From positions 1 to 64,000 of the forward strand of contig NZ_RZYA01000023.1 of assembly GCF_004005495.1 (NCBI RefSeq): a DNA stretch of 64,000 nt, written 5' to 3'. Of this stretch, positions 1 through 64,000 are shown piece after piece; position 1 is the first letter of the stretch, and each line of letters opens with the position of its first letter. Under the pieces are notes generated by a model. The model worked only from the letters and a program-made list of their open reading frames with translations, had not been told where the DNA came from and made no database searches. The position numbers and the translations under genes are program-made. This stretch comes from Streptomyces antnestii (GTDB lineage: Bacteria; Actinomycetota; Actinomycetes; Streptomycetales; Streptomycetaceae).

Positions 1-118
1 CTACCACCGACGCCGCAGACAGGCATCCCTCGGCCGACTGACCCCCATCGAATTCGAGACCGTCATGACCACACCGGCCCTCCAGGCCGCGTGACCCAAC
101 CTGTCACCCAACCCTGCA

Positions 119-339
119 TCAGACCCGGCGGCGTCGCGGTCGGTTGGTGGTGCGGGGTCGACGAACGGTCGAGTAGGCCGATGTCGCCGTGCTTGCGCCA
201 CCGGTTTCAGCCACTTCGACGCGCACGCCCGCGAGACACCCATCTCGGCTGCGACGTGCGCGATCGGGCGAGTCTTGCATCGTTCGATCAGACGGCGACG
301 CCCCTCGATAGACAGCGGCGCATTGGCATGAGTTCTCAC
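119..339 (-). pseudogene. IS481-family transposase, N-terminal scar
   Basis: The reading frame from a GTG at 339 begins RTHANAPLSIEGRRRL and continues through a helix-turn-helix (HVAAEMGVSRACASKW), the usual start of IS481-family transposases. Near position 205 the family sequence (KHGDIGLLDRSSTPHHQPT) continues in another frame, and the catalytic DDE region is absent, so only about 70 residues survive, frameshifted. The GTG overlaps the stop codon of the neighbouring hydrolase, so the element end sits right against that gene and may have altered its last codons. Family assignment is from memory of IS481 N-termini. Confidence 0.75.
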
Positions 340-1220
340 CCGTCCATACCCTTGCCGTCGCACGTGACAGATTGGGCGAGCCAGTCGCTGAGAGCGCGAG
401 ACACACGCGACGGCGTTTCGACAGGGGCAAGGTGCCCAACCTCGCCCAGCGTGATCACGGGTGGAGTCCCGGGGAGCCGGTCTTGCAGTTGAGCTGCCTG
501 GTCGACAGGAATCCAGGGGTCCTGCTCACCCCAGCCGATCGTCACCCCGCAGCTCACCTGCTGTAGGCGTTCCACGACCGGCCGCGTGTGTTCAGGCCGG
601 AGCGCAGCGATCTGACGGTAGAAGGCCGGCTGACCCGACGCCCCCAACCACGGCTGACTCAAAGCGTCTACCCAACCGGTCGTCAACTGGTGGCGTGCCG
701 CACCGGCGATGTACTCCTTGACCAAGGCCGTGTGGAGCGCGGCTGGGAGTTCCGCGAACACGTCGGCATGGTCGGCGACCAGACGGAAGAACGGCGATCC
801 CCACGGATCGAGTGTCACCACGTCCCAGAGGAACAGACCCGCGTACTCACTGTCGTGAAGCAGGTGAGACCCAAGCGCCACGGCTCCTCCGATGTCGTGT
901 GCGACGACGTATGGCCTGTCCAAGCGCCAGTACGCGAGCAGTTGAGCGAATCGCGACATCTGGATGGCGAGATCGATCGGAACTGCCGGATCCTTCGTTG
1001 ATCTGCCGTAGCCGGGCATGTCCCACAAGAACACCCGATAGCTGCCGCTTAGGTGCCGTGCAGCCTCCGCCCATACCTGTGACGACCACGGCGTGCCATG
1101 GCAGAACACCACATCCCCCAGCGGAGCCCTCCGCTCGGGAGCCAGTACGTATGTTGCGACGCTTGCCCCGTCGACGGTGATGTGGACCGGATCCGGCAGC
1201 CGCGATTCCCTCGTATTCAT
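336..1220 (-). CDS. alpha/beta hydrolase, epoxide hydrolase / haloalkane dehalogenase type
   Basis: A 294-residue alpha/beta-hydrolase. It has the oxyanion-hole motif HGTP at residues 41-44 and a nucleophile elbow AHDIGG in which the nucleophile is Asp109 rather than Ser. Asp at this place is typical of epoxide hydrolases and haloalkane dehalogenases. The C-terminal GHLAP supplies the probable catalytic His. The substrate cannot be read from sequence. It is transcribed divergently from a MerR regulator, and its ATG lies 6 nt after a -10 box, so the message is probably leaderless. The stop overlaps an IS481 scar, so the final residues (after about residue 285) may be altered. Confidence 0.85.
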   Translation of the reverse strand: MNTRESRLPDPVHITVDGASVATYVLAPERRAPLGDVVFCHGTPWSSQVWAEAARHLSGSYRVFLWDMPGYGRSTKDPAVPIDLAIQMSRFAQLLAYWRLDRPYVVAHDIGGAVALGSHLLHDSEYAGLFLWDVVTLDPWGSPFFRLVADHADVFAELPAALHTALVKEYIAGAARHQLTTGWVDALSQPWLGASGQPAFYRQIAALRPEHTRPVVERLQQVSCGVTIGWGEQDPWIPVDQAAQLQDRLPGTPPVITLGEVGHLAPVETPSRVSRALSDWLAQSVTCDGKGMDG

Positions 1221-1226
1221 GCGATG

Positions 1227-1257
1227 AAGCTAGAACCTCAGGTCGACCTGAGGTCAA
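1227..1257 (-). promoter_or_regulatory. MerR-type promoter with 20-bp palindromic operator
   Basis: On the minus strand a -35 TTGACC (1257-1252) and a -10 TAGCTT (1232-1227) are separated by exactly 19 bp, the over-long spacer characteristic of MerR-activated promoters. A perfect 20-bp palindrome, ACCTCAGGTCGACCTGAGGT (1235-1254), fills the spacer. The hydrolase ATG starts 6 nt beyond the -10, so the transcript should be leaderless. Confidence 0.8.
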
Positions 1258-1262
1258 GCAGG

Positions 1263-1268
1263 GATAAT
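1263..1268 (+). promoter_or_regulatory. -10 box of merR gene (leaderless)
   Basis: GATAAT lies 6 nt before the ATG of the MerR gene and there is no Shine-Dalgarno sequence, which fits leaderless transcription starting at the ATG. The operator palindrome of the divergent promoter lies just upstream, so autoregulation is likely. Confidence 0.5.
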
Positions 1269-1274
1269 GGCCTC

Positions 1275-1685
1275 ATGAAGATCGGAGAGGTCGCTCACCG
1301 TCTTGGAGTAGCGGTGCATGTGCTGAGGCACTGGGACGATGTAGGTGTCGTCGTGCCCGACCGCACACCGTCAGGCCAGCGCAATTACAGTGAGGAGCAC
1401 CTCCACCGCTTGCGGGTTCTGCGGGCATGCCAGGGCGTCGGAATGAGTCTGCCGGAGATCCGGCAGGTTCTGCACCGAGGTGAACCCGAGAGAACGGGCG
1501 CGATCGAGCGGCAACTCCACCGTATCCGGACGCAACGAGCGCAACTCGAGGATGCCGAACGATTCCTCGTGCACGTGATCAACTGCGAGCACGACCTACT
1601 CACAAGGTGCGATTCGTGCACGAGATACGCCGCAAGCGTCCCCCTACAGCAGGACGAGCACGTGACGCCGTCAACCACGCCCTGA
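1275..1685 (+). CDS. MerR-family transcriptional regulator
   Basis: 136 residues starting MKIGEVAHRLGVAVHVLRHW, the classic MerR winged-helix start, followed by the wing (RTPSGQRNY) and a dimerisation helix at about residues 75-110. The C-terminus carries Cys residues in the arrangement NCEHDLLTRCDSC, which could form a metal, cluster or redox site, although many such proteins use this tail structurally. The ATG at 1275 was chosen because the conserved MerR start begins there and a -10 box precedes it by 6 nt. It faces the hydrolase gene and presumably controls it through the 19-bp-spaced promoter. The effector is unknown. Confidence 0.9.
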   Translation: MKIGEVAHRLGVAVHVLRHWDDVGVVVPDRTPSGQRNYSEEHLHRLRVLRACQGVGMSLPEIRQVLHRGEPERTGAIERQLHRIRTQRAQLEDAERFLVHVINCEHDLLTRCDSCTRYAASVPLQQDEHVTPSTTP

Positions 1686-2075
1686 CCCGCAACACCTAGG
1701 ACTCGATCCCGGGAGGCCACGAGTGTCCTGTGGCCCGGCTGGTGGCCGCGGCTTTGAGGGGAGACCAGCGCAGCCACGGCAACATGGGCGAGGGGGCTGC
1801 CCCCATCAGCCAGTTACTCCTAAGCGTCGCGGGTCTGGGCAAGGTCATCTCCGAGGTCGTCCTGGACGAGCACGGTGTACGACGGGTGCGAAGCGGGAGA
1901 GGAAGCCCGAAGTGTCAGAAATGGGCGCGGGAGCTGACTGCCTCTACGACGAGCTGGAAGGCGAGGCGACGGCCGGAGCCTGACAGGGCCCATGGCAGGC
2001 ACTGTGCTCTGCGGCCTTCGGCTTCTGCGTTCCCGCGCCGAATTCGGTCCGCTGTATGCGGCCGCGGGGAGATGA
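1686..2075. other. Non-coding or degraded stretch
   Basis: About 390 bases with open frames on both strands but no recognisable family, no good ribosome site and no consistent coding signature. I see nothing here that I can support as a gene. Confidence 0.4.
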
Positions 2076-2116
2076 CAGAGCCCGGCCGGGGTGACTACGG
2101 GCCCGACCGGGCTCTG
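2076..2116 (-). terminator. Stem-loop terminator after small hydrophilic ORF
   Basis: CAGAGCCCGG (2076-2085) pairs perfectly with CCGGGCTCTG (2107-2116). It lies 23 nt beyond the stop of the minus-strand ORF ending at 2139. There is no T-run, as is common in Streptomyces. Confidence 0.55.
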
Positions 2117-2138
2117 CGTGGTGTGGGGCGGCTGCGGG

Positions 2139-2342
2139 TCAGGTGTCCTCGTCGCGCAGGTCACGCTCGTCAGGGAGCTGGTTTTCCTCGCGCCGTCGCT
2201 CATGCTGTGGGTCCTCGTCGCGCCTACTGCGGGAGGGATGGGGGGATTCGGGGTGGGCCGGGTCCTGATCGGGGCGGCTCGGACGCTTCTGCTCCTCGCG
2301 GCCCTTGCCGGGTTCCTGGCGCTTGTCATCCATACCGCCCAT
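2139..2342 (-). CDS. Small hydrophilic hypothetical protein
   Basis: A 67-residue, extremely charged protein rich in Arg, Asp, Glu, Pro and Gln, with segments such as PQHERRREENQLPDERD. I do not recognise a characterised family, though short proteins of this composition are frequent in Streptomyces. The ATG at 2342 was chosen because GAGGAG (2352-2357) sits 9 nt upstream; an inner ATG 9 nt later is possible. It is followed by a stem-loop. The opposite strand reads as a hydrophobic ORF, but the ribosome site and terminator favour this strand. Confidence 0.55.
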   Translation of the reverse strand: MGGMDDKRQEPGKGREEQKRPSRPDQDPAHPESPHPSRSRRDEDPQHERRREENQLPDERDLRDEDT

Positions 2343-2645
2343 GACGGGTGACTCCTCGCATGCGTTGGGGGTTCCGACTTTTAGGCTCCCAGGCATGGTC
2401 ACTTACCGCATTTTTTGGCAGCGGACCGTGGCGGTCCCGCCGTCCAGGACAGGTATACAAGGTCGCGTGCGCCGGGCCCTCAGGCGGCAGTTCGGCAGCA
2501 TCGGGGTGGAGCCGGCGCCAACGCAGACACTCCGCCGGCGGTTGGCGACGGCGGGGTGACGCTGCCTCGGTGCGCGATCTCGGCCTCATGTAGGAGAAAC
2601 GGCGCTAAGGTGACGCCGCCAAAAGCGATTTCTATCGCAAGGGGT

Positions 2646-2676
2646 GGGCCCGAGGGGGGGCATTCCCCCTGGGCCC
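2646..2676 (-). terminator. Terminator after csbD-like gene
   Basis: A GC-rich hairpin with GGGCCC (2646-2651) and a G-run facing CCCCC and GGGCCC (2671-2676), 15 nt past the CsbD stop. Confidence 0.6.
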
Positions 2677-2690
2677 GTTCAGTCTCATCA

Positions 2691-2906
2691 TCAGGTGTGC
2701 TTCCTGATCTTGCCCTTCAGCTCCTCTGCCTCTCCACGAACGTTTTGCTCGGCCTTGCCAGCCGCCTGGCGGGCTTTACCTTTGACTCGATCCTCCGTTC
2801 CCTCCGCGCGCAACTCGTTGTCGCCTGTTGCCCGTCCGACCTTCTGTTTGGCCTTACCCATGGTTTCTTGGGCTTTGCCGTGCCATTTCTTTCCCGCGCC
2901 AGCCAC
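2691..2906 (-). CDS. CsbD family general-stress protein
   Basis: 71 residues with the CsbD repeat pattern: GKAQETMGKAKQKVG, then ATGDNELRAEGTEDRVKGKA, ending in a Lys-rich tail. CsbD proteins are small, hydrophilic and made under general-stress sigma factors in Gram-positive bacteria; their molecular job is unknown. The GTG at 2906 was chosen because GAGGAG lies 9 nt upstream; a longer frame to 2990 adds non-homologous residues. It sits just downstream of the gas-vesicle operon on the same strand, and a second CsbD gene lies on the other side of that cluster. Confidence 0.85.
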   Translation of the reverse strand: MAGAGKKWHGKAQETMGKAKQKVGRATGDNELRAEGTEDRVKGKARQAAGKAEQNVRGEAEELKGKIRKHT

Positions 2907-3030
2907 ACGGATCAGCTCCTCGGGCGAGTAAATAGACTCTTCTCCATTGTCACGCAAGAGCCCCGAAATGGTGCCGCCGGCCCGGTGCACCGGCGGGTGC
3001 TCCCCGCAGCCTGGCGTCCCTGCGAGGTCG

Positions 3031-3438
3031 TCAGTCGGGAGGCGGCAGCAACCTACCGAGTGGCCCCAGATCCAGATTGAGGTCTTCCATGGTCAGTCCG
3101 TACTCGGAACACAGACTCGCCATTCGTTCGTGGAGTACCAGGAGCGTGGCGCCGAGGCGTTCCTCCTGCTCTTCGGTGAGGTCACCTTGGTCGACCCGGT
3201 GGAGTGCCTGGCGTTCCATGAGTTGGCGCAACAGTTCCACCAGTGTGAGAACAAGCCTGACCAGGTCCCTTTCCACGGTGTCGGGGTCGGAGGTGATCCG
3301 GTGCGAGGGACCGCGTGGGGGCTCCTTCCCCGAGCGGAGGTCACGGGGCGTTGCGGGCAGAATCCGGAAAGCGCGCGCGGCAGCCTCGGCGATCTCGGCT
3401 TGTCGCTGAGCCTGCCTACGGCGTTCTTCGGATGTCAT
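3031..3438 (-). CDS. gvpK: Gas vesicle protein GvpK
   Basis: 135 residues. The core RDLVRLVLTLVELLRQLMER followed by ALHRVDQGDLTEEQEERLG and the end DLNLDLGPLGRLL match GvpK. GvpK is a minor protein required for gas-vesicle assembly. Its ATG lies 23 nt inside the end of gvpS, so the genes are translationally coupled; no strong ribosome site is visible. It is the last gene of the minus-strand gvp operon. The first 45 residues are basic and poorly conserved. Confidence 0.9.
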   Translation of the reverse strand: MTSEERRRQAQRQAEIAEAAARAFRILPATPRDLRSGKEPPRGPSHRITSDPDTVERDLVRLVLTLVELLRQLMERQALHRVDQGDLTEEQEERLGATLLVLHERMASLCSEYGLTMEDLNLDLGPLGRLLPPPD

Positions 3439-3664
3439 TGCTGTGTCCGGTGGGGAATGGAGGGGGCCAGGGCGAGGGATTGTCCGGACCGATGGAAACG
3501 ATCAGGGCGCGCAGCGATATGCGCACGAGGTCGATGTCGGCGATGGAGAGCACCACGTCTCCGGTGAGGACCGCGCCTCCGCTGAGCAGCCGGTCGAGCA
3601 GGTCGATGAGGGCGACCTGTCGGTCCGGCAGGGGGTCCAACTGGGACGATTCGCCTGGCATCAT
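3416..3664 (-). CDS. gvpS: Gas vesicle GvpA/J-like protein (GvpS)
   Basis: 82 residues from ATG 3664, which overlaps the stop of gvpL (ATGA). The centre, QVALIDLLDRLLSGGAVLTG then DVVLSIADIDLVRISLRALI, is a GvpA-fold segment with two short helices and two beta strands, as in the minor shell proteins GvpJ, GvpM and GvpS. Its place between gvpL and gvpK matches gvpS of actinobacterial clusters. It probably forms part of the conical tips or nucleates the shell rather than the main rib. Confidence 0.85.
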   Translation of the reverse strand: MMPGESSQLDPLPDRQVALIDLLDRLLSGGAVLTGDVVLSIADIDLVRISLRALIVSIGPDNPSPWPPPFPTGHSNDIRRTP

Positions 3665-4464
3665 GACGGCGCCCGTCCGTCCGCGAGCCGGCCCGGCCCA
3701 GTGGCTGCCGCGAACGAATAGGGGGCCCATGGGCCGGTGATCTCGACTCTCACGCCCTGGAGTCCCTCGGCAGCAAGCGCAGCCTCGGATCGGAAGATCT
3801 CCGCACGGTCTGCGGGAACCAGGTAGGCGTCGTTGACGACGTTCTCGTCCGCCGTGGCGGCGAGGTCGCCTGTCTGGACACGGTGACGTGCACGCCCGAC
3901 CGCGTACTGGCGCCCAGCCGCCTCCACCCGCTCGGCTGCCTGTTGTGCAGCACGGTAGACCTGGTCACGGACACTCTGCTGCGCCCTGCGCTGCCTAAGG
4001 TAGGCCCGGCCCGGTGAGAGGTCGCCGGCTGGGGCTGGTGCCGGTGCGGCGGGGTCTGCGTAGATCTTGACACCCCACTCGACATGACCGGCGAGCCGAG
4101 TGAGCTGCTCGTCGAACACTGCCGCTTGTTCGTCCAGGACCTCACGTGCACGTGTGTTGTCGAGGTAGACGGTCGCCAGGCGTAGAGGGAGGACGTCGGT
4201 ACGGGCCGAGAGGGCGTCGATGACGCTGTGATGGGCGCGGGCGACTGCCTCGAGCCACTCCATGTCCTCCAGACGGGCTTTGAGGGCGTCCTCCTGAAAG
4301 TCACTCGCTGCCACGCGGCTCACCACGAGAACGAGTGACGGGTCGCCGCCGCTGGGCACGAGGGCGGCGCTCTCGCCGGCGACGCCGCTGAGAGTGGCCG
4401 CGTACTCGGCCAGCCCGTCGGCGTCGCGGGCCACGGCGTAGGCGTAGGTGACCAGTTCACTCAT
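3661..4464 (-). CDS. gvpL: Gas vesicle protein GvpL (GvpF/L family)
   Basis: 267 residues beginning MSELVTYAYAVARDADGL. The N-terminal domain, the middle helical region (EWGVKIYADPAAPAPAPAGD, then QRRAQQSVRDQVYRAA) and the end EITGPWAPYSFA are typical of GvpF/GvpL, which help GvpA assemble. The start at 4464 was chosen for GGAG 8 nt upstream; a longer frame to 4485 is possible. It overlaps the gvpJ stop by 8 nt. A second GvpF/L protein is encoded at 5145-5858. Confidence 0.9.
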   Translation of the reverse strand: MSELVTYAYAVARDADGLAEYAATLSGVAGESAALVPSGGDPSLVLVVSRVAASDFQEDALKARLEDMEWLEAVARAHHSVIDALSARTDVLPLRLATVYLDNTRAREVLDEQAAVFDEQLTRLAGHVEWGVKIYADPAAPAPAPAGDLSPGRAYLRQRRAQQSVRDQVYRAAQQAAERVEAAGRQYAVGRARHRVQTGDLAATADENVVNDAYLVPADRAEIFRSEAALAAEGLQGVRVEITGPWAPYSFAAATGPGRLADGRAPS

Positions 4465-4855
4465 CGGTACGGCTCCGGGTGTCACGCCTCGGCTGCTCCC
4501 GCTCTCCCTCAGGGAGCTCGCTGTCCCGGCGCAGAGCGTCGATCTCAGCCCTCAACCGCCTGTTCTCCTCGGACAGCGACCGCTCCCCTCTGGCTCGGGA
4601 CGAGAGCGACGGATCGTGCTCCCACCAGTCGATGCCCATCTCCTTGGCCTTGTCGACGGAGGCCACCAGCAAGCGAAGTTTGATGGTGAGCAGTTCGATG
4701 TCGAGCAGGTTGATCTGGATGTCGCCGGCGATGACGATTCCCTTGTCGAGTACCCGCTCAAGAATGTCTGCGAGATTGGCTGACGAGCCTTGGGCGTAAG
4801 GCGGCCCGGCTCGGGTCGGATAGGAGCCGAGCCTGTTGGCGGGAAAGTCAGTCAC
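4457..4855 (-). CDS. gvpJ: Gas vesicle protein GvpJ
   Basis: 132 residues. The segment SANLADILERVLDKGIVIAG then DIQINLLDIELLTIKLRLLV is the GvpA-like fold, followed by IDWWEHDP and a charged coiled-coil tail (SEENRRLRAEIDALRRD). GvpJ is a minor shell protein. The frame stays open upstream to overlap gvpG, but the GTG at 4855 has GAGG 8 nt before it and begins near the family's usual start. The stop overlaps the start of gvpL. Confidence 0.88.
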   Translation of the reverse strand: MTDFPANRLGSYPTRAGPPYAQGSSANLADILERVLDKGIVIAGDIQINLLDIELLTIKLRLLVASVDKAKEMGIDWWEHDPSLSSRARGERSLSEENRRLRAEIDALRRDSELPEGEREQPRRDTRSRTDE

Positions 4856-4883
4856 AGCGGTGACCTCGCGTTCCGTTGCACGG

Positions 4884-5135
4884 CTAGAGAGCGCCTCGGT
4901 CTCGGCGATCTCTGATTTCATCGAGCCGGTCGAGGAGTTCATCTTCGCGAGCGTCGAATGTTGCCTCGTCGATCTCCCCATCGAGCAACTGACGTTCGAG
5001 TTCCGCCAATTCGCGATGCACGGGCGCGGGGTTGTAGTACTCGTCCTCCGCGGCTTCCAGCACGCGGTTGGCGACCCAGCCAACGCCGCGCACCGGCGCG
5101 AGGGGGAGGGTGAGGATCTGGGTGAGCAGGCCCAT
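4884..5135 (-). CDS. gvpG: Gas vesicle protein GvpG
   Basis: 83 residues beginning MGLLTQILTLPLAPVRGVGW, then a helical region (ELAELERQLLDGEIDEATFD) and a charged end, the normal GvpG length and pattern. GvpG is a small accessory protein that works with GvpF/L in assembly. It starts 9 nt after gvpF and is in the same operon. Confidence 0.9.
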   Translation of the reverse strand: MGLLTQILTLPLAPVRGVGWVANRVLEAAEDEYYNPAPVHRELAELERQLLDGEIDEATFDAREDELLDRLDEIRDRRDRGAL

Positions 5136-5144
5136 GGTAATTCC

Positions 5145-5858
5145 TCAGACGAAACTGTACGGGGGCAGAGGGCCGTTGAGCCGGAAGTGGACGTCCTCAC
5201 CCAGCTGATTGGCGACGCTCAACTCCGTGGCGAGGAACATTTCCTCATGTTCGTGAGGGACGAGGAATGAGGCGTTGAGGAAGTCTTCGCCGGTCGGCTG
5301 GGCCGACTCCCTGTCCCGGGAGTAGGGGCGAAGTGCTTCGATGATCCCGTGGGCCAGGGCCTGTTCGCGCGCCTGGACCTCCGCGGCGACTATCTCGCCG
5401 AGTCTGACGGAGGCGCCGGGGGAGGCGCTCCCGCCACGGATCTCGTCGTTGAGCTGCCGTGCCTCCTGCGACGACTCAAGAATCTCCCGTAGCAGAACGT
5501 CCTGATCCTGCGACACCTTGAGGTTGTACTCCACTGAGTCCTCGAGTGCCTCCAGCCGGGCCGTGTACTCCTGGGCGCGCTCCTCGAGCGCGAGTCGTAC
5601 CGCCTCGACGTCCGGGGCCAGAAAACCGAATCTCATCGGCAGCACCGAGCCGCCCTCCATCAAATGCTCCTGGACCTGGTGGTGGGCGGAGAGGTCACGG
5701 CGCTTGGGGCGCAGGTCATCCGGGGCGTCACTGATCACGGCGCACAGTGGTCCGCCGGTCACGGTCTGCAGCTGGGCCGGTGGATCCCCCACACCCTCGA
5801 GTCCCGCGAGCGGGAGGGGGTGCTGCTTGCTGGTGATTGAGTAGATGTAAACGGCCAT
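5145..5858 (-). CDS. gvpF: Gas vesicle protein GvpF (GvpF/L family)
   Basis: 237 residues beginning MAVYIYSIT. It has the GvpF landmarks VLPMRFGFL, VEYNLKVS near the middle and the C-terminal LNGPLPPYSFV. GvpF binds GvpA monomers and is thought to prevent premature aggregation or nucleate assembly. It follows gvpA by only 3 nt. Compared with GvpL (3661-4464) it is shorter and shares the same ending, PPYSF against APYSF. Confidence 0.92.
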   Translation of the reverse strand: MAVYIYSITSKQHPLPLAGLEGVGDPPAQLQTVTGGPLCAVISDAPDDLRPKRRDLSAHHQVQEHLMEGGSVLPMRFGFLAPDVEAVRLALEERAQEYTARLEALEDSVEYNLKVSQDQDVLLREILESSQEARQLNDEIRGGSASPGASVRLGEIVAAEVQAREQALAHGIIEALRPYSRDRESAQPTGEDFLNASFLVPHEHEEMFLATELSVANQLGEDVHFRLNGPLPPYSFV

Positions 5859-5861
5859 CGC

Positions 5862-6371
5862 TCATTCCTTCTCGCGAGACGAGCTTCTGTCACGATGGGC
5901 CGTCCGCCGGGGGGTGCGCCGTCGCCGTTCCACGGGCTCCCTCTCCCTGGTGTCGCCCTCCTCTTCCTGATCGCTCTTCTCGCTGTCCTCCTCGTCCTCG
6001 CCCTCGTCACGTCCAGTGACGCCCTTGATGGTGTCGGTGACCGCTTCCACGGCACCGGTAAGTGCGCCCTTGGACTTCCCCTCGGCGCCGCTCTCCACTG
6101 CGTCGCCAACGATGTCGGTCAGTTGCGTGGGGGCCTTCCGTCCTGCCTCGAGATCCAGGCGGTTACACGCTTCCGCGAAGCGCAGATACGTGTCGACGCT
6201 CGCGACCACGATCCGGGCGTCGATCTTGAGGATCTCGATTCCCACCAGCGACACCCGGACGAACACATCGATCACGAGTCCGCGATCAAGGATGAGTTCC
6301 AGGACGTCGTACAGACTGCCCGTACCACCTCGGGAAATGTCGCTGCTACTGCTCTGCGGCACCATGGTCAT
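5862..6371 (-). CDS. gvpA: Gas vesicle main shell protein GvpA, long charged tail
   Basis: The first 75 residues carry the GvpA shell fold: [20 protein letters not shown] then [20 protein letters not shown] and [10 protein letters not shown]. The protein then continues for about 90 residues as a hydrophilic tail, first Glu/Asp-rich ([16 protein letters not shown]), then Arg-rich ([15 protein letters not shown]). Classical GvpA of Bacillus or cyanobacteria is about 70-75 residues and lacks this. GGAGG precedes two close ATGs (6371 with 4 nt spacing, 6365 with 10 nt), so the true start may be 6 nt later. It lies 3 nt before gvpF. Confidence 0.9.
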
Positions 6372-6403
6372 GGTGCCTCCCTTCACCGACCGATCCGGTG
6401 CGT

Positions 6404-6754
6404 TCAGCCCCGACGGTCGATCTGCCCACGTGTGTAACGCCGGACCCGCTCGTAACCCACCAGGTCGCCTTCCTTGTCCAGAGTGACGCGATAGCTGGCC
6501 ATGACGCTCGTCGTCTCGGGGATGCGCTCGAGCTCCAGCACCTCTACATCTGCCACCCAGCCGTCCTCCGTCGGATTCACGGCGGAGACGGATTCGGGGC
6601 GCCGACCCAGCAACTCGTACAACTGCTCCGCTGCGGACCGCATGGCCTGCGCGGCGTTGCCCTTGCCGGAGTGGTGCCGATCTGTGCCGGCACCTCCCTG
6701 GCGGGCGCGGCCGCCGGCCCCTGACCGGCGCTTGGCGGATTCTTCAGCGGGCAT
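6404..6754 (-). CDS. gvpO: Gas vesicle protein GvpO
   Basis: 116 residues from ATG 6754. The N-terminus is a basic, disordered stretch; residues 35-110 form the GvpO domain ([19 protein letters not shown], then [18 protein letters not shown] and [20 protein letters not shown]). GvpO is required for vesicle formation in actinobacteria and haloarchaea, possibly as a regulator. It is the first gene of the minus-strand operon, so its upstream region should hold the main gvp promoter. An upstream frame to 6793 lacks homology. Confidence 0.88.
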
Positions 6755-6991
6755 GACGCCACCGTTGGGATAGGAGCAGAAGCCACATTTCACGGATCCC
6801 CATATAATTCCATGCTATAGGGGCAATTGTCGCACCGCTGGATGGCTGCCGTTCCGAACGGCTGAGTCACCTGGTGTCTGAGGGTCGTGACGCCCAGTGG
6901 TGCGTCCCCATGGAATCCCGCGCTTCAACTGCGGTTCGGGCAAGAGACGTTTATTGACGCGCCTTTCCTGCGCTTGCGAAGGAGCCAGCCC
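6755..6991. promoter_or_regulatory. Divergent gvp control region
   Basis: 237 bp between gvpO (minus) and gvpY (plus). It contains an unusually AT-rich patch at 6798-6823, flanked by CCCCATATA and TATAGGGG, which form an imperfect inverted repeat. Good -35/-10 pairs cannot be fixed by eye: TTGCCC on the minus strand at 6828-6823 is a candidate -35. On the plus side GGTTC...GTTTAT before gvpY loosely resembles a SigB-type promoter. AAGGAG (6979-6984) is the gvpY ribosome site. Confidence 0.45.
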
Positions 6992-7786
6992 ATGAAAGAC
7001 ACCACCAAGATCGCCCTCGCCGGGGCCGTAGCCGGCGGATACGTCCTGGGGAGAACGAAGAAGGCGCGGCTCGCGTTCGCCGTCACGACGTATCTCGCGG
7101 GTCGGCGATTCGGGCTCGATCCTCAGAAGATGATCACTCAAGGTGTTCGCCAGCTGCGCGAGCTCCCCCAAGTCGCCGACCTGAATGACCAGGTGCGCGG
7201 GGAAGTGCTGACCGCGGGACGCCAGGCTGTGGCTGCCGCGGCCGACCGCAAGTTCGCGGAACTGGCCGAAACCCTCCGTGAACGGACGCTCCGGCTCGGC
7301 ACCGAGGAGGGCGAAGAGGAAGGCGAGGACGAGGAAGCGGGCGAGTACGAGGGCGAGTACGACGAGACCGAGGAGAGCGACCGCGAGGAGGGAGAGGGGG
7401 AGGGGGAGTACGAGGACGAAGACCGCGATGGGGCGGAAGAGGAACCGGACGGAGAGTCTGAAGAGGGGGAAGGTGAAGGCCAGGAGCAGCCGCCGAGGAG
7501 GCGCCGGCAGGGCCGCGGTCGGTCATCCGGGTCAGCGGGCCGCGACTCCGGCGCCGCAAAGAAGCGGACACCGGAGAGGGAGGCGCCTGAAGAGAGAAAG
7601 ACCGCCGCCAAGAAGACCGCGAAGAAGAGGGCACCTGCGAAGAGGGCGCCCGCCAAGAAGGCACCGACGAAGCGGGCGCCCGCCAAGAAGACGGCCGCCA
7701 AGAAGGCGGCGGCTCAGAAGGCGCCTGCCAAGAGGACGTCGGCCAAGAAGGCGTCCGCTAAGAAGACGTCGACGCGGCGGAGGTAG
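6992..7786 (+). CDS. gvpY: GvpY-like gas vesicle accessory protein with histone-H1-like tail
   Basis: 264 residues from ATG 6992, with AAGGAG 7 nt upstream. Residues 1-100 form a folded domain (KIALAGAVAGGYVLGRTKKA, then LDPQKMITQGVRQLRELPQV), with a short hydrophobic segment near the start. Residues about 101-165 are almost only Glu, Asp, Gly and Tyr. Residues about 170-264 are Lys/Ala/Pro repeats such as APAKKAPTKRAPAKK, like histone H1 tails. The name gvpY rests on its position beside the gvp operon and resemblance to the protein of Streptomyces clusters. It is divergent from gvpO and followed by gvpZ after 4 nt. Confidence 0.8.
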   Translation: MKDTTKIALAGAVAGGYVLGRTKKARLAFAVTTYLAGRRFGLDPQKMITQGVRQLRELPQVADLNDQVRGEVLTAGRQAVAAAADRKFAELAETLRERTLRLGTEEGEEEGEDEEAGEYEGEYDETEESDREEGEGEGEYEDEDRDGAEEEPDGESEEGEGEGQEQPPRRRRQGRGRSSGSAGRDSGAAKKRTPEREAPEERKTAAKKTAKKRAPAKRAPAKKAPTKRAPAKKTAAKKAAAQKAPAKRTSAKKASAKKTSTRRR

Positions 7787-7790
7787 GGTC

Positions 7791-8729
7791 ATGGCCACCA
7801 AAGATCGCCAAGCCGGCCGCGACGAGCCTTCAGGGCTGGAGCAGTTCCGCGACGAGCTGGTCGACCACCTCAGCGCTCGGGTGGAGGTCTTGGCAGAAAA
7901 GGCCGGCGACAAACTGGAAGACCTGACCGGTCAGCTCCTCGATACTGCCGAGAACGGCGGCCCCCTCCCGAAGGTCGGCCTCGGGATTCTTCAGGGAGAC
8001 TCCCCTCTGAAGGCTCTCGTCGGTCAGAAGGTCAAGGGCCTCAAGGACAGCGTGGTCGGAAAGGCGAAAGACGCGCTGGGCGGCGGAGGAGGCAAGCGGA
8101 AGGCGGGCACCTCCAAATCGATGAACATGGTCGAAGCCCTCGATGTCGGAGTCCCGATCCGCACGGCGTACGACCACTGGACCCAGTTCGAGGCGTTCAG
8201 CAGCTTCACCAAAGGAGTACGAAGCGTCTCCCAGGGGGACGAAACCAGTAGTGACTGGAAGGTGAAGGTAGGGCCTTCGACCCGCAGTTGGAAGGCCACA
8301 GTGCAGGAGCAGGTGCCGGACGACCGGATCGTATGGACATCTGAGGGAGCGAAGGGCAGCACTCGCGGATGTGTGACCTTCCACGAACTCGCGCCAAACC
8401 TCACGCGCATCGTACTGGTCGTCGAGTACTACCCTTCTGGGCTCTTTGAGAAGACCGGAAACCTCTGGCGTGCCCAAGGCCGCCGGCTACGGCTGGACTT
8501 CAAGCACTTCCAGCGGTACGTCACCTTCACGGACGAGGAAGTCGAAGGCTGGCGCGGGGAAATCCGTGATGGCGAGGTCGTCCGCACACATGAAGAGGCG
8601 ACGGAGGACGAGGAAGCCGAATATGAGGAGGAGGGGGCGGCCGACGATGAGGAAGAGGAGGACGACGGAGAAGGCGGCTACGAGGAGGAGGACGAGTACG
8701 ACGAGGGGGAGACGGAGGACGAGGAGTAG
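7791..8729 (+). CDS. gvpZ: GvpZ-like SRPBCC protein with acidic tail
   Basis: 312 residues from ATG 7791; the ribosome site GGAGG overlaps the end of gvpY, so the two are coupled. Residues 1-105 are helical and charged. Residues about 110-250 form an SRPBCC/polyketide-cyclase-like fold (SMNMVEALDVGVPIRTAYDH, then WKATVQEQVPDDRIVWTSEG). The last 55 residues are nearly all Glu, Asp, Gly and Tyr. SRPBCC domains bind hydrophobic ligands or proteins. The gvpZ name is from position and resemblance, not a demonstrated function. Confidence 0.8.
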   Translation: MATKDRQAGRDEPSGLEQFRDELVDHLSARVEVLAEKAGDKLEDLTGQLLDTAENGGPLPKVGLGILQGDSPLKALVGQKVKGLKDSVVGKAKDALGGGGGKRKAGTSKSMNMVEALDVGVPIRTAYDHWTQFEAFSSFTKGVRSVSQGDETSSDWKVKVGPSTRSWKATVQEQVPDDRIVWTSEGAKGSTRGCVTFHELAPNLTRIVLVVEYYPSGLFEKTGNLWRAQGRRLRLDFKHFQRYVTFTDEEVEGWRGEIRDGEVVRTHEEATEDEEAEYEEEGAADDEEEEDDGEGGYEEEDEYDEGETEDEE

Positions 8730-8774
8730 CGTTCTCGGCGGCTTCGGGTAGCGAACAAGTCTCAGCTCATCGGC

Positions 8775-8965
8775 ACAGGAGCCCTGTTGGTTCCCCATCC
8801 TGCCGTACTCGACCTCCCGCACGCGCTGGTCGGTTGGCTGACCATGCTCATCGCCACCCGTGAGGGTGACCGTCGCTGGCAAACCTCCGCCGCACCGGCG
8901 TGCCCTGGTCGCGCTAATGTGTCTGCGCAAGCACGAGTCGCTGGCCCAACCCCTGACCGGGTGGC
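8775..8965 (+). pseudogene. IS5-like DDE transposase, N-terminal scar
   Basis: The translation PHPAVLDLPHALVGWLTMLI then ATREGDRR continues after a one-base frameshift near 8878 as KPPPHRRALVALMCLRKHES. This is the N-terminus of a common Streptomyces DDE transposase (helix-turn-helix region). The similarity fades after about 8965 and no catalytic part is present. It lies right after gvpZ, marking an old insertion between gvpZ and the second csbD gene. Confidence 0.65.
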
Positions 8966-9405
8966 GAACTCGCCGCGATACAACGGGCGTTGAGCCCTGG
9001 CCTGGCTGTCACCCGTGCACCGTCGAACGGGAATCACGTGCCGGTCAAGGGTGTTCCGGGGATCGGAGGCGAGACCATCGGCCAGATGAGGCGACACATT
9101 GCCCCAACCAGCTGCTGACCCATCTCGTCCACTCGCCGGGCGGATGCCTGACAGTGCAGTTTCACACCGGCGCAGGACGCACGCACGACGGAGGAGCCCG
9201 CACCATCGCCGATGTGCTGCGTGCCATCGGCAGTAGCCGCGGGACGGTGGTGAGCCGCAGTCATCAGGGCAAGGCCAGGGTCACCGTCTGGGGCCACACG
9301 CAAACATGTGGTCCGGTTACGCACCGCGACCGTTCGGCGGGCGATCTCTCTTCGCCTCTCCTACGTTGAAGGAGCAGGTGTCACACAAGATGCCACACAG
9401 AGAAC
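8966..9405 (+). other. Degraded stretch with an unassigned open frame
   Basis: About 440 bases. One plus frame reads LLTHLVHSPGGCLTVQFHTG and then TIADVLRAIGSSRGTVVSRS before 9330. It looks protein-like, but I cannot assign a family and see no start or ribosome site. It may be the end of another decayed gene. Confidence 0.3.
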
Positions 9406-9416
9406 GAGGAGCTGTC

Positions 9417-9608
9417 ATGGCCGGTAAGCGCGGCACGGACAAGATCAAGGGCAAGGCCAAGGAGATGACCGGCAAGGTCACGGGCAATCGCGCCAAGGAG
9501 GCCGAGGGCAAGGTGGACCAGGCGAAGGCAGAGGCCGAGGAGTCCATGCGCGAGGTCCAGGACCGTGCCCGAGGCGCCGCTGAGCCCCCCAAGCGCCGCC
9601 ACAACTGA
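9417..9608 (+). CDS. CsbD family general-stress protein, second copy
   Basis: 63 residues: TDKIKGKAKEMTGKVTGNRA then KEAEGKVDQAKAEAEESM, the CsbD pattern. ATG 9417 has GAGGAG 5 nt upstream. It differs from the copy at 2691-2906 in lacking the NELRAEG segment, so it is a separate paralogue. A strong hairpin follows. The two CsbD genes flank the gas-vesicle cluster on opposite strands. Confidence 0.85.
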   Translation: MAGKRGTDKIKGKAKEMTGKVTGNRAKEAEGKVDQAKAEAEESMREVQDRARGAAEPPKRRHN

Positions 9609-9624
9609 CGCCGCCGCGTGAAGG

Positions 9625-9647
9625 GCCCCCACCAAATGGGTGGGGGC
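9625..9647 (+). terminator. Terminator after second csbD-like gene
   Basis: GCCCCCACC (9625-9633) pairs with GGTGGGGGC (9639-9647) across an AAATG loop, 17 nt past the stop. Confidence 0.75.
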
Positions 9648-9772
9648 TCCTGCGTATGGCGATGAGGAGAGGGGCCGGGGGAGGAGACCTGAAATCCGCG
9701 GCTTTGGGTACTCGAGGCGGCGTACGGCAGACCCGGCACGGGTTCTCGGGCCCATGGAAAGGGAGACCGCAA

Positions 9773-10252
9773 ATGGCCTCGGAAGGCGGCGCGCCGCCTG
9801 GTGAGGACCCTCGTGTGGGGACGCCTCGCTCGGCGGTCGATGTCCCGGCGTTGCGGCGTGAGTTGTTGCGGCGGGTGGATGGTGAGGTCCGGTTCGACGC
9901 GGGCAGCCTGGGCGCCTACGCGACCGATGGCTCGAACTACCGCCAGGTGCCGATCGGCGTGGTGGTGCCGCGAACCGTCGACGCGGGTGAGGAGACGATC
10001 GCCGTCTGCGCCGAATTCGACGCGCCGGTGCTGTCCCGGGGCGGAGGTACGAGCCTGGCGGGCCAGTGCACCAACGCCGCCGTCGTCATCGACTGGACCA
10101 AGTACTGCGACAAACTGGTGTCCGTCGACGTGGCGAGGCGCACGTGCGTGGTGGAGCCGGGCATCGTGCTCGACGAGTTGAACCGGCAACTGTCCGACCA
10201 TCAGCTGAAGTTCGGCCCGAAGCCCTCGACCCACAGTCACTGCTCGTTGGGC
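9773..10252 (+). pseudogene. FAD-linked oxidase, N-terminal fragment
   Basis: From ATG 9773 (GGGAG 7 nt upstream) the protein shows the N-terminus of a GlcD-type FAD/FMN oxidase: RFDAGSLGAYATDGSNYRQV, the FAD-loop LSRGGGTSLAGQC and KFGPKPSTHSHCSLG. In intact enzymes this last motif continues with a second glycine-rich FAD segment and several hundred more residues. Here it stops at about 10252 and sequence from a different gene follows. The frame closes at 10282. It is a deletion remnant, about 160 residues long. Confidence 0.85.
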
Positions 10253-11671
10253 AACTGCCCAACGTCATCGACCGCGCGATGAGGACGGCGTACGCCAAGC
10301 GCACGGTTACCGCGATGATCATCCCCGCGGACGTGCAGGAACTCGACTACTCGCCGCCGACGCATGCGTTCAAGATGGTGCCCTCCAGCCTAGGCATGGC
10401 CTCCTACGCCCCGATCCCCGATCCGGCGGAGATCGAGCACGCGGCCAAGGTGCTGAACGCGGGGGAGAAGGTCGCGATCCTCATCGGGCAGGGCGCACGA
10501 GGTGCGCGGGCCGAGGTCGAGAAGGCTGCCGACCTCCTGGGGGCCGGCGTGGCCAAGGCGCTCCTCGGCAAGGACGCGCTCGCCGACGACCTGCCGTACG
10601 TGACCGGCTCGATCGGTCTGCTCGGCACCCGGCCCTCGTACGAACTCATGCAGGACTGCGACACCCTGCTGGTGGTGGGATCCAGCTTTCCCTACACGCA
10701 GTTCATGCCTGGACTCGACCAGGCGCGCGCGGTGCAGATCGACATCGATCCGTACATGATCGGCCTGCGCTATCCGTTCGAGGTCAACCTCGTCGGCGAC
10801 GCGGCCGCCACCCTCAAGGCCCTGCTCCCGCATCTGAAGCGGAAGAAGCACGGTTCCTGGCGCAAGAAGATCGAGAAGGACACCGTCCGCTGGTGGGAGG
10901 TCATGGAGCGGCGCGCCGCGGTGGAGGCCGACCCGATCAACCCCGAGTACGTCGTACATGCCCTCGACGCGCTACTGCCGTCGAACGTCATGCTGGCCGC
11001 CGACTCCGGCTCCGCGGCCAACTGGTACGCCCGGCACCTGCGGATGCGTGGGAACATGCGCGGCTCGCTCTCCGGAACCCTCGCTACCATGGGTCCCGGA
11101 GTGCCGTACGTCATCGGCGCCAAGTTCGCTCATCCCGACCGGCCCGCCATCGCCCTCGTCGGGGGACGGGGCGATGCAGATGAACGGCCTGGCCGAGCTC
11201 ATCACCGCAGCGAAGTACTGGCAGGAGTGCAGGATCCGCGCCTGATCGTCGCGGTGCTCAACAACCAGGACCTCAATCAGGTGACCTGGGAGATGCGCGC
11301 CATGTCGGGGGCTCCCCAGTTCCTGCCCTCGCAGGCGCTGCCCGATGTGCCCTACGCCGACTTCGCTCGCTCGATCGGGCTGGAAGGGGTGCGGGTGGAG
11401 AAGCCCAGCGATGTCGAGCCGGCCTGGCATCGAGCGTTGGGGGGCGGAACGTCCTTTCGTCATCGACTTCCGCACCGACCCGGCCGTGCCACCGATCCCG
11501 CCGCATGCCAGCCTCGACCAGATCGAGGCCGCGGCACTGTCGATCATCAAGGGCGACAGCGACCGGGGATCAATGATCAAGCAGGGCATCAAGGCGAAGG
11601 TGCAGGAGATGCTCCCCGGACGGAGCCGCGGTGGCGCGACGGACGCCGCGGAGGGACGACCGGAACGATGA
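10253..11671 (+). pseudogene. Thiamine-diphosphate enzyme (pyruvate-oxidase-like), truncated and frameshifted
   Basis: The frame from LPNVIDRAMRTAYAKRTVTA through IEHAAKVLNAGEKVAILIGQ to LIVAVLNNQDLNQVTWEM is a ThDP-dependent enzyme of the pyruvate oxidase/acetolactate synthase group. The N-terminal third (Pyr domain with the catalytic Glu) is missing. The ThDP motif GDGAMQMNG is read only after a +1 shift in the G-run at 11161-11165, is corrected by a -1 shift near 11228, and a third shift (+1) lies in the G-run at 11439-11444. It ends at 11671 with the following gene's ATG overlapping, so the two once formed an operon. Confidence 0.85.
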
Positions 11672-12795
11672 CTTGGCACACCAAGCCTGGTCCCGACCCG
11701 GCCAGCGACTCCGTCGAGGCCGCTGCCTACATCGTGCCCACCGACGCGCCGGAAGCCGACGGGACGTTGGCCTGGGACTCGACGACCCTGATCCTCGCAC
11801 GGGTGCGCTCCGCCGACACCGTAGGCCTCGGCTACACCTACGGGGCGGCCGGCACCGCCCACGTCATTGACCAGGAGCTCGCCCATGTGGTGACAGGCCG
11901 CTGCGCATGGGACGTCCCCGCGGCCAACGAGGCGATGAGCAGAGCGGTCCGCATCACGGGCCGCCCAGGGCTTGTCGCCGGAGCCATCTCCGCAGTAGAC
12001 ATGGCCCTGTGGGACCTGAAGGCGCGGCTACTGGGTCTGCCTCTCACCCGCCTGCTCGGGGCGAGCACCAAAGATGTGCCCGTCTATGGCAGCGGCGGCT
12101 TCACCACCTACGACGATCAGCAACAGGACCGTCAATTGCGGGGCTGGGTCGAGGACCAGGGTATTCCTAGAGTCAAGATCAAAATCGGCGAGTCCTGGGG
12201 ACGGGCCGAACCGCGCGACCGGGACCGCGTTGCGAAAGCCCGCCGGAGCATCGGCGATGACAGCGAGCTGTACGTGGACGCCAACGGCGCCTACACCCGA
12301 AAGCAGGCCATCAGCGTAGCCGGTCAACTCGAAGACCAAGGTGTCACTTGGTTCGAGGAGCCGGTTTCCTCCGATGACCTGGAGGGACTCGCACAGATCC
12401 GCGCAGCGACGGCGATCGATGTCGCGGCGGGGGAGTACGGCTACACACTGCCGTACTTCTGGCACATGATCAGAGCTGGATCGGTGGACTGTCTTCAGGC
12501 GGACGCGACACGGTGCGGGGGAATCACCGTCTGGCTGCGTGCCGCCGCGCTGGCCCAGGCGGCCGGACTGGAGATCTCGGGTCACTGCGCTCCCCAGGTC
12601 CACGCCCACGCCGCCGCCGCTGTGCCCAACACCCGGCATCTGGAGTGGTTCCACGACCACGTGCGGATCGAGACCCTCCTCTTCGACGGGGTGCTGGACT
12701 CGGAGGGCGGAACAATCTGCCCTGGGGCGAGCGATGCTGCGGGACACGGACTCGCCTTCCGACACCGTGCAGGTGAGCCGTTCCGCGTTCAGTGA
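11668..12795 (+). CDS. Mandelate racemase / muconate lactonizing enzyme family protein
   Basis: 375 residues, enolase superfamily. The catalytic pair K170-x-K172 lies in RVKIKIG. Mg ligands are D204 (VDANGAY), E230/E231 (WFEEPVSSDD) and E256 (AAGEYGY). The barrel end carries D279 (QADATRCGG) and His residues in GHCAPQVHAH, which fits the mandelate-racemase subgroup, usually acid-sugar dehydratases or racemases. The substrate is not determinable. The ATG at 11668 overlaps the stop of the decayed ThDP gene (ATGA). All catalytic residues seem to be present, so the enzyme is probably still functional although its operon partner is broken. Confidence 0.88.
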   Translation: MTWHTKPGPDPASDSVEAAAYIVPTDAPEADGTLAWDSTTLILARVRSADTVGLGYTYGAAGTAHVIDQELAHVVTGRCAWDVPAANEAMSRAVRITGRPGLVAGAISAVDMALWDLKARLLGLPLTRLLGASTKDVPVYGSGGFTTYDDQQQDRQLRGWVEDQGIPRVKIKIGESWGRAEPRDRDRVAKARRSIGDDSELYVDANGAYTRKQAISVAGQLEDQGVTWFEEPVSSDDLEGLAQIRAATAIDVAAGEYGYTLPYFWHMIRAGSVDCLQADATRCGGITVWLRAAALAQAAGLEISGHCAPQVHAHAAAAVPNTRHLEWFHDHVRIETLLFDGVLDSEGGTICPGASDAAGHGLAFRHRAGEPFRVQ

Positions 12796-12909
12796 GGGTG
12801 CCTGCACGACGCCGGTCGCGAAGGGGACATGTGGTCGGCGGCGCGACAGCCTGTGACTGTGCTTTGCGTGTGCGCGTTGACATGCTCGGTGACCACTGGC
12901 CCAAGTGGC

Positions 12910-13866
12910 TCAGATCCCGAGCTGCGGCAGTACCTTGGTGCGGTAGAAGTCGAAGAACCCCTGCTGGTTCTTGCCGATCTGGTTGATGTAGATGCTGTCG
13001 AAGCCGGCGTCCACGTATTCCTTGACCGCCGCCACGTGGGCGTCGACGTCGTCTCCGCACGTCAGGTTCGCCTCGACGCGGTCGGGTGTGACGAGTTCCG
13101 ACGCCTGCTCGAAGTGGCGCGGAGTGGGAAGGATCTGGGCGAGTTCACCGGGCAGGTGTGCGTTCGCCCAAAGGCGGTGTGCGGTGCGCACGGCTGCCGC
13201 TGAGTCCGTGTCCCAGCAGACCTTGAGACCCGCCGCCACCGGTTTGGTCCCGCCACCGCTGCGGCGGAAACGTTCGATGGCCGCGGCGTCGGGGGCCATG
13301 GTGATGAGTCCGTCCCCGATCCGACCGGCGAGCTCGGCAGCCTGCGGACCGAAGGCGGAGACATCGATCGGCACCGGCTCGTCGGGAACGGTGAAGAGGC
13401 GGGCGTTCTCCACGGTGTAGTACTTGCCGCGATGGCTGATCTGGTCTCCGGTGAACAGGCGTCGCATCACCTGGACTGCCTCTTCCAGCATCTCCAGCCG
13501 GACAGGTGCTTCGGGCCAGGCATCGCCCAGAATGTGCTCGTTGAGGGCTTCCCCGGTGCCGATGCCCAGCCGGAACCGGCCGTCGAGCTGGACGGCACTC
13601 GTAGCGGCCGCCTGAGCTACCACGGCCGGGTGTATCCGCACGACGGGGCAGGTCACGGCGGTTTCCACGGGAAGTGACACGGCTTGGGAGAGGGCGCCGA
13701 TCACTGACCAGACGAACGGGCTCTGCCCCTGGTTGCCGTTCCACGGATGGTAGTGATCGGAGATCCACAGCGAGGTGAACCCGGCTTGTTCCGCCATCCT
13801 GGCCTGTTCCACCAGCTCGTTCGGCGTGTGCTCTTCGCTCGACAGGAAATAGCCGAATTCCGTCAT
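12910..13866 (-). CDS. LLM-class F420-dependent oxidoreductase
   Basis: 318 residues from ATG 13866, with GAGGAG 5 nt upstream; a GTG 6 nt earlier is in frame. It begins MTEFGYFLSSEEHTPNELVE and contains SLWISDHYHPW and RFRLGIGTGEALNEHILGD, matching the F420-dependent glucose-6-phosphate dehydrogenase-like branch of the luciferase-like monooxygenase family. These enzymes use the deazaflavin cofactor F420, common in actinomycetes. The natural substrate of this branch is mostly unknown. It stands alone, with about 110 bp after the upstream plus-strand gene. Confidence 0.88.
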   Translation of the reverse strand: MTEFGYFLSSEEHTPNELVEQARMAEQAGFTSLWISDHYHPWNGNQGQSPFVWSVIGALSQAVSLPVETAVTCPVVRIHPAVVAQAAATSAVQLDGRFRLGIGTGEALNEHILGDAWPEAPVRLEMLEEAVQVMRRLFTGDQISHRGKYYTVENARLFTVPDEPVPIDVSAFGPQAAELAGRIGDGLITMAPDAAAIERFRRSGGGTKPVAAGLKVCWDTDSAAAVRTAHRLWANAHLPGELAQILPTPRHFEQASELVTPDRVEANLTCGDDVDAHVAAVKEYVDAGFDSIYINQIGKNQQGFFDFYRTKVLPQLGI

Positions 13867-14045
13867 GAACACTCCTCAGGGGAGAAGGGACTCCTCAGCC
13901 GAGTGGCCCGACGGCGGACGATGAAACTTCACTGCGCCCAGTGCGCCCACTGTGCCCTTGTGTACACACGGACCGCGACGTTCAGGCGCTCGACCGCCAC
14001 GTTGGGGCCGGCGGCACCGGGCGCATACGCGCGGCAGAGATCACG

Positions 14046-15041
14046 TCAGCGCGCGGGCTCCGCGAGCCGCAAGGGGGCGTCGCCCTCGTCCAAGGTCTGG
14101 ATCAGCTCGGACCACCATGTGCTGCCCTCCTCCATGTGGCGCAGCAGGATTCCCTCGCGGATGCCCCAGGGGCAGATGCTGACCTCGGTGATGCCCATGA
14201 GCTTCATGGCTGTGTGGCCGACGAGGGCTCCGGCGAGGCTCTGCTCCGCGCGTGGTGCGGAGATCCCGGCCAGCTGCGCACGCTCGGGTGACGGCAGGAC
14301 AGCGAGTCGGTCCACCGCCCCGCGCAGATCCTTTCGTGTCAAGTGGCGGGGTACGAAGGGGCCTTGACGGCCAGGAGGTGCGCCGCACAAGCGGCCCAGC
14401 TGCTCGAACGTCCGTGAGGTCGCCACGGTCGTGTGGGGAGCCTCCCAGCGGATCCGCGAGGCCACGTCCCGGAGCTGATGGCGAATTCTGCGGCGCAGCG
14501 CCCTGACGCTCTCCGCGCAGGGCGGGTCCTGTTCGACGAGGAACTCCCGCGTCAGCCGGTTGGCGCCGAGGGATAACGAGACCGCGAAATCGGGTAGTCG
14601 GCCACGCCCGAACGCCACTTCCAGTGAGCCGCCGCCGATATCCAGCATCGCCAGCGGGCCGGCGCGCCACCCCATCCACCTGCGCGCTCCCAGGAAGGTC
14701 AGCTCGGCTTCCGCCTCACCGGGTAACGTGCAGATCCGGATGCCCGTCCGGGTGCGTACGGTCCGCAGGACGTCGAGGCGGTTCGGCGCGTTGCGCACCA
14801 CGGCTGTCGCGAATGACAACGGGGCTGCAGCGCCCCAGTGTTGGGCCTTTCTCGCTGCGGCGCACACCGCCATGACGAGTTGCTGGACGGCCTGCTCAGG
14901 AACCGTCCCGTCGGGCTCCACCTGCTCCGACAGTCGCAGTTTCCACTTGGCGGTGTGCACGGGCAGCGGCACGCCGCCCTCGGCGTCCGCCACGACGAGC
15001 CGGACGGTGTTGGATCCCACGTCGATCACGCTTATTCGCAT
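14046..15041 (-). CDS. Ppx/GppA family phosphatase
   Basis: 331 residues beginning MRISVIDVGSNTVRLVVADA, the phosphate-1 motif of the actin-like ASKHA fold, and containing LAMLDIGGGSLEVAFG (phosphate-2). This family hydrolyses inorganic polyphosphate or the pppGpp 5'-phosphate. The single catalytic domain and length fit the short actinobacterial Ppx proteins. The ATG at 15041 was chosen because the conserved motif starts there; the frame is open to 15275 only through the remains of another gene. No clear ribosome site is visible. Confidence 0.9.
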   Translation of the reverse strand: MRISVIDVGSNTVRLVVADAEGGVPLPVHTAKWKLRLSEQVEPDGTVPEQAVQQLVMAVCAAARKAQHWGAAAPLSFATAVVRNAPNRLDVLRTVRTRTGIRICTLPGEAEAELTFLGARRWMGWRAGPLAMLDIGGGSLEVAFGRGRLPDFAVSLSLGANRLTREFLVEQDPPCAESVRALRRRIRHQLRDVASRIRWEAPHTTVATSRTFEQLGRLCGAPPGRQGPFVPRHLTRKDLRGAVDRLAVLPSPERAQLAGISAPRAEQSLAGALVGHTAMKLMGITEVSICPWGIREGILLRHMEEGSTWWSELIQTLDEGDAPLRLAEPAR

Positions 15042-15049
15042 GGCGTATG

Positions 15050-15440
15050 AGTACCCCGTCGCCGACAAGGCAGGCATGACGGCCGGTCTCGCACCGGTTC
15101 GCCGCAGGGCCGCCGCCAGGCGCCGCGAGGCGGGGGCGACGTAACTTCGACGGTGGCGAAGTGCCCCACCAGGGCTCCCCGCAGCGCGCGGTGCAGGCCG
15201 AACAGAGAGATGAGGTTGACCGCGGCCAGCGCTTCCGCGGCCGCCGCGTCGACGTACGGTCCGTAGGCGGTGCACAGGCCGAGATCCGCCCTGACGTCGG
15301 CGACGAGCTGGGCGCGGTGCCCTCCGGACGCCTGGCGCCGAACTCGACGGCCACCAGTGCCGCCTTGGCGAGGCCGCGCAGCGGGGTCTAACCCAGGAGT
15401 GCGGATCGGCGTGAGAGCTTCGTCGATATCGGGCTGCGGC
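15050..15440 (-). pseudogene. Diiron/haem-oxygenase-like enzyme, decayed copy
   Basis: Fragments read LVADVRADLGLCTAYGPYVD, AAAEALAAVNLISLFGLHRA and LRGALVGHFATVEVTS, then in another frame SRRLAAALRRTGARPA. They match the intact protein at 37444-38475 piece by piece (LFADLMTDLGLDNRYGRYVD, NVMSLFGLHRSLRGALVGHF, SRRLATALRRAGAGPA). The N-terminal half and the C-terminal iron-ligand region are gone and at least one frameshift is present. Confidence 0.85.
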
Positions 15441-15555
15441 GCCGCGTCGGCGGGCACTGCCGCGAGGAACGACCGTGGACGACAGCCCCTGGGCTGGGTG
15501 AGTGGAGGGGCTGTGACGCGGCGCTCCTCGGCGTCTGGCTGCACGAGCAGATCCT

Positions 15556-15715
15556 TCCTCAGGTCATGGAACCACGGGTGGTTCCGGCTGCGTCCGCACC
15601 TGCAGATCGCGACGGTGAAGGGGAGGGGCGCGAGGCGAAGACCGTGCTGGCGTCATCCGTCACTTGGACGGGACCTTCCACCAGCAGGGGATCGCCGGGG
15701 CGACGGTGACACGGC
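15556..15715 (-). pseudogene. CDGSH iron-sulfur protein, decayed copy
   Basis: Reading with two frame changes gives RRVTVAP, GDPLLVEGPVQVTDDASTVF and FTVAICRCGRSRNHPWFHD. This aligns with the intact CDGSH protein at 38465-38767 (RRVTVDPDGPLLMEGPVEVV, FTVAICTCRRSRTYPWCDTS). The third cluster Cys is Phe here and the terminal Ser-His is lost, so it cannot bind the usual 2Fe-2S cluster. Confidence 0.8.
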
Positions 15716-15723
15716 GTGTGTGT

Positions 15724-16416
15724 TCAGACCTTTTCGGCGCGTATGACCACCAGTTCCTCCCAGCTCTGCGCCCCCATGAGTCCCTGTCGGCGCAGCCACG
15801 CCGCGCGGGAGCGCAGAACCGGGCCCAAGGGGATGCGGGCCCGATCGATGACCTCGGGACGAAGCCCTGCGTCGGTGAGCCCCTTCAGCGTCACTTCTGT
15901 TCCGGGCAGTGCCGACTGCACGAGCAGCAAAACTCCGCCGGGCCGCAAGGCTGAGGGAGCGGCATCACAAATGCGATCCAACAAAGCCCGTCCGTCGGGC
16001 CCCGCGTCCCAGGATCGCGCCTTGCCACGACTCGGCAGGTCGGCCGAAGGGGAGGGCACGTACGGGGGATTACTGACGATGATTTCGAACGAGGGACCCC
16101 GGAGCGCGGTTTCCAGGTCACCGTGGCGCACGATGACGTGCTGTCGGGACAGGTGAGCATTGAGACGTGCGGCCCACACCGCACGCCAAGAGATGTCGAT
16201 GGCGGTCACACGAGCACCCAAGCGGGCCGCCTGGATGGCGAGGGCACCGCTGCCGGTCCCCAGATCCAGCAGGCTGGTGGAGCGTCCTACGACCTCGCAC
16301 GACAGTGCTCGAGCGAGCATCCGGGTGTCGTTCTGCGGTGCGTACACGCCGGGCGGGCTGATCAAACGAGGCAGCCGCACCGCTGCCGTTGCTGATGGCT
16401 GCGCTTGCGTGGTCAT
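15724..16416 (-). CDS. HemK-like class I SAM-dependent methyltransferase
   Basis: 230 residues from ATG 16416. It has the SAM-binding motif LLDLGTGSGALAI and the catalytic NPPY (IIVSNPPYVPSP), which in HemK-type enzymes positions a Gln or Asn side-chain amide. It lacks the long N-terminal domain of PrmC, so it resembles the short Mtq2-like group. The decayed CDGSH and diiron-oxidase-like genes follow on the same strand. At the second locus (37.4-39.1 kb) the same three genes occur with this one destroyed. An in-frame Cys-rich stretch (CRSCPCGHSC) precedes the ATG. Confidence 0.85.
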   Translation of the reverse strand: MTTQAQPSATAAVRLPRLISPPGVYAPQNDTRMLARALSCEVVGRSTSLLDLGTGSGALAIQAARLGARVTAIDISWRAVWAARLNAHLSRQHVIVRHGDLETALRGPSFEIIVSNPPYVPSPSADLPSRGKARSWDAGPDGRALLDRICDAAPSALRPGGVLLLVQSALPGTEVTLKGLTDAGLRPEVIDRARIPLGPVLRSRAAWLRRQGLMGAQSWEELVVIRAEKV

Positions 16417-16451
16417 CGTTTTCCACTCTGTGGGAAGCGGTGCGTCACCGC

Positions 16452-16640
16452 TGCGACACGAGTGCCCGCAGGGGCAAGAACGACACATGGGCCCCTGAAG
16501 TGTGTTTGTGGGGTGCCGGAGGTGAGGGGCGTATCTGTTCACGTTCGAGAGGACGCCTCTCGGCGGATTGTCACGTCACTCGGGGACAGCGAACCTGATG
16601 CCGGTCGTCGATGTGTGGATGCAGCACCCCACGCTGCAAG
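16452..16640 (-). repeat. Diverged duplicate of 20572-20760
   Basis: The stretch carrying GACACGAGTGCCCGCAGGGG and, further on, CTCGGCGGATTGTCACGTCA recurs in diverged form at 20638 and 20733, in the same order and spacing. On the minus strand both copies encode the pattern GP-x-C-x-SCP-x2-HSC. In this copy the frame runs into the methyltransferase ATG. It may be a leader region or a conserved small ORF. Confidence 0.55.
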
Positions 16641-16717
16641 GCCTCGGCGAAGTCGCGTGACGCCCGGCTTGTGATCGTGGGGTCCCAGGAGGTGAGAGGC
16701 GCGGAACGTCCACGAAC

Positions 16718-17026
16718 TTGAGTGTTGATAGCTTCGCGCCCGTGATCGTGTATCCGCTGTGGCATGTCGGCCACCAGAACGAAGCCGGCGACGACGGCTC
16801 GACAGTGCACGTCGATGAGAGTGGCGTGTTCTGCGACGAGTCGGACGGCGACGACGTAAAGCTGCTCGGTATCTACTCAACCCTTGAACGGGTTGAAGAG
16901 CGCGTGCGTCAGGCCCGACTCCTACCGGGCTTCCGTGAGGAACCGGAGTGCTTCTACTTCGACGCCTGCGAGCTCGACGAGGGCGATTGGACCGAGGGCT
17001 TCGTTCGAGTTCCGCCGGGCGAGTAG
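16718..17026 (+). CDS. DUF7336-like hypothetical protein
   Basis: 102 residues, acidic, with VIVYPLWHVGHQNEAGDDGS, VKLLGIYSTLERVEERVRQA and GFREEPECFYFDACELDEGD. This resembles a widespread short family (DUF7336 as I recall) of unknown function, recognised by the VYxLWH opening and the repeated YST..A..R core. The start is uncertain: TTG 16718 or GTG 16742, which is closer to the conserved part. It stands alone. Confidence 0.7.
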   Translation: MSVDSFAPVIVYPLWHVGHQNEAGDDGSTVHVDESGVFCDESDGDDVKLLGIYSTLERVEERVRQARLLPGFREEPECFYFDACELDEGDWTEGFVRVPPGE

Positions 17027-17188
17027 GCCCGTGGGCGGAGTCTTGGCGGGATGCCGTTCCGTGGCCACGTAAGCCCCGGCTGCTCCTTCAGGAACCCCGC
17101 CGAGCCGGCAGATCACCACGAACCGGACGTCAAGCGACTACGCCGAAGCCCTGGCCTTCCACGCAGGCGATCGCCCGTCCGATTTTGG

Positions 17189-17740
17189 TCACGCAGGCTT
17201 TGCTGACGATTTCGCGAACTCCGCCAGAAGCGACTCGCAGAACGCCTCCAGGTCGTCCGGCTTGCGGCTCGTGATCAGTGTGTTGGGTCCGTCGTCGCAG
17301 ATCCGCACCCGCTCGTCGACCCAGGTACCACCCGCATTACGGATGTCTGTGCGCAGACTCGGCCACGAGGTGAGTACCCGGTCGGTGACGACGTCCGCTT
17401 CGATGAGGGTCCATGGGGCGTGGCAGATAGCGGCTACCGGTCGGCCAAGGTCGAAGAAGTCGCGGACGAACGAGACGGCCTGGTCGTCCACCCGCAGCGC
17501 GTCGGGATTAGCCACCCCGCCGGGAAGCACGAGGCCGTCGAAGGACTCGGCCGTGACCTCGCCGATGATCTCATCCACGGGAAACGTGTCGGCCTTGTCG
17601 AGATGGTTGAAGGCCTGGATCCGCCCGGAATTCGTCGACACGAGGACAGGCTCATCGCCCGCGTCGACGACCGCCTGCCAGGGGCCGGTCAGTTCCACCT
17701 GCTCGACGCCCTCGGGCGCTGTCAGAAATGCAATGCGCAT
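17189..17740 (-). CDS. DJ-1/PfpI family protein
   Basis: 183 residues with the class I glutamine-amidotransferase-like fold. The nucleophile elbow AAICHAPWTLIEA holds the catalytic Cys followed by His, and the N-terminal Glu of the family lies in PEGVEQVEL. Members include intracellular proteases, chaperones and methylglyoxal-detoxifying enzymes. The ATG at 17740 begins the conserved MRIAFLTAPEG. It stands alone between the DUF7336-like gene and a small membrane protein. Confidence 0.88.
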   Translation of the reverse strand: MRIAFLTAPEGVEQVELTGPWQAVVDAGDEPVLVSTNSGRIQAFNHLDKADTFPVDEIIGEVTAESFDGLVLPGGVANPDALRVDDQAVSFVRDFFDLGRPVAAICHAPWTLIEADVVTDRVLTSWPSLRTDIRNAGGTWVDERVRICDDGPNTLITSRKPDDLEAFCESLLAEFAKSSAKPA

Positions 17741-18281
17741 GGCTGCTCAAACTCCCTTGCTGCTCTGCTGATTGACGACGTACAGCCTTCGACGCCGGCT
17801 TCGGCGAGCTCGCCCTGCCCGTCGGCAGCGCAGCAACTCCTCGCCGTAAGGGAGGAGCACGCACGTGCCGATTGCGAGCGCTATACCCATGAGATAGCCG
17901 CGGGGCAGCGGCCGTCGGCGGGGCAGGAGCCGCCATGCGTCCGGGTCCGACCGGCCAGCGTCCAATAGGGACTTGACCTGGTCGCCGTGCAGGCACATCA
18001 ACGAGGCGAGCGCGGCGAAGGGCAGTGACTCCTCGCCCTTCGTCGACGAGCGAAGTGGACGATGGCACGATGACCCGCCTGCGTTTGGCGATGCTGGTGA
18101 AGGCGAGTACACCGATAACGCCGACGATCATCATGATCACGCCGACGATCATCATGATCACGCCGACGATCATCTTGATCACGCCGACTGCATCGAGGTT
18201 GACGCTTCGCATATGCCAGTCGGTGCCGAAGGTGAGAATGGCGCCTGCGCCGATGAGAAGAATGCATCCGCCTAAGCCCAT
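17652..18281 (-). CDS. DUF6458-like small membrane protein with expanded helix
   Basis: From ATG 18281 (GGAGG 8 nt upstream) the protein starts MGLGGCILLIGAGAILTFGT then DWHMRSVNLDAVGVI, the pattern of DUF6458 proteins, which normally have two membrane helices and about 80 residues. Here the second helix holds three copies of a 7-residue unit (MIVGVIM-like) encoded by a 21-bp tandem repeat. After FTSIAKRRRVIVP the frame runs on for about 140 residues of unlikely sequence to 17652, overlapping the PfpI gene. I think a frameshift near 18050 removed the normal stop. The real end is uncertain. Confidence 0.5.
   Translation of the reverse strand: MGLGGCILLIGAGAILTFGTDWHMRSVNLDAVGVIKMIVGVIMMIVGVIMMIVGVIGVLAFTSIAKRRRVIVPSSTSLVDEGRGVTALRRARLVDVPARRPGQVPIGRWPVGPGRMAAPAPPTAAAPRLSHGYSARNRHVRAPPLRRGVAALPTGRASSPKPASKAVRRQSAEQQGSLSSHAHCISDSARGRRAGGTDRPLAGGRRRGR
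18120..18182. repeat. 21-bp tandem repeat, three units
   Basis: Units GCCGACGATCATCATGATCA plus C occupy 18120-18140, 18141-18161 and 18162-18182; the first base of unit one and one base of the third differ. The repeat is in frame and adds 7 residues per unit to a membrane helix. Confidence 0.9.
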
Positions 18282-18862
18282 GGGATTCGCCTCCGGTGTC
18301 GGTGGGGATGGAGCAGGTCGCCCTCGGGTACCCGCAGCGTTCACCGCCATGCAGATCTGGGGTCCAGTGATGACCGGCCGGATATACACATGTGCCCCCG
18401 GGCCTGCGCCAGCACTCCAGCCGGACCCGCAAGCGTGTGACCGCGCCGCGTGGCAGGGCCCGGCTTCGCGCTTGTCGGTGGTGTTCCATGAGCCCCGACC
18501 GAGGTGATGGACTGATGTGGCTGTTGGACCGGCGAGGCCACATGCTGGCACCGGTTCGGTGGGTACATGCGTCTGTGTGTACTTCTTGGGCGCGGTGCCG
18601 TACGAGCTGTTCCCGATAGAATGGGCAGGTCCGGACCGCTTCGCAGCGGGCGGTGCATGTGGACCTCAGCCGGGAGCCGTTCCAGCAGAGCGGATGACAA
18701 GGAACCGTCGGTGACCGCGCGCGAGGCGCCAGGGACGGCGGTCAAGCGAAACTGGCCTTGGTACAGGCCTTGGTACAGGCGTTGGTGCAGGCCTTGATCG
18801 GGTCGGGCAGGCCGACGCCACCGCACGATTCTCGCCACGTGGAGACGTGAGGAGGGATGTCA
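18282..18862. other. Long intergenic region
   Basis: About 580 bases with no recognisable gene. It contains the 12-bp tandem repeat at 18754-18801 and the ribosome site of the STAS gene (GAGGAGGG, 18849-18856). Confidence 0.4.
18754..18801. repeat. 12-bp tandem repeat, four units
   Basis: GGCCTTGGTACA occurs exactly twice (18754-18765, 18766-18777), followed by GGCGTTGGTGCA and the weak GGCCTTGATCGG. It lies about 60 bp upstream of the STAS gene. Confidence 0.8.
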
Positions 18863-19270
18863 ATGCGCACGAACATCATCCGGCACGAGAACATGATGGT
18901 GAGCTACGACGAGGTCAACGGCTGGGCCGTCATCGAGGTCGACGGTGAGGTCGACGCCCACACCGCACCCATGATTCGCGAAGGCGTGATCAAGTTGCTC
19001 GATGAGGGACACCGCCACTTCGTCCTGGACCTGGGCTTTGTCACCTTCATGGATTCGATGGGGCTGGGCATGATCGTGGCGATCACCAAACGCGTCCGTG
19101 AACGTGAAGGCGCGCTGCGTTTCGCTTCCGTCCCGAGCCGGGTGCTGAGGCTCTTCGAGCTGAGTGGCCTGCGCGGGAGCTACGAGTTTCACGCCTCGAC
19201 AGCGGAAGCGACGGGATCTGCTCCCTTGCCCGGTAGCCTCGCGCACTGGCCGAATGCCCCGGCCGACTGA
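18863..19270 (+). CDS. STAS-domain anti-sigma factor antagonist
   Basis: 135 residues. The STAS core AVIEVDGEVDAHTAPMIREG and the phosphorylation-loop motif FVTFMDSMGLG (Ser65 as likely phospho-acceptor) match RsbV/SpoIIAA-type antagonists, which bind an anti-sigma kinase when dephosphorylated and so release a stress sigma factor. ATG 18863 was preferred over ATG 18857 because GGAGGG directly abuts the earlier one. No cognate kinase or sigma gene is adjacent. The last 35 residues are not conserved. Confidence 0.88.
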   Translation: MRTNIIRHENMMVSYDEVNGWAVIEVDGEVDAHTAPMIREGVIKLLDEGHRHFVLDLGFVTFMDSMGLGMIVAITKRVREREGALRFASVPSRVLRLFELSGLRGSYEFHASTAEATGSAPLPGSLAHWPNAPAD

Positions 19271-19647
19271 AGAGAGGCGCCATTCTGGGCGGGGCATCGT
19301 GCCCGGTGCTCCGAAAGACGCATAGGGATTTCCGTCCCCGCCGATCATTGGCGACGGCACATGCTCCGCGTCGCTCCAGCCGAACGTGCACCGCTCGCCG
19401 TCTCCGCGGCCGCGCTCCGTTCGGTCGATCACCAGGGTGGCGGTGGGCAGTTCGTCCAACATGGTCAGAGCGCGCTTCAGCCGGCACGCCACCAGAACCG
19501 GCAGTCGGTCGAGGTTCCGGCGGGGCGTTGGAGCGGTACGTGGACGCGACTATTCCGGTCGCTGACGGTCTCCGCATCCGGCAGGGCGGCGCGTCGGGGC
19601 GGGGCCGATCGTCGCAGCGCGGAACCCGTGAGCAAACCAGCCCTCCG
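19271..19647. other. Intergenic region, no gene supported
   Basis: About 380 bases between the STAS and HAD genes. Open frames exist on both strands but I recognise no family and see no ribosome site. It could hold a decayed gene. Confidence 0.35.
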
Positions 19648-20325
19648 CTAACCGCTCACCTGGGCGAGGACGCTCGTGTCGAGCTGGCCGAGGAGGTCTG
19701 CGGGGCTGTCGTACACGGCAGCAGCCCCCGCCTCTTCGAGGTCCGTACGCGGGATGCCCCCGCAGAGTACGGCGATGGCGCGCACACCTGCCGCGGTGGC
19801 CGCCCTCATGTCCCAGACCGTGTCTCCTACGAACACCGCCTGGTCGGCATCCGTTTCTGCCAGTTCCAGTGCCCGGTGCACGGGATCGGGAGCAGGTTTT
19901 CCCTCGGCCACGTCGTCCGCGCCGGCCACACCCCAGATGACGTCGTCCGCGCCAATGGCGCGGCGGAGAGACTTCAGCTCCGGGTCCCCGGCTGAGGTGG
20001 CCAGAACGATGCGCCAGCCTCGGCCGGCAAGATTTCTGAGCAGGTCCTGGGCGCCTTGCAACTGTGGCAGCCGATCGTTGTAGGTGCCGTACAACGCGGT
20101 GTGCGCGGCACTGATCTGTGCGTCCTGTTCCTTGTCACGGTTCTTACCGAGGAGGTGGGTGAGGATGTCGTCGGAGCCGAGCCCGATCGCGCGGTGGACG
20201 TCGTGCATCGGGACGTCGTGCCCGGCCTGTCGGAACGCTTCCCACCACGTCACGACGTGCAGATGATTGGTGTCGACGAGTGTGCCGTCGACGTCGAACA
20301 GAGCGGCGCGTGCCACGAGCCCCAC
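19648..20325 (-). CDS. HAD-family phosphatase
   Basis: 225 residues with all HAD motifs: I at FDVDGTLVDT (nucleophile Asp), II at VLATSAG, III Lys in EGKPAPDP, and IV at VFVGDTVWD. A helical cap between motifs I and II marks it as subclass I (phosphoglycolate phosphatase or beta-phosphoglucomutase-like). The substrate is unknown. About 250 bp upstream lies a diverged copy of the region that precedes the methyltransferase at 16.4 kb. Confidence 0.88.
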   Translation of the reverse strand: MGLVARAALFDVDGTLVDTNHLHVVTWWEAFRQAGHDVPMHDVHRAIGLGSDDILTHLLGKNRDKEQDAQISAAHTALYGTYNDRLPQLQGAQDLLRNLAGRGWRIVLATSAGDPELKSLRRAIGADDVIWGVAGADDVAEGKPAPDPVHRALELAETDADQAVFVGDTVWDMRAATAAGVRAIAVLCGGIPRTDLEEAGAAAVYDSPADLLGQLDTSVLAQVSG

Positions 20326-20571
20326 CTGCCTTTCGATGTGTCATGGTCGTGACCGCATTTGCTTCTGAGGATGGCGCATTACCAGGCAGAGGACATCTTG
20401 CCGGCGTCGCTGACGACGGTGGCGGCACTCAGCTGGGTGCGGCTGGTTCCGCGGGCTTCCCCCCTCGGAGGGAGAAGTCCTCGGCGTTTCCTTGACAGGG
20501 GGCGCGAGGCCGTCGACGGACTGACTTTAATGAGAGCTCTCGGCCTATTCGGAGTGACGCCCCTCCAGTGT

Positions 20572-20760
20572 TAGGCCACGCAGCCCGTTGGGGAAACCTT
20601 CAGTATCTCGCGGGCTGCGCTCTCAGGCTGCAACCAGTGACACGAGTGCTCATCAGGACAAGAAAGACAGGTGGGTCCCCTGAGGCGGTCGTGGGCCCCC
20701 TACTCAAAGGCAGGCGGCAGGCTATACGCCGCTCGGCGGATTGCCAGGTCACCGGGGGGC
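20572..20760 (-). repeat. Diverged duplicate of 16452-16640
   Basis: Contains GACACGAGTGCTCATCAGGA and GCTCGGCGGATTGCCAGGTC in the same order as at 16.4-16.6 kb. On the minus strand it encodes LRGPTCLSCPDEHSC and stops at 20573 (TAA), against LQGPMCRSCPCGHSC in the other copy. Several differences are synonymous, suggesting that the stretch was translated. Confidence 0.55.
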
Positions 20761-20807
20761 GCTGAAAGTAGTGGCACCATTCGTCGCCGATTGTCCTGGA
20801 GGCAGCA

Positions 20808-21143
20808 TTGAGTCCCCGTCCTCACGAGCAGCGGAGCGATGAGCCTGCGGAGAAAGTCCCTGAGGGGCCGGTGCTGAAGCGGGAGGGCGGAGTAGGCCAG
20901 CCCCAGCCCGGAGCCTTCGACGCCGTAGTCGATCAAGCGGCAGGTGTGATCATCGCCGTTGGACGGATGTCCTCGGCCGAAGCCTGGGACGTCCTGCGTG
21001 AGACGTCGATGCGCACGGACATCAAGCTCCGTCATGTTGCTGAGCTGCTCGTCGAATGGGGCCGCTCGGGCGTGTTGTGCGCCGACATCCGTACAGAGCT
21101 GGCTCGCCAGTTCGCCCAGCGAAGGCAGGCGCCCGAGATCTGA
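20808..21143 (+). CDS. ANTAR-domain protein
   Basis: 111 residues. Residues 38-95 match the ANTAR RNA-binding fold (AAGVIIAVGRMSSAEAWDVL then RETSMRTDIKLRHVAELLVE). ANTAR proteins act as antiterminators, usually with a GAF or STAS sensor domain, which is absent here. The start is TTG 20808, supported by GGAGG (20798-20802) 5 nt upstream. A STAS-ANTAR fusion is encoded 0.8 kb away on the other strand. Confidence 0.82.
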   Translation: MSPRPHEQRSDEPAEKVPEGPVLKREGGVGQPQPGAFDAVVDQAAGVIIAVGRMSSAEAWDVLRETSMRTDIKLRHVAELLVEWGRSGVLCADIRTELARQFAQRRQAPEI

Positions 21144-21302
21144 CGAAGTGCACGTGCTGCGCCAACGCATGAGGATTGGGTATTCGGAGAGGTGGTCAGA
21201 CGTCGGCAGGAAGCGAACGGCGTTACGTGTCCTGGCGGTTGGGTACCCGGCCGCCATGGACTGTTTGGGGCAACTCGAACACGGCCGATCCGGCAATACG
21301 TG

Positions 21303-21637
21303 ATGATGAGGCGCCCGAGAACGGTCGTTGTGACGGGTGCGAGCGGAAGTGTGGGCCGTACGGCCTTGGCTGCTGCCGCCCACGGGGACAAGGTTGCCCT
21401 CTCGGCCCGGGGAGCGTCGGACTGGACTGGACTGGACTGGACTGGCTGCGCCAGCGGATGAGGTGCGGGATGCAGGCGGCAAGGCCCTCGTCGTCATCTT
21501 CGAATGGGGCCGATGCCAAGGCCGTTGAGTGTGCTGCTCGACAAGTGGTGGACGTGTTTGACCCAACCGACGTTCGGGTCAACAACGCGTTCGCCGGAGT
21601 CTTCGCCCCTGTCGCCGAGGTCACGCCCGACGAGTAG
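21303..21637 (+). pseudogene. Short-chain dehydrogenase, N-terminal remnant
   Basis: The frame from ATG 21303 reads PRTVVVTGASGSVGRTALAA (NAD(P)-binding motif), then breaks at a GGACT repeat. The protein continues in other frames as PADEVRDAGGKALVV and QVVDVFDPTDVRVNNAFAGV, ending TPDE followed by TAG where family members continue with Tyr. At least two frameshifts are present and the catalytic YxxxK half is missing. Confidence 0.85.
21419..21443. repeat. Pentanucleotide repeat (GGACT)x5
   Basis: Five perfect GGACT units inside the dehydrogenase pseudogene. Their number sets the reading frame, and the present number takes the frame to a stop at 21461. Confidence 0.95.
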
Positions 21638-21914
21638 CGAGGATGTCCCCTTGAAAGACTGCGTCGCCAAGGACCTCAAGCACCGCAGGATCGGCTCCTC
21701 GAGCCTGCTTGTGGCCCGGGGGCGTGAACCCGATTCGGCCCTGGTTGCGGTGCTCCGTCAGGGCCTCGAGCACGGGAGCGCGTGACTGATCCTTTTCGGA
21801 GTGCATGGCACACGGGCTCCCGAGTCGGCGGAAGATCGATGGGGCTGTTGAATGTCGTGCACCTACCCGCCCGGGCGCGTGGAGGTGTGTGACCGTGGCG
21901 GGACGGGCCGGCGC

Positions 21915-22649
21915 TTACGTTTTCTGCAGTTCTGTGATGCTCGCGGCGACTTGGTGCCGGATCGGCACCGGGAGCGGTTCACCCGTGACAGATCGGACGA
22001 GGTCGTCGGCCACCTTGTGGAGTTTGGTGTTCGTGTTCTGGGACACCGAGACCAGGACGGACCACGCGTCCTCGGGTTCCAGCCCGAAGGTAGCCATCAG
22101 GACGCCCCGGGCGAGGTCGATGACGGGCCGGGTCTTCATGGCCCTCCGGAGTTGGGCGAGTTCGATCCGGTCGACCTCGCCTGACGAGGGCGCCTCGTGG
22201 CCGTGGTTTTCGCGGTCCTCATTCGGGCCCTGTCCTGGCCCGGCCCGCTTATCCAAGGTGGCGAAAAGAGACAGAGTGCCAGTGCCTGTGAGTATGCGGT
22301 GCACCTCAGGACTGCAAGCTTGGAGAAATATGCTCTTGCCTTCGTTCAGGGCGCGGCGCTGCTCACTCAGCAGAACGTTGAGGCCGGAACAATCGCAGAA
22401 GTTGACCTTACTGAGATCGAGATCGATTCCGTCGCTCGACTGGAGCAGGGCCCGGCGCAAACCGTTCTGCAACGCCTGCTGGCTGACGATGTCGGCGGCC
22501 CCGGACACCGTCACGAGCATGCGCTCCGGCGCAGGCTCCATCGTGATGGTGAGCGGTGGCTCGTGGTCGGTGGACGGGTGTGCAGACACGTGTGGCTGGA
22601 CACCTTGCACCGCTGTGTTCTTCGTCGATAGACCTGCGCGTCCTGGCAT
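21915..22649 (-). CDS. STAS-ANTAR fusion regulator
   Basis: 244 residues. Residues about 35-135 form a STAS domain (LTITMEPAPERMLVTVSGAA, with VNFCDCSGLNVL as the phospho-loop). Residues about 175-235 form an ANTAR domain (RPVIDLARGVLMATFGLEPE then AWSVLVSVSQNTNTKLHKVA). This architecture couples partner-switch signalling to RNA antitermination. ATG 22649 has GGAG 8 nt upstream; the frame is open to 22715. TTGACG on the minus strand near 22720 is a possible -35. It is divergent from an HTH gene. Confidence 0.88.
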   Translation of the reverse strand: MPGRAGLSTKNTAVQGVQPHVSAHPSTDHEPPLTITMEPAPERMLVTVSGAADIVSQQALQNGLRRALLQSSDGIDLDLSKVNFCDCSGLNVLLSEQRRALNEGKSIFLQACSPEVHRILTGTGTLSLFATLDKRAGPGQGPNEDRENHGHEAPSSGEVDRIELAQLRRAMKTRPVIDLARGVLMATFGLEPEDAWSVLVSVSQNTNTKLHKVADDLVRSVTGEPLPVPIRHQVAASITELQKT

Positions 22650-22768
22650 AGCAGCCACTCCATCGCGGTTCGTGCGTCTTCCCCTCCTCAAGACTCTGCC
22701 CGCGGCACCGCACACGTCAATAGATACACGAAATTCGATTCGCCTTTTTAAATACGTGAATCAAACAC

Positions 22769-22774
22769 TACCCT
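22769..22774 (+). promoter_or_regulatory. -10 box of HTH gene
   Basis: TACCCT lies 7 nt before ATG 22782, no Shine-Dalgarno is present, and the upstream 22740-22765 is AT-rich, so a leaderless message is plausible. Confidence 0.45.
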
Positions 22775-22781
22775 TGGCTGT

Positions 22782-23153
22782 ATGCGTGGAGTACCGGAAT
22801 CACACACCGGCTGGACGTTCCTCACCAGCCACGCTCGCGTGCTGGCCGCGATCGCCGAGAACCCCACTACCCGTATCCGGGATATGGCGGTCAGATGTCA
22901 GCTCACCGAGCGTGCGGTCCAGAAGATCGTCGCGGATTTGGAGCGGGACGGCTATCTCACGCACACCCGCAGGGGGCGCTCCAACACATATCGCGTCGAG
23001 GACGGGACCGTCCTCCGTCACCCTGCCGAGTGCGGGTTGAGCGTGGCTGATCTTCTGGCTCTCCTCGTCGAGCACGATACGGCGCACCAGGACACGCCGC
23101 ATGCCGTGCAGGCGACCGCACGATGGCAGAGACCTGAAGCCGCACCGAAGTAG
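22782..23153 (+). CDS. Winged-helix (MarR-like) regulator
   Basis: 123 residues beginning RGVPESHTGWTFLTSHARVL and continuing with a winged helix-turn-helix: ARVLAAIAENPTTRIRDMAV, QLTERAVQKIVADLERDGYL, then the wing THTRRGRSNTYRV. The C-terminal region (RHPAECGLSVADLLALL) matches a family of short single-domain Streptomyces regulators. Its ligand and target are unknown. It is divergent from the STAS-ANTAR gene and separated from it by 132 bp. Confidence 0.85.
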   Translation: MRGVPESHTGWTFLTSHARVLAAIAENPTTRIRDMAVRCQLTERAVQKIVADLERDGYLTHTRRGRSNTYRVEDGTVLRHPAECGLSVADLLALLVEHDTAHQDTPHAVQATARWQRPEAAPK

Positions 23154-23253
23154 CGCAGGGTGAGACCCAGGGATCGACCTGCCTCCCGGACAGGATTCGC
23201 ACCCCTGGGTTCGCGTGGTCACACCTGCCGGACCTGCCCCGTCGTGCCGAGAA

Positions 23254-23502
23254 TCAACCGGAGGGTTCGTCCGGCACAGGGTGCTCGGGATTCGGGCTCC
23301 CGGAGTGAGGCGCGCCCCGTCGGCCTGTGCCCGCCTCATCCGTGTCGGGGATCTCCGGGTCGGGCTCGGGCTGCTCCTCGTCGGCGGGCCGTGTCCACTC
23401 GTCGGCGGCCTCCCACGGGTCCGGGCCGGTGCCGGCCTGCTGATCCGGCGGGTCCCTAGGTGTGGGCTCCGAGTTCGTTGCTTTCGGCTTGTCCTCACTC
23501 AC
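23254..23502 (-). CDS. Small acidic hypothetical protein
   Basis: 82 residues, rich in Pro, Glu and Asp, probably disordered (SEDKPKATNSEPTPRDPPDQ ... PEHPVPDEPSG). The ending VPDEPSG recurs in many short Streptomyces proteins of unknown function. The start is GTG 23502 with a GA-rich stretch upstream (GAAGAAGCGAGAG). No function can be suggested. Confidence 0.55.
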   Translation of the reverse strand: MSEDKPKATNSEPTPRDPPDQQAGTGPDPWEAADEWTRPADEEQPEPDPEIPDTDEAGTGRRGAPHSGSPNPEHPVPDEPSG

Positions 23503-23911
23503 AGTGCTCTCGCTTCTTCGGTGGGCTTGTGTGCGTGTTCGACACGCGGGTACCCCTCGCGCAGAGACGATGCGGGGCGTGTGCGCCTCCGGGCGGGGAC
23601 GATCCGCGGGGGTCCTGGTCCGGGCCCGCAGGTTCCGTCCGGGTCTCCGCCAATCCAGTTCAAGGCGGAAGAGTGGAAGTCGCGACAGCAGTGCGGCATG
23701 AGGGTGGTCGGCAGCAGGGGTTGTTGGGTATTCGCGGGCACGAGTACGGACATACAGCCGGCACGTGAGAGCTCAACTACCGGGGACAGGGTGAGGGCTG
23801 AGCGCGAGACACGGCGGGAAGTGCCGGGACCACGTCGGTGAGGCGGCGGACGCGCTGGCCCCGGACCAAGAAGTGCAGGAAGACGGCGAGCAAAGAAGTA
23901 CGTGACGTGAC
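23503..23911. other. Intergenic region, no gene supported
   Basis: About 410 bases. A minus frame gives FAVFLHFLVRGQRVRRLTDV, which could be the remains of a membrane protein, but I cannot place it. Confidence 0.3.
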
Positions 23912-24487
23912 CTATGGGAGGGCGGCGACCGCCACGCCGAGGTCGGAAAGCAGTCCCGCGTACGCGCTCTTCCGATCGTCGGCTCTGAGAACCGCTGACG
24001 GATGGATGGTACAGACGAGGCTTCGACTTCCCTGATCGCCGCCTGGCTCGCGACCCGAGGTGCCGTTCTCGTCGATGCTGTGCCCGAGTTCGTCCCACGC
24101 GGGGGCGGACAGCAGGATGCCTCGCTGCTCGCCCACCCGGAAGGAGCTGCCCAGCAGCGCCTTCCCAGCGGTGGCACCCAGCGCTACGACGACGTCGGGA
24201 TCGACCGACTTCAGCTCGGCGACGAGCCACGGCCGACAAGCTGTCATCTCGTGAAGGTCGGGCGCTTTGTGTATGCGCCGTTTGCTCGGACCTTCTCGGC
24301 TGAATTTGAAATGCTTCACCGCGTTCGTGAGATAGGTGCTTCCCTCTTCGATACCGAGCTCGCCCAGGGCTTTGCGCAGCAGATGCCCCGCCGGTCCGAC
24401 GAAAGGGCGTCCTTGCAGGTCCTCCTGGTCACCCGGCTTTTCTCCGCTCAGCATGATGCGAGCGGATCTGGTTCCGGCGCCGAACAC
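23912..24487 (-). CDS. UdgX-family uracil-DNA glycosylase, N-terminally shortened
   Basis: 191 residues. KRRIH (His73) is the UdgX signature; in UdgX that His attacks the abasic sugar and the enzyme stays covalently bound to DNA. GPAGHLLRKAL and TIHPSAVLRADD also match. The first motif reads GEKPGDQED instead of the usual GEQPGDQED. Family members carry an N-terminal CxxC pair of 4Fe-4S ligands before an ATQTVFG motif. Here ATQTVFG is present upstream of the GTG start in the same frame, but the Cys pair is replaced by unrelated sequence that overlaps the end of ku. The cluster, and perhaps activity, may be lost. Confidence 0.75.
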   Translation of the reverse strand: MFGAGTRSARIMLSGEKPGDQEDLQGRPFVGPAGHLLRKALGELGIEEGSTYLTNAVKHFKFSREGPSKRRIHKAPDLHEMTACRPWLVAELKSVDPDVVVALGATAGKALLGSSFRVGEQRGILLSAPAWDELGHSIDENGTSGREPGGDQGSRSLVCTIHPSAVLRADDRKSAYAGLLSDLGVAVAALP

Positions 24488-25358
24488 TGTCTGTGTGGCG
24501 TTCTCGTACAGGTGGGGCCGCTTTGATGTCGGTCGGCGGGCTTTCGGAGGCTCCCTCCGCCCGCTTCCCGTCGTGACTCTTCGCAGTTTTGGCCCGTTCC
24601 ACGCTCGCGCGCAGGGCTTCCATCAGGTCGACGACGTTGGTGGACTCCGCCGGCGGCTCTGTCTTGTCGATGGTCTTGCCGGTCCGTTTCGCTTCGACGA
24701 GCTTGGCAACCTCGTCTCGATAGGTGTCGTGGAATTCTTCCGGTTTCCACTCCATGCTCAACGCGTCGATGAGCTGTTCGGCCATCCGCAATTCGCGCTG
24801 GTCCACTTTGATCTCGTCCGGGATGGTTTCGATCTTGCGTGGATCCCGGATCTCATCCGCCCAGTGCAGAGTGTGAAGTGTGAGCATGCCCGCTTCGGCC
24901 TTCACGGCGACGAGGTACTCGCGGTTACGCATGACGAACGTGGCGATCGCGGCCCTTTTCTGACGGTCCATCGCCTGCGTCAGCAGCGCGTAGGTCTTGG
25001 CGTAGTCCTTGCCCTTGGGGCCGAGGTAGTACGTCTTGTCGAAGAAGATCGGCTCGACGTCGTCCAGGTCGACGAAACCGACGACCTCGAGGACTTTCGA
25101 GCGTCCTGGGGCTATGTCTTCGAGTTCGTCCGGTTCGACGAGCACGTACTCGTCCCCGACGTCGTAACCCTTGACGATCGCATCGAGCGGCACTTCCTTG
25201 CCGGTGCGTTCATTCACCCGCTGATTGCGCACCCGGTCCGAGGTGCCGCGCTCCAGCTGGTGAAAGTGGATGGTGTGGCTGTCTGTCGCTGTGAACAGCT
25301 GCACCGGCAGGGACACCAGCCCGAAGGTCAGGGCGCCGCCCCACACTGCACGTGCCAT
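24429..25358 (-). CDS. ku: Ku protein (non-homologous end joining)
   Basis: 309 residues beginning MARAVWGGALTFGLVSLPVQ, with HFHQLERGTSDRVRNQRVNE, the bridge region PIFFDKTYYLGPKGKDY and TLHTLHWADEIRDP, all typical of bacterial Ku. The Ku homodimer rings DNA ends and recruits ligase D. ATG 25358 was chosen because family members start there; GGAGG lies 10 nt upstream. The C-terminal 50 residues are non-conserved and the last 59 nt overlap the UdgX gene in another frame. No ligD is present in this window. A SAP-like basic protein lies upstream on the same strand. Confidence 0.93.
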   Translation of the reverse strand: MARAVWGGALTFGLVSLPVQLFTATDSHTIHFHQLERGTSDRVRNQRVNERTGKEVPLDAIVKGYDVGDEYVLVEPDELEDIAPGRSKVLEVVGFVDLDDVEPIFFDKTYYLGPKGKDYAKTYALLTQAMDRQKRAAIATFVMRNREYLVAVKAEAGMLTLHTLHWADEIRDPRKIETIPDEIKVDQRELRMAEQLIDALSMEWKPEEFHDTYRDEVAKLVEAKRTGKTIDKTEPPAESTNVVDLMEALRASVERAKTAKSHDGKRAEGASESPPTDIKAAPPVRERHTDSVRRRNQIRSHHAERRKAG

Positions 25359-25498
25359 GCGTTCGCCACCTCCTCGCACCCAGTCACGTCGTGCGCGCGC
25401 AGGGGGGCAGGCGCCTTTGGGTCCCTGCGGGCTCCGGACGTCCGATCATGGGGCCGGGCGTCGTCACCCGCTGGTCGTACCTGACTGGGTGGTTCCCT

Positions 25499-25825
25499 TT
25501 AGCGGCCGAGGGCCTTGCGCAGCTCCTGCTTGTTCATCGAGGAGCGTCCGTCGATGTGGCGCTTCTTGGCCTCTTCGTAGAGCTGGTCCTTGGTGGGGCC
25601 CTGTGAGCCGCTGTGTGAGCGTTCGCCACCCCGCTGGGAGGCGGACTTCTTGTCTTGGGTGGAGGTCTTGCTGGCGGTCTTGGACTCGCCCGAGCGCGCT
25701 CGCTCCTTGTTGACGGTGCGTGCGGCGATCTCTTTGGCCCGTGAGGCCGAAGCGCCGCGCTTCTGAGCGCCTTCCTTGATGTGCTCGTACTGTCGTTCCC
25801 GCTTGGAACTGGATCCTGCCGGCAT
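25499..25825 (-). CDS. Basic protein with SAP/Rho-N-like C-terminus
   Basis: 108 residues. The N-terminal half (SSSKRERQYEHIKEGAQKRG, AKEIAARTVNKERARSGES) is strongly basic. The last 35 residues (TKDQLYEEAKKRHIDGRSSM then NKQELRKALGR) have the helix-turn-helix spacing of SAP or Rho-N nucleic-acid-binding motifs. Databases often label such proteins plasmid stabilisation protein, without proof. A paralogue lies at 47408-47731, also beside a ku gene (decayed). DNA binding is an inference. Confidence 0.8.
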   Translation of the reverse strand: MPAGSSSKRERQYEHIKEGAQKRGASASRAKEIAARTVNKERARSGESKTASKTSTQDKKSASQRGGERSHSGSQGPTKDQLYEEAKKRHIDGRSSMNKQELRKALGR

Positions 25826-26169
25826 GGCCTTCTGCCTTTCTGACATGTGTGGTCGCGCGTGTGCGCACATCGAATAGGTGGGTGCAGAGCGTTCGTGCGT
25901 GCACGCTCTGCCGGGTAGCCCTTCTGAACCCGGTCTCCTCCACTTCAGGACCAAAACCCAGGATCCGCGACACCAGCGGGCCAAAGGATTGAGTACCCGG
26001 ACGCCAGGTGACAAACGTGTCTGGATGGGCGGTCGCGTGCATGGATACGACAGTGGCCATGTTCGTTCGGCCCGTGGCGCGGTGGTCTGCCGTGCGGGAT
26101 GGCTCACCTCCCGCACCGTTCTCCCCCAGCGTTCATGGAAGCCGCGTGGGAACGGTCAGAAGCGGCCAC

Positions 26170-27708
26170 TCAGTCGTGGGCGCTACCAGACTCGTGCATC
26201 GAAGCGAGAGCCGTCGCGACGTCCCGGGGGTAGGTGCGCAGTGCCACCAGCAGCAGCAGCCCCGCGACCGTCAGAGGCGCCAGACACACCAGGAACGTTG
26301 CTTCGAGACCCCCGTTCGGCCCGTGTCCGCTGAACACCTGGGAGGCGAAGAAGCCGAACAGCAGGGGTGCGCTCGCCTCGGCGCCGACGCGTACGAGGGT
26401 GCGCGCCGCCTCCGACCTGCCCCACAGACCTGGCGGCACGACATCGAGGCGGGCGGCATCGAGCGGGGGATTTGGAGCCGCCAGCAACCCGCTTCCTACG
26501 GTCAGGAAGGGAAGGGCGATCAGCGGGGAGGACGCCAGGAATCCGGGTGCGATGACGGGCCCAACGACCAGCAGCGCCACCGCGGGAACGAGGACTCGAC
26601 CGTGGGCATGGCCGTGGCGCAGTGCAATGTCCGGCAGGCGGGCCCCCGCCATGAGTCCTGCCAGGATGCCGACGCCCACCACGAGGACGAGTGCGCTGGC
26701 GGTTGACTTGCTCATCCCGTAGCGGTGGGTGGCGTAGAGCAGTCCGAAGGACCGGACACCCGTGAAGAAGAAGTAGCCAAGTGCGGACGCGGTGATCATC
26801 AGGACGACGGTGCGGGTGCCCAGCACATAACGGTAGGCCCGCCAGGCCGGCATGTGCCGCGGATCCTCGCGCAACACGCGGTCGGGCAGAGGGTCGCTCT
26901 CGGCGATGTCCACCACCTGCCGCGCCATGGGGTGCTCGGCCTCCGGGGAGGGATCCTCGGAATCCTCTTTCTCACGGGTCTCCACGCGGGATACAGAAGT
27001 CTCCCTCCGGACCGAAGGCAATTGGTCGCTACCGCCACGGGCCGGTTCTGGCAGCCGGTTCAGCAGCCAGGCCAGGAGCATGCCGGGGAGGACCAGCCAG
27101 GCGAAGGAGGCACGCCAGGAGAGGAACTGGGACAGATTTGCCGACACCACGTAGCCGAGCCCTGTTCCGAACAGTTCCCCCGCGAGGATGTAGCCGTACA
27201 GGTGGGCCCGTTCCGGCCCGGGGAAGAAGTCGCCCACCAGGGAAGCGACGGTCGGTCCGGCCGTGGCGGTGACGATCCCGAGGACGACACGGGCGGCGAG
27301 CATGAACCCGTACGTCGTGGCGGTCGCCGCGGCGACCATCGCCACGCCCCAGAGGATCACGCTGATGCTGAGCAGCCGCGTCCGGGTGACCCGGTCGGTG
27401 AGCACGCCTGTGGGCAGCGTAGCGACGGCGCTTGCCAGGGCCGTGGCGGAGATCAGCAGACCGATCTGGGTGGGTCCGATGCTGAAGGCGTGTTCCAAAC
27501 TGTCGGCGTTCACGGCGACGGTCGCCTTGTCGGCGCCGTCCAGGGCGATCACGAAGGAGAGCAGCAGAACCACCCGGAGCCGCGCGCGCCCGCCGACCGC
27601 CCGCTCCGCGCGATCGGTCAGGACGGCTGCGGTGCGGGCGACGGGACGCCTCGCCGCGTCGAGCGGCCCACGTCCCGCAACGCGGTGGCTCCTGTCCAGC
27701 GTGCTCAC
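26170..27708 (-). CDS. MFS transporter
   Basis: 512 residues with about 12 hydrophobic segments. After a 45-residue basic N-terminus comes VVLLLSFVIALDGADKATVA; the signature loop between helices 2 and 3 reads GVLTDRVTRTRLLS. A hydrophilic loop of about 85 residues follows helix 6 (charged, EKEDSEDPSPEAEHP), which is longer than usual. The substrate cannot be inferred. The GTG at 27708 has GGGAG directly abutting it, so a slightly later start is possible. Confidence 0.85.
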   Translation of the reverse strand: MSTLDRSHRVAGRGPLDAARRPVARTAAVLTDRAERAVGGRARLRVVLLLSFVIALDGADKATVAVNADSLEHAFSIGPTQIGLLISATALASAVATLPTGVLTDRVTRTRLLSISVILWGVAMVAAATATTYGFMLAARVVLGIVTATAGPTVASLVGDFFPGPERAHLYGYILAGELFGTGLGYVVSANLSQFLSWRASFAWLVLPGMLLAWLLNRLPEPARGGSDQLPSVRRETSVSRVETREKEDSEDPSPEAEHPMARQVVDIAESDPLPDRVLREDPRHMPAWRAYRYVLGTRTVVLMITASALGYFFFTGVRSFGLLYATHRYGMSKSTASALVLVVGVGILAGLMAGARLPDIALRHGHAHGRVLVPAVALLVVGPVIAPGFLASSPLIALPFLTVGSGLLAAPNPPLDAARLDVVPPGLWGRSEAARTLVRVGAEASAPLLFGFFASQVFSGHGPNGGLEATFLVCLAPLTVAGLLLLVALRTYPRDVATALASMHESGSAHD

Positions 27709-28199
27709 CTCCCAGGAGTGGCCGACGCAGACCTATGGCCGGGCCGTGTCAGGGATAGATGCCCTGCTCGGCGGCTGAGACCTCGAAGACGCCGCGTACG
27801 GGTCTATCCGCGCGCGGCGGCGCGGCCACGACCGCGGGCCGGTACTTTTACCGCCTGGGTGCCCCTCCGCGCCCGTGTCGCACCCCAGACCGCGCGTACC
27901 GATCCGAATCTGCTCGCAACCTCGCGCCCCGCGTCCCTCGGTCGCACCCCTACGGCAGCTGGCAACCTCCAGTGACGTCGGCAGGTTCGATGCCGCTGGC
28001 CCTGGCAGAGTCAATTGAGACGGGCAACTGTGCTTCCAATGGGCGACTGCCAGGGGACCGTGACGGCCCGTACCGGCCGCCGTCACCGCCGTACTGAGAT
28101 GCCGCATACCCGGATCCCTCCCGGGTACCGGATAGCCGACGGCAGACCCCAGCGATCCCACGCCGAGCGGTCCAGCCGGAGCCACGATGGGACAAATCG
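27709..28199. other. Intergenic region, no gene supported
   Basis: About 490 bases between the divergent MFS and SseB-like genes. Frames on both strands give low-complexity Arg/Pro/Ser sequence without family resemblance. It should contain the promoters of both genes, but none is obvious. Confidence 0.35.
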
Positions 28200-28616
28200 A
28201 TGTGCGCCGACAGCATTCCCAAGGAACTGTTCGCGGCCGCCGCCCAGGAAGCCCTACGCGACCTCCATCAAGCACCAGCCGACCAGACCGCCCTGGACAC
28301 GCTGGCCGCCTGCGACATTCTCGTTCCTGAACCTGACGAGATCGACGATCACAAGTACCCGGAAGACGGCCGACTGATCCTCCCCGTGATCGGCGACCCA
28401 CCTCACCTGCGTGCTGTTCCTGTCTTCACGTCAGCGGAGCGAATGGGCCAGGCGTTCCCCGAAATTTGCGTAGGTCGCCAGGTACACCTCGGACTGCTGG
28501 CAGCCAACTGGCCCGCCGACGAAGACCTGGCACTCCTCATAGACCCTGGCCACCACGATGGCCTGATCCTCACCAGTCAAGGCGTACGAGCGCTGCTTGC
28601 TCCGCCACAAACATGA
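28200..28616 (+). CDS. SseB-domain protein
   Basis: 138 residues. LDTLAACDILVPEPDE, GRLILPVIGDPPHLRAVPVF then TSAERMGQAFPE, and ALLIDPGHHDGLILTSQGVR follow the SseB N-terminal domain, a conserved but poorly understood fold common in Streptomyces. The ATG at 28200 has only a weak ribosome site. The end overlaps the start of the GrpE gene, so they are probably co-transcribed. Confidence 0.75.
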   Translation: MCADSIPKELFAAAAQEALRDLHQAPADQTALDTLAACDILVPEPDEIDDHKYPEDGRLILPVIGDPPHLRAVPVFTSAERMGQAFPEICVGRQVHLGLLAANWPADEDLALLIDPGHHDGLILTSQGVRALLAPPQT

Positions 28617-29100
28617 TCCCGCGCTGCGGCGCCTTCTTGAGGAGCGCACGGCCGAACTTCAGCGCGTGAAGGCGGAGTACGACAACTACCGCAAGCAGGT
28701 GCGGCGGGATCGCATGGCCGTGCGGGAGATCGCGGTCGCCAACGTTCTTCGGGCGCTGCTTCCCGTGCTGGATGCCGTGGACCGTACGGGGGAGCGGGAG
28801 CCGGTCACGCCGGGTCTGAAGGACATCACCGACGCCCTGCGCACCCAGCTCGGCGCGCTGGGCCTTGAGTCGTTCGGTGAGCAGGGCGACGCGTTCGACC
28901 CCACGTTCCACGACGCCGTGGCGCATCATGTCTCCTCGTACGCAGACCGGTTGACCTGCGCGCGGATCTTCAGCGTCGGGTACCGGGTCGGTGACCTCCT
29001 GCTGCGTCCGGCCCAGGTGGAGGTCGTCGGACCGCTTCGAAGCAAACGTGATCCCCGCCTCGCGCGCCGGCCCAGCCCAGCCCTGCCGCCACCTGCGTGA
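28597..29100 (+). CDS. grpE: GrpE-family nucleotide exchange factor
   Basis: 167 residues. The coiled coil (EERTAELQRVKAEYDNYRKQ then RRDRMAVREIAVANVLRALL) and beta domain (FDPTFHDAVAHH) are GrpE features; GrpE releases ADP from DnaK. The acidic N-terminal tail of housekeeping GrpE is missing and no dnaK or dnaJ is nearby, so this is likely an accessory copy. The start, TTG 28597, overlaps the end of the SseB-like gene by 20 nt; an inner start near 28672 is possible. The residues after about 145 look non-homologous. Confidence 0.78.
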   Translation: MLRHKHDPALRRLLEERTAELQRVKAEYDNYRKQVRRDRMAVREIAVANVLRALLPVLDAVDRTGEREPVTPGLKDITDALRTQLGALGLESFGEQGDAFDPTFHDAVAHHVSSYADRLTCARIFSVGYRVGDLLLRPAQVEVVGPLRSKRDPRLARRPSPALPPPA

Positions 29101-29118
29101 GTCGGTGCCAGGCGCTGT

Positions 29119-29721
29119 GTGAGCGGAGGTACGGCAGGGAACTCTCGGGCGGTGAATACAGAAATCACCGTGCACGTCGACGGGGCACCACGTCGGCTCA
29201 CCATCGACACCCGCACGACGCTCCTGGACGCCTTACGCGAACGGCTGGGCCTGACGAGCCCCAAGAAGGGGTGCGACCACGGGCAGTGCGGCGCGTGCAC
29301 GGTGCTCTCCGGCGGGCGGCGAGTGCTGAGCTGCCTGATCCTTGCTGTCACCCAGGACGGCGCCAAGGTCGTCACCGCCGAAGGGCTGGCCGCTGAGGTG
29401 GCAACCGCCGGCGGAGAGCGCGAGGACGGCGACCTGCATCCTGTGCAGCAGGCCTTCATCGACTGCGACGCGCTCCAGTGCGGATACTGCACCCCGGGGC
29501 AGGTCGTCTCCGCAGTCGGCATGCTGGACGAGTTCGCGCGGGGCTGGCCGAGCGCCGCCACCCCCGGTACGGGGGCGCCGCGACTCGACTGCGCCGAAGT
29601 TGCTGAACGGATGAGCGGCAACCTGTGCCGCTGCGCGGCCTACGCCAACATCGTGCCAGCCGTTCTGCAGGCCGCGGCAGCGTCCACCGGGCCGGCGTCC
29701 GGTGCGGAGGTGGCACGGTGA
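29119..29721 (+). CDS. 2Fe-2S subunit of molybdenum hydroxylase (YagT-like)
   Basis: 200 residues. A plant-ferredoxin-like domain has CDHGQCGACTVLSGGRRVLSC (residues about 52-72) for the first 2Fe-2S cluster. An all-helical domain has CGYCTPGQ and NLCRCAAYANIVPAV for the second. This is the electron-transfer subunit of xanthine-dehydrogenase-family enzymes. The start is GTG 29119 or GTG 29152. The stop overlaps the FAD-subunit start (GTGA). The operon order S-M-L matches yagTSR. Confidence 0.92.
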   Translation: MSGGTAGNSRAVNTEITVHVDGAPRRLTIDTRTTLLDALRERLGLTSPKKGCDHGQCGACTVLSGGRRVLSCLILAVTQDGAKVVTAEGLAAEVATAGGEREDGDLHPVQQAFIDCDALQCGYCTPGQVVSAVGMLDEFARGWPSAATPGTGAPRLDCAEVAERMSGNLCRCAAYANIVPAVLQAAAASTGPASGAEVAR

Positions 29722-30722
29722 AACCGTTCGACTACCTGAGCCCCACCGACGCGGCAGCCGCGGTGCGCACTGTTGCCGGGGACCCGACCGCGGTGTTCCT
29801 CGGCGGCGGTACGAACCTGGTGGACCACCTCAAGCTGGGCGTCGTCGAACCCGACCTGGTCGTCGGCGTCACCGATCTGCTGTCGGCCGATATCGAGGAG
29901 CTCGGTGCCGGCGCCCTCAGGATCGGCGCGGGTGCCAAGAACAGCGAACTCGCCGCGGACCCGCGGGTGCGCGAGTGGTTCCCCATGCTGTCCGATGCGC
30001 TGTTGTCGGGTGCGTCGGGGCAACTGCGCAACATGGCCACCACGGGCGGAAACCCGCTCCAACGAACGCGCTGCGTCTACTTCCAGGACATCACGACGCC
30101 CTGCAACAAGAGGGAGCCAGGCTCGGGCTGCTCGGCCGTCGGGGGCTGGACACGCAACCACGCGATCCTCGGCGCGTCCGAGCACTGCATCGCGGTGCAC
30201 CCGTCCGACATGTCCGTGGCGTTGGCCGCGCTCGACGCGGTGGTGCGGGTGCTCGGTCCCGACGGTGAGCGCACGATCCCCTTCGCCGACCTGCACCGGC
30301 TGCCCGCCGACAGCCCTGAGCGCGACACGGTCCTTGAGCACGGCGAGCTGATCACCGCGATCGACCTGCCTGCGCGGCCCATCGCCCGCCGATCGGCATA
30401 CCGCAAGGTGCGCGACCGTGCCTCGTACGCGTTCGCTCTGGTCAGCGTTGCTGCGGCCCTCGAAGTCGAAGACGGCGTGATCGTGGACGCGCGTATCGCG
30501 TTCGGTGGCGTGGCGCATGCGCCATGGCGGGCGCACCGGGCCGAGGAGGCGCTGCGGGGGTCCCCGGCGTCCGTGCGGAGCTACCGCGCCGCCGCAGACG
30601 TCGAACTCGCCGACGCGCGCCCGGCCGAGGGGCTGGACGGCGGCAACGCGTTCAAGATCCCCCTGCTGCGCCGCACCCTCACCGCCACCCTGCGTGACCT
30701 GGCCCGAGAGGACGCCCGATGA
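29718..30722 (+). CDS. FAD subunit of molybdenum hydroxylase (YagS-like)
   Basis: 334 residues from GTG 29718. The FAD loop FLGGGTNLVDHLKLG and TTGGNPLQRTRC are typical. An inserted segment CVYFQDITTPCNKREPGSGC supplies Cys residues for the additional 4Fe-4S cluster known from the E. coli PaoB (YagS) subunit, which distinguishes it from ordinary xanthine dehydrogenase FAD subunits. The stop overlaps the start of the large subunit by 4 nt. Confidence 0.92.
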   Translation: MKPFDYLSPTDAAAAVRTVAGDPTAVFLGGGTNLVDHLKLGVVEPDLVVGVTDLLSADIEELGAGALRIGAGAKNSELAADPRVREWFPMLSDALLSGASGQLRNMATTGGNPLQRTRCVYFQDITTPCNKREPGSGCSAVGGWTRNHAILGASEHCIAVHPSDMSVALAALDAVVRVLGPDGERTIPFADLHRLPADSPERDTVLEHGELITAIDLPARPIARRSAYRKVRDRASYAFALVSVAAALEVEDGVIVDARIAFGGVAHAPWRAHRAEEALRGSPASVRSYRAAADVELADARPAEGLDGGNAFKIPLLRRTLTATLRDLAREDAR

Positions 30723-32812
30723 CCTTCTTGAACGAACTGGATGCCATCGGCCGCGGCCTGCCCCGCCGGGACGGGCCCGCCAAGGTCCTGGGCACGGCTG
30801 TGTACGCCTACGAGACCCCGCTGGAAAACGCCGCCTACGTCTGTCCCGTCCAGGCCACGATCGCCCGGGGGACGGTCTCTCAGCTGGACACCACCGCAGC
30901 CGAAGCTCTCGACGGAGTGGTCGCGGTGCTCACCCCCGCCACTGCGGAGCGATTGGCCTCCACCGAGGACAGGGAACTTGCGACGCTGCAGGACCGGAAG
31001 ATCGCCTTCCGTGGACAGGTCATCGCAGCGGTCGTCGCCGACAGTTCGGAGGTGGCGCGGCACGCCGCCGCTCTGATCCGTGTGACCTACGCGCAGGCTG
31101 CGCACGACTGCGAACTGCGGGCCGACCGTGATGATCTGTACGCGCCCGAGCGGGTCAACCCGGACTTTCCGACCGACACCACCGAGGGCGACGTCGACGC
31201 CGCCATGGCGGCCGCGGAGGTGACCGTCGAGCAGACGTACTCCACCGCGATGTATCACAACAATCCGATGGAGCCGCATGCCACGGCGGCACTCTGGGAT
31301 CCGGCGGGGGACGGCTCCCTCACCCTGTGGGACTCTACACAGGGCGTCCACCCGACCCGGGCCACCCTGGCCGCCGTGTTCGGCCTCGACGAGGCACAGG
31401 TCAGGGTCGTCTGCCCGTACGTGGGAGGCGGCTTCGGCTCCAAAGGGCAGCCCCACGTCAACGTGGTGCTCGCCGCGCTGGCCGCACGCGCGGTCCCTGG
31501 CCGGCCCATGCGTCTGGCTCTGACCCGCCAGCAGATGTTCGCCCTCGCCGGCTACCGCACCCCGACGATTCAGCGATGCCGCCTCGGTGCCGACCACGAC
31601 GGCACTCTCACCGCCCTCGAGATCAACGTCGTCGAACAGACATCAAAGGTCAAGGAGTTCGCCGAGCAGACGGGCGTTCCCGCCCGGATGATGTACGCCT
31701 CGCCGAACCGGCGGACCACACACCGGCTTGCCGCCCTCGACGTCCCGCCGCCCTCCTGGATGCGCGCCCCCGGCGAGTGCCCCGGCATGTTCGGACCCGA
31801 GGTGGCGATGGATGAGCTGGCCGAACGCCTGGGCATGGACCCGGTCGAGCTCCGGATCCGCAACGAGCCCGACGTCGAACCCGGCTCGGGCAAGCCCTTC
31901 TCCAGCCGGAACCTGGTCGGGTGCCTGCGCGAGGGCTCCGCACGGTTCGGCTGGTCGGAGCGCGACCCGCGCCCGGGCGTACGCCGCCGGGGTGCCTGGC
32001 TGGTCGGTACGGGCGTCGCGGCGTCCACCTACCCGGTGAGCAGGATGCCCGACTCGACGGCGACGATCCGACGGGAAGGCGACCGCTACGTCACCGAGAT
32101 CGGCGCAGCCGACCTCGGCACCGGCACGTGGACCACACTGGCGCAGATCGCGGCAGACGCGCTCGGCGTACCAGTCTCGCGCGTAGATGTGCGGATCGGA
32201 GACACCGACTACCCGATGGCGTCGGTGGCCGGGGGTTCGTCGGGCATGACGACGTGGGGTTCGGCTGTTGTCGAGGCCGCTCGCGCCTTCCGCTCCAGGT
32301 ACCGTACCGAGCCGCCGGACGGGGCCGAGGCGTCCGGCGTGGTGCAGCCGCCCGACGACCGCTACGCGATGCACGCCTTCGGCGCGCAGTTCGCCGAGGC
32401 ACACGTCCATACGGACACGGGGGAGGTGCGGGTGCCGCGCCTGCTCGGCGTGTTCGCCGCGGGCCGGATCATCAACCCGCGCACGGCCCGTTCGCAGTTC
32501 ATCGGTGGCATGACGATGGGCCTGTCCATGGCACTGCACGAGATCAGTGTGCTCGACCCCCGCACCGGTCATGTCGTGAATCACGACTTCGCCGACTACC
32601 ACATCACAGCTAACGCGGATGTCGACGAGATCGAGGCGCAATGGCTCCCCGAGCACGACCCGCACGTCAACGCCATGGGATCGAAGGGCATCGGGGAGAT
32701 CGGCATTGTCGGCACGGCCGCAGCGGTGTCCAATGCCGTGTGGCACGCGTGCGGTGTTCGTGTACGGGACCTACCGATCACGCTGGACAAGGTGCTGCAC
32801 GCGCTGGAGTGA
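30719..32812 (+). CDS. Molybdopterin-binding subunit of molybdenum hydroxylase (YagR-like)
   Basis: 697 residues. Hallmarks are YVGGGFGSKGQPH (molybdopterin contact), PPPSWMRAPGECPGMFGPEV and the C-terminal GSKGIGEIGIVGTA, which carries the catalytic Glu. By analogy with E. coli PaoABC the complex may oxidise aromatic aldehydes to acids, but the substrate is not provable from sequence. No XdhC/PaoD-type maturation chaperone is encoded next to it. Its ATG overlaps the FAD-subunit stop. Confidence 0.92.
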   Translation: MTFLNELDAIGRGLPRRDGPAKVLGTAVYAYETPLENAAYVCPVQATIARGTVSQLDTTAAEALDGVVAVLTPATAERLASTEDRELATLQDRKIAFRGQVIAAVVADSSEVARHAAALIRVTYAQAAHDCELRADRDDLYAPERVNPDFPTDTTEGDVDAAMAAAEVTVEQTYSTAMYHNNPMEPHATAALWDPAGDGSLTLWDSTQGVHPTRATLAAVFGLDEAQVRVVCPYVGGGFGSKGQPHVNVVLAALAARAVPGRPMRLALTRQQMFALAGYRTPTIQRCRLGADHDGTLTALEINVVEQTSKVKEFAEQTGVPARMMYASPNRRTTHRLAALDVPPPSWMRAPGECPGMFGPEVAMDELAERLGMDPVELRIRNEPDVEPGSGKPFSSRNLVGCLREGSARFGWSERDPRPGVRRRGAWLVGTGVAASTYPVSRMPDSTATIRREGDRYVTEIGAADLGTGTWTTLAQIAADALGVPVSRVDVRIGDTDYPMASVAGGSSGMTTWGSAVVEAARAFRSRYRTEPPDGAEASGVVQPPDDRYAMHAFGAQFAEAHVHTDTGEVRVPRLLGVFAAGRIINPRTARSQFIGGMTMGLSMALHEISVLDPRTGHVVNHDFADYHITANADVDEIEAQWLPEHDPHVNAMGSKGIGEIGIVGTAAAVSNAVWHACGVRVRDLPITLDKVLHALE

Positions 32813-32875
32813 TGGTCCGTTCGGTGCACGCCGGCCCGCCACGCAGGCCGCCAGCGGCCGAATCGCGCCGTGATG

Positions 32876-33412
32876 TCAGAAGTGGATATCGGCAGTGCTC
32901 GGGATGTTCGCCGCCATGTTGCGCTCCATCATCCGCAGCGCTGCATCCGCGAGGTCTTCATGGATGTGGGCGACCGCGTCGCGTGGCACGGTCACGTCCA
33001 GATGGCGGATGTGGGCATCGAGCGCCGAGTAGAGGACACACTGCTCGGTGACCTGGCCGCACAGCACGACATGCCCTATCCCCTGCTGTCTCAGCAGGTA
33101 GCTGAGCGGGGTCTCGAAGAAGATCGAGTGGCGTGCTTTGACGACGAAGAGGGACTCCTGGTCAGGGCTGAGAGGGCGCACCAGATCGGCGTGCGGTCCA
33201 GCGAGAGCCGTCTCGAGGATCTCGCCGTGGTGCGATCTCCACTGCCCGAAGTTGTCGTTGGCGTAGATCACGGGGACGTCGTGCCGGCGCGCGCCCTCCA
33301 GCAGGTTCACGATGGCGGGTACCGCAGCCTGTGCGGCGGGGAGCAGAAGGTGCGCGTCGTCGTGGTCGTACGTGTTGATCATGTCGATGACGACGACTGC
33401 TGTCTTTCCCAT
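32876..33412 (-). CDS. Isochorismatase-like cysteine hydrolase
   Basis: 178 residues. Asp10 in AVVVIDMINTY, the Lys in FVVKARHSIF and the nucleophile Cys in CGQVTEQCVLYSALDA form the isochorismatase-fold triad. The family includes nicotinamidase, N-carbamoyl hydrolases and isochorismatases; the substrate here is unknown. It lies 48 nt downstream of the mrpD remains on the same strand, with no hairpin between, so it may be the last gene of that operon. Confidence 0.88.
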   Translation of the reverse strand: MGKTAVVVIDMINTYDHDDAHLLLPAAQAAVPAIVNLLEGARRHDVPVIYANDNFGQWRSHHGEILETALAGPHADLVRPLSPDQESLFVVKARHSIFFETPLSYLLRQQGIGHVVLCGQVTEQCVLYSALDAHIRHLDVTVPRDAVAHIHEDLADAALRMMERNMAANIPSTADIHF

Positions 33413-33460
33413 GCCGACTTCTTCCTTTCCGCGGACCGGGCGGTGCGAGAGGGCCCACCT

Positions 33461-35273
33461 TCACCAGAGGAGCACGGTCAGCAGGGCCATGCCTGCCAAG
33501 GTGAACGCGACGTAGTCGCCCAGGTGGCCCGACTGGAGGCGGTGGAGGGGCGCTGCCCAGCGGGACGGTTCGTCGGTCGCGGGCCGGCGCGTCGCCGTCC
33601 AGGCGAGGGCGACGGCGAGGGCCGCGGAGACAAGGCCGAGGGTGACGCCGATGCCCGTCCAGTGGGGTGCGGGTGTGACTGGAGGAGGGGCCGCTTCCGT
33701 CGTGCCCAGCACGGCTGCCGTGTAACCGGCATGGTCGGTGAACACGTCGGCTGCCCTGCCGACCGCCGGCCACAGCCACGGGACCACCCCTACGGCCAGA
33801 GCGCCCGCCATGAGCGCCACAGGTACGGCGAGCATCGTGTCCGGGATGCGCCTCAGCGGGCCACGTGTCTCCGGTTCCTCGTCCGTGCCGGGCGTGGTCT
33901 CCGGGTCAGTCGAGGGGCGGGGGCCCCAGCCACGGAAGATACGTGCAGACGCACGCAGGACCGCGCCTCCCGTGAGCGCCGAGGCGGCCACGAAGGCGAC
34001 GGTCGGCCACCACCCCGCGGCTTCCTCGGACACTGCCTTGCCCAGGCCCGTGCCGAAGGGCGGCAGCCCGGCGAGCGCGAGGCCACCTGCCGCGAACAGC
34101 ACGCCGATCAGGGGGAGTTGGTGTCCCCGTCCATACAGTTCGTGTTCGTCGACACTGCTGAAACGGTCCAGGAGGATGCCCGCGCAGGCGAAGAGGGCGG
34201 CCTTCACTCCCGCGTGGGCGAGGACGTAGAGGATGGTGCCGCCGAGGCCCTGCGGGCTGAGGACCGAGACGCCGATGAGGAACAGGCCCGTGTGCGAGAC
34301 GCTGGAGAAGGCGAGCAGCCGCTTCAGGTGGCGCTGCTGCCCAGCACATCACGGCACCTACGAGGGCGGTGAGTACGCCGATGGCCAGCAGGGCGCGGTG
34401 CACGGCGGATCCCGGGATGCCGCCGGGACCGGCGAACACGGTCCAGTACACGCGTGCCGCGCCGTAGACGCCGAGCTCGACCATCACTCCGGACAGCAGG
34501 ATGCACACGGGCGTCGGGGCGACGGCATGGGCGTCGGGGAGCCAGAAGTGGAAGGGTACGGCCGCCGCTTTGACGAGGAGCCCGGTGAGCACCAGGACGA
34601 AGGCGGCCAGAACCAGGGCGTCCGGGCGCCCGTCGTGCGGGTGCGTGTCGAGTCGGCCGCCGATCTGCGCGAGGCCGAGCTCGCCGGTGCGTGCGTACAG
34701 CAGGCCGACGCCGAGCAGAGTGGTGTAGCCGCCCAGCGAATTGACGATGCCGAAGGTCAACGCCCCCTGGACCGCCCGGGCTTCCTCGACCCGGTAGCCG
34801 GTAAGGGCGTAGGCGACCACACCCATGAGTTCGAAGAAGACGAACGCGTTGAAGAGATCGCCGGTAAGGGCGAAGCCGCACATGCCGGCCTGGAACAGCA
34901 GGATGAGGGCGGGGAACGCGCCCGCGTGCCGGTGCGGTGGTTCGTCGAAGTACCGCCAGGAATAGGCGAGCGCGGCGAGCACGAGGACGGAGGTGAGAGC
35001 GGCGAGCCCGACGCCGACCCGGTCGCCCACGAGCACGATCCCGACGCTCACTCCGTCACGGGGACGCCATCCGCCCATCCACTCGACGGCACGCGAGTCC
35101 GCCGACGGCAAACGCACCAGGAGAGCGACAGCCCACGCGGCCGCGCCCGCGCAGAAGACAAAACCCATCACCTCGGCGGCGAACCTGGGCAACCGCCGGC
35201 CCGCCGCGACCAGCAGCGCCGCGCCCAACAGAGGGGTGGCCACGACCAGAGGCAGGAGCGGCGCGGCTGTCAC
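33461..35273 (-). pseudogene. mrpD: Mrp antiporter subunit D (NuoN-like), frameshifted
   Basis: From GTG 35273 (overlapping the mrpC stop) the frame reads [40 protein letters not shown] and [20 protein letters not shown], the proton-translocating MrpD/NuoN core. After VGAVMCWAA, at about 34340, the frame is lost. The sequence continues one base off as [20 protein letters not shown] and then [16 protein letters not shown] to the stop at 33461. One indel in GCAGCAGCGCC explains it. It is either a recent loss of function or an assembly error, since both halves are otherwise well preserved. Confidence 0.85.
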
Positions 35274-35617
35274 CCTCGCAGCTCCCTCAGTTCGTCCGGA
35301 TCGACGGTCCCGTGCCGCTTCGCGGTCTGGATGACGAGCGCGAGCAGCAGCGCGGTGACCGTGGCGCCCACGACGACATCGGTGAGGGCGAGCGCCTGGA
35401 CGACCGGGTCCACCACGGGGCGGGAGCCGGGGGCGATGTCTGAGAAAACGGGAGCGGTGCCGCCCCGGCGGTACCCCACGGCGAGCAGCAGCACGTACGT
35501 CGAACTCTGGCACACGGACAGGCAACCGACCGCGTGGATCAGATTGCGGCTCGTGGCCAGTCCGTAGCAGCCGGCGAGGAAGATCCATCCGGCAGCGAGA
35601 TACGGCAGCACGCTCAT
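35270..35617 (-). CDS. mrpC: Mrp antiporter subunit C (NuoK-like)
   Basis: 115 residues with three membrane helices: [35 protein letters not shown] and the end [20 protein letters not shown]. This is MrpC/MnhC, homologous to complex I NuoK. Its ATG overlaps the mrpB stop (ATGA) and its stop overlaps the mrpD GTG. Membrane subunit of a Na+(K+)/H+ antiporter complex. Confidence 0.9.
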
Positions 35618-36387
35618 CACCGCCTCCCCTCCTCGTCGTGTCGCCGCGGCCCGCCCGCTCCGCCGCCCTCGATCTCCAGGGCCTGATCGAGGAAGCGGGC
35701 GAGCAGGACGACGATCGCGCCGGCCACCTCCACCCCGATCGCGGCGTTGAGGAGCGGGACGGTGCCGCCGGAGGAAAGGGTGTTGAGCGTTCCGTACGGC
35801 AGGAAGTTGGCGAGGAACGCCGAGCCGGCGAGGAGTCCGGCCGTCCCCAGCAGGACGTAGGCGGCCTCGCCTGCAGCGTCCGCGACCGCGTAGGCGGCGG
35901 CAGGTCTGATGTGCTCCAGGGCCTTGTAGTCGACGGCGATGTAGAGGAGGTGCAGCGCGGTCGCCGCGATGACGCCGCCCTGGAAGCCGCCGCCTGGGCT
36001 GAGCTGGCCGTGCGCGATGACGTAGAGGCCGATGAGCAGGGTGACCGGCAGTGTGATCAGCGCGTAGCGGCGTACGGGAGGGTCGACGTGGACCGGCTCG
36101 GGCGGTTCGCTGTGCTCGTCGCGGGTCTCGCGGAGCAGGACGACGGTGCCGAGGACGGCGGCGAACAGGATGGACTCCTCGCCGAGGGTGTCGAAGGCGC
36201 GCTGGTCGAAGTTGACTGAGGAGATGGCGTTCGCGGTGTGCCGGGCGAGGGCGCTGCGGACCGCGCGGTCGCCGTACGGATGCGAGGTGCCGCCGAAGCC
36301 GGGAAGGTCGAAGACAGCAAAGGCGAGGAGGACAGCCACGCCGATGCCCCCGACCGCGAGTAGCCACAGCCGCGCCTTCTTGCTCAC
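35617..36387 (-). CDS. mrpB: Mrp antiporter subunit B (MnhB domain, with MrpA-tail-like N-terminus)
   Basis: 256 residues. The first part ([20 protein letters not shown], then [20 protein letters not shown]) resembles the C-terminal end of large MrpA. The second part ([20 protein letters not shown] then [20 protein letters not shown]) is the MnhB domain. So this gene combines segments separated as mbhE and mbhF in archaeal Mbh complexes. It overlaps its neighbours by 1 and 4 nt. Confidence 0.88.
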
Positions 36388-36653
36388 CGCGGCTCCCTCG
36401 CCCGTCCGTCGTGCCTGCCACGGCCGCGCACCTTGCGGACCGCGAGCAGAAGCATCAGCGGCGTCAGGGCGGACCCGACCGCGAGCTGGGAGAGGGCCAC
36501 GTCCGGAGACTGCAGAACGGTGAACACGACGGCGAGCGCGAGCCCGAGCAGAGCCAGTACGAGGGCCTGACGGGCCGGGTTGCGGGTGAAGACGGCGGCG
36601 GTAGCGGCGGCCACCACAAGCGTCAGCGCCAGGACGATCAGCAGGTCAGCCAT
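36384..36653 (-). CDS. DUF4040 / MbhD-like antiporter subunit
   Basis: 89 residues, three helices: ADLLIVLALTLVVAAATAAV, ALVLALLGLALAVVF and VALSQLAVGSALTPLMLLLA. The segment QSPDVALSQLAVG is the DUF4040 signature found in the C-terminal part of MrpA and in MbhD (NuoJ-like). It stands as a separate gene, as in Mbh clusters. It overlaps both neighbours by 4-8 nt. Confidence 0.85.
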   Translation of the reverse strand: MADLLIVLALTLVVAAATAAVFTRNPARQALVLALLGLALAVVFTVLQSPDVALSQLAVGSALTPLMLLLAVRKVRGRGRHDGRAREPR

Positions 36654-37113
36654 CGTGTGTCTCCCGTTGCAGGTGCGCCCCGCCCGCCATCGCCCGACCC
36701 GAGACGGTGTTGCCCGCCATCAGCAGTGCACCGATCACCAGCAGCTTTGCGAGGGAGCGGCCTGGACCCGTCACCACACAGAGCGGTAGGACGAGCGGCG
36801 GCGCCGCTACTGAGAGCGTCGTCATCGCGCGTGCGACACGGGCCGTGGGCGGGACGGCCGCCAACTCGTCGGCGAGCAGCCGAGCGTAGACGAGCGTCCC
36901 GGCCGGTCCCAGGACCGAAAGGACCAGGCCGAGGTCGATGTACGCGGGGCGGGCGTAGCCCTGGGCCAGCAGCAGCATCACCAGGCACACGAGGAGCGTC
37001 GCGAGGTTCTGCGCGACGACTCGACGCCGGACCGGACCGGTGGCCGCGCCCCAGAGGGCCGGTCCCACGCCGAGTACCAGCAGCGTGGCGGCCGCTACGA
37101 GCCAGCCGTTCAC
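36646..37113 (-). CDS. Mrp antiporter subunits F and G fused in one protein
   Basis: 155 residues from GTG 37113. The first 80 (VNGWLVAAATLLVLGVGPAL ... YARPAYIDLGLVLSVLGPAG) read as one short membrane subunit and the rest (PPLVLPLCVVTGPGRSLAKL then LVIGALLMAGNTVSGRAM) as another, about six helices in all. Mrp operons normally carry mrpF and mrpG here as separate genes of about 90 and 110 residues. Which half is F and which is G is only tentative. Confidence 0.65.
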   Translation of the reverse strand: MNGWLVAAATLLVLGVGPALWGAATGPVRRRVVAQNLATLLVCLVMLLLAQGYARPAYIDLGLVLSVLGPAGTLVYARLLADELAAVPPTARVARAMTTLSVAAPPLVLPLCVVTGPGRSLAKLLVIGALLMAGNTVSGRAMAGGAHLQRETHDG

Positions 37114-37378
37114 CGCGTCCGGCCCGGAGCACGGCGGAGCAGCAGCAGCGGCAGCAGGACGACGCGCGACGTCACGCGGATCAGCCCCGCCCCGTCGCGG
37201 CGACGCGCGCCGCGCGGGCGGCGAAAGCGGCGACCAGGGCGGCGCACGATCCGACCACCCACTCCAGCAAGTCGACACTGGAGATCAGCACGAGTCAGAG
37301 AACCGTCAACACCACCCACCAGACCACCAGTTCGGCGGTGACACGCAGGGGCGTAGAGCCCGCGACCGAACGAGCCAT
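37110..37378 (-). pseudogene. mrpE: Mrp antiporter subunit E, broken
   Basis: From ATG 37378 the frame reads RVTAELVVWWVVLTVL, then a TGA at 37297-37295 where TGG (Trp) is expected, then LVLISSVDLLEWVVGSCAAL. A later frameshift near 37205 is needed to reach GLIRVTSRVVLLPLLLLRRA, the conserved MrpE end, which stops at 37110 overlapping the next GTG. One nonsense and one frameshift change make a sequencing artefact less likely than for mrpD. Confidence 0.8.
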
Positions 37379-37443
37379 GAGCCCACCTCCCGCCAACCCG
37401 GGTGCCCGGCCGTCAGGTTCTTATGCCGTTGTCTGACATCTCG

Positions 37444-38475
37444 TCAACCTCGCCGGTGCGGTTCCAGTGGTGCGCGCAGCGCGCTACGGCCGTCGTACCA
37501 AGCATTCAAGAGGTGTCTGCCGAGGAGTTCTTCGAGGAAGACGGTGGCCTGCACACCGAGGGAGACGGAGGGGGCGAGTTCTGGTTCGTCCGACAGGAGC
37601 CCGTCGACGACCTCGTGGCGCACCACTTGCTCGTGGACGGCGTCGGCTTCCACGTGCTCGTCGTAGAAGCGCGCCGCGGCCGGTCCGGCACCGGCGCGGC
37701 GCAGGGCCGTGGCCAATCGGCGCGAGCCGGGGGAGGACGTCACCTCGACGGCGGCGAAATGGCCCACCAGCGCTCCGCGCAAGCTGCGGTGCAGGCCGAA
37801 CAGCGACATGACATTGACGGTGGCCAGCGCCACTGGGGGCGCGAGATCCACGTAGCGGCCGTAGCGGTTGTCCAGTCCGAGATCGGTCATGAGGTCGGCG
37901 AAGAGCTGGGCGTGGATGTCCTCGGCCCGCCCAGCTCCGAACTCGTCGAACTCGATGGCCACCATGCCCGCCTTGGCACGTCCCCGCAGACGCGGGATGA
38001 CCCAGGCATGCGGATCGGCTTCCTTGAGGTGGTAGAGCGATCGCAGGGCAGCGTACTCACGGAGCTGTTCCAGCGTGCCGTCCCTCTGCAGGAAGTGGCT
38101 CACGCTCGACGCGTCGTGGCCGACGGGCTCCAGCAGCAGTGGCGCGAGCGCGGCGTCCGCGTCGACCCGCGGGGGTACGTCCGCCCGCAGCGCGGCCAGG
38201 AAGCGCTCCTCGAGACGCGCGCGCAGGGCCAGGAGGCCGACGTCCCATTCGAGCTCGTCACGCACCCCGGCGAATCCCTGGTAGTGCATCTCGTAGAGGA
38301 CGTACAGGGAGAGCTGGAGGTCGTCCCCGTACGGGTCGACGCTGGTCAAGGGTGCGCGCGGGCTCGATACGGAAGCCGCCCCGCGAAGGGCGTCGACCAC
38401 GTGCCGCGAGATGTCGCCGCGCGGAGTGGGAAGAACGTGTCCGCGGGGGCTGGTCTCGCAGGTCTCAGGATCCAC
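37444..38475 (-). CDS. Iron-containing redox enzyme (haem-oxygenase-like diiron fold)
   Basis: 343 residues. It belongs to the haem-oxygenase-like iron-containing redox family: LSLYVLYEMHYQGFAG, VAIEFDEFGAGRAEDIHAQL, MSLFGLHRSLRGALVGHFAA and FYDEHVEADAVHEQVV contain the Glu, His and Asp residues expected to bind two irons. Related enzymes cleave or hydroxylate small organic substrates. The ATG overlaps the end of the CDGSH gene by 11 nt, so the CDGSH protein may be its electron donor. A decayed paralogue is at 15050-15440. The substrate is unknown. Confidence 0.88.
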   Translation of the reverse strand: MDPETCETSPRGHVLPTPRGDISRHVVDALRGAASVSSPRAPLTSVDPYGDDLQLSLYVLYEMHYQGFAGVRDELEWDVGLLALRARLEERFLAALRADVPPRVDADAALAPLLLEPVGHDASSVSHFLQRDGTLEQLREYAALRSLYHLKEADPHAWVIPRLRGRAKAGMVAIEFDEFGAGRAEDIHAQLFADLMTDLGLDNRYGRYVDLAPPVALATVNVMSLFGLHRSLRGALVGHFAAVEVTSSPGSRRLATALRRAGAGPAAARFYDEHVEADAVHEQVVRHEVVDGLLSDEPELAPSVSLGVQATVFLEELLGRHLLNAWYDGRSALRAPLEPHRRG

Positions 38476-38767
38476 AGTCGGGCTCGCTCCCTCGGTCCTG
38501 CGGCCCGGCCGGACGTGTGACGGCGGCTGATGCCTCTGTCGAAGCAGGGGCGTCTGCCGCCGTGATCCGAGGCTTCGGGCGAGCCCGGTGGCTCGTGTCG
38601 CACCACGGGTAGGTGCGGCTGCGGCGGCAGGTGCAGATCGCCACGGTGAAGCGGCGGGAGACGGACACTGTGCCGTCGTCGGCGACCACTTCGACTGGGC
38701 CCTCCATCAGTAGAGGTCCGTCCGGATCGACGGTGACCCGGCGCGGTCGCTCAGATGCGTGCGGCAT
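38465..38767 (-). CDS. CDGSH iron-sulfur domain protein
   Basis: 100 residues. VAICTCRRSRTYPWCDTSHR carries the C-x-C...C-D-x-S-H arrangement that binds a redox-active, pH-labile 2Fe-2S cluster (three Cys, one His). The strand before it (VTVDPDGPLLMEGPVEVV) is standard for the single-domain family. ATG 38767 is inferred from conservation. It precedes and overlaps the diiron-like enzyme and follows the ruins of a methyltransferase, the same order as the 15-16 kb module. Confidence 0.9.
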   Translation of the reverse strand: MPHASERPRRVTVDPDGPLLMEGPVEVVADDGTVSVSRRFTVAICTCRRSRTYPWCDTSHRARPKPRITAADAPASTEASAAVTRPAGPQDRGSEPDCGS

Positions 38768-39123
38768 GGATGACCACCGGTCCTTCCCTGTCCTCCTCGC
38801 CCGAGAGCGCCCAACGGCGGAGCCAGGACGCACGAGAGCGGAGAACCGTCCGAAGGAGGTGCCACGTTGATGACGAGGTCGTACGTTCCCGTACATCGCG
38901 ATCGTCAGGTCCCCGTGCCGTACGGTGCCGTGCTCCTGGGCCTGAGGCGCGTTGAGGCGAGTGGTCAGCACGGCGGCCCGTGAGCGGGCTCCCGATGCAG
39001 CGCCCAGGTGAGTATCCCGGTGTCGTACAGCGGTGCGTACACGCCATGCGGCCTCAGCCACCGGGCCTGGGGAACGGACTCAAGCGTCGGTGCCCGAGCC
39101 CGTGCTGGTGCCGGGGGAGTCAT
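38755..39123 (-). pseudogene. HemK-like methyltransferase, decayed copy
   Basis: Three fragments in different frames match the intact gene at 15724-16416: ARWLRPHGVYAPLYDTGILT (vs RLISPPGVYAPQNDTRMLAR), AAVLTTRLNAPQAQEHGTVR then HGDL (vs AAVWAARLNAHLSRQHVIVR, HGDL), and RSRASWLRRWALSGEED (vs RSRAAWLRRQGLMGAQS). The SAM motif I and the NPPY region are deleted. Confidence 0.85.
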
Positions 39124-39319
39124 CGGCTGCCTTCCTCTATGGAGCGCGGAAAAACGAGTGCGTGTGTCTGCGCCTGGTGCCGCACACCCCGAGCACGGGC
39201 TGCACTTGCGGGGCAATGCGTAACCGAACTCGCCTCGCGCTCCACACCCCGCCAGTACTCCCCTTCGACCTGAGGTCAGGAACGGGGCGCGACATTGCCG
39301 AGGATGGAATGGCGTGATG

Positions 39320-39475
39320 TCACCAATAGTGCCGACGGCCGCCCACGGCATGACCAACCGCGCCGAGAAGCCAGAGGACGCAGCCGATGACCAGTAGGAC
39401 GACTCCGATCGTCCATAGGATGCCGATCCCCGTGACAAGCCCGATGACGAGCAGGATGATCCCCAAGATGATCAT
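39320..39475 (-). CDS. DUF6131 small membrane protein
   Basis: 51 residues: MIILGIILLVIGLVTGIGIL then WTIGVVLLVIGCVLWLLGAV and GHAVGGRRHYW. Two membrane helices with a conserved GRRHYW end mark DUF6131. GGAGG lies 5 nt upstream of ATG 39475. A paralogue with nearly the same layout is at 47830-47985. Function unknown. Confidence 0.85.
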   Translation of the reverse strand: MIILGIILLVIGLVTGIGILWTIGVVLLVIGCVLWLLGAVGHAVGGRRHYW

Positions 39476-40292
39476 GTTGGCCTCCAGAGTAGTGAATTTC
39501 GTGTACCCCTCCCGGATGTCGCCACACGCCCAGGAACGAGGCGTTCCTCGTCCCTATTTCGTCGGGTCTGACACCCAGCTCAGGTAGTCAGGGATGGGTC
39601 AACCCGCGCAGGATGCCGCCCGCGGGCGGGACGGCCGCCACCGTTGCCAGGCACTGGCGCTGTGCAGTGAGGCGGATCCTCCAGGGGGCCCGATGTCTCC
39701 ACACGGGGCCGCTGACTCCCGTGTGCCCCGGCATATCGGCGTGACTCGTCGGGGGCAGCCATCCAGATCGGCTCCAGTGGGCCGTCGCACGCTATATATC
39801 TCGCATGACGACTGGGGATCTGCGTCAGCCATCCCACTGGCGTGGGCATTGGCCTGTCCGCCGCATTTCACCCCTGTGGTCCGGTGTCCTTCCCTCGCCT
39901 CGCTCGAGTACATCCTGTGCCTCGACCGTCGCGTCCAGTTCGCGTCGTTCATCGGCGGCACGGACGCGGTCCTTCGCGGTGGCCTCGGTGCACCGGTGTC
40001 GGAGGTCCTCCTGACCGACATGATGTCTGTCTCGTGACGACCGCCGACCTGTTTGCGTCGTCCAGAACTTCTGCGCGGTGACCGACACCACGCCGACGCC
40101 GATGGTCCAGGAGGGCACCGCAACCTTGGCGCGGCGCAATGCTGGTGGCGGGTGGTCAGGTCGTGGCCGAGCGACGGGCCTCGTTGCCTTAGAGGCCGCG
40201 CGGATAGGCGCGGTGGTGGTACCCGGCAGCAAGACAGGCACAGGTCCTGGCGATCTTGGCGTTGCGACGCTCTGTGATCACCGGGGAGACCT
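39476..40292. other. Region upstream of transposase remnant
   Basis: About 820 bases. A minus frame near 39830-40030 (VRAADERRELDATVEAQDVL) looks protein-like but matches nothing I know. A perfect 12-bp inverted repeat, CAGGCACAGGTC (40235-40246) and GACCTGTGCCTG (40288-40299), borders the transposase start. The rest is probably decayed coding sequence. Confidence 0.35.
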
Positions 40293-41110
40293 GTGCCTGC
40301 GCTGCCCTCATGGCTGGCCGAACCGCTCTGGGGCCAATTCGCGGCCCTGCTGCCCGAGCGGCCGGAGTACCACCCGGACCATCCACTTGGCTGCCACCGC
40401 CGACGCATCAGCGACCGAATCGTCGTCGACAAGATGCTGCAGCTCCTGCGCTTCGGCTGCTCCTACCCGGCGATCGCCGACACGACCTGCTCGGCCACCA
40501 CGATCCGCAACCGCCGCGACGAGTGGATCGTCCTCGGCGTCTTCGCGCGGCTCAAGCAGATCGCGCTGGAGTCCTACGACCGGATCGTCGTCCTGGTCCT
40601 GGACCAGATCGCCGTCGACGGCTCGATCACCAAGGCCCCCGGAGGCGGCGAGGTGGCCGGGCGTTCCCCGGTCGACCGCGGTAAACGGGGTCTGAAACGC
40701 TCGGGCATGACGGACGGTTATGTCATTCCGCTGGCCGCGTCCTGGCCTGGGCCAACCGACGCGACTCCCCGCGCTGCTCGCGCCGACCCTGGACCGCCTG
40801 GACGACCTCGGACCGTTGCCCGATGACATCACCGTCCACCTGGACGCCGGCTACGACTCCGACAAGACTCGCGCCCCGCTCAACGAGCGTGGCCTGCAGG
40901 GCCGGATGGCGCACAAGGCGATAAGGCGCCCATCCAGGCAAGCCAGAGGTGGCACGTGGAGCGCACCCACGCCTGGCAGTACGCCTTCCATCGCCTCGTC
41001 CACTGCTACGAACGCCGCGTCACCATCATCGACACCTTCTTCGATCTCGCCGACACGATCATCACCGTGCGGAGCCTGATCCGGCAGGCGTGGACAACCC
41101 ACCCGCTGGG
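40293..41110 (+). mobile_element. IS5-family transposase, frameshifted remnant
   Basis: From GTG 40293 the transposase reads LPSWLAEPLWGQFAALLPER, FGCSYPAIADTTCSATTIRN and QIAVDGSITKAPGGGEVAGR (first catalytic Asp). It is lost near 40735 (missing G), returns in another frame as PDDITVHLDAGYDSDKTRAP (second Asp), shifts again near 40918 and ends HVERTHAWQYAFHRLVHCYE (catalytic Glu). At least three indels make it inactive. The end abuts the SDR gene at 41166. Terminal inverted repeats were not identified. Confidence 0.85.
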
Positions 41111-41165
41111 CCGAACGCCCGCACCGCCGGCCATGACCCTCACACCCGTCCGCGCGACCTGTTCG

Positions 41166-42101
41166 TCAGAAAGCGGCCGGAAACAGGAACCGCACGTCGG
41201 TGAGTTGTTCCGACAGTTCCCACAAACGGCGGCCGGTCTGGGGATCGGCTGCCGCGGTGGACAACTGCACCTGCGTCGGGCCGCCGCGCAGCTCGGCGAA
41301 GCCGTCCGGCCCGATGAACTCACCGCCCTTCACGTCCGGGGCGGTGGCCGCGTACAGCTGGGGCAGTGCACCCTGCTCCGGGGGCTGGGCGAGCGGGGCG
41401 AGGATGTGGCCGAACAGCATCTTCACCATGCCGACCGGCGCGCTTGTTTGGAGATTGGTGGAGGTGTAGCCGGGGTGGGCGAGCACGCTGCGCACCGAGC
41501 TGTCGGCCGCGGTCAGCCTCCGGTGGAGTTCCCGTCCGAAGACGGCGTTGGCGAACTTCGACTGGTTGTAGAACCCCATGGGTGAGTACTTGCGCTCGCC
41601 GGAAAGGTCGTCGAAGTAGAGGTGCCCCTGCCGGTGGTTGGTCGAACTCACCGTGACCACGCGGGGGTCGGTGCCGTTGGTCAGCAGGTCGAGCAGTAGA
41701 CCAGTGAGCGCGAAGTGGCCAAGGTGGTTGCAGGCGAACTGCAACTCGTGGCCCTGGGCGCTCAGTGAGCGGGGCGGCGCCATCACGCCGGCGTTGTTGA
41801 CGAGCACGTCCAGCCGCGGATGATCGGCGCGCGTCTGATCGGCGAACGCTCGGACCGAATCGAGATCGGCCAGGTCGAGGCGGCGCACCTCAAGGTCGGC
41901 GCCAGGCTGCTCGGCGGTGATCTCTGCGGCGGCCCGGTGGCCTTTTGCCTCGTCGCGTACCGCGAGGATCACGTGCCCGCCTTTGCGGGCGAGTGCCCGG
42001 GTGGTCGCCAGGCCGAGCCCGCTGTTGGCTCCGGTGACGACAAACACCCGCTTGGCCTGGTCCGGGATCCGATCGGCGGTCCAGCGCTGGTTCTTCCTCA
42101 T
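41166..42101 (-). CDS. Short-chain dehydrogenase/reductase
   Basis: 311 residues with the NAD(P) motif VFVVTGANSGLGLATT, the NNAG motif (LVNNAGVMAPP), Ser in VTVSSTNHRQ and the catalytic YNQSK. It is of the retinol-dehydrogenase-like extended type. ATG 42101 begins the conserved region (RKNQRWTADRIPDQAKR); no ribosome site precedes it, and a longer frame runs to 42164. It is divergent from a TetR gene with a palindrome between, so TetR control is likely. The 3' end touches an IS5 remnant. Confidence 0.85.
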   Translation of the reverse strand: MRKNQRWTADRIPDQAKRVFVVTGANSGLGLATTRALARKGGHVILAVRDEAKGHRAAAEITAEQPGADLEVRRLDLADLDSVRAFADQTRADHPRLDVLVNNAGVMAPPRSLSAQGHELQFACNHLGHFALTGLLLDLLTNGTDPRVVTVSSTNHRQGHLYFDDLSGERKYSPMGFYNQSKFANAVFGRELHRRLTAADSSVRSVLAHPGYTSTNLQTSAPVGMVKMLFGHILAPLAQPPEQGALPQLYAATAPDVKGGEFIGPDGFAELRGGPTQVQLSTAAADPQTGRRLWELSEQLTDVRFLFPAAF

Positions 42102-42121
42102 GCGGCACACGTTGCCGTGCG

Positions 42122-42136
42122 TGACACTTAGTGTCA
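42122..42136. promoter_or_regulatory. TetR operator between SDR and TetR genes
   Basis: TGACAC-TTA-GTGTCA is a perfect inverted repeat with 6-bp arms. On the minus strand the right arm is part of TTGACA (42137-42132), a good -35 for the SDR gene, so binding there would block it. Confidence 0.65.
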
Positions 42137-42169
42137 AGGGGCCACCGAGTGCCATGGATGGCATGGGGG

Positions 42170-42175
42170 TAGGAT
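42170..42175 (+). promoter_or_regulatory. -10 box of tetR gene (leaderless)
   Basis: TAGGAT lies 6 nt before GTG 42182 and there is no Shine-Dalgarno sequence, so the transcript probably starts at the GTG. Confidence 0.5.
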
Positions 42176-42181
42176 TGCCCG

Positions 42182-42850
42182 GTGAGCCCCCGCCCTGAAG
42201 TCACCATGGCCCAGCGCAAACGCCAGCTCGTCTCCAACGAGCTGAGCGAAGCGGCGCTGCAGCTACTAGCGCTGAAGGGGTTCGACGCGGTCACCATCGA
42301 CGAGATCGCGGCCACCGCCGGCGTGTCCAAGCGAACGTTCTTCCGGTACTTCGCCTCCAAGGAGGACGTGGTCGTCCAGTTCCTGGCCGACATGGGCATC
42401 GGCATGCGCGCAGCGCTGGCGTCTCGCCCCATCGAGGAGCAGCCTTCCGCGTCCCTGCAGCACACCGTCTGGGTCTCCATGGCCGCCTGCGCCGACCATT
42501 CCGACAGGGCATTGCGCGTGGTTCAGCTGATTCTGCGCACCCCCGCCCTGCGCGCACGCTTTCTGGAACGCCAGGACCAGTGGCGCGACGACCTGGCAGC
42601 AGAGTTGGCGCAGCGCCTGGGGTTCGACCCCGTCACCGATCTGTACCCGCAGCTAGCCGCCGGGATGGCGCTCACCGCCTTCGACGCCGTGCTGCAACGG
42701 TGGAGCGGTAGCGACGGCGCTGAGGACCCCGCCGAACTGACCGACCGGGCCTTCGCCACAATTGCCCCGGCGTTGGACTCTGTGTCCGCCGCTGCTACTG
42801 GTGGAACAGTGCCACAACGGTGCAGAGGCTCATCAAGCAACGTCGGCTAG
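42182..42850 (+). CDS. TetR-family regulator
   Basis: 222 residues. The N-terminal HTH reads LSEAALQLLALKGFDAVTID then EIAATAGVSKRTFFRYFASK, typical of TetR. The C-terminal ligand domain is not classifiable. The GTG at 42182 sits 6 nt after a -10 box. It is divergent from the SDR gene and probably represses it and itself through the palindrome at 42122-42136. The final 20 residues may be altered, since the downstream region is full of gene remnants. Confidence 0.88.
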   Translation: MSPRPEVTMAQRKRQLVSNELSEAALQLLALKGFDAVTIDEIAATAGVSKRTFFRYFASKEDVVVQFLADMGIGMRAALASRPIEEQPSASLQHTVWVSMAACADHSDRALRVVQLILRTPALRARFLERQDQWRDDLAAELAQRLGFDPVTDLYPQLAAGMALTAFDAVLQRWSGSDGAEDPAELTDRAFATIAPALDSVSAAATGGTVPQRCRGSSSNVG

Positions 42851-43653
42851 GGCGCGTTGCGTTCGGAACAACGTCGCGAACGGCGATCACGCGTTCCGGT
42901 CTGGAACACCACCCATGACCGCGCATTCTGGCGACTGCTCATATGGGTGAGGAGGCGAGCAGTCCGGCCCGGACGTCGTCGGCCGGGGGCTCGGCGTCCG
43001 CTGTTGCGAGTCTCTGGAGGGGCCGCGGTCGCCGTCGGGACGGTGAAACGGACCAGTGACATCGGCGGCACGTCCTCCCACCCCAGCAGTCGCACAGCAA
43101 CTGCTCCGGTTGCGTTGCGACGGACTTCGAGCCCGTGGATGTCCGTGGACGGATCTTGTACAGGTGCGGGCACTTGGACCATCGAGACTCAGGGTGCTCG
43201 CAATCTTTGAAGAAGGTGCCCATCCCGCGGGCGAGCGCGCGTGCCGCCATGTGTGCTGACTCCTCGGCGTCCGATGCTGACCTTTTGCTGACTGCCGAGG
43301 GTGTCCGGTACCTCTGACCTGGGGAGAACCGCAGTTTCCGTGGTATGTGGTGGAACTTCATCGGCAGATCGCAGGACGACATCACCCAGGCCGGGGAGGA
43401 CTGGATGACCGGGTCGAGATTTGGGGAAGTGAAGGGATACGACGGAGATCCCCTGGCTGCGCCAGAACTGCCGTCTGTCACGCTGAAACCTCGGGGACGA
43501 GTGCGCTGACCTGCCTCTCCGTGGCGTGATCCAAACGAAGCCGGGTGAGGGGCAAATCGACTCGCCCGGCTTCTCTTCACTGCGATCGCAAATATCTCTT
43601 GGGGTGCCTTGGCCCCACGTCCGCGAGTCGCAGGTGTCGTCGTCCTGTTGAGA
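42851..43653. other. Degraded region with integrase scar
   Basis: About 800 bases. Apart from the integrase fragment, a stem-loop is visible: AAGCCGGG (43538-43545) pairs with CCCGGCTT (43565-43572), followed by CTCTT. No tRNA is recognisable that could serve as an attachment site. Confidence 0.45.
43130..43260 (-). pseudogene. Tyrosine integrase, N-terminal fragment
   Basis: The minus frame reads ARGMGTFFKDCEHPESRWSK then CPHLYKIR, the start of a common Streptomyces phage or plasmid integrase. After KIR the family sequence is lost and no catalytic domain follows. It suggests that an integrated element once lay here. Confidence 0.55.
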
Positions 43654-43701
43654 CGTGGGCGGGTCGGCCCGGAGCGTCTGCTCCGGGCCGACCCGCCCAC
43701 G
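43654..43701 (-). terminator. Strong terminator after dctA
   Basis: A perfect 21-bp stem (43654-43674 with 43681-43701) around the loop CGTCTG, 6 nt after the dctA stop. Confidence 0.9.
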
Positions 43702-43706
43702 CAGTA

Positions 43707-45122
43707 TCAGCGTGCGACGGGGACAGGGTCGCGGGTTGGTTCGGGCAGCGCCTCGGGTGCGGGCGTCTGCTTCGGACCGGGCTCGGCCGGCACCGCAGAA
43801 TGGGCGGGGGCAGGGGCGTAGGGGATCTCTCCGCGCAGGACGGCCTTGGCGCGGTCCTCGTCCAGCTCGCCCTCCCACCGGGCGACAGCCAGCGTGGCGA
43901 CGCCGTTGCCGACCAGGCTGGTCAGGGCGCGGGCTTCGGACATGAACCGGTCGACGCCGAAGACCAGCGCGAGGGCGGCGGCCGGGACGTGCGGGACGGC
44001 GCTGAGAGTGGCGGCCAGGGCGATGAAGCCGGAGCCGGTGACGCCAGCGGCGCCCTTGGAGGTGAGCAGCATGACGGCCAACATGGCCAGCTGCTGGGTG
44101 AGGCTGAGGTGGACGCCGAGGGCCTGGGCGAGGAAGACCGAGCCCATGGTCAGGTAGATGGCGGTGCCGTCGAGGTTGAAGGAGTACCCGGCGGGCAGCG
44201 TGATGCCGACGACCGGTTTCGAGGCGCCCGCGTGCTGGAGCTTGGCCATCATGCGCGGCAGGACGGGCTCGGTGGACGAGGTGCCCAGGACGATCAGCAG
44301 TTCTTCCTTGATGTAGCGCAGGAAGGGCAGCAGCCGCAGTCCGTTCAGGCGCATCACGGTCCCGAGGACGACCAGGACGAAGAAGAGGGCGGTCAGCCAG
44401 AACGAGCCGACCAGCAGGGCGAGATGACGCAGGGTGCCCAGGCCGTAGTTGCCGATGGTGAAGGCCATGGACCCGAACGCGCCGATGGGGGCGAGCCGCA
44501 TGATCCAGCGGATGAGCGTGAACAGGACCGTGGAGAACTTCTCGACGCCCCGGGCGATGCTCAGGCCGGCCTCTCCGCTGGCGTGCAGGCCGAAGCCGAA
44601 GAGCACGGACACCAGCAGCACCGGCAGGATCTCGTTGCCGGTCAGGGCGCTGATCAGGGTGGCCGGGATGATGGCGAGGGCGAACTGGGCGAAGCCCTCG
44701 TGGGCCGTGGTCGCCTCCGGCGGCAGGCCCTTGGCGGACAGGGTCGAGAGGTCGACGTGCAGACCGCTGCCCGGCTTGACGACGTTGACGACGACCAGGC
44801 CGATCACCATGGCCACGGTGGTCAGCACCTCGAAGTAGACCAGAGCCTTCAGGCTCACGCGGCCGACCGCGCGGGCGTTGCCCATGGAGGCGATGCCGTG
44901 GACGACCGTGCAGAAGATGATCGGCGCGATGAACATCTTCACCAGCGCGATGAAGCCGTCGCCGAGCGGCTTCAGGTCAGCGCCGACGGACGGCCACAGC
45001 CCGCCCACGGCGGCGCCGAGGAGGACGGCGATCAGGCACTGGATGTAGAGGTGGGACAGCATCCGCCGGATGCGGCCCGGTGGTGCGGTGACGGTGCCCG
45101 GGGCAGCTTCGTTGCGGCTCAT
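43707..45122 (-). CDS. dctA: Dicarboxylate:cation symporter DctA
   Basis: 471 residues of the DAACS (glutamate/dicarboxylate symporter) family. Key motifs are FCTVVHGIASMGNARAVGRV, the serine-rich loop LIVLGTSSTEPVLPRMM and PAGYSFNLDGTAIYLTMGSV with the cation/substrate-binding Asn-Leu-Asp. DctA imports C4-dicarboxylates with protons or sodium. ATG 45122 overlaps the prpF stop. The last 45 residues are a Pro/Ala-rich cytoplasmic tail. Together with PrpF it probably serves uptake and use of a di- or tricarboxylic acid. Confidence 0.92.
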   Translation of the reverse strand: MSRNEAAPGTVTAPPGRIRRMLSHLYIQCLIAVLLGAAVGGLWPSVGADLKPLGDGFIALVKMFIAPIIFCTVVHGIASMGNARAVGRVSLKALVYFEVLTTVAMVIGLVVVNVVKPGSGLHVDLSTLSAKGLPPEATTAHEGFAQFALAIIPATLISALTGNEILPVLLVSVLFGFGLHASGEAGLSIARGVEKFSTVLFTLIRWIMRLAPIGAFGSMAFTIGNYGLGTLRHLALLVGSFWLTALFFVLVVLGTVMRLNGLRLLPFLRYIKEELLIVLGTSSTEPVLPRMMAKLQHAGASKPVVGITLPAGYSFNLDGTAIYLTMGSVFLAQALGVHLSLTQQLAMLAVMLLTSKGAAGVTGSGFIALAATLSAVPHVPAAALALVFGVDRFMSEARALTSLVGNGVATLAVARWEGELDEDRAKAVLRGEIPYAPAPAHSAVPAEPGPKQTPAPEALPEPTRDPVPVAR

Positions 45123-46237
45123 GCGGGGCGTCCTTCCAGGACGGGAACGAGGAGTTCGGCGCGGGCGATACGCCGGGCGGCGCGGTGCAGGAGCACCGTG
45201 GGGGACGCGCCGTCCGGTGCGGGGACGGCCTGCGTGGTGATCACGCCGGCGGGGGTGCCCAGACGCAGCGTGCCGTCGGCGGTCTGCCGGGCGACGCGGT
45301 GGGCGAGGGTGCCGGGGGTGGCGGCGGCCGCGGCCAGGGCCACGGCGGAGGTCAGGCCGATCGCCGGGTGTGGGGCGTGCATGGAGACCATGCGAACGGC
45401 CAGGTCGTACTCGTCCTGGTTGACGAGTGTGCCCTGTGTGGTGCGATAGGGGGCGGGCCGGGCGACGATGCCCACTTTCGGTACCGCGTGGCTGACCGGA
45501 TCGCCCTCGCGGGCCAGGCCCATGGCCAGCGCTGCCTGGCGGCGCAGCAGTGTCAGGGAGGGCACCGCGGTGGCGAACGCGGTGAGGGATTCCGTGCCGT
45601 CGAGGCCGAACGCCTTGGCCTCGAAGAGCGCGGCCGGGGCGCCGGCGTCGACGAGGGACGCCTCGACGGGGCCGTCCGGGCCGGTCAGTTCGTCCAGTGC
45701 CCGGCCGGTCGGCAGTGCGCGGCCGGTCGTCGAGCCCGCCGGGTCCTGAAACCCGAGCAGGACCGGCACGCCCTGCGCCGACGTGCCCGGCACCACGGCC
45801 GTGCCCTCTTCCGGGGCCTCGCCCGCAGGCGTGGGGATCGTGCCGGTGAGGCGGGCCCCGGTGTTGACGTTGAGCATGTGGACGGTGGTGGTGTCCGAGG
45901 TGATCGGCACGAGCTTGTGGTGGACGGCGTACAGGGCCACGGCGGTGGCGCAGTTGCCGCAGTTGCTGGCCCACTCCACGCGCTCATCGCCGATTCCGAC
46001 CTGCGCGAAGGCGTACTCGACATCCACACCGGCCTGGGTCGACGCCTGTACGACGGCGGCCTTGGAGGTGGTGGAGGAGGCGCCGCCCACGCCGTCGATC
46101 TGACGGGGGTCGGCGGCGTTGAAGGCGGCGAGCAGCAGGGCATCGACCTCCACGCCCGTGGCGACCACGTCGCGGTGGTCGAAGATCCAGCACTTGCTGG
46201 TACCTCCACGGATCATCTCGCCCTGCAGACGCAGCAC
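45119..46237 (-). CDS. PrpF-family tautomerase/isomerase
   Basis: 372 residues. LRLQGEMIRGGTSKCWIFDH, QIDGVGGASSTTSKAAVVQA and VEWASNCGNCATAVALYAVH are PrpF landmarks; the Cys in NCGNC and the second half Cys/Ser position match a diaminopimelate-epimerase-like fold. Members isomerise unsaturated tricarboxylates such as 2-methylaconitate or 4-oxalomesaconate. GTG 46237 was chosen because GAGGAG lies 6 nt upstream; the frame is open to 46273. It is co-transcribed with dctA and divergent from a LysR gene. Confidence 0.88.
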   Translation of the reverse strand: MLRLQGEMIRGGTSKCWIFDHRDVVATGVEVDALLLAAFNAADPRQIDGVGGASSTTSKAAVVQASTQAGVDVEYAFAQVGIGDERVEWASNCGNCATAVALYAVHHKLVPITSDTTTVHMLNVNTGARLTGTIPTPAGEAPEEGTAVVPGTSAQGVPVLLGFQDPAGSTTGRALPTGRALDELTGPDGPVEASLVDAGAPAALFEAKAFGLDGTESLTAFATAVPSLTLLRRQAALAMGLAREGDPVSHAVPKVGIVARPAPYRTTQGTLVNQDEYDLAVRMVSMHAPHPAIGLTSAVALAAAAATPGTLAHRVARQTADGTLRLGTPAGVITTQAVPAPDGASPTVLLHRAARRIARAELLVPVLEGRPA

Positions 46238-46383
46238 AACTAGCTCCTCACAGACATGGAAAGGGAAGCCCAACGACGGTCTCGCCGTGCGTGGTGTCCT
46301 CCACGGTGGGTTACGGCAGCGTGAAGTACAATCTCGGAAATCTGCATGGCCATTAAGCTGAAGTGAACGCTGGAGGTAGCGGC

Positions 46384-47289
46384 ATGCTGGACGTCCGGCG
46401 CATTTTGCTGTTCACCGAGGTCGCCCGGCGCGGCTCGGTGACAGCTACCGCCCGCGCCCTCAACTACACGCCCTCAGCGGTGTCTCAGCAGATCAGCCGC
46501 CTGGAAGTGGAGGCAGGACAGCCCCTCCTCGAACGCCACGCCCGGGGCGTCACGGTCACCGACGCCGGCCGGGCGCTGGCCGAACGAGGGGAACGGATCG
46601 AACGCGAACTGCGGGCCGCGGATAACGAACTCGCCGACTTCGCCGGGCTGCGCGCGGGCACGCTGCGCATCGGCACCTTCCCCACCGTCGGCGCCTCGCT
46701 CCTCCCGCAGGCCGTGATCGCCTTCCGGGACGCCCACCCCGACGTGCGGCTGACCGTCCGCAGCGCCCGTATCGCCGGACTCTGGACCATGCTGGAGAAC
46801 CGGGAGATCGAGATGTCGCTGATGTGGGACTACGACTGGAGCCGAATCGACCGGGAGGACATCGTCGTCACCCCCCTCCTCGATGATCCGCCGGCCCTTC
46901 TCGTCAGCGACCACCATCCACTCGCCGGCCGTGACGCCGCCTCACTCGCCGACTTCGCGGACGACCCCTGGATCACCCGCGCCGAACGTCACCCGGTGGC
47001 CGAAGCCCTCGTCCGCGGCTGCCGCGCGGTCGGCTTCGAGCCGCACATCGCCTACGAGGCGCACGACTATCAGGAAGCCCAGGCCATGGTCGCCGCCGGT
47101 ATCGGCGTCGCCCTCGCCCCCACTCTGGCCCTGGAGGGCATTCGACCCGGCGTCGACGTCCTGCCCCTCCAGCCGCCGGCCCCCGTCCGACGCATCCTCC
47201 TGGTTCACATGGCCGACCACTCGCTCACCCCCGCCGCCCTGACCTTCGCCGGACTCCTCCGCGACGCCGCAGCAGCCCGATCCCTCTGA
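46384..47289 (+). CDS. LysR-family regulator
   Basis: 301 residues. The HTH VRRILLFTEVARRGSVTATA then RALNYTPSAVSQQISRLEVE is standard LysR, followed by an effector domain (LRIGTFPTVGASLLPQAVIA). ATG 46384 has GGAGG 7 nt upstream. It faces the prpF-dctA operon with a 147-bp gap and presumably activates it in response to a carboxylate. No unambiguous T-N11-A box can be fixed by eye. Confidence 0.9.
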   Translation: MLDVRRILLFTEVARRGSVTATARALNYTPSAVSQQISRLEVEAGQPLLERHARGVTVTDAGRALAERGERIERELRAADNELADFAGLRAGTLRIGTFPTVGASLLPQAVIAFRDAHPDVRLTVRSARIAGLWTMLENREIEMSLMWDYDWSRIDREDIVVTPLLDDPPALLVSDHHPLAGRDAASLADFADDPWITRAERHPVAEALVRGCRAVGFEPHIAYEAHDYQEAQAMVAAGIGVALAPTLALEGIRPGVDVLPLQPPAPVRRILLVHMADHSLTPAALTFAGLLRDAAAARSL

Positions 47290-47407
47290 CACCGAACCCC
47301 GCCCACCGGTCATGGAACCGTCGCGCTCACCGCCACCAATCCAGGCCCCGCGCTTGGGTGTTGGACCTGAGCAACAGGAACCACCGGATTAGCCGGAAGG
47401 AGTGGCC

Positions 47408-47731
47408 ATGCCACGCGGCTCGAGCTCGAAACGGGAACGCCAGTACGAGCACATCAAGGAGAGTGCCGAAGCTCGTGGGGAGAGTACCGAGCGCGCGAAG
47501 GAGATCGCAGCGCGCACGGTCAACAAGGAACGCGCCCGCTCGGGCGAGTCCAGGACCGCTAGCAAGTCCTCCACTCAGGACATGCCGTCGTCGAAGCGCG
47601 GTGGTCAGCGCTCCCACAGCGGCGCCGAGGGGCCCACGTACGACCAGTTGTACGCCGAGGCCCAGCGTCGCAACATCCATGGCCGGTCCTCGATGAACAA
47701 GGAGGAGCTCAAGCAGTCCCTCGGCCGGTGA
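47408..47731 (+). CDS. Basic protein with SAP/Rho-N-like C-terminus, paralogue
   Basis: 107 residues. RGSSSKRERQYEHIKESAEA, AKEIAARTVNKERARSGESR and YDQLYAEAQRRNIHGRSSMN then KEELKQSLGR align end to end with the protein at 25499-25825. ATG 47408 has AAGGAG 5 nt upstream. Like that protein it lies next to a ku gene, here a decayed one. Function unknown; nucleic-acid binding by the C-terminal motif is inferred. Confidence 0.82.
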   Translation: MPRGSSSKRERQYEHIKESAEARGESTERAKEIAARTVNKERARSGESRTASKSSTQDMPSSKRGGQRSHSGAEGPTYDQLYAEAQRRNIHGRSSMNKEELKQSLGR

Positions 47732-47829
47732 CGACGGCGCCGAGGACCGGCCGGGCCAGGTGGGCGCCCGGCCGAGTCGCCGCTTCGCGGAGGGGTATCC
47801 GTGAGGCGTCGACTGACCTGGAGGCCATC

Positions 47830-47985
47830 GTGATCATTCTCGGGATCATCCTGCTGGTCGTCGGATACGTCACCGGCATCAGCATCCTGTGGTCGATAGG
47901 AATCCTTCTGCTGATCATCGGACTCGTCCTCTGGACCCTCGGCGCGTTCGGCCATGCTGTGCGCGGCCGCCGGCACTACTGGTGA
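47830..47985 (+). CDS. DUF6131 small membrane protein, paralogue
   Basis: 51 residues: IILGIILLVVGYVTGISIL then WSIGILLLIIGLVLWTLGAF and GHAVRGRRHYW, same length and ends as 39320-39475. GTG 47830 has GGAGG (47820-47824) 5 nt upstream, the same arrangement as the other copy. Confidence 0.85.
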   Translation: MIILGIILLVVGYVTGISILWSIGILLLIIGLVLWTLGAFGHAVRGRRHYW

Positions 47986-48000
47986 CGAGGCTGCCCCGCC

Positions 48001-48240
48001 ATGGCACGCACGGTATGGAACGGAGCTCTGACCTTCGGTGTCCGCAACAAGCGTGTCGACGAACGCACCGGAGGAGGTGCCGCTGGACGAGATGGTCCGA
48101 GATGGTCAAGGGCTTCGACGCCGGCGACGCGTACGTGCTCGTCGAGCCCGGTGAGCCGGAGGACATCGTGCCCGGCCGGTCACGGCAGCTGGAGATCAGC
48201 GGATCCATGGACCTGGAGGACGTCGTCCGCGCCGCAGGAG
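48001..48240 (+). pseudogene. Ku protein, internally deleted remnant
   Basis: ARTVWNGALTFG is joined directly to VRNKRVDERTGG, skipping about 35 residues present in ku at 24429-25358, then a frameshift near 48095 leads to MVKGFDAGDAYVLVEPGEPE and DIVPGRSRQLEISGSMDLED. Nothing of the remaining 200 residues follows. The 3' part overlaps the antisense end of the cation transporter. Confidence 0.88.
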
Positions 48241-49230
48241 GCGGGAGAGCCGGCCGCCCAGGACGGAGGCGGTGGGCGCCGATGAGCGCCGGTCCTCCTC
48301 GGGGCCGGGCGCCTCGGTGATGTCCAGGAACACATACTCGGCCTGCGGCCACTGGTCGCTGATCCGCCGTTTGAGCCGGACGCAGACCAGTTCGACCTCC
48401 TCGCTGTCCAGGCCGGGTGCCAAGTCGACGCGGGCGGCGACGAGTACGGAGTCCAGTCCCAGCTTCATCGTCAGTAACGCCGCGACCTGGTCGACCTCGT
48501 CCTGGGACGCGAGGAAGTCACCGATCCGGTCGCGCAGACGCGTGTCGACGGCCTCGCCGATCAGCCGGTCGCGCGCCTCCCATGCGAGCCGATAGGCCAC
48601 GCACACCAGCAGCAGCCCGATTCCCATGGAGGCGCCGGCCTCCCAGACCACCTGCCCGGTCGCCAGGTGGAGCCCGATGCCGGCCGCCGCGAGGAGAACA
48701 CCCGCCACGGCTGTCGCGTCCTCCGCGATCACCGTGCGCAGCGCCGGGTCGGACGCGCCCTCCCGGTGCCGGCGCGCCTGGTAGAGGGCGCGGACCAGGG
48801 AGGCGCCGTCGGCCAGCAGCGCAACTCCGAGCACCGCCAGCCCCGCCAGGTAGCCGTTCAGCGATTCTTGCCGGTCCGTTCGTATGGCCTGAACGCCCTG
48901 ATAGAACGAGAAGCAGCCGCCCATGACGAAGATCCCCACCGCGGCCAGCAAGGCCCAGAAATAGCGCTCCTTGCCGTAGCCGAACGGGTGCCGCTCGTCG
49001 GCGGGGAGCTTGCTGCGGCGCACGGCGATGAGGAGGAACACCTCGTTCAGGCAGTCCGCGACCGAGTGGGCCGCCTCCGACAGCAGCGCGGGGGACCCGG
49101 CGAAGAGACCGGCAACCGCTTTGGCCGCGGCGATCACGAGGTTGGCCGCGAGAGCGACAAAGACGGTGATCCGCGTACGCACGTCCCGGGCGCCGGAGTC
49201 GCGATCGCCACGACCGTCAGTGCCTGTCAC
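48196..49230 (-). CDS. Cation diffusion facilitator (CDF) transporter
   Basis: 344 residues. Six helices with the metal-site motifs LSEAAHSVADCLNE in helix 2 and IAEDATAVAGVL in helix 5, HPFGYGKERYFWALLAAVGI after helix 2, and a cytoplasmic ferredoxin-like domain (LTMKLGLDSVLVAARVDLAP). CDF proteins export Zn, Co, Fe or Mn. The last 30 residues are Arg-rich and overlap the Ku pseudogene on the other strand. GTG 49230 is the start. Confidence 0.9.
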   Translation of the reverse strand: MTGTDGRGDRDSGARDVRTRITVFVALAANLVIAAAKAVAGLFAGSPALLSEAAHSVADCLNEVFLLIAVRRSKLPADERHPFGYGKERYFWALLAAVGIFVMGGCFSFYQGVQAIRTDRQESLNGYLAGLAVLGVALLADGASLVRALYQARRHREGASDPALRTVIAEDATAVAGVLLAAAGIGLHLATGQVVWEAGASMGIGLLLVCVAYRLAWEARDRLIGEAVDTRLRDRIGDFLASQDEVDQVAALLTMKLGLDSVLVAARVDLAPGLDSEEVELVCVRLKRRISDQWPQAEYVFLDITEAPGPEEDRRSSAPTASVLGGRLSRLLRRGRRPPGPWIR

Positions 49231-49405
49231 TGGCGCTGCCCTTCAGTCTGATCTGGCAGTCCTGGCCCGCCCGTGTGGATGATATGCCGCCAACTGTTCA
49301 GGCTCATCCCTTTTGCTGCTGCTTGGGGTACCGGAACGCCCAGGGAAGGGGAACGCATTGCGCGACTGCCGCACGATCGTCTCGTCGGGACTCTGTTCGG
49401 TTCGG

Positions 49406-51166
49406 TCAGCCGCGGGACCTGCGAGCGGTCCTTCCCTTGAGCAAGAAGCTCCGCAGGCGGGTCTCCGGCCAGGTGTTGATCACGTCGTCCCTGGTGAGCC
49501 AGCCGCGCTGTGCCGTGCCCACGCCGTACCGCATGTTGGCCAGGTGGACGGTGGCATGGGCGTCGCTGTCGACGGAGAACTTCACGCCGTGCCTCTTGGC
49601 TCGCAGAATGTCCTCGTCGCGCAGATCCAGCCGGTCGGGGTGGGCGTTGATCTCCAGGGCGGTGCCGGTGCGCGCACACGCGGCGAAGATCTCTTCGAGG
49701 TCGGCGTCGATGGGCGGCCGCTTGCCGATGAGCCGGGTGGTGGGATGGCCGATGATGTTGACACAGGGGTTCTCGCAGGCCCGGACGATCCGCCGGGTCA
49801 GTGCCTCGCTTCCCTGGTTGAAGTGTGAGTGCACCGAGGCCACGCACAGGTCGAAGCCGGCCAGGAACTCCTCGGGCCAGTCGACGGTGCCGTCAGGGCC
49901 GATGTTCAGCTCAGCGCCGTGCAGGAGTCGCATTCCGCCCCGCCGGCCACGCGTTGTGTGCTCGCCGTCGAGTTCCCGGACGCGGTCGCGCTGGGCCAGG
50001 ATGCGTTCATCGGTCATCCGCTGCATGTACAGGTTCGGGCCGTGATCAGTGACTGCGTAGTAGGCGTAGCCGCGCTCGGCGGCCGCGGCGACCATCTCTT
50101 CCAGCGGGGCCAGGCCGTCGGTGAGGTCGGTGTGGGTGTGGAGATCGCCCCGGATGTCCGTCTCCTGGACCAGGTCGGGCAGTTCGTCGTGCAGTCCGGC
50201 CTCGATCTCGCCGCGGTCCTCGCGCAGGGTGGGCGGGATCCAGGGCAGGCCGAGCCGGGCGTAGACGTCCTCCTCGGTCTCGGAGGCGATCTTCTTGCCG
50301 CTCTCGGCGTCGAAGAGCCCGTACTCGGAGAGCTTGAGCTTCTGGTGGACGGCCAGCTCCCGGGTACGGATGTTGTGCGCCTTGGAGCCGGTGAAGTACT
50401 GCAGTGCCGCGCCCCAGGAGTCCGGCGGTACGACACGCAGGTCGACGGACAGGCCCTTGGTGGTGCGGATGGACGTCTTCTTCTCGCCGTGCGCGATGAC
50501 CTCCGAGACGTACGGCAACTCGGTGAAAGCCCGCATCACGGGCGCCGACCTGTCAGCCGCGGCGAGGACGTCGATGTCGCCGATCGTCTCGCGGAAGCGG
50601 CGCAGTGAACCGGCGTAGGTGCAGCGCTGACAGCCGGTCGCCCGGGACAGCTCGGTGACGATGTCGTCGGCGAGGTCCATGGCGACGTCGAGCAGGGCCC
50701 GTTCTCCGGAGGACTGCAGGAGTTCGATGCCGTGGAGGATGTTCTCCTCCGTCTTCGGCCCGAAACCCTTCAGGTCGCGCAGCCGTTCGTCGTGGATGGC
50801 GTCGGCGAGTTCCTCGACGGAGGAGATGCCCAGTTCCTCGTGCAGGGCGCAGGCCTTCTTCGGGCCGAGCGTGGGGATGGCGGTCAGCCGGCGGACCCCG
50901 GTGGGGATCTTCGCCCTCAGCTCCTCGACGGCGGACACGCTGCCGCTGCGGAAGTACTCGAGGATCTTCTCGGCGATGGACCTGCCGACGTTGGGGATCT
51001 CCTGGAGGCCCTTGACGTCAAGGGTGGACACATCGGCGTGGTAGCCGCCGATCGACCGGGCAGCCTTTTCGTAGACACGTGACTTGTACGCGTCTCCGCC
51101 ATTGATCGAGATCAGGTCCGCGTATTCGTGGAACAGCGCGGCCACCTCGTCGTTGGACCGAGCCAT
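49406..51166 (-). CDS. polX: Family X DNA polymerase with PHP domain (PolX)
   Basis: 586 residues. The N-terminal helix-hairpin-helix (SNDEVAALFHEYADLISING) and thumb are followed by the palm with the catalytic carboxylates in FRETIGDIDVLAA, then a C-terminal PHP domain (RGDLHTHTDLTDG, AYYAVTDHGPNLYM, SVHSHFNQGSEALTRR, NAHPDRLDLRD) expected to have 3'-5' exonuclease or AP-endonuclease activity. PolX acts in base-excision and gap repair. ATG 51166 begins the conserved region. It lies 1.1 kb from the Ku pseudogene. Confidence 0.93.
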   Translation of the reverse strand: MARSNDEVAALFHEYADLISINGGDAYKSRVYEKAARSIGGYHADVSTLDVKGLQEIPNVGRSIAEKILEYFRSGSVSAVEELRAKIPTGVRRLTAIPTLGPKKACALHEELGISSVEELADAIHDERLRDLKGFGPKTEENILHGIELLQSSGERALLDVAMDLADDIVTELSRATGCQRCTYAGSLRRFRETIGDIDVLAAADRSAPVMRAFTELPYVSEVIAHGEKKTSIRTTKGLSVDLRVVPPDSWGAALQYFTGSKAHNIRTRELAVHQKLKLSEYGLFDAESGKKIASETEEDVYARLGLPWIPPTLREDRGEIEAGLHDELPDLVQETDIRGDLHTHTDLTDGLAPLEEMVAAAAERGYAYYAVTDHGPNLYMQRMTDERILAQRDRVRELDGEHTTRGRRGGMRLLHGAELNIGPDGTVDWPEEFLAGFDLCVASVHSHFNQGSEALTRRIVRACENPCVNIIGHPTTRLIGKRPPIDADLEEIFAACARTGTALEINAHPDRLDLRDEDILRAKRHGVKFSVDSDAHATVHLANMRYGVGTAQRGWLTRDDVINTWPETRLRSFLLKGRTARRSRG

Positions 51167-51260
51167 GATTCCCGAGTAGACAGACGACACCCTGTTCATG
51201 CGTGCCGAGCACGTCCGCGTGCCCTGGAAACTGCATGGGCTCACGCGGCAGGCCGTGCGG

Positions 51261-52340
51261 TCAGTAGCGCAGGAGCGCGCCGATGCCGTCCTCCAGGGGT
51301 GTCTCTTCGCGGGGGACGACGATCAGTTCCGCACCGGTGGTGACGGCGGCATAGAGCAGCGCGGCGTCGGCGGGCTGTCTCTCGTAGCCGGCGACGCCGA
51401 AGGTTTGCAGCTCGGTGGGAGACAGGGCGATCTGGTCGGGGTCGGTGCCGAGCCAGATGGGGGGCCACTCCTCGAATGGGTGGTCGACGACAACGGCATC
51501 GGCCTGTCCGCGTTGCAGGGCCGCAACGGTGGCGGGCAGGCCCTCGCCGGCGCGGTTGCGAGCGCGCTGGGCGGCAAAGCTTTCCAGCCGGTCGCGGTCG
51601 TGGGCGGAGAGACGGCCGCGGAAGAGAGCGGCAAGTTGCCGCTCGAGCAGGGCGCGGCCGCTCTCCGCGTCCTCTCCGTCACCGGGGACAACGGCTACGC
51701 GGCTGCGGAGCGGGGCGGGCAGGCGGTTGACCAGGACGCCCCGGGCCCAGGTGTCGCCGCAGACCACGAGAGTGTCGGCGTGGCCGAGGTCGACGAGGTG
51801 GGCCAGCTCGTCGGCGAGCCGCCCGGCCTCCTCGTGCCAGCTGTGGATGGGCATGCGCAAGTCGGTCAGGGCCCGCGGGGCGACCGCACTGCTCGGCCAG
51901 CGTCCGGTCTGCAGCTCCACCTGCACATCTCCGGGCGCGCTGTCGCCGTCCCTTGCTCCGACGCGAGTGAGGACAACGGCCGCGTAGGGGATGTCGGGGG
52001 CATGCTGCAGTGCCAGGGGCATGGCATCGGGAAGCGCGGTGTACTTCGCCTTGTCGACGGGAGGAGGCTGGAGCAGCTCCTCGGTGAGGACCAGTTCGCC
52101 GTGGGTGGCGAACAGTGCCTGGCCGTGCCAGCCGGGCACGTCGGCGTCGGTCCCGACGGCGTCGGCGGAGGCGTCGGCGGTGGCCGGGTCGGCGCCGAGC
52201 GCGATCAGGTCCGAGCGGGTATGGCGCCTGCGCAGCTCGATCGCCCTGTCCGGGTCATCGATGTCCCGGGAGGTGTCCACGTAGACGGAGGCGTACGGGC
52301 CGGGTCTGGCATACAGCGAGTAGAGAAAATGCAGCCGCAT
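51261..52340 (-). CDS. baeRF2-type (eRF1/Vms1-like) protein
   Basis: 359 residues. The three-part layout (VYVDTSRDIDDPDRAIELRR; HADTLVVCGDTWARGVLVNR; QRGQADAVVVDH) resembles bacterial relatives of eukaryotic release factor eRF1 (baeRF family, Rv2629-like), proposed to act on stalled ribosomes or peptidyl-tRNA. ATG 52340 has AAGGAG 8 nt upstream. No catalytic GGQ is visible, as usual in this group. It sits alone between polX and an alcohol dehydrogenase. Confidence 0.75.
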   Translation of the reverse strand: MRLHFLYSLYARPGPYASVYVDTSRDIDDPDRAIELRRRHTRSDLIALGADPATADASADAVGTDADVPGWHGQALFATHGELVLTEELLQPPPVDKAKYTALPDAMPLALQHAPDIPYAAVVLTRVGARDGDSAPGDVQVELQTGRWPSSAVAPRALTDLRMPIHSWHEEAGRLADELAHLVDLGHADTLVVCGDTWARGVLVNRLPAPLRSRVAVVPGDGEDAESGRALLERQLAALFRGRLSAHDRDRLESFAAQRARNRAGEGLPATVAALQRGQADAVVVDHPFEEWPPIWLGTDPDQIALSPTELQTFGVAGYERQPADAALLYAAVTTGAELIVVPREETPLEDGIGALLRY

Positions 52341-52483
52341 GAGAGGCGCTCCTTGCTCTGGTTCACGCGCACGACGCGGTGACGTCATGGGGCTCCCACC
52401 GCAGGGCTCACTTTTCACCGGGTAGCCAAGGCAGCTCCCCGCAATCGCCGGGAGACCGTTGGCCTCCATGCATCACCGATCCC

Positions 52484-53509
52484 TTACGGCCCGCCGGGCA
52501 TGCGGAGCACGGCCACGCCGTGGACGCGGTCGGCGGCGAGGTCGTCCAGGGCCGTGTCGGCGTGGGCGAAGTCGTAGGGGGAGAGGGTCGGTCGCGGCCG
52601 GTGCTCGGCGGCGGCGGAGAGGAAGGCGCGGCCGTCCTCGCGGGTGTTGGCGGTGACGCTGCGGACGGTCCGTTCGCGGAAGAGGTGCCTCTGGTAGTCC
52701 AGCGGCGGGATGTCGGAGAGGTGGATGCCCGCGATGGCGAGCGTTCCGCCGCTGGCCAGTGCTTCGAGGGCCACCAGGACGAGGGCGCCCTCAGGGGCGA
52801 AGAGGATGGCGGAGTCCAGTGGTTCGGGCGGTCCCGTCCGGGCGTCGCGTGCCGAGGCGGCGCCGAGTTCGCGGGCGAGGGCCTGGGCGGCGGGGGAGCG
52901 GGTGAGGACGTGGACGGTGGCGCCCTGGGCGAGGGCGAGCTGTGCGGTGAGGTGGCCGGAGGCGCCGAACCCGTAGATGCCGAGCCGGCCGCCGGTGGGG
53001 AGGTCCGCCCGGCGCAGCGCCCGGTAGCCGATGATCCCGGCGCAGAGCAGCGGCGCCAGCTCCTCGGCGGAGTACCCGGCGGGCATCTCGTACGCGTAGT
53101 CCGCGGGGACGGTCGCGTACTCGGCATAGCCTCCGTCCGCGTCCCAGCCGGTGTGGACCGATGAGAGGCACAGGTTCTCCCGGCCGCGCGTGCAGTACGG
53201 GCAGGCCCCGCACGTACCGCGCAGCCACGGGATGCCGATCAGAGCACCGACTTCAAATCCAGTGACCCCACTGCCCGTGGCCACGACGTCACCGACGGCC
53301 TCGTGGCCGGGCACGACCCGGTCGCGGTGCGGCAGCAGGTCGTGGTCGCGGACGTGCAGATCGGTACGGCATACCCCGCAGGCCCGCACGCGGACCAGCA
53401 GCTCGCCCGGCGCCGGGACCGGTACGGGCAGTTCCGCGCGCTCCAGGCCGCCCGGGCGGTCGGCGGAGACGACCCAGGCCGCCATCGTCTCCGGAATCGA
53501 GGCATCCAT
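52484..53509 (-). CDS. Zinc-dependent alcohol dehydrogenase
   Basis: 341 residues of the medium-chain family. Catalytic-zinc ligands lie in [10 protein letters not shown] and PGHEAVG; the structural zinc site is [15 protein letters not shown]; the cofactor motif is [10 protein letters not shown]. The family includes alcohol and cinnamyl-alcohol-type enzymes. ATG 53509 has GGAGG 6 nt upstream. It is divergent from a small hypothetical gene. Confidence 0.9.
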
Positions 53510-53612
53510 CACGGGCCTCCCTCGGTTCGCCGTGAAGTCCGGACACCTCCATCCTTGGAGCCCAGCCTGCCTCGCGCATGCCGGGACGGCCATGGCCGGG
53601 GATCCTCGGAAC

Positions 53613-53930
53613 ATGACCGAGAACGAGATCAAGCTCAAGGCCATCGCCGCTCTCACGGCTCTGCGCGCGGGTGACTCGGAGAACTTCGTCTCGGAACTCC
53701 TCGGGGAGGTCATCCCCGATCAGTTCGAGGTCCCTGTCGGGGCCTCGACACAAGAGGTCGGTATGGCCGTACTGCGCCAGGCAGCCGAGCCGATGAGCGC
53801 TCTGATCAGCGGATTCATCACCGCCTTCGGGGCGGTCGCGGACGCCTACGATGAAACGGGCGCCGAGCCGCACACCGATGCCGTCCTCCAGGAACTGGCG
53901 CTGCGCCTGGCAAGCGACGACATGGGATGA
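53613..53930 (+). CDS. Hypothetical helical protein
   Basis: 105 residues, mostly helical and acidic ([55 protein letters not shown]). I recognise no family. The start could be ATG 53613 or ATG 53592; the ribosome site is weak. It lies divergent from the alcohol dehydrogenase. The downstream 270 bases up to the response regulator hold no gene that I can see. Confidence 0.5.
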
Positions 53931-54199
53931 CGAGCTGCGGAGGAGGCCGGGGTCCTGTCGCCCGCTCGGCTCAGCTTTCGTCTGTCCCTGCCGTGGCGGA
54001 CGGGTGTTCCGGGGGTTCGGTGACGGACACGGTTCGCCCTGCGCGCCCACGCGCTCCAGGCCGAGGTCCATGAGACCGACCCGGGCCAACCTCGCGGAAC
54101 TCCGCGGTGTGAAGCCCTCTGAGACGTTCGTGTGAGTACGGTTCTCGCCGCCTGTCAGGGCTCTGACCAGCGCGAATGGAGAACTCTCGCCGGAGTGCC

Positions 54200-54205
54200 T
54201 AGGGT
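54200..54205 (+). promoter_or_regulatory. -10 box of response-regulator gene (leaderless)
   Basis: TAGGGT ends 6 nt before GTG 54212, with no Shine-Dalgarno sequence. Confidence 0.5.
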
Positions 54206-54211
54206 CAGCGC

Positions 54212-54865
54212 GTGGCTTTTATCATGGTGTGCGAAGACGACGCGGCGGTTCGCGACGTCCTCAAGCGCGCCCTCGAGCACGACGGCCATACGATCGCGGT
54301 CGCGCCCACGGCGGACAGCCTGCTGCGGCACCTTGAGCCCGTCCCTCACCTGGTCGTCCTGGATCTGGGGCTCCCGGACGCGGACGGCCGCGATGTCTGC
54401 CTGGCGCTGCGGGCACGTGGCGTGGATGCCCCGGTGCTGATGCTCACCGCTCTGGACGGCATGCATCACAAGGTGGGCGGCTTCGAGGCCGGAGCCGACG
54501 ACTACATGACGAAACCGTTCGACATACCTGAATTGCTGGTGAGGGTCCGCGCCCTGCTGCGCAGAACCACCGCGACGACCCCGCCGAGAGGCGTCCTTCT
54601 CGATCCGGCGAAACATGTCGTGATCCACGGTTCGACGAGCGAGAGCCTGACCCCGACCGAGTTTCGGCTGCTGGGCAGGCTCATCTCCTCGCAGGGCGAC
54701 GCCGTACGCCGCCACGCCCTCGTCGCCGCCGGGTGGCCGCACGGCGCACAGGTCAGCGACAACACCCTTGACTCCTACGTCCGCCGGCTGCGGACCAAGC
54801 TCGGTGCGCTGGGCGTGGCCGATCGCCTGGCCACGGTCCGTGGGGTGGGCTACCGATGGGAGTGA
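54212..54865 (+). CDS. OmpR-family response regulator
   Basis: 217 residues. The receiver domain has acidic pocket CEDD, phospho-acceptor Asp51 (VVLDLGLPDADG), Thr in MLTALD and Lys in TKPFDIPELL. The C-terminal winged helix reads LTPTEFRLLGRLISSQGDAV ... SYVRRLRTKLGALG. It begins at GTG 54212 and overlaps the histidine kinase gene by 10 nt, so they form a two-component pair. Confidence 0.93.
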   Translation: MAFIMVCEDDAAVRDVLKRALEHDGHTIAVAPTADSLLRHLEPVPHLVVLDLGLPDADGRDVCLALRARGVDAPVLMLTALDGMHHKVGGFEAGADDYMTKPFDIPELLVRVRALLRRTTATTPPRGVLLDPAKHVVIHGSTSESLTPTEFRLLGRLISSQGDAVRRHALVAAGWPHGAQVSDNTLDSYVRRLRTKLGALGVADRLATVRGVGYRWE

Positions 54866-56124
54866 CGGGCTTCCGCGGGAGGGTCGTCGCGCTTGCGGTG
54901 CTGATCGCGACAGCGGTGGTCGCCGTGCTGGTGGTGGTCTCCCACGTGCTGCTCAGCCAGGTGATCGACGCTGACGCGAACACTCTGGCGCATTCGCGTG
55001 CGGAGGCGGTGGCGGCGAACGTGACCGTACGCAAGGGCCACGTCGCGCTGATCGAGGGCGGCAACGAGGCGCTGGACACGGTCGCGTGGGTGTATGCCGA
55101 CGGTCACCTCGTCGACGGGCTCGTGCCGGGCGGCGTCCGTGACCGCGTCGAGGCGCTTGCCGACTCCGGGCGGTCCCAGTCCACCACGGTCGGCAATTAC
55201 CTTCTGCACGCCCAGCCGATCCCGCTCGAAGGCCACCACGTCGTGGCGGTCGTGAGGGTGGATCTGACGCCGTACGAGACGTCTGAGCAGCGCAGCCTGG
55301 CGATGTCGCTCATTCTGGGCGGCATCTCGATCCTGCTCGCGGGCGTCGTCGCACGCATCGTGGTGGGGCGTGCGTTGCGGGTGGTTCACGAAATGGCCGC
55401 TCTCGCCGACGACTGGGGCCATCACGAACCCGGCCGCCGATTCGACCTCGGCGTTCCTCGCGACGAGTTCGGAGAGCTCGGGCGAACTCTCGACCGCCTG
55501 CTTGACCGTGTGGACAACGCGCTCGCGGACGAACGCCGGCTCACCGATGAGATCGCCCACGAGCTGCGGACGCCTTTGACGGCCCTGCGGGGCGAGGCAC
55601 AGTTGGCGCAACTCTCCGGTCACCAGGTGGCACCGGAGGCTGTTCTGACCGAGGTCGACCGCCTGAACACGGCGATCACCACGATTCTGGGTGCCGCCCG
55701 GACGCGGATCGACGGCGGTACCCGCTGCGATCTCAGGGCGGCGGCGCGGCAGGCGATCGCCGGGCGCTCCATCGAACTCGCCGTCCCGGCCGACGTCGAC
55801 GTCGCCGTGGCAGGCGAGCTCGTCGTGGCTGTGTTGTCACCCCTGCTGGAGAACGCCCTGCGGCACGCGAACTCGCGCGTCCGGGTCACCGCCCGCGTCG
55901 AGCCGCAAGGCGCCGTGATCGATGTCCTCGACGATGGCCCGGGGTTCGATCCGGCGGAGGTCGACCGGGTCTTCGAAGCGGGCGTGACCAGCGGCGACGG
56001 GCACGGCCTTGGGCTGGCCGTGGTGAAGCGTCTCGCCGCGTCCGCGGGTGTGGCCGTCCGTGCGGTCGCGGATGGTCACGGTCGCGTCGAGGTGACCTTC
56101 CCCACGCCGGAGGCGATCGCGTAG
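54856..56124 (+). CDS. Sensor histidine kinase
   Basis: 422 residues. TM1 is at about 9-30 and TM2 at about 150-172, enclosing a 120-residue extracytoplasmic sensor. A HAMP-like linker follows, then DEIAHELRTPLTAL with phospho-acceptor His235, and the ATPase motifs N (LLENALRHAN), G1 (VLDDGPGFDP) and G2 (GDGHGLGLAVV). It is partner of the upstream regulator. The membrane protein gene starts 38 nt after it and may be its target. Confidence 0.93.
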   Translation: MGVTGFRGRVVALAVLIATAVVAVLVVVSHVLLSQVIDADANTLAHSRAEAVAANVTVRKGHVALIEGGNEALDTVAWVYADGHLVDGLVPGGVRDRVEALADSGRSQSTTVGNYLLHAQPIPLEGHHVVAVVRVDLTPYETSEQRSLAMSLILGGISILLAGVVARIVVGRALRVVHEMAALADDWGHHEPGRRFDLGVPRDEFGELGRTLDRLLDRVDNALADERRLTDEIAHELRTPLTALRGEAQLAQLSGHQVAPEAVLTEVDRLNTAITTILGAARTRIDGGTRCDLRAAARQAIAGRSIELAVPADVDVAVAGELVVAVLSPLLENALRHANSRVRVTARVEPQGAVIDVLDDGPGFDPAEVDRVFEAGVTSGDGHGLGLAVVKRLAASAGVAVRAVADGHGRVEVTFPTPEAIA

Positions 56125-56162
56125 TCAGGTTGTGTGCAGGTTCCCTGCGTAAACCTCACTGC

Positions 56163-57434
56163 ATGACAACGACAACGGAAGCACCCCCACGCAGCGGGCG
56201 GCTCATGCTCAACAAGGTCCCCGAGGTCACCATCTGGTTCTGGGTGATCAAGATCTTGTGCACGACCGTCGGTGAGAGCTTCGCCGACTGGATCAACATG
56301 AAGCTGGGCGTCGGCCTGGTGAACACGGCATGGATCTTCACGGCGGTGTTCGTGGTGGTCCTGGCCGTCCAGCTGCGGCTGAAGCGGTACGTCCCGTTCC
56401 CGTACTGGCTGACCGTGGTCGTTGTCAGTGTCACGGGCACGCTGTACACCGACATCCTGACCGACCAGCTCAACGTGCCGCTGTGGATCAGTTCCGCGGT
56501 CTTCTCGGTGCTGCTCGCCGTGGTCTTCGGCGTGTGGTGGCTGCGTGAGCGCACGCTGTCGATCCACGCGGTCACCACGCTCCCGCGTGAGTCGTTCTAC
56601 TGGCTGACCGTCCTGGTCACCTTCGCGCTCGGCACCGCGACCGGCGACTGGACCCTGGAGCTGACCGGCTGGAGCCCGGGCGTCTCGGTGCTGCTGCCGC
56701 TCGGCCTCATCGCGGCGATCACGGTGCTGCGGAAGTACGGCGCCAACCCGGTGCTGTCGTTCTGGCTCGCGTACATCCTGACCCGCCCGCTGGGCGCCAA
56801 CATCGGTGACTGGCTCGCCGCCCCGAAGGTCGCTCAGCCGGGCGAGCCGACCGGTCTCGCGCTGGGCACGTTCACCACCAGCCTGATCTTCCTCGGCCTG
56901 ATCCTGGCGACGGTGGTCTACCTGACCGTGACGCGTTCGGATGTGACCGAGACCTACGAGGCGGCCCACGCCGAACCGGTCACCGGCGACCTGCGCAAGG
57001 AGCGCGTCGGGTTGGCCGGCTTCGGAGTGCTGGCCGCCGCCACCGCGGCCCTGCTGATCTGGGCCCATGGTCAGCCGCACGTCGGACCGGCGCCGGAGAC
57101 CGATGCCACCTCCACCGTCAAGCTCGCCCCTGGCCAGGCCGTGAAGAAGTTCCCGCCGAAGAAGGTCGACGCACTCAAGGCACTCGCATCGACCGCGCTC
57201 AAGGACGCACAGTCGGGGAACGCGAAGGGGGCCCACGCGGCCACCCAGTCGCTGCGAGACCTCTGGGATGCCGACCAGGCCTCGTTGCAGCCGCTGGACA
57301 ACACCGGCTGGACGTTCCTCGACGCCCAGATGGACCTGGTCCTGAAGACCTTCGGCATCGACCACCCGAACCCGCCGGAGTCGCCGGCCCATCAGGAGGC
57401 CGAACTCAAGACCCTCCTCACGGACATGCGCTGA
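56163..57434 (+). CDS. COG4705/DUF347-type multi-helix membrane protein
   Basis: 423 residues. Nine or ten helices include repeats of the pattern KVPEVTIWFWVIKILCTTVG ESFADW and ESFYWLTVLVTFALGTATGD, the DUF347 repeat (G-D/E-x2-x2-W). The C-terminal 130 residues are a soluble helical domain (VDALKALASTALKDAQSGNA). Family function is unknown; some members have been linked to metal homeostasis, which I cannot confirm here. ATG 56163 lacks a clear ribosome site. It follows a two-component pair on the same strand. Confidence 0.8.
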   Translation: MTTTTEAPPRSGRLMLNKVPEVTIWFWVIKILCTTVGESFADWINMKLGVGLVNTAWIFTAVFVVVLAVQLRLKRYVPFPYWLTVVVVSVTGTLYTDILTDQLNVPLWISSAVFSVLLAVVFGVWWLRERTLSIHAVTTLPRESFYWLTVLVTFALGTATGDWTLELTGWSPGVSVLLPLGLIAAITVLRKYGANPVLSFWLAYILTRPLGANIGDWLAAPKVAQPGEPTGLALGTFTTSLIFLGLILATVVYLTVTRSDVTETYEAAHAEPVTGDLRKERVGLAGFGVLAAATAALLIWAHGQPHVGPAPETDATSTVKLAPGQAVKKFPPKKVDALKALASTALKDAQSGNAKGAHAATQSLRDLWDADQASLQPLDNTGWTFLDAQMDLVLKTFGIDHPNPPESPAHQEAELKTLLTDMR

Positions 57435-57506
57435 CGGACCTGATCGGCGGCGGCTTCCCTGAGGTCGCCGCCGATCCCGCTCTCGCGGTGCACGGGATCA
57501 GGGGCG

Positions 57507-57683
57507 CAATGGTCGCCGCCCACCTTCGACGAGGTGCTGCCCGAGCAGCTGCACGAGGCCGCGACGGTGCGCGGCCTCGCCCCGGTTCTGCCCTGGGTGC
57601 GCGTCGACGTCGAGCTCGTCATCGAGGTCGCCCCCGGCAGAGGCGGCCAAGTACCCGATACGACCCACAAGGCCGGAGACTGA
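57507..57683 (+). pseudogene. Unassigned gene remnant before second response regulator
   Basis: A plus frame reads WSPPTFDEVLPEQLHEAATV then RGLAPVLPWVRVDVELVIEV and stops at 57683. It looks like the end of a real protein, with no start or upstream domain. I cannot name the family. Confidence 0.3.
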
Positions 57684-57691
57684 CGTAGACC

Positions 57692-58354
57692 GTGCGGCAC
57701 AAGATTCTGGTGGTCGAGGACGATCACGTCCTGCGGGACGTGCTGCGCCGCTGGTTGTCCGAGGAGGACTTCGAGCCCGTCCTGGCCCCCGACGGTGCCA
57801 CGGCTCTGCGGCTGGCCGCTGGTGACATCTCGGCGGCCGTCCTGGATATCGGTCTGCCCGACGCGGACGGCCGGGACGTGTGCCAGGCGATGCGCGCCAA
57901 CGGTTTCCGGGCCCCGGTGATCTTCCTGACGGCCCGGCAGAACCTCACCGACCGTCTGTCGGGGTTTTCGGCAGGCGGCGACGACTACTTGCCCAAGCCC
58001 TTTCATCTCGCCGAACTCGCCGCCCGACTGCGGGCGTTCGTCAAGCGCGCGGCATCGGGCCCGGCGACCGCGGCCGGCGACCTGGTCCTAGACGCGGTCG
58101 GCCACAGCATCACCGTGCACGGCACCGTCGTCGCCCTGTCCGTCACGGAGTTCCGCGTCCTGGCCAGACTCGTGGCCGCCGACGGGGACATCGTGCGTCG
58201 CAGCGATCTGATCACGGTCGGCTGGACCGAGGGTGCCCAGGTCAGCGACAACACGCTGGACCAGTACCTGACCCGGCTGCGCCGCAAGCTGCGTGAGGCC
58301 GGCAGCGCGCTGACGATCGGCACGACGCGCGGGATCGGACACCGCCTGATGTGA
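57692..58354 (+). CDS. OmpR-family response regulator, orphan
   Basis: 220 residues. Receiver: VVEDDHVL, Asp52 (AVLDIGLPDADGRDVC), Thr in FLTARQ, Lys in PKPFHLAEL. The effector domain ends YLTRLRRKLREAGSALTIGT. It shares the PDADGRDVC and AQVSDNTLD motifs with the regulator at 54212, so the two are likely paralogues from one duplication. No kinase is beside it. GTG 57692 is the start. Confidence 0.9.
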   Translation: MRHKILVVEDDHVLRDVLRRWLSEEDFEPVLAPDGATALRLAAGDISAAVLDIGLPDADGRDVCQAMRANGFRAPVIFLTARQNLTDRLSGFSAGGDDYLPKPFHLAELAARLRAFVKRAASGPATAAGDLVLDAVGHSITVHGTVVALSVTEFRVLARLVAADGDIVRRSDLITVGWTEGAQVSDNTLDQYLTRLRRKLREAGSALTIGTTRGIGHRLM

Positions 58355-58405
58355 CGTTCATGGGGATCTTGAGACCGCGAGCAGCCCATGGCAGGCTCAT
58401 GCCGC

Positions 58406-58990
58406 ATGATCGATGACTTCGCGAAGGACAACCTGCACGGGAGACTGCGGCGGGACCGCGAGGCGCTGCTCTGGAAACTCGACGGCTTGTCCGAATACGA
58501 CGCCCGCCGACCTTTGACAGCGACCGGGACCAACCTCCTCGGCCTGGTCAAACACGTGGCCACCGTCGAGGCCAGATACTTCGGCGAGGTCTTCGACCGC
58601 CCTTCCCCGGAACCGCTGCCCCGGTGGCAGGACTCCGACGGCAGCGATCAGTGGGCGGCCGAGTACGAGACCCGCGACCAGATCATCGGGTTCTACCGGC
58701 GCACGTGGGAACACTCGGACGCGACGATCAACGAGCTTCCCCTCGACGCCCCCGGCCACGTGCCGTGGTGGCCGGAGACTTGTCCCAACACGAACCTGTT
58801 CGCCGTCATGGTCCATGTCCTCGGCGAGTCCGTCCGGCATGCCGGGCACGCCGACATCCTGCGCGAGGGCCTCGACGGCCGGACCGGGCTGCGCCCCGAA
58901 CACGAGAAGCAGATCGACGAGGAAGCCCGTGCAGCCCACTGCGCGAAGATCGAGCAGGCCGCCAGGGCGGCCGCACCGATCAAGGCTTAA
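58406..58990 (+). CDS. DinB-family protein (DUF664-like)
   Basis: 194 residues: REALLWKLDGLSEYDARRPL, LLGLVKHVATVEARYFGEVF and MVHVLGESVRHAGHADILRE carry the His residues (H in VKHV, HAGHAD) of the four-helix DinB/YfiT metal-binding fold, often thiol-dependent enzymes in actinobacteria. ATG 58406 begins the conserved part (IDDFAKDNLHGRL); an upstream ATG at 58388 is in frame. Confidence 0.85.
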   Translation: MIDDFAKDNLHGRLRRDREALLWKLDGLSEYDARRPLTATGTNLLGLVKHVATVEARYFGEVFDRPSPEPLPRWQDSDGSDQWAAEYETRDQIIGFYRRTWEHSDATINELPLDAPGHVPWWPETCPNTNLFAVMVHVLGESVRHAGHADILREGLDGRTGLRPEHEKQIDEEARAAHCAKIEQAARAAAPIKA

Positions 58991-59150
58991 GGCTTAGTCA
59001 GCGTTCGGTTCTCGGTTGAGGCGTCGGCGGTCTTCTTCGGGCAGTCGGCGATCTGCTGCATCTCATTGACGCCCGACTCGAGTTCGCGCTGGTAGTTCTC
59101 CCACAGGGGCGCGAACTTCGCCTTCGACTGTTCACCCGGCCCGTGGTGTA
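58988..59150 (-). pseudogene. C-terminal fragment of an unknown protein
   Basis: A minus frame gives KFAPLWENYQRELESGVNEM then QQIADCPKKTADASTENRTL and a TAA at 58988 that lies inside the end of the DinB gene. It looks like an authentic C-terminus without the preceding domain. Family not recognised. Confidence 0.35.
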
Positions 59151-59163
59151 CGGGGGCGGGGCC

Positions 59164-59925
59164 TCAGACCTGCGCCATGCCGCCGTCGGCGAACAGCTCG
59201 ACTCCGGTGATGAAGCTGGACGCGTCGCTGGAGAGGAAGGCCGCGGCCTTGCCCATCTCGCGGGGGTCGGCGATGCGGCCGGTGGGGTTGCCCTCGCCCA
59301 TCTTCCGGACTGCGGCGGGCACGGCGTCGGCGCCCTGTGCCATGCCGAGGGCGCTGCGCAGGGACTCGGTGTCGACGGCGCCGGGGCTGAGGACGTTCAT
59401 GCGGATGCCGGAGCCCTTGATGTCCTGGATCCAGGACCGGATGAACGCGCGCACCGCGGCCTTGGCGCCGCCGTAGAGGCCCATGCCGGCCGGAGGCTGG
59501 ATGGACGCGGTCGAGCCGATGATGACGACGGTGCCACCGGACGGCAGCAGCGGGATCGCGGGCTGGACGGTGAACAGGACGCCCTTGGCGTTGACGCCGA
59601 AGGTGCGGTCGAACTGCTCCTCGGTGATGGCGCCGAGTGGTGCGTGGGCGCCGATTCCGGCGTTGGCCACGACGGCGTCGAGGTGCCCGTGCCGGGCGAT
59701 GACCTGCTGGTACGCCGCTTCCATGTCCGTGAGCTCGGTGACGTCGGCGACGATGCCGGAGCAGTTCGGGCCGATCGTGGCGACTGCCTTGTCCAGAGCG
59801 TTCTGCTGGAGGTCGGTGATGACCACGTGGGCGCCCTGGTCCACGAATTCCTGGGCGATTCCCAGGCCGACGCCGGACGCTCCGCCGGTGATGACGGCGA
59901 CCTTGCCTTCGAGGGGGAGGCTCAT
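59164..59925 (-). CDS. Short-chain dehydrogenase/reductase
   Basis: 253 residues, classical SDR: NAD(P) motif VAVITGGASGVGLGIA, NAG in VVANAGIGAHAP, catalytic Ser in IIGSTASIQ and YGGAK, and the end SSFITGVELFADGGMAQV. The substrate is unknown. ATG 59925 begins at the usual family start. It is divergent from a TetR gene, with an inverted repeat in the gap, so that TetR probably controls it. Confidence 0.92.
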   Translation of the reverse strand: MSLPLEGKVAVITGGASGVGLGIAQEFVDQGAHVVITDLQQNALDKAVATIGPNCSGIVADVTELTDMEAAYQQVIARHGHLDAVVANAGIGAHAPLGAITEEQFDRTFGVNAKGVLFTVQPAIPLLPSGGTVVIIGSTASIQPPAGMGLYGGAKAAVRAFIRSWIQDIKGSGIRMNVLSPGAVDTESLRSALGMAQGADAVPAAVRKMGEGNPTGRIADPREMGKAAAFLSSDASSFITGVELFADGGMAQV

Positions 59926-60005
59926 GGGTTTTCTCCTCTGGGTGGGTGTGCACGCGCCATGGGTACGGCAGCGGTGGGTGCCCGTGGGGGGTGCCCTACA
60001 CTCGT

Positions 60006-60060
60006 TAAGTGGAGGCGCCGCCGCTTACAGTAAAACCGTAACCGGAGATGCCTCCACTTA
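60006..60060. promoter_or_regulatory. Inverted repeat pair between SDR and TetR genes
   Basis: TAAGTGGAGGC (60006-60016) and GCCTCCACTTA (60050-60060) are perfect 11-bp inverted copies 33 bp apart. They flank the AT-richer ACAGTAAAACCGTAACC, which probably holds the promoters. They look like paired operator sites for the TetR protein. Confidence 0.65.
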
Positions 60061-60089
60061 GCAATGCCGGCGAGGAAGGAGTCTTTTCG

Positions 60090-60686
60090 ATGACCGCAGG
60101 GACCTCAGGGGCCTCAGACGCCGGGCGGCCGATGCGGGCCGACGCGCGGCGTAACCGGGAGAAGATCCTGTCCGTGGCCGTACGGGTCTTCGCCGAGGAG
60201 GGGCTGGATGCGCACCTCGAACGCATCGCCAAGGAAGCGGGCGTCGGCTCCGGCACCCTCTACCGGAACTTCCCGACCCGCGAGGCGCTGATCGAGGCCG
60301 CCTATCGCAATGAACTGAGCCGGCTCTGCGACGCCGCCCCCGACCTCCTGGCGGCCATGCCCCCGCGTGAGGCGCTGCGTGCCTGGATGGGGCGCTTCAT
60401 CGACTACGCCACCGCGAAACTCGGTATGGCCGAGGCCCTGCGCGCCGTCGTCGACTCCGGCGTCAACCCCTATGCCCACAGCCGCGAGTTGATGATGACC
60501 GCCCTCACCTCGCTCCTGGACGCCGCGACCGCCGCCGGGACCATCCGGTCGGACATCAGTGCGGCCGACATGTTCGCCGCCCTCACCGGCGTCGCCCTCG
60601 CCTCAGGCAAGCCCGAACAGCGCGAACAGGCCGAACGCCTCCTCGACCTGACCCTGGACGGACTCAGGTACGGCGTGACTGACTAA
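60090..60686 (+). CDS. TetR-family regulator
   Basis: 198 residues. The HTH is REKILSVAVRVFAEEGLDAH then LERIAKEAGVGSGTLYRNFP. ATG 60090 has AAGGAG (60076-60081) 8 nt upstream; an in-frame ATG at 60054 lies inside the operator. It probably represses the divergent SDR gene and itself. Confidence 0.9.
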   Translation: MTAGTSGASDAGRPMRADARRNREKILSVAVRVFAEEGLDAHLERIAKEAGVGSGTLYRNFPTREALIEAAYRNELSRLCDAAPDLLAAMPPREALRAWMGRFIDYATAKLGMAEALRAVVDSGVNPYAHSRELMMTALTSLLDAATAAGTIRSDISAADMFAALTGVALASGKPEQREQAERLLDLTLDGLRYGVTD

Positions 60687-60730
60687 CTGATCGCTCAGCG
60701 GCTTGATGCCGCGCTTCCTCGGTCGACGGC

Positions 60731-61010
60731 TCACTTCGCGTGGTGGCGGCGCAGATTGGCGGCGAGGATGCGGTCGAGTGTGCGGTCGGGCAGTAGGCGG
60801 GTCAGGCGGGTGACGAGGGCTGCGTCTCGGCCCGCGGTGTAGCGGGGGCGGGGTCTGCGGGTCGTCACTGCCTTGGCGATGACTCGGGCTGCGGCGTCGG
60901 CGGTCAGGCCTGACGCGGTGCGCGTGGCCATCAGCTTGCTGTTCGCCTGGATCAGGTAGGCGTAGCGCTCTTCGTGCTCGAGCGGCGGTCCGTATGTCAG
61001 TGGGCGGCCA
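60731..61010 (-). pseudogene. Short-chain dehydrogenase, C-terminal remnant
   Basis: Residues YLIQANSKLMATRTASGLTA, RVIAKAVTTRRPRPRYTAGR and LTRLLPDRTLDRILAANLRR match the C-terminal quarter of SDRs of the ketoacyl-reductase type. Sequence upstream of about 61010 in the same frame is unrelated, so the NAD-binding and catalytic parts are gone. Confidence 0.7.
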
Positions 61011-61142
61011 CAAGTTCCATTGCCAGACAGATAGTTGACAGGTCGCGTACGCGGTGGGCGCGGTAGGGCGTCGGGCGGTCGCGGTGTGCCCGCCAGGAGC
61101 GGTTGGTGTCCAGCCATGAGCGCCGGCCGGCGGATTCGGCGG

Positions 61143-62813
61143 TCATGGAATTTCCGCCCTGTCGGCCCGCCGGCGTTCGAAAACGAGCCGCACGGCCGCG
61201 GAGCCTTCACCGACCGCCGCGGCGACCCGCTTGACGCTGCCGCTGCGTACGTCTCCGACGCAGAAGACGCCGGGCATGCTCGTCTCGAAGGGGAACGGTG
61301 CTCGCATGTCCGCCGGAAGGCCGGTGAGGTCGTGCCCGGTGAGCAGGAAGCCCTTGGAGTCGGTGGCCAGTTGGTCGTCGAGCCATCCGGTGCAAGGGGT
61401 CGCGCCGATGAACACGAACACCGCGCCGACGTCCAAGGCCGAGTGTTCCCCGGAGGCGTGGTTGACGACCTCGAGCCCCGTGACCGACGAATCCCCCGTG
61501 ATGCCGACCGCCTCCGTACGAACCCGGACGTCGATCCTCGGGTTGGAGACGATCGCGTCGATCAGGTAGCGGGACATCGAGTGGTCCAAGTCCGCTCCGC
61601 GGACCAGGAGATGCACCCGATCGCAGGTCCGGGACAGGAACATCGCGGCCTGACCCGCCGAGTTCGCGCCGCCGATCACGGCCACCGGCCGTCCGCGCGA
61701 GTGTTTGGCCTCCGTCACTGTGGCGGCGTAGTAGACACCGTTGCCCTCCCACGCCTCGATGCCGGGGACGGCCAGGCGCCGGTACTCGGCTCCGGTGGCG
61801 ATGATGACGTCGCGAGCCCTGAAGACCCGCCCGTCGTCGCAGGTGACCATGTGCAGGCCGGCGCGGCTGGTGAAGGCCGTGGCCCGGGCGTTCCGGTGGA
61901 GCTCGACCCCGAACTTCGTGGCCTGGATCGTCCCGCGGGCGGCCAGCTCGGCGCCGGAGAGACCGGCGGGGAAACCGAGGTAGTTCTCGATCCTCGACGA
62001 CGTACCTGCCTGGCCCCCGAAGGCCGCCGCATCGATGAGAGCCGTATCGAGACCCTCCGAAGCGCCGTACACCGCTGCCGCCAGACCGCCCGGGCCGCCG
62101 CCCACGACCAGCAGATCGCAGACGTCATGCTCGGGGGCGGTCGCGCCCGGCGGCTCCCCGAACTCGGCGGCGAGGTCGGCCGGGTCGGGATTGCGCAGCA
62201 GTGGCCGGCCGGGGATCAGGACGATGGGGAGGTCCGAGACGGGGACCTGGAGCTCACGCAGGAGCGCCTCGGCGTCCGAGTGCTCTTCGAGGTCCATCCA
62301 GCGGACAGCCGTCCTGCTCAGCGAGAACGCTTGCAGCAGCCGGCGGCACCGCTCGTCGTAGCGGGAACCGATGACGGTCAGGCCGGCGCCTCTTCGCAGC
62401 AGATTCGCCCGGCGTTCGAGGAAGGTCCGAAGGATGTACTCGCTCAGCTCGGGGTCCTGCGCGACGAGCAGCTGGATCTGGTGCACCGATACGCGGAGCA
62501 GTCGGCCCGGTGTCCGCATCACACCGTAGAAGCGCGAGCGCTCGCCCGTCAGCATCCCGATCTCGCCCAGGAACTCCCTCGGTCCGAAGGATGCGACCAG
62601 GCGCTCGTCCGCCGCGCCGAGTCGTTCGACGATGTCCGCGGTCCCTTCAAGGACGACGAAGAAGTCGTAGGACGGATCGCCCGCCGAGAAGAGGACGTCG
62701 CCCGAGGCGGCCGAGAGCTCCGCCCCGAGTGCCGTCAGCCGCGTGAGGTGATCGCCGGAGAGCGGCGCGATCGGGGCCCACGACGGGTCCCTGCCTCGTT
62801 CGACGTCGGCCAT
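61143..62813 (-). CDS. Thioredoxin-reductase-like flavoprotein with cyclic-nucleotide-binding domain, no CxxC
   Basis: 556 residues. Residues about 20-140 form a cNMP-binding domain (DVLFSAGDPSYDFFVVLEGT, GPREFLGEIGML). About 150-220 is a thioredoxin-like region. From about 235 lies a two-domain pyridine-nucleotide oxidoreductase (LLVVGGGPGGLAAAVYGASE; VAVIGGANSAGQAAMFLS; GVFCVGDVRSGSVKR). The redox-active CATC of thioredoxin reductases is replaced by YYAATVTEA, so it cannot reduce thioredoxin in the normal way. ATG 62813 was chosen from family starts. Confidence 0.88.
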   Translation of the reverse strand: MADVERGRDPSWAPIAPLSGDHLTRLTALGAELSAASGDVLFSAGDPSYDFFVVLEGTADIVERLGAADERLVASFGPREFLGEIGMLTGERSRFYGVMRTPGRLLRVSVHQIQLLVAQDPELSEYILRTFLERRANLLRRGAGLTVIGSRYDERCRRLLQAFSLSRTAVRWMDLEEHSDAEALLRELQVPVSDLPIVLIPGRPLLRNPDPADLAAEFGEPPGATAPEHDVCDLLVVGGGPGGLAAAVYGASEGLDTALIDAAAFGGQAGTSSRIENYLGFPAGLSGAELAARGTIQATKFGVELHRNARATAFTSRAGLHMVTCDDGRVFRARDVIIATGAEYRRLAVPGIEAWEGNGVYYAATVTEAKHSRGRPVAVIGGANSAGQAAMFLSRTCDRVHLLVRGADLDHSMSRYLIDAIVSNPRIDVRVRTEAVGITGDSSVTGLEVVNHASGEHSALDVGAVFVFIGATPCTGWLDDQLATDSKGFLLTGHDLTGLPADMRAPFPFETSMPGVFCVGDVRSGSVKRVAAAVGEGSAAVRLVFERRRADRAEIP

Positions 62814-62895
62814 GTGATGCCTTCCTTCACCTGGGCGGCAAGCATGATCTGTCCTTGGAGTAACCAATGCTCCGACGGGCCCGGCAACCTGTCCC

Positions 62896-63042
62896 TCACC
62901 TGAAGAGGTGAGAGGCCTGCGGTCACGAAGGCCGGATCACCTGAACCGGTGAGCGTCCGGTGGGCGGCCGACGTGGACCTCCGACCCACCTCGCCATCAC
63001 GCGAACAGGTGAGGGTGCCGGCTCAGTCACGTATTCAGGTGA
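62896..63042. promoter_or_regulatory. Array of four TCAC-N7-GGTGA operator-like sites
   Basis: Four 16-bp sites fit an ideal palindrome TCACCTGAACAGGTGA: TCACCTGAAGAGGTGA (62896-62911), TCACCTGAACCGGTGA (62937-62952), TCACGCGAACAGGTGA (62997-63012) and TCACGTATTCAGGTGA (63027-63042). The first is inside the perfect inverted repeat CTCACCTGAAGAGGTGAG. All lie in the gap between the divergent flavoprotein and zinc-finger genes. Confidence 0.75.
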
Positions 63043-63178
63043 TGCCGTGCCCCGCGTCCGCGCGCGACCATGTCACCGTCCGGCGAGCGTTCGCCGACGG
63101 CGGACCTTCACGTCAGGCTGGCAGGGAACGGTGGTCGGGCCAGATCGTCCCGGCGCGCTGCGACGTGGAGGAGAGCTC

Positions 63179-63535
63179 ATGATTCCCGAGAACGCTGTTG
63201 ACCCGTCGGTGCCGCCGAGTGGCACGGGCTGCGTCGAATGCGACGAGGTCGGTGGGTGGTGGGTGCATCTGCGGCGCTGTGCCCTGTGCGGGCACGTCGG
63301 CTGCTGCGACGACTCCCCGGCCAAGCACGGCACGGCACACGCCCAGTCCACCGGGCACCCGGTGATCCGCAGCTTCGAGCCGGGTGAGGCCTGGTTCTGG
63401 AACTACGCCACGTCCGAATACTTCGAGAGCGGCCCTGAGCTGGCCCCGCCGTTGAGCCACCCCGCCGATCAGCCGGTTCCCGGCCCGGCCGGCCGGGTTC
63501 CCGCCGACTGGACCGAACGACTCGACGCGCACTGA
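63179..63535 (+). CDS. UBP-type zinc-finger protein
   Basis: 118 residues. CVECDEVGGWWVHLRRCALC then GHVGCCDDSPAKHGTAHAQS and TGHPVIRSFEPGEAWFWNY make a zf-UBP domain, with Cys and His ligands for zinc. Such proteins bind C-terminal Gly-Gly tails in eukaryotes; the bacterial role is unknown. GGAGGA (63167-63172) is 6 nt before ATG 63179. It is divergent from the cNMP-domain flavoprotein; in actinobacteria these two genes are often neighbours, as I recall. Confidence 0.9.
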   Translation: MIPENAVDPSVPPSGTGCVECDEVGGWWVHLRRCALCGHVGCCDDSPAKHGTAHAQSTGHPVIRSFEPGEAWFWNYATSEYFESGPELAPPLSHPADQPVPGPAGRVPADWTERLDAH

Positions 63536-63565
63536 AGCCCCCGTCCAGCGCGTGATCACCACGCG

Positions 63566-63606
63566 CCGGACAGGTCCTTACGGCCCCCGGACAGGTCCTT
63601 ACGGCC
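63566..63606. repeat. 20-bp direct repeat, two units
   Basis: CCGGACAGGTCCTTACGGCC occurs at 63566-63585 and 63587-63606, with a shortened third piece (TCCTTACGGACTG) at about 63611. Confidence 0.85.
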
Positions 63607-63629
63607 TGTCGTCTCCTTACGGACTGTCG

Positions 63630-63752
63630 TCATCCCTGGCGGGCCTTGAACCGGGGGTCCCGCTTGTTGATCACGAAGGTCTTGCCGCGGCGGCGGACCA
63701 CCTGCGCGCCCGGCTTGGCCTTCAGCGAGTGCAGCGAATTACGTACCTTCAT
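63630..63752 (-). CDS. rpmJ: Ribosomal protein L36, cysteine-free form
   Basis: 40 residues: [20 protein letters not shown] then [20 protein letters not shown]. It has the L36 fold length but none of the zinc-binding Cys/His residues of the ordinary 37-residue L36. In Streptomyces such C-minus paralogues are known to be made under zinc starvation by Zur control; no clear Zur box could be seen in the last bases of the window. An AAGGA ribosome site lies about 7 nt upstream. Confidence 0.9.
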
Positions 63753-64000
63753 CGGCTCGTCCTTCCCTTGCCCCGCGCCGCCTGTGATGGCGGCGGGGAC
63801 ACGTCAACGTGGTCGGGCCCGCGCTTGTTCCCGCCGACGCGGGCGCCGCCACAGGCTGACGCGGCGCTGTCCGAACAGTCCGGCGGCTGCCACGACCGGA
63901 GTCATGCCACATCCGTCGTATGACTACGCCGGACAGGCGGGGCACGGAGGTCATTCGACTGAGGTGGAGTTGTGCCGCCGAGATCGTGACGGGCACATCC
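63753..64000. other. Window end, no gene supported
   Basis: About 250 bases upstream of rpmJ. Open frames are Arg/Ala-rich without family resemblance. It may hold the rpmJ promoter. Confidence 0.35.

Follow-up and report, generated by a model that had tools for sequence, protein, structure and literature searches.

Remnants of two methyltransferase, CDGSH and haem-oxygenase-like gene sets in Streptomyces antnestii and their possible joint function

Gene content of the two loci

The window, a 64,000-nucleotide stretch of Streptomyces antnestii DNA, contains two loci that share the gene order M-C-H: M, a HemK2-like methyltransferase; C, a CDGSH iron-sulphur protein; and H, a haem-oxygenase-like dimetal enzyme (HDO). 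Locus 1 spans 15.08-16.42 kb and locus 2 spans 37.44-39.12 kb (Table 1). As the preliminary description had stated, M is intact and C and H are ruined at locus 1, and the converse applies at locus 2, intact frames standing against indel-bearing fragments. The ATG at 16416 is the probable start of the intact M. The M fragment of locus 2 carries alignment gaps of 97 and 221 nt in addition to frame-changing indels.

Table 1. Positions of the genes and gene remnants in the window
Feature	Position	Strand	State and remarks
Ppx/GppA phosphatase-family gene	14046..15041	-	adjoins locus 1
Ruined H (HDO), locus 1	15080..15545	-	fragment 3' of M; best-aligned part 15080-15410; frame-changing indels
Ruined C (CDGSH), locus 1	15560..15728	-	fragment 3' of M; frame-changing indels
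M, HemK2/MTQ2-like methyltransferase, locus 1	15724..16542	-	intact, one open frame; lineage A; NPPY motif of the family
H, HDO, locus 2	37444..38475	-	intact; Pfam Haem_oxygenas_2 (PF14518) 5.2e-57
C, CDGSH-type protein, locus 2	38465..38767	-	intact; motif CxC...WCDTSH; Pfam zf-CDGSH (PF09360) 3.6e-15
Ruined M, locus 2	38752..39122	-	lineage B; segmented alignment; 3' end overlaps start of C

Alignment of the two loci gave three matching blocks at 70-84% (best E 1e-59), far beyond chance, in keeping with the earlier claim of fragments that align segment by segment. The genome holds one full copy of H (37447-38475) plus the locus 1 fragment, in which positions 15128-15316 are 68% identical to it (E 2e-19). 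No second intact set was found in the genome; the next M-like matches were partial, with identities no higher than 43% (best E 6e-12). As had been proposed, each gene thus survives in one working copy, the three being split over two loci.

Decay and descent

Sequencing error was rejected as a source of false pseudogenes, because of the gaps of 97 and 221 nt, the several indels and the lack of codon-position constraint in the pooled ruins. The pooled ruins showed 0.112 changes per site at codon positions 1 and 2 and 0.108 at position 3, although for the H fragment alone the position 3 rate was still the higher (0.152 vs about 0.07). The corresponding values for the intact window genes were 0.050 and 0.177 (vs pooled ruins, Fisher P 0.001). 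The intact copies look constrained, consistent with the purifying selection for which a check had been suggested.

The nearest relative of every piece of locus 1 was found in genome G185, and that of every piece of locus 2 in Streptomyces sp. NBC_01446; the trees concurred. Since all the pieces of a given locus have the same nearest relative, and both relatives possess the whole trio, two diverged and once complete copies have lost different genes. The preliminary description of a duplicated module was right that there were two copies but too simple, as these belong to two separately diverged lineages.

Twelve loci at which the trio is split in other genomes (G013, G079, G093, G120, G131 and G134, with G062, G095 and G140 outside the search) were searched for ruins at E 1e-3 or 1e-4, and none were found there; the window is thus unusual in still showing both.

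Predicted protein features

The model of H (pLDDT 89.6) is a haem-oxygenase-like helical bundle, and its best PDB matches include HrmI, SznF, RohS, FlcD and CADD. Residues E152, E178, H188, E244, H274, D278 and H281 were invariant in 39 rows and line up with SznF; we take these aligned Glu, His and Asp residues to be the metal ligands. By fold and metal-site residues, H is a predicted HDO. It shares with the N-oxygenases SznF, HrmI and RohS the fold (TM about 0.70 for HrmI) and, with SznF, aligned metal-site glutamates, aspartate and histidines, but differs from all three in that identity is only about 18-20%, no biosynthetic cluster was seen around it and it is paired with C.

C comprises about 100 residues with PF09360 as its only Pfam domain, and its PDB matches were 3tbn, 6avj (CISD3) and 3tbm. 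Three cysteines and one histidine (C45, C47, C56 and H60), invariant in 22 rows, form the cluster site. The CxC...C...H motif and domain are those of CDGSH proteins; the difference lies in the sequence WCDTSH, in which the Gly of CDGSH is replaced by Thr. Seven types of CDGSH iron-sulphur domain proteins are distinguished in the available text of PMC3174974. Neither H nor C matched an NCBIfam family at a meaningful score.

M scored 100.1 bits against TIGR00537 (HemK2/MTQ2; curated cut-off 87), several narrower equivalog models falling below their cut-offs. Its NPPY motif was invariant in 37 rows and its closest structures were N6AMT1/HemK2, so that M resembles HemK2/MTQ2 (N6AMT1) in motif and model score.

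Two further known systems offer comparisons. MboA is an HDO with a dedicated redox partner, MboB, described in the available part of PMC13185094 as a flavin plus Fe2S2 reductase. The C-H pair resembles MboAB, as there described, in the pairing of an HDO gene with one that encodes an iron-sulphur redox protein; C, however, is a small CDGSH protein and not a flavin plus Fe2S2 reductase, and transfer of electrons from C to H would have to be assumed. According to the accessible text of PMC13232832, which makes no mention of 'iron-sulfur', DtpC of Acinetobacter is a predicted HDO that safeguards cells during drying and keeps H2O2 in check; it requires its predicted metal residues, and its gene is co-transcribed with that of a catalase. 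H is likened to DtpC by this description of an HDO-type protein tied to stress survival, rather than by sequence comparison; the E-x9-H spacing in H agrees with that given there for DtpC.

Distribution of the three genes

Among 131 genomes of the genus, 106 contained at least one of the three genes: H and C occurred in the identical 106 and M in 105, and ten of the 105 genomes with all three had the genes lying apart (linkage judged by eye from tables). Linkage and common ancestry confound this pattern. Exceptions were a C-H pair without M (G068), an M out of frame, in two reading frames (G002, G027 and G078), a partial H (G121 and G138) and extra incomplete sets (G063, G080, G091, G114 and G078). 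In G069 and G132 M aligned in one frame and was counted as unbroken.

At 69 of the 70 loci that exceeded 12 kb, a single 13-kb stretch contained M and C together with H; the 70 were drawn from 80 named loci that were the best matches to H and no random sample, the 10 shorter ones being excluded. The proximity of the genes survives altered gene order. A conserved neighbourhood, as the preliminary description expected, was therefore found, and not genes that are rarely adjacent.

In the class as a whole, 176 of the 345 genomes sampled, from 52 of 126 genera, had a relative of H. C lay near H at 41 of 46 class-wide loci. The third gene was M at 11 of the 46 and a family-2 glycosyltransferase (GT2) at 16 of the 35 others, never both; most of the families sampled lacked M. 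Class-wide, then, C-H is the unit that can be relied on. Within the genus the three genes are retained or lost jointly, but M is not universal.

Genomic neighbourhood

Stress-type neighbours were found at 22 of the 70 trio loci vs 1 of 40 control stretches, with queries chosen after viewing three plasmid regions and the window and with control positions picked by hand, not at random. At 23 of the 70 loci the 13-kb stretch with the trio also contained a Ppx/GppA relative; no other single stress category was significant. Stress-type neighbours were also seen in plasmid annotations. Genes for Ku, CsbD, universal-stress and SsgA proteins were regular close neighbours at 0 of 70 loci each. A methylarginine link, suggested by a single Kitasatospora plasmid in which a dimethylargininase gene adjoins the trio, was dropped (0 of 70 trio loci, 0 of 40 control loci).

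Proposed function and alternatives

On balance it seems probable that two M-C-H sets of different descent decayed and that the surviving genes serve one process. The genome would formerly have carried two complete sets, one of lineage A (as in G185) and one of lineage B (as in NBC_01446); redundancy would have permitted the decay of each, leaving M from A and C and H from B. H, as a dimetal HDO, would activate O2 on a small substrate, C would donate electrons to H from its [2Fe-2S] cluster, and M may place an N-methyl group on the substrate or product or on a partner protein. GT2 would take over from M in other actinobacterial families, either enzyme acting on or beside the product of H. The redox/methylation function earlier ascribed to the trio is plausible, and the neighbourhood points to a stress or dormancy response of the sigma-B type as its setting. 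We offer only tentatively the wider proposal that a stress system widespread among actinobacteria has CDGSH proteins as dedicated HDO electron donors and an exchangeable M or GT2 that finishes a protective metabolite or modification.

The preliminary description took reciprocal decay to imply selection for a full set. This hardly follows: when three of six genes are lost at random, 8 of the 20 possible combinations leave one of each (P = 0.4), and reciprocal decay by itself is weak evidence for such selection, cross-genome comparison being stronger. A single event may also have removed both C and H from locus 1, and the pattern would then tell even less. Together with the extra incomplete sets in five genomes, these points favour neutral decay, in which redundant copies lost genes randomly, a full set was left by luck and nothing is said of joint function. 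We regard that account as unlikely, given that the full trio occurs in 105 of the 106 genomes with any of its genes, including ten in which the genes are scattered, and that the intact copies look constrained.

A more credible alternative, though still a minority view for us, is that C and H cooperate alone, as dimetal enzyme and electron donor, with M a frequent neighbour that has a separate task. The class-wide association of C with H, M being near in just 11 loci, and the genomes with M missing or out of frame fit this; the near-constant presence of M within the genus does not, nor does GT2 at loci without M, as though some third function had to be supplied. It is possible to about the same degree that H with C directly removes O2 or peroxide, or else retains iron, when cells dry out or lie dormant, with M as an accessory. 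The stress-type neighbours and the protection attributed to DtpC in the available text of PMC13232832 agree with this, but H has its closest matches among N-oxygenases of biosynthesis, and a transferase as third gene fits a product better. By analogy with the glutamine methylation of release factors by HemK-family enzymes, H might hydroxylate and M methylate a protein or peptide; the HemK2/MTQ2 score and N6AMT1-like structure of M point that way. We consider this the least probable alternative, as GT2 in place of M fits a small molecule at least equally well.

Significance

The window presents a gene set caught living on the remnants of two copies. A conserved C-H pair would make two questions testable, namely the role of small bacterial CDGSH proteins and the electron source of HDOs outside biosynthesis. 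A search of a literature library found no paper joining CDGSH with 'iron-containing redox enzyme' or 'heme-oxygenase-like'. A 2026 review states that the HDOs examined to date work without a protein effector (PMC13108848), and the authors of the MboAB study describe that system as possibly the first dedicated pair of an HDO and a redox partner (PMC13185094). If the proposed reading is true, single-motif bacterial CDGSH proteins would gain a physiological role and C-H would represent a new type of pairing between an HDO and its redox partner.

Two loci and their descent

Genes for a HemK2-like methyltransferase (M), a CDGSH iron-sulphur protein (C) and a haem-oxygenase-like dimetal oxidase/oxygenase (HDO; here H) occur twice in the window. 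The preliminary description, in which M is intact and C and H are ruined at locus 1 and the reverse holds at locus 2, was borne out by the open frames and by frame-changing indels, present in all three fragments on alignment to intact relatives. In that alignment the M fragment of locus 2 also has gaps of 97 and 221 nt. The loci matched each other in three blocks of 70-84% identity (best E 1e-59).

Genes and fragments of the two loci
Feature	Locus	Position	Strand	Remark
M, clean open frame	1	15724-16542	minus	probable start 16416
C fragment	1	15560-15728	minus	after M
H fragment	1	15080-15545	minus	after M
M fragment	2	38752-39122		ahead of C and H
C, intact	2	38465-38767		
H, intact	2	37444-38475		

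At the DNA level, locus 1 was closest to genome G185 (M 80.4%, C fragment 76.1%, H fragment 80.5%) and locus 2 to Streptomyces sp. NBC_01446 (C 86.6%, H 83.0%, M fragment 80.7%). Trees grouped M with G185 (SH-aLRT 99) and H with NBC_01446 (SH-aLRT 98), and FastTree agreed. The whole M-C-H set is present in both relatives (loci L163 and L013, respectively). Since the pieces of each locus are nearest to one relative and both relatives have the whole trio, two once-complete copies of different descent met in this genome and decayed complementarily. Their origin is either an old duplication or transfer; trios were found on large linear plasmids, and two of the three plasmids examined were typed as mobilizable. 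Beside its whole trio, NBC_01446 (G319) has two short stretches that match parts of H at 83 and 87% (C3:775489-775924 and C1:743060-743186), perhaps more decayed copies.

Mrp-type antiporter-like genes adjoin locus 2 (33906-37278), with an apparent frame disruption near 34 kb, and directly outside it lie open frames spread over several reading frames (40293-41203), both seen by eye; the latter we take to be transposase-like. Two inverted pairs (25503-25829 with 47404-47731; 39319-39487 with 47818-47986) of 75-83% similarity are, judged by this similarity, further diverged duplicate genes of the same region. A near-exact 21-nt tandem repeat of at least three copies lies at 18114-18188.

Decay and constraint

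Changes unique to each window copy were counted at sites where the intact loci L013, L163 and L165 agree. In the pooled fragments, codon positions 1+2 changed at a rate of 0.112 and position 3 at 0.108; the corresponding rates in the intact window genes were 0.050 and 0.177 (P = 0.001, Fisher's test on changed sites). All nine control genes of relatives peaked at position 3. The near-equal rates in the pooled fragments show that, taken together, these lack coding constraint. In the H fragment alone, position 3 was still more changed (0.152 vs 0.074 and 0.069), which counts against a simple picture of ruins; it is as if constraint on this fragment ended more recently. The intact copies appear to be under constraint, judged by the position-3 excess and by dN/dS against the closest relative, estimated pairwise with NG86 (M 0.28, H 0.23, C 0.07).

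Neighbourhood and co-occurrence

Reciprocal decay had been taken to imply that the three proteins act together. By itself it has no such power, because 8 of the 20 ways of losing three of six genes leave one of each. Comparative evidence for joint function is better. The named-locus sample comprised the 80 best matches, 74 of them from Streptomyces, which makes Streptomyces the probable genus of the window. Of the named loci, 70 exceed 12 kb; the expected three-gene neighbourhood was found in 69 of these, where M and C both share the stretch of H, and the remaining locus has M without C. The common same-strand orders were M-C-H (40 of 111 locus rows) and H-M-C (33 of 111), the other orders being mirrored, split-hit or divergent. 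Such change of order with proximity retained speaks for a functional linkage of the three genes. A Ppx/GppA-family gene lies in 23 of the 70 trio stretches and adjoins locus 1.

Among 61 relatives, C was present in 41 genomes, exactly those in which H matched strongly, and 37 of them also had M. In one more genome H matched weakly. In a survey of 131 genomes of the genus, each at least 95% complete, at least one of the genes was found in 106. All 106 have both H and C, and 105 have M, the sole exception (G068) keeping C and H. By distances read by eye from coordinates, the three lie within 10 kb of each other in 95 of 105 genomes. The ten others are this genome (21 kb apart); G013, G131 and G134, where some 194-223 kb separate M from C-H, possibly through a single shared event; G079 and G120, with H at 2.7 Mb and 8.0 Mb from M-C; G093, where M-C is 248 kb away from H and its own second C; G062, with roughly 10 kb between H and M; and the drafts G095 and G140 (different contigs). 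A partial set thus occurs in only 1 of 106 genomes, although the genes are unlinked in roughly a tenth of them. M is split over two frames in G002, G027 and G078, through either decay or sequencing error; in G121 and G138 H is incomplete. Co-occurrence is confounded by linkage and kinship.

Class-wide, 176 of the 345 sampled genomes had a relative of H, as did 52 of the 126 genera. Of 46 class-wide loci (40 fetched from 40 genera plus six further), C lay near H (gap ≤1.7 kb) in 41, M (E < 1e-40) was present in 11, and a family-2 glycosyltransferase (GT2) with hydrophobic C-terminal stretches took the place of M beside C and H in 16 (L157-L159, L182-L184, L188-L190, L193-L195, L197, L198, L200, L207). 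M and GT2 never occurred together (0/46); C stood alone beside H in 14, and five had none of C, M or GT2. One GT2 protein was checked and matched Pfam Glyco_tranf_2_3. On gene content, C-H is the core, the third gene being exchangeable or absent.

Protein identities and proposed function

The predicted structure of H (pLDDT 89.6) was nearest to the solved folds of HrmI (TM about 0.70), SznF, RohS and FlcD. By profile alignment, the family motifs KEADPH, DEFGaG...H, VE and EHVEADAVH fall on the glutamate, aspartate and histidine residues of SznF; these residues, invariant in 39 rows, are presumably metal ligands. C has the motif WCDTSH and cluster residues invariant in 22 rows. M scored above the TIGR00537 cut-off, with NPPY invariant in 37 rows and N6AMT1/HemK2 as best PDB matches.

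The most likely reading is catalysis under stress in which H, reduced by C, would oxidise a small substrate; the product would be finished by M or GT2, or either of these would act beside it. A review states that the HDOs characterised to date need no protein effector (PMC13108848), and MboAB has been put forward as possibly the first pairing of an HDO with a dedicated redox partner (PMC13185094). DtpC, a predicted HDO from another phylum, gives dried cells protection and limits H2O2 (PMC13232832). A direct protective role like that of DtpC is the nearest competing account of the function. The M, C and H families are already known; their combination is undescribed in the literature searched, where no paper joining an HDO with a CDGSH protein was found. 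A Rieske 2Fe-2S protein gene near H on a plasmid of Streptomyces sp. NBC_00984 (L213, 10074-11024) possibly encodes another electron carrier.

The annotated plasmid trio loci neighbour genes for SigB-type sigma factors, SpoIIE, STAS, CsbD, universal-stress and gas-vesicle proteins. Queries of these kinds detected one or more genes out of ten stress-type categories in 22 of 70 trio loci, which are non-independent, vs 1 of 40 hand-placed 13-kb control stretches (P = 1e-4); no single one of the ten categories was significant in this comparison. Class-wide, 15 of 40 loci had at least one. By eye, the window carries gas-vesicle-like, Ku-like and UdgX-like genes; beside the gas-vesicle-like genes, 15-nt repeats (7590-7784) encode a lysine/alanine-rich tail, named by eye as histone-H1-like.
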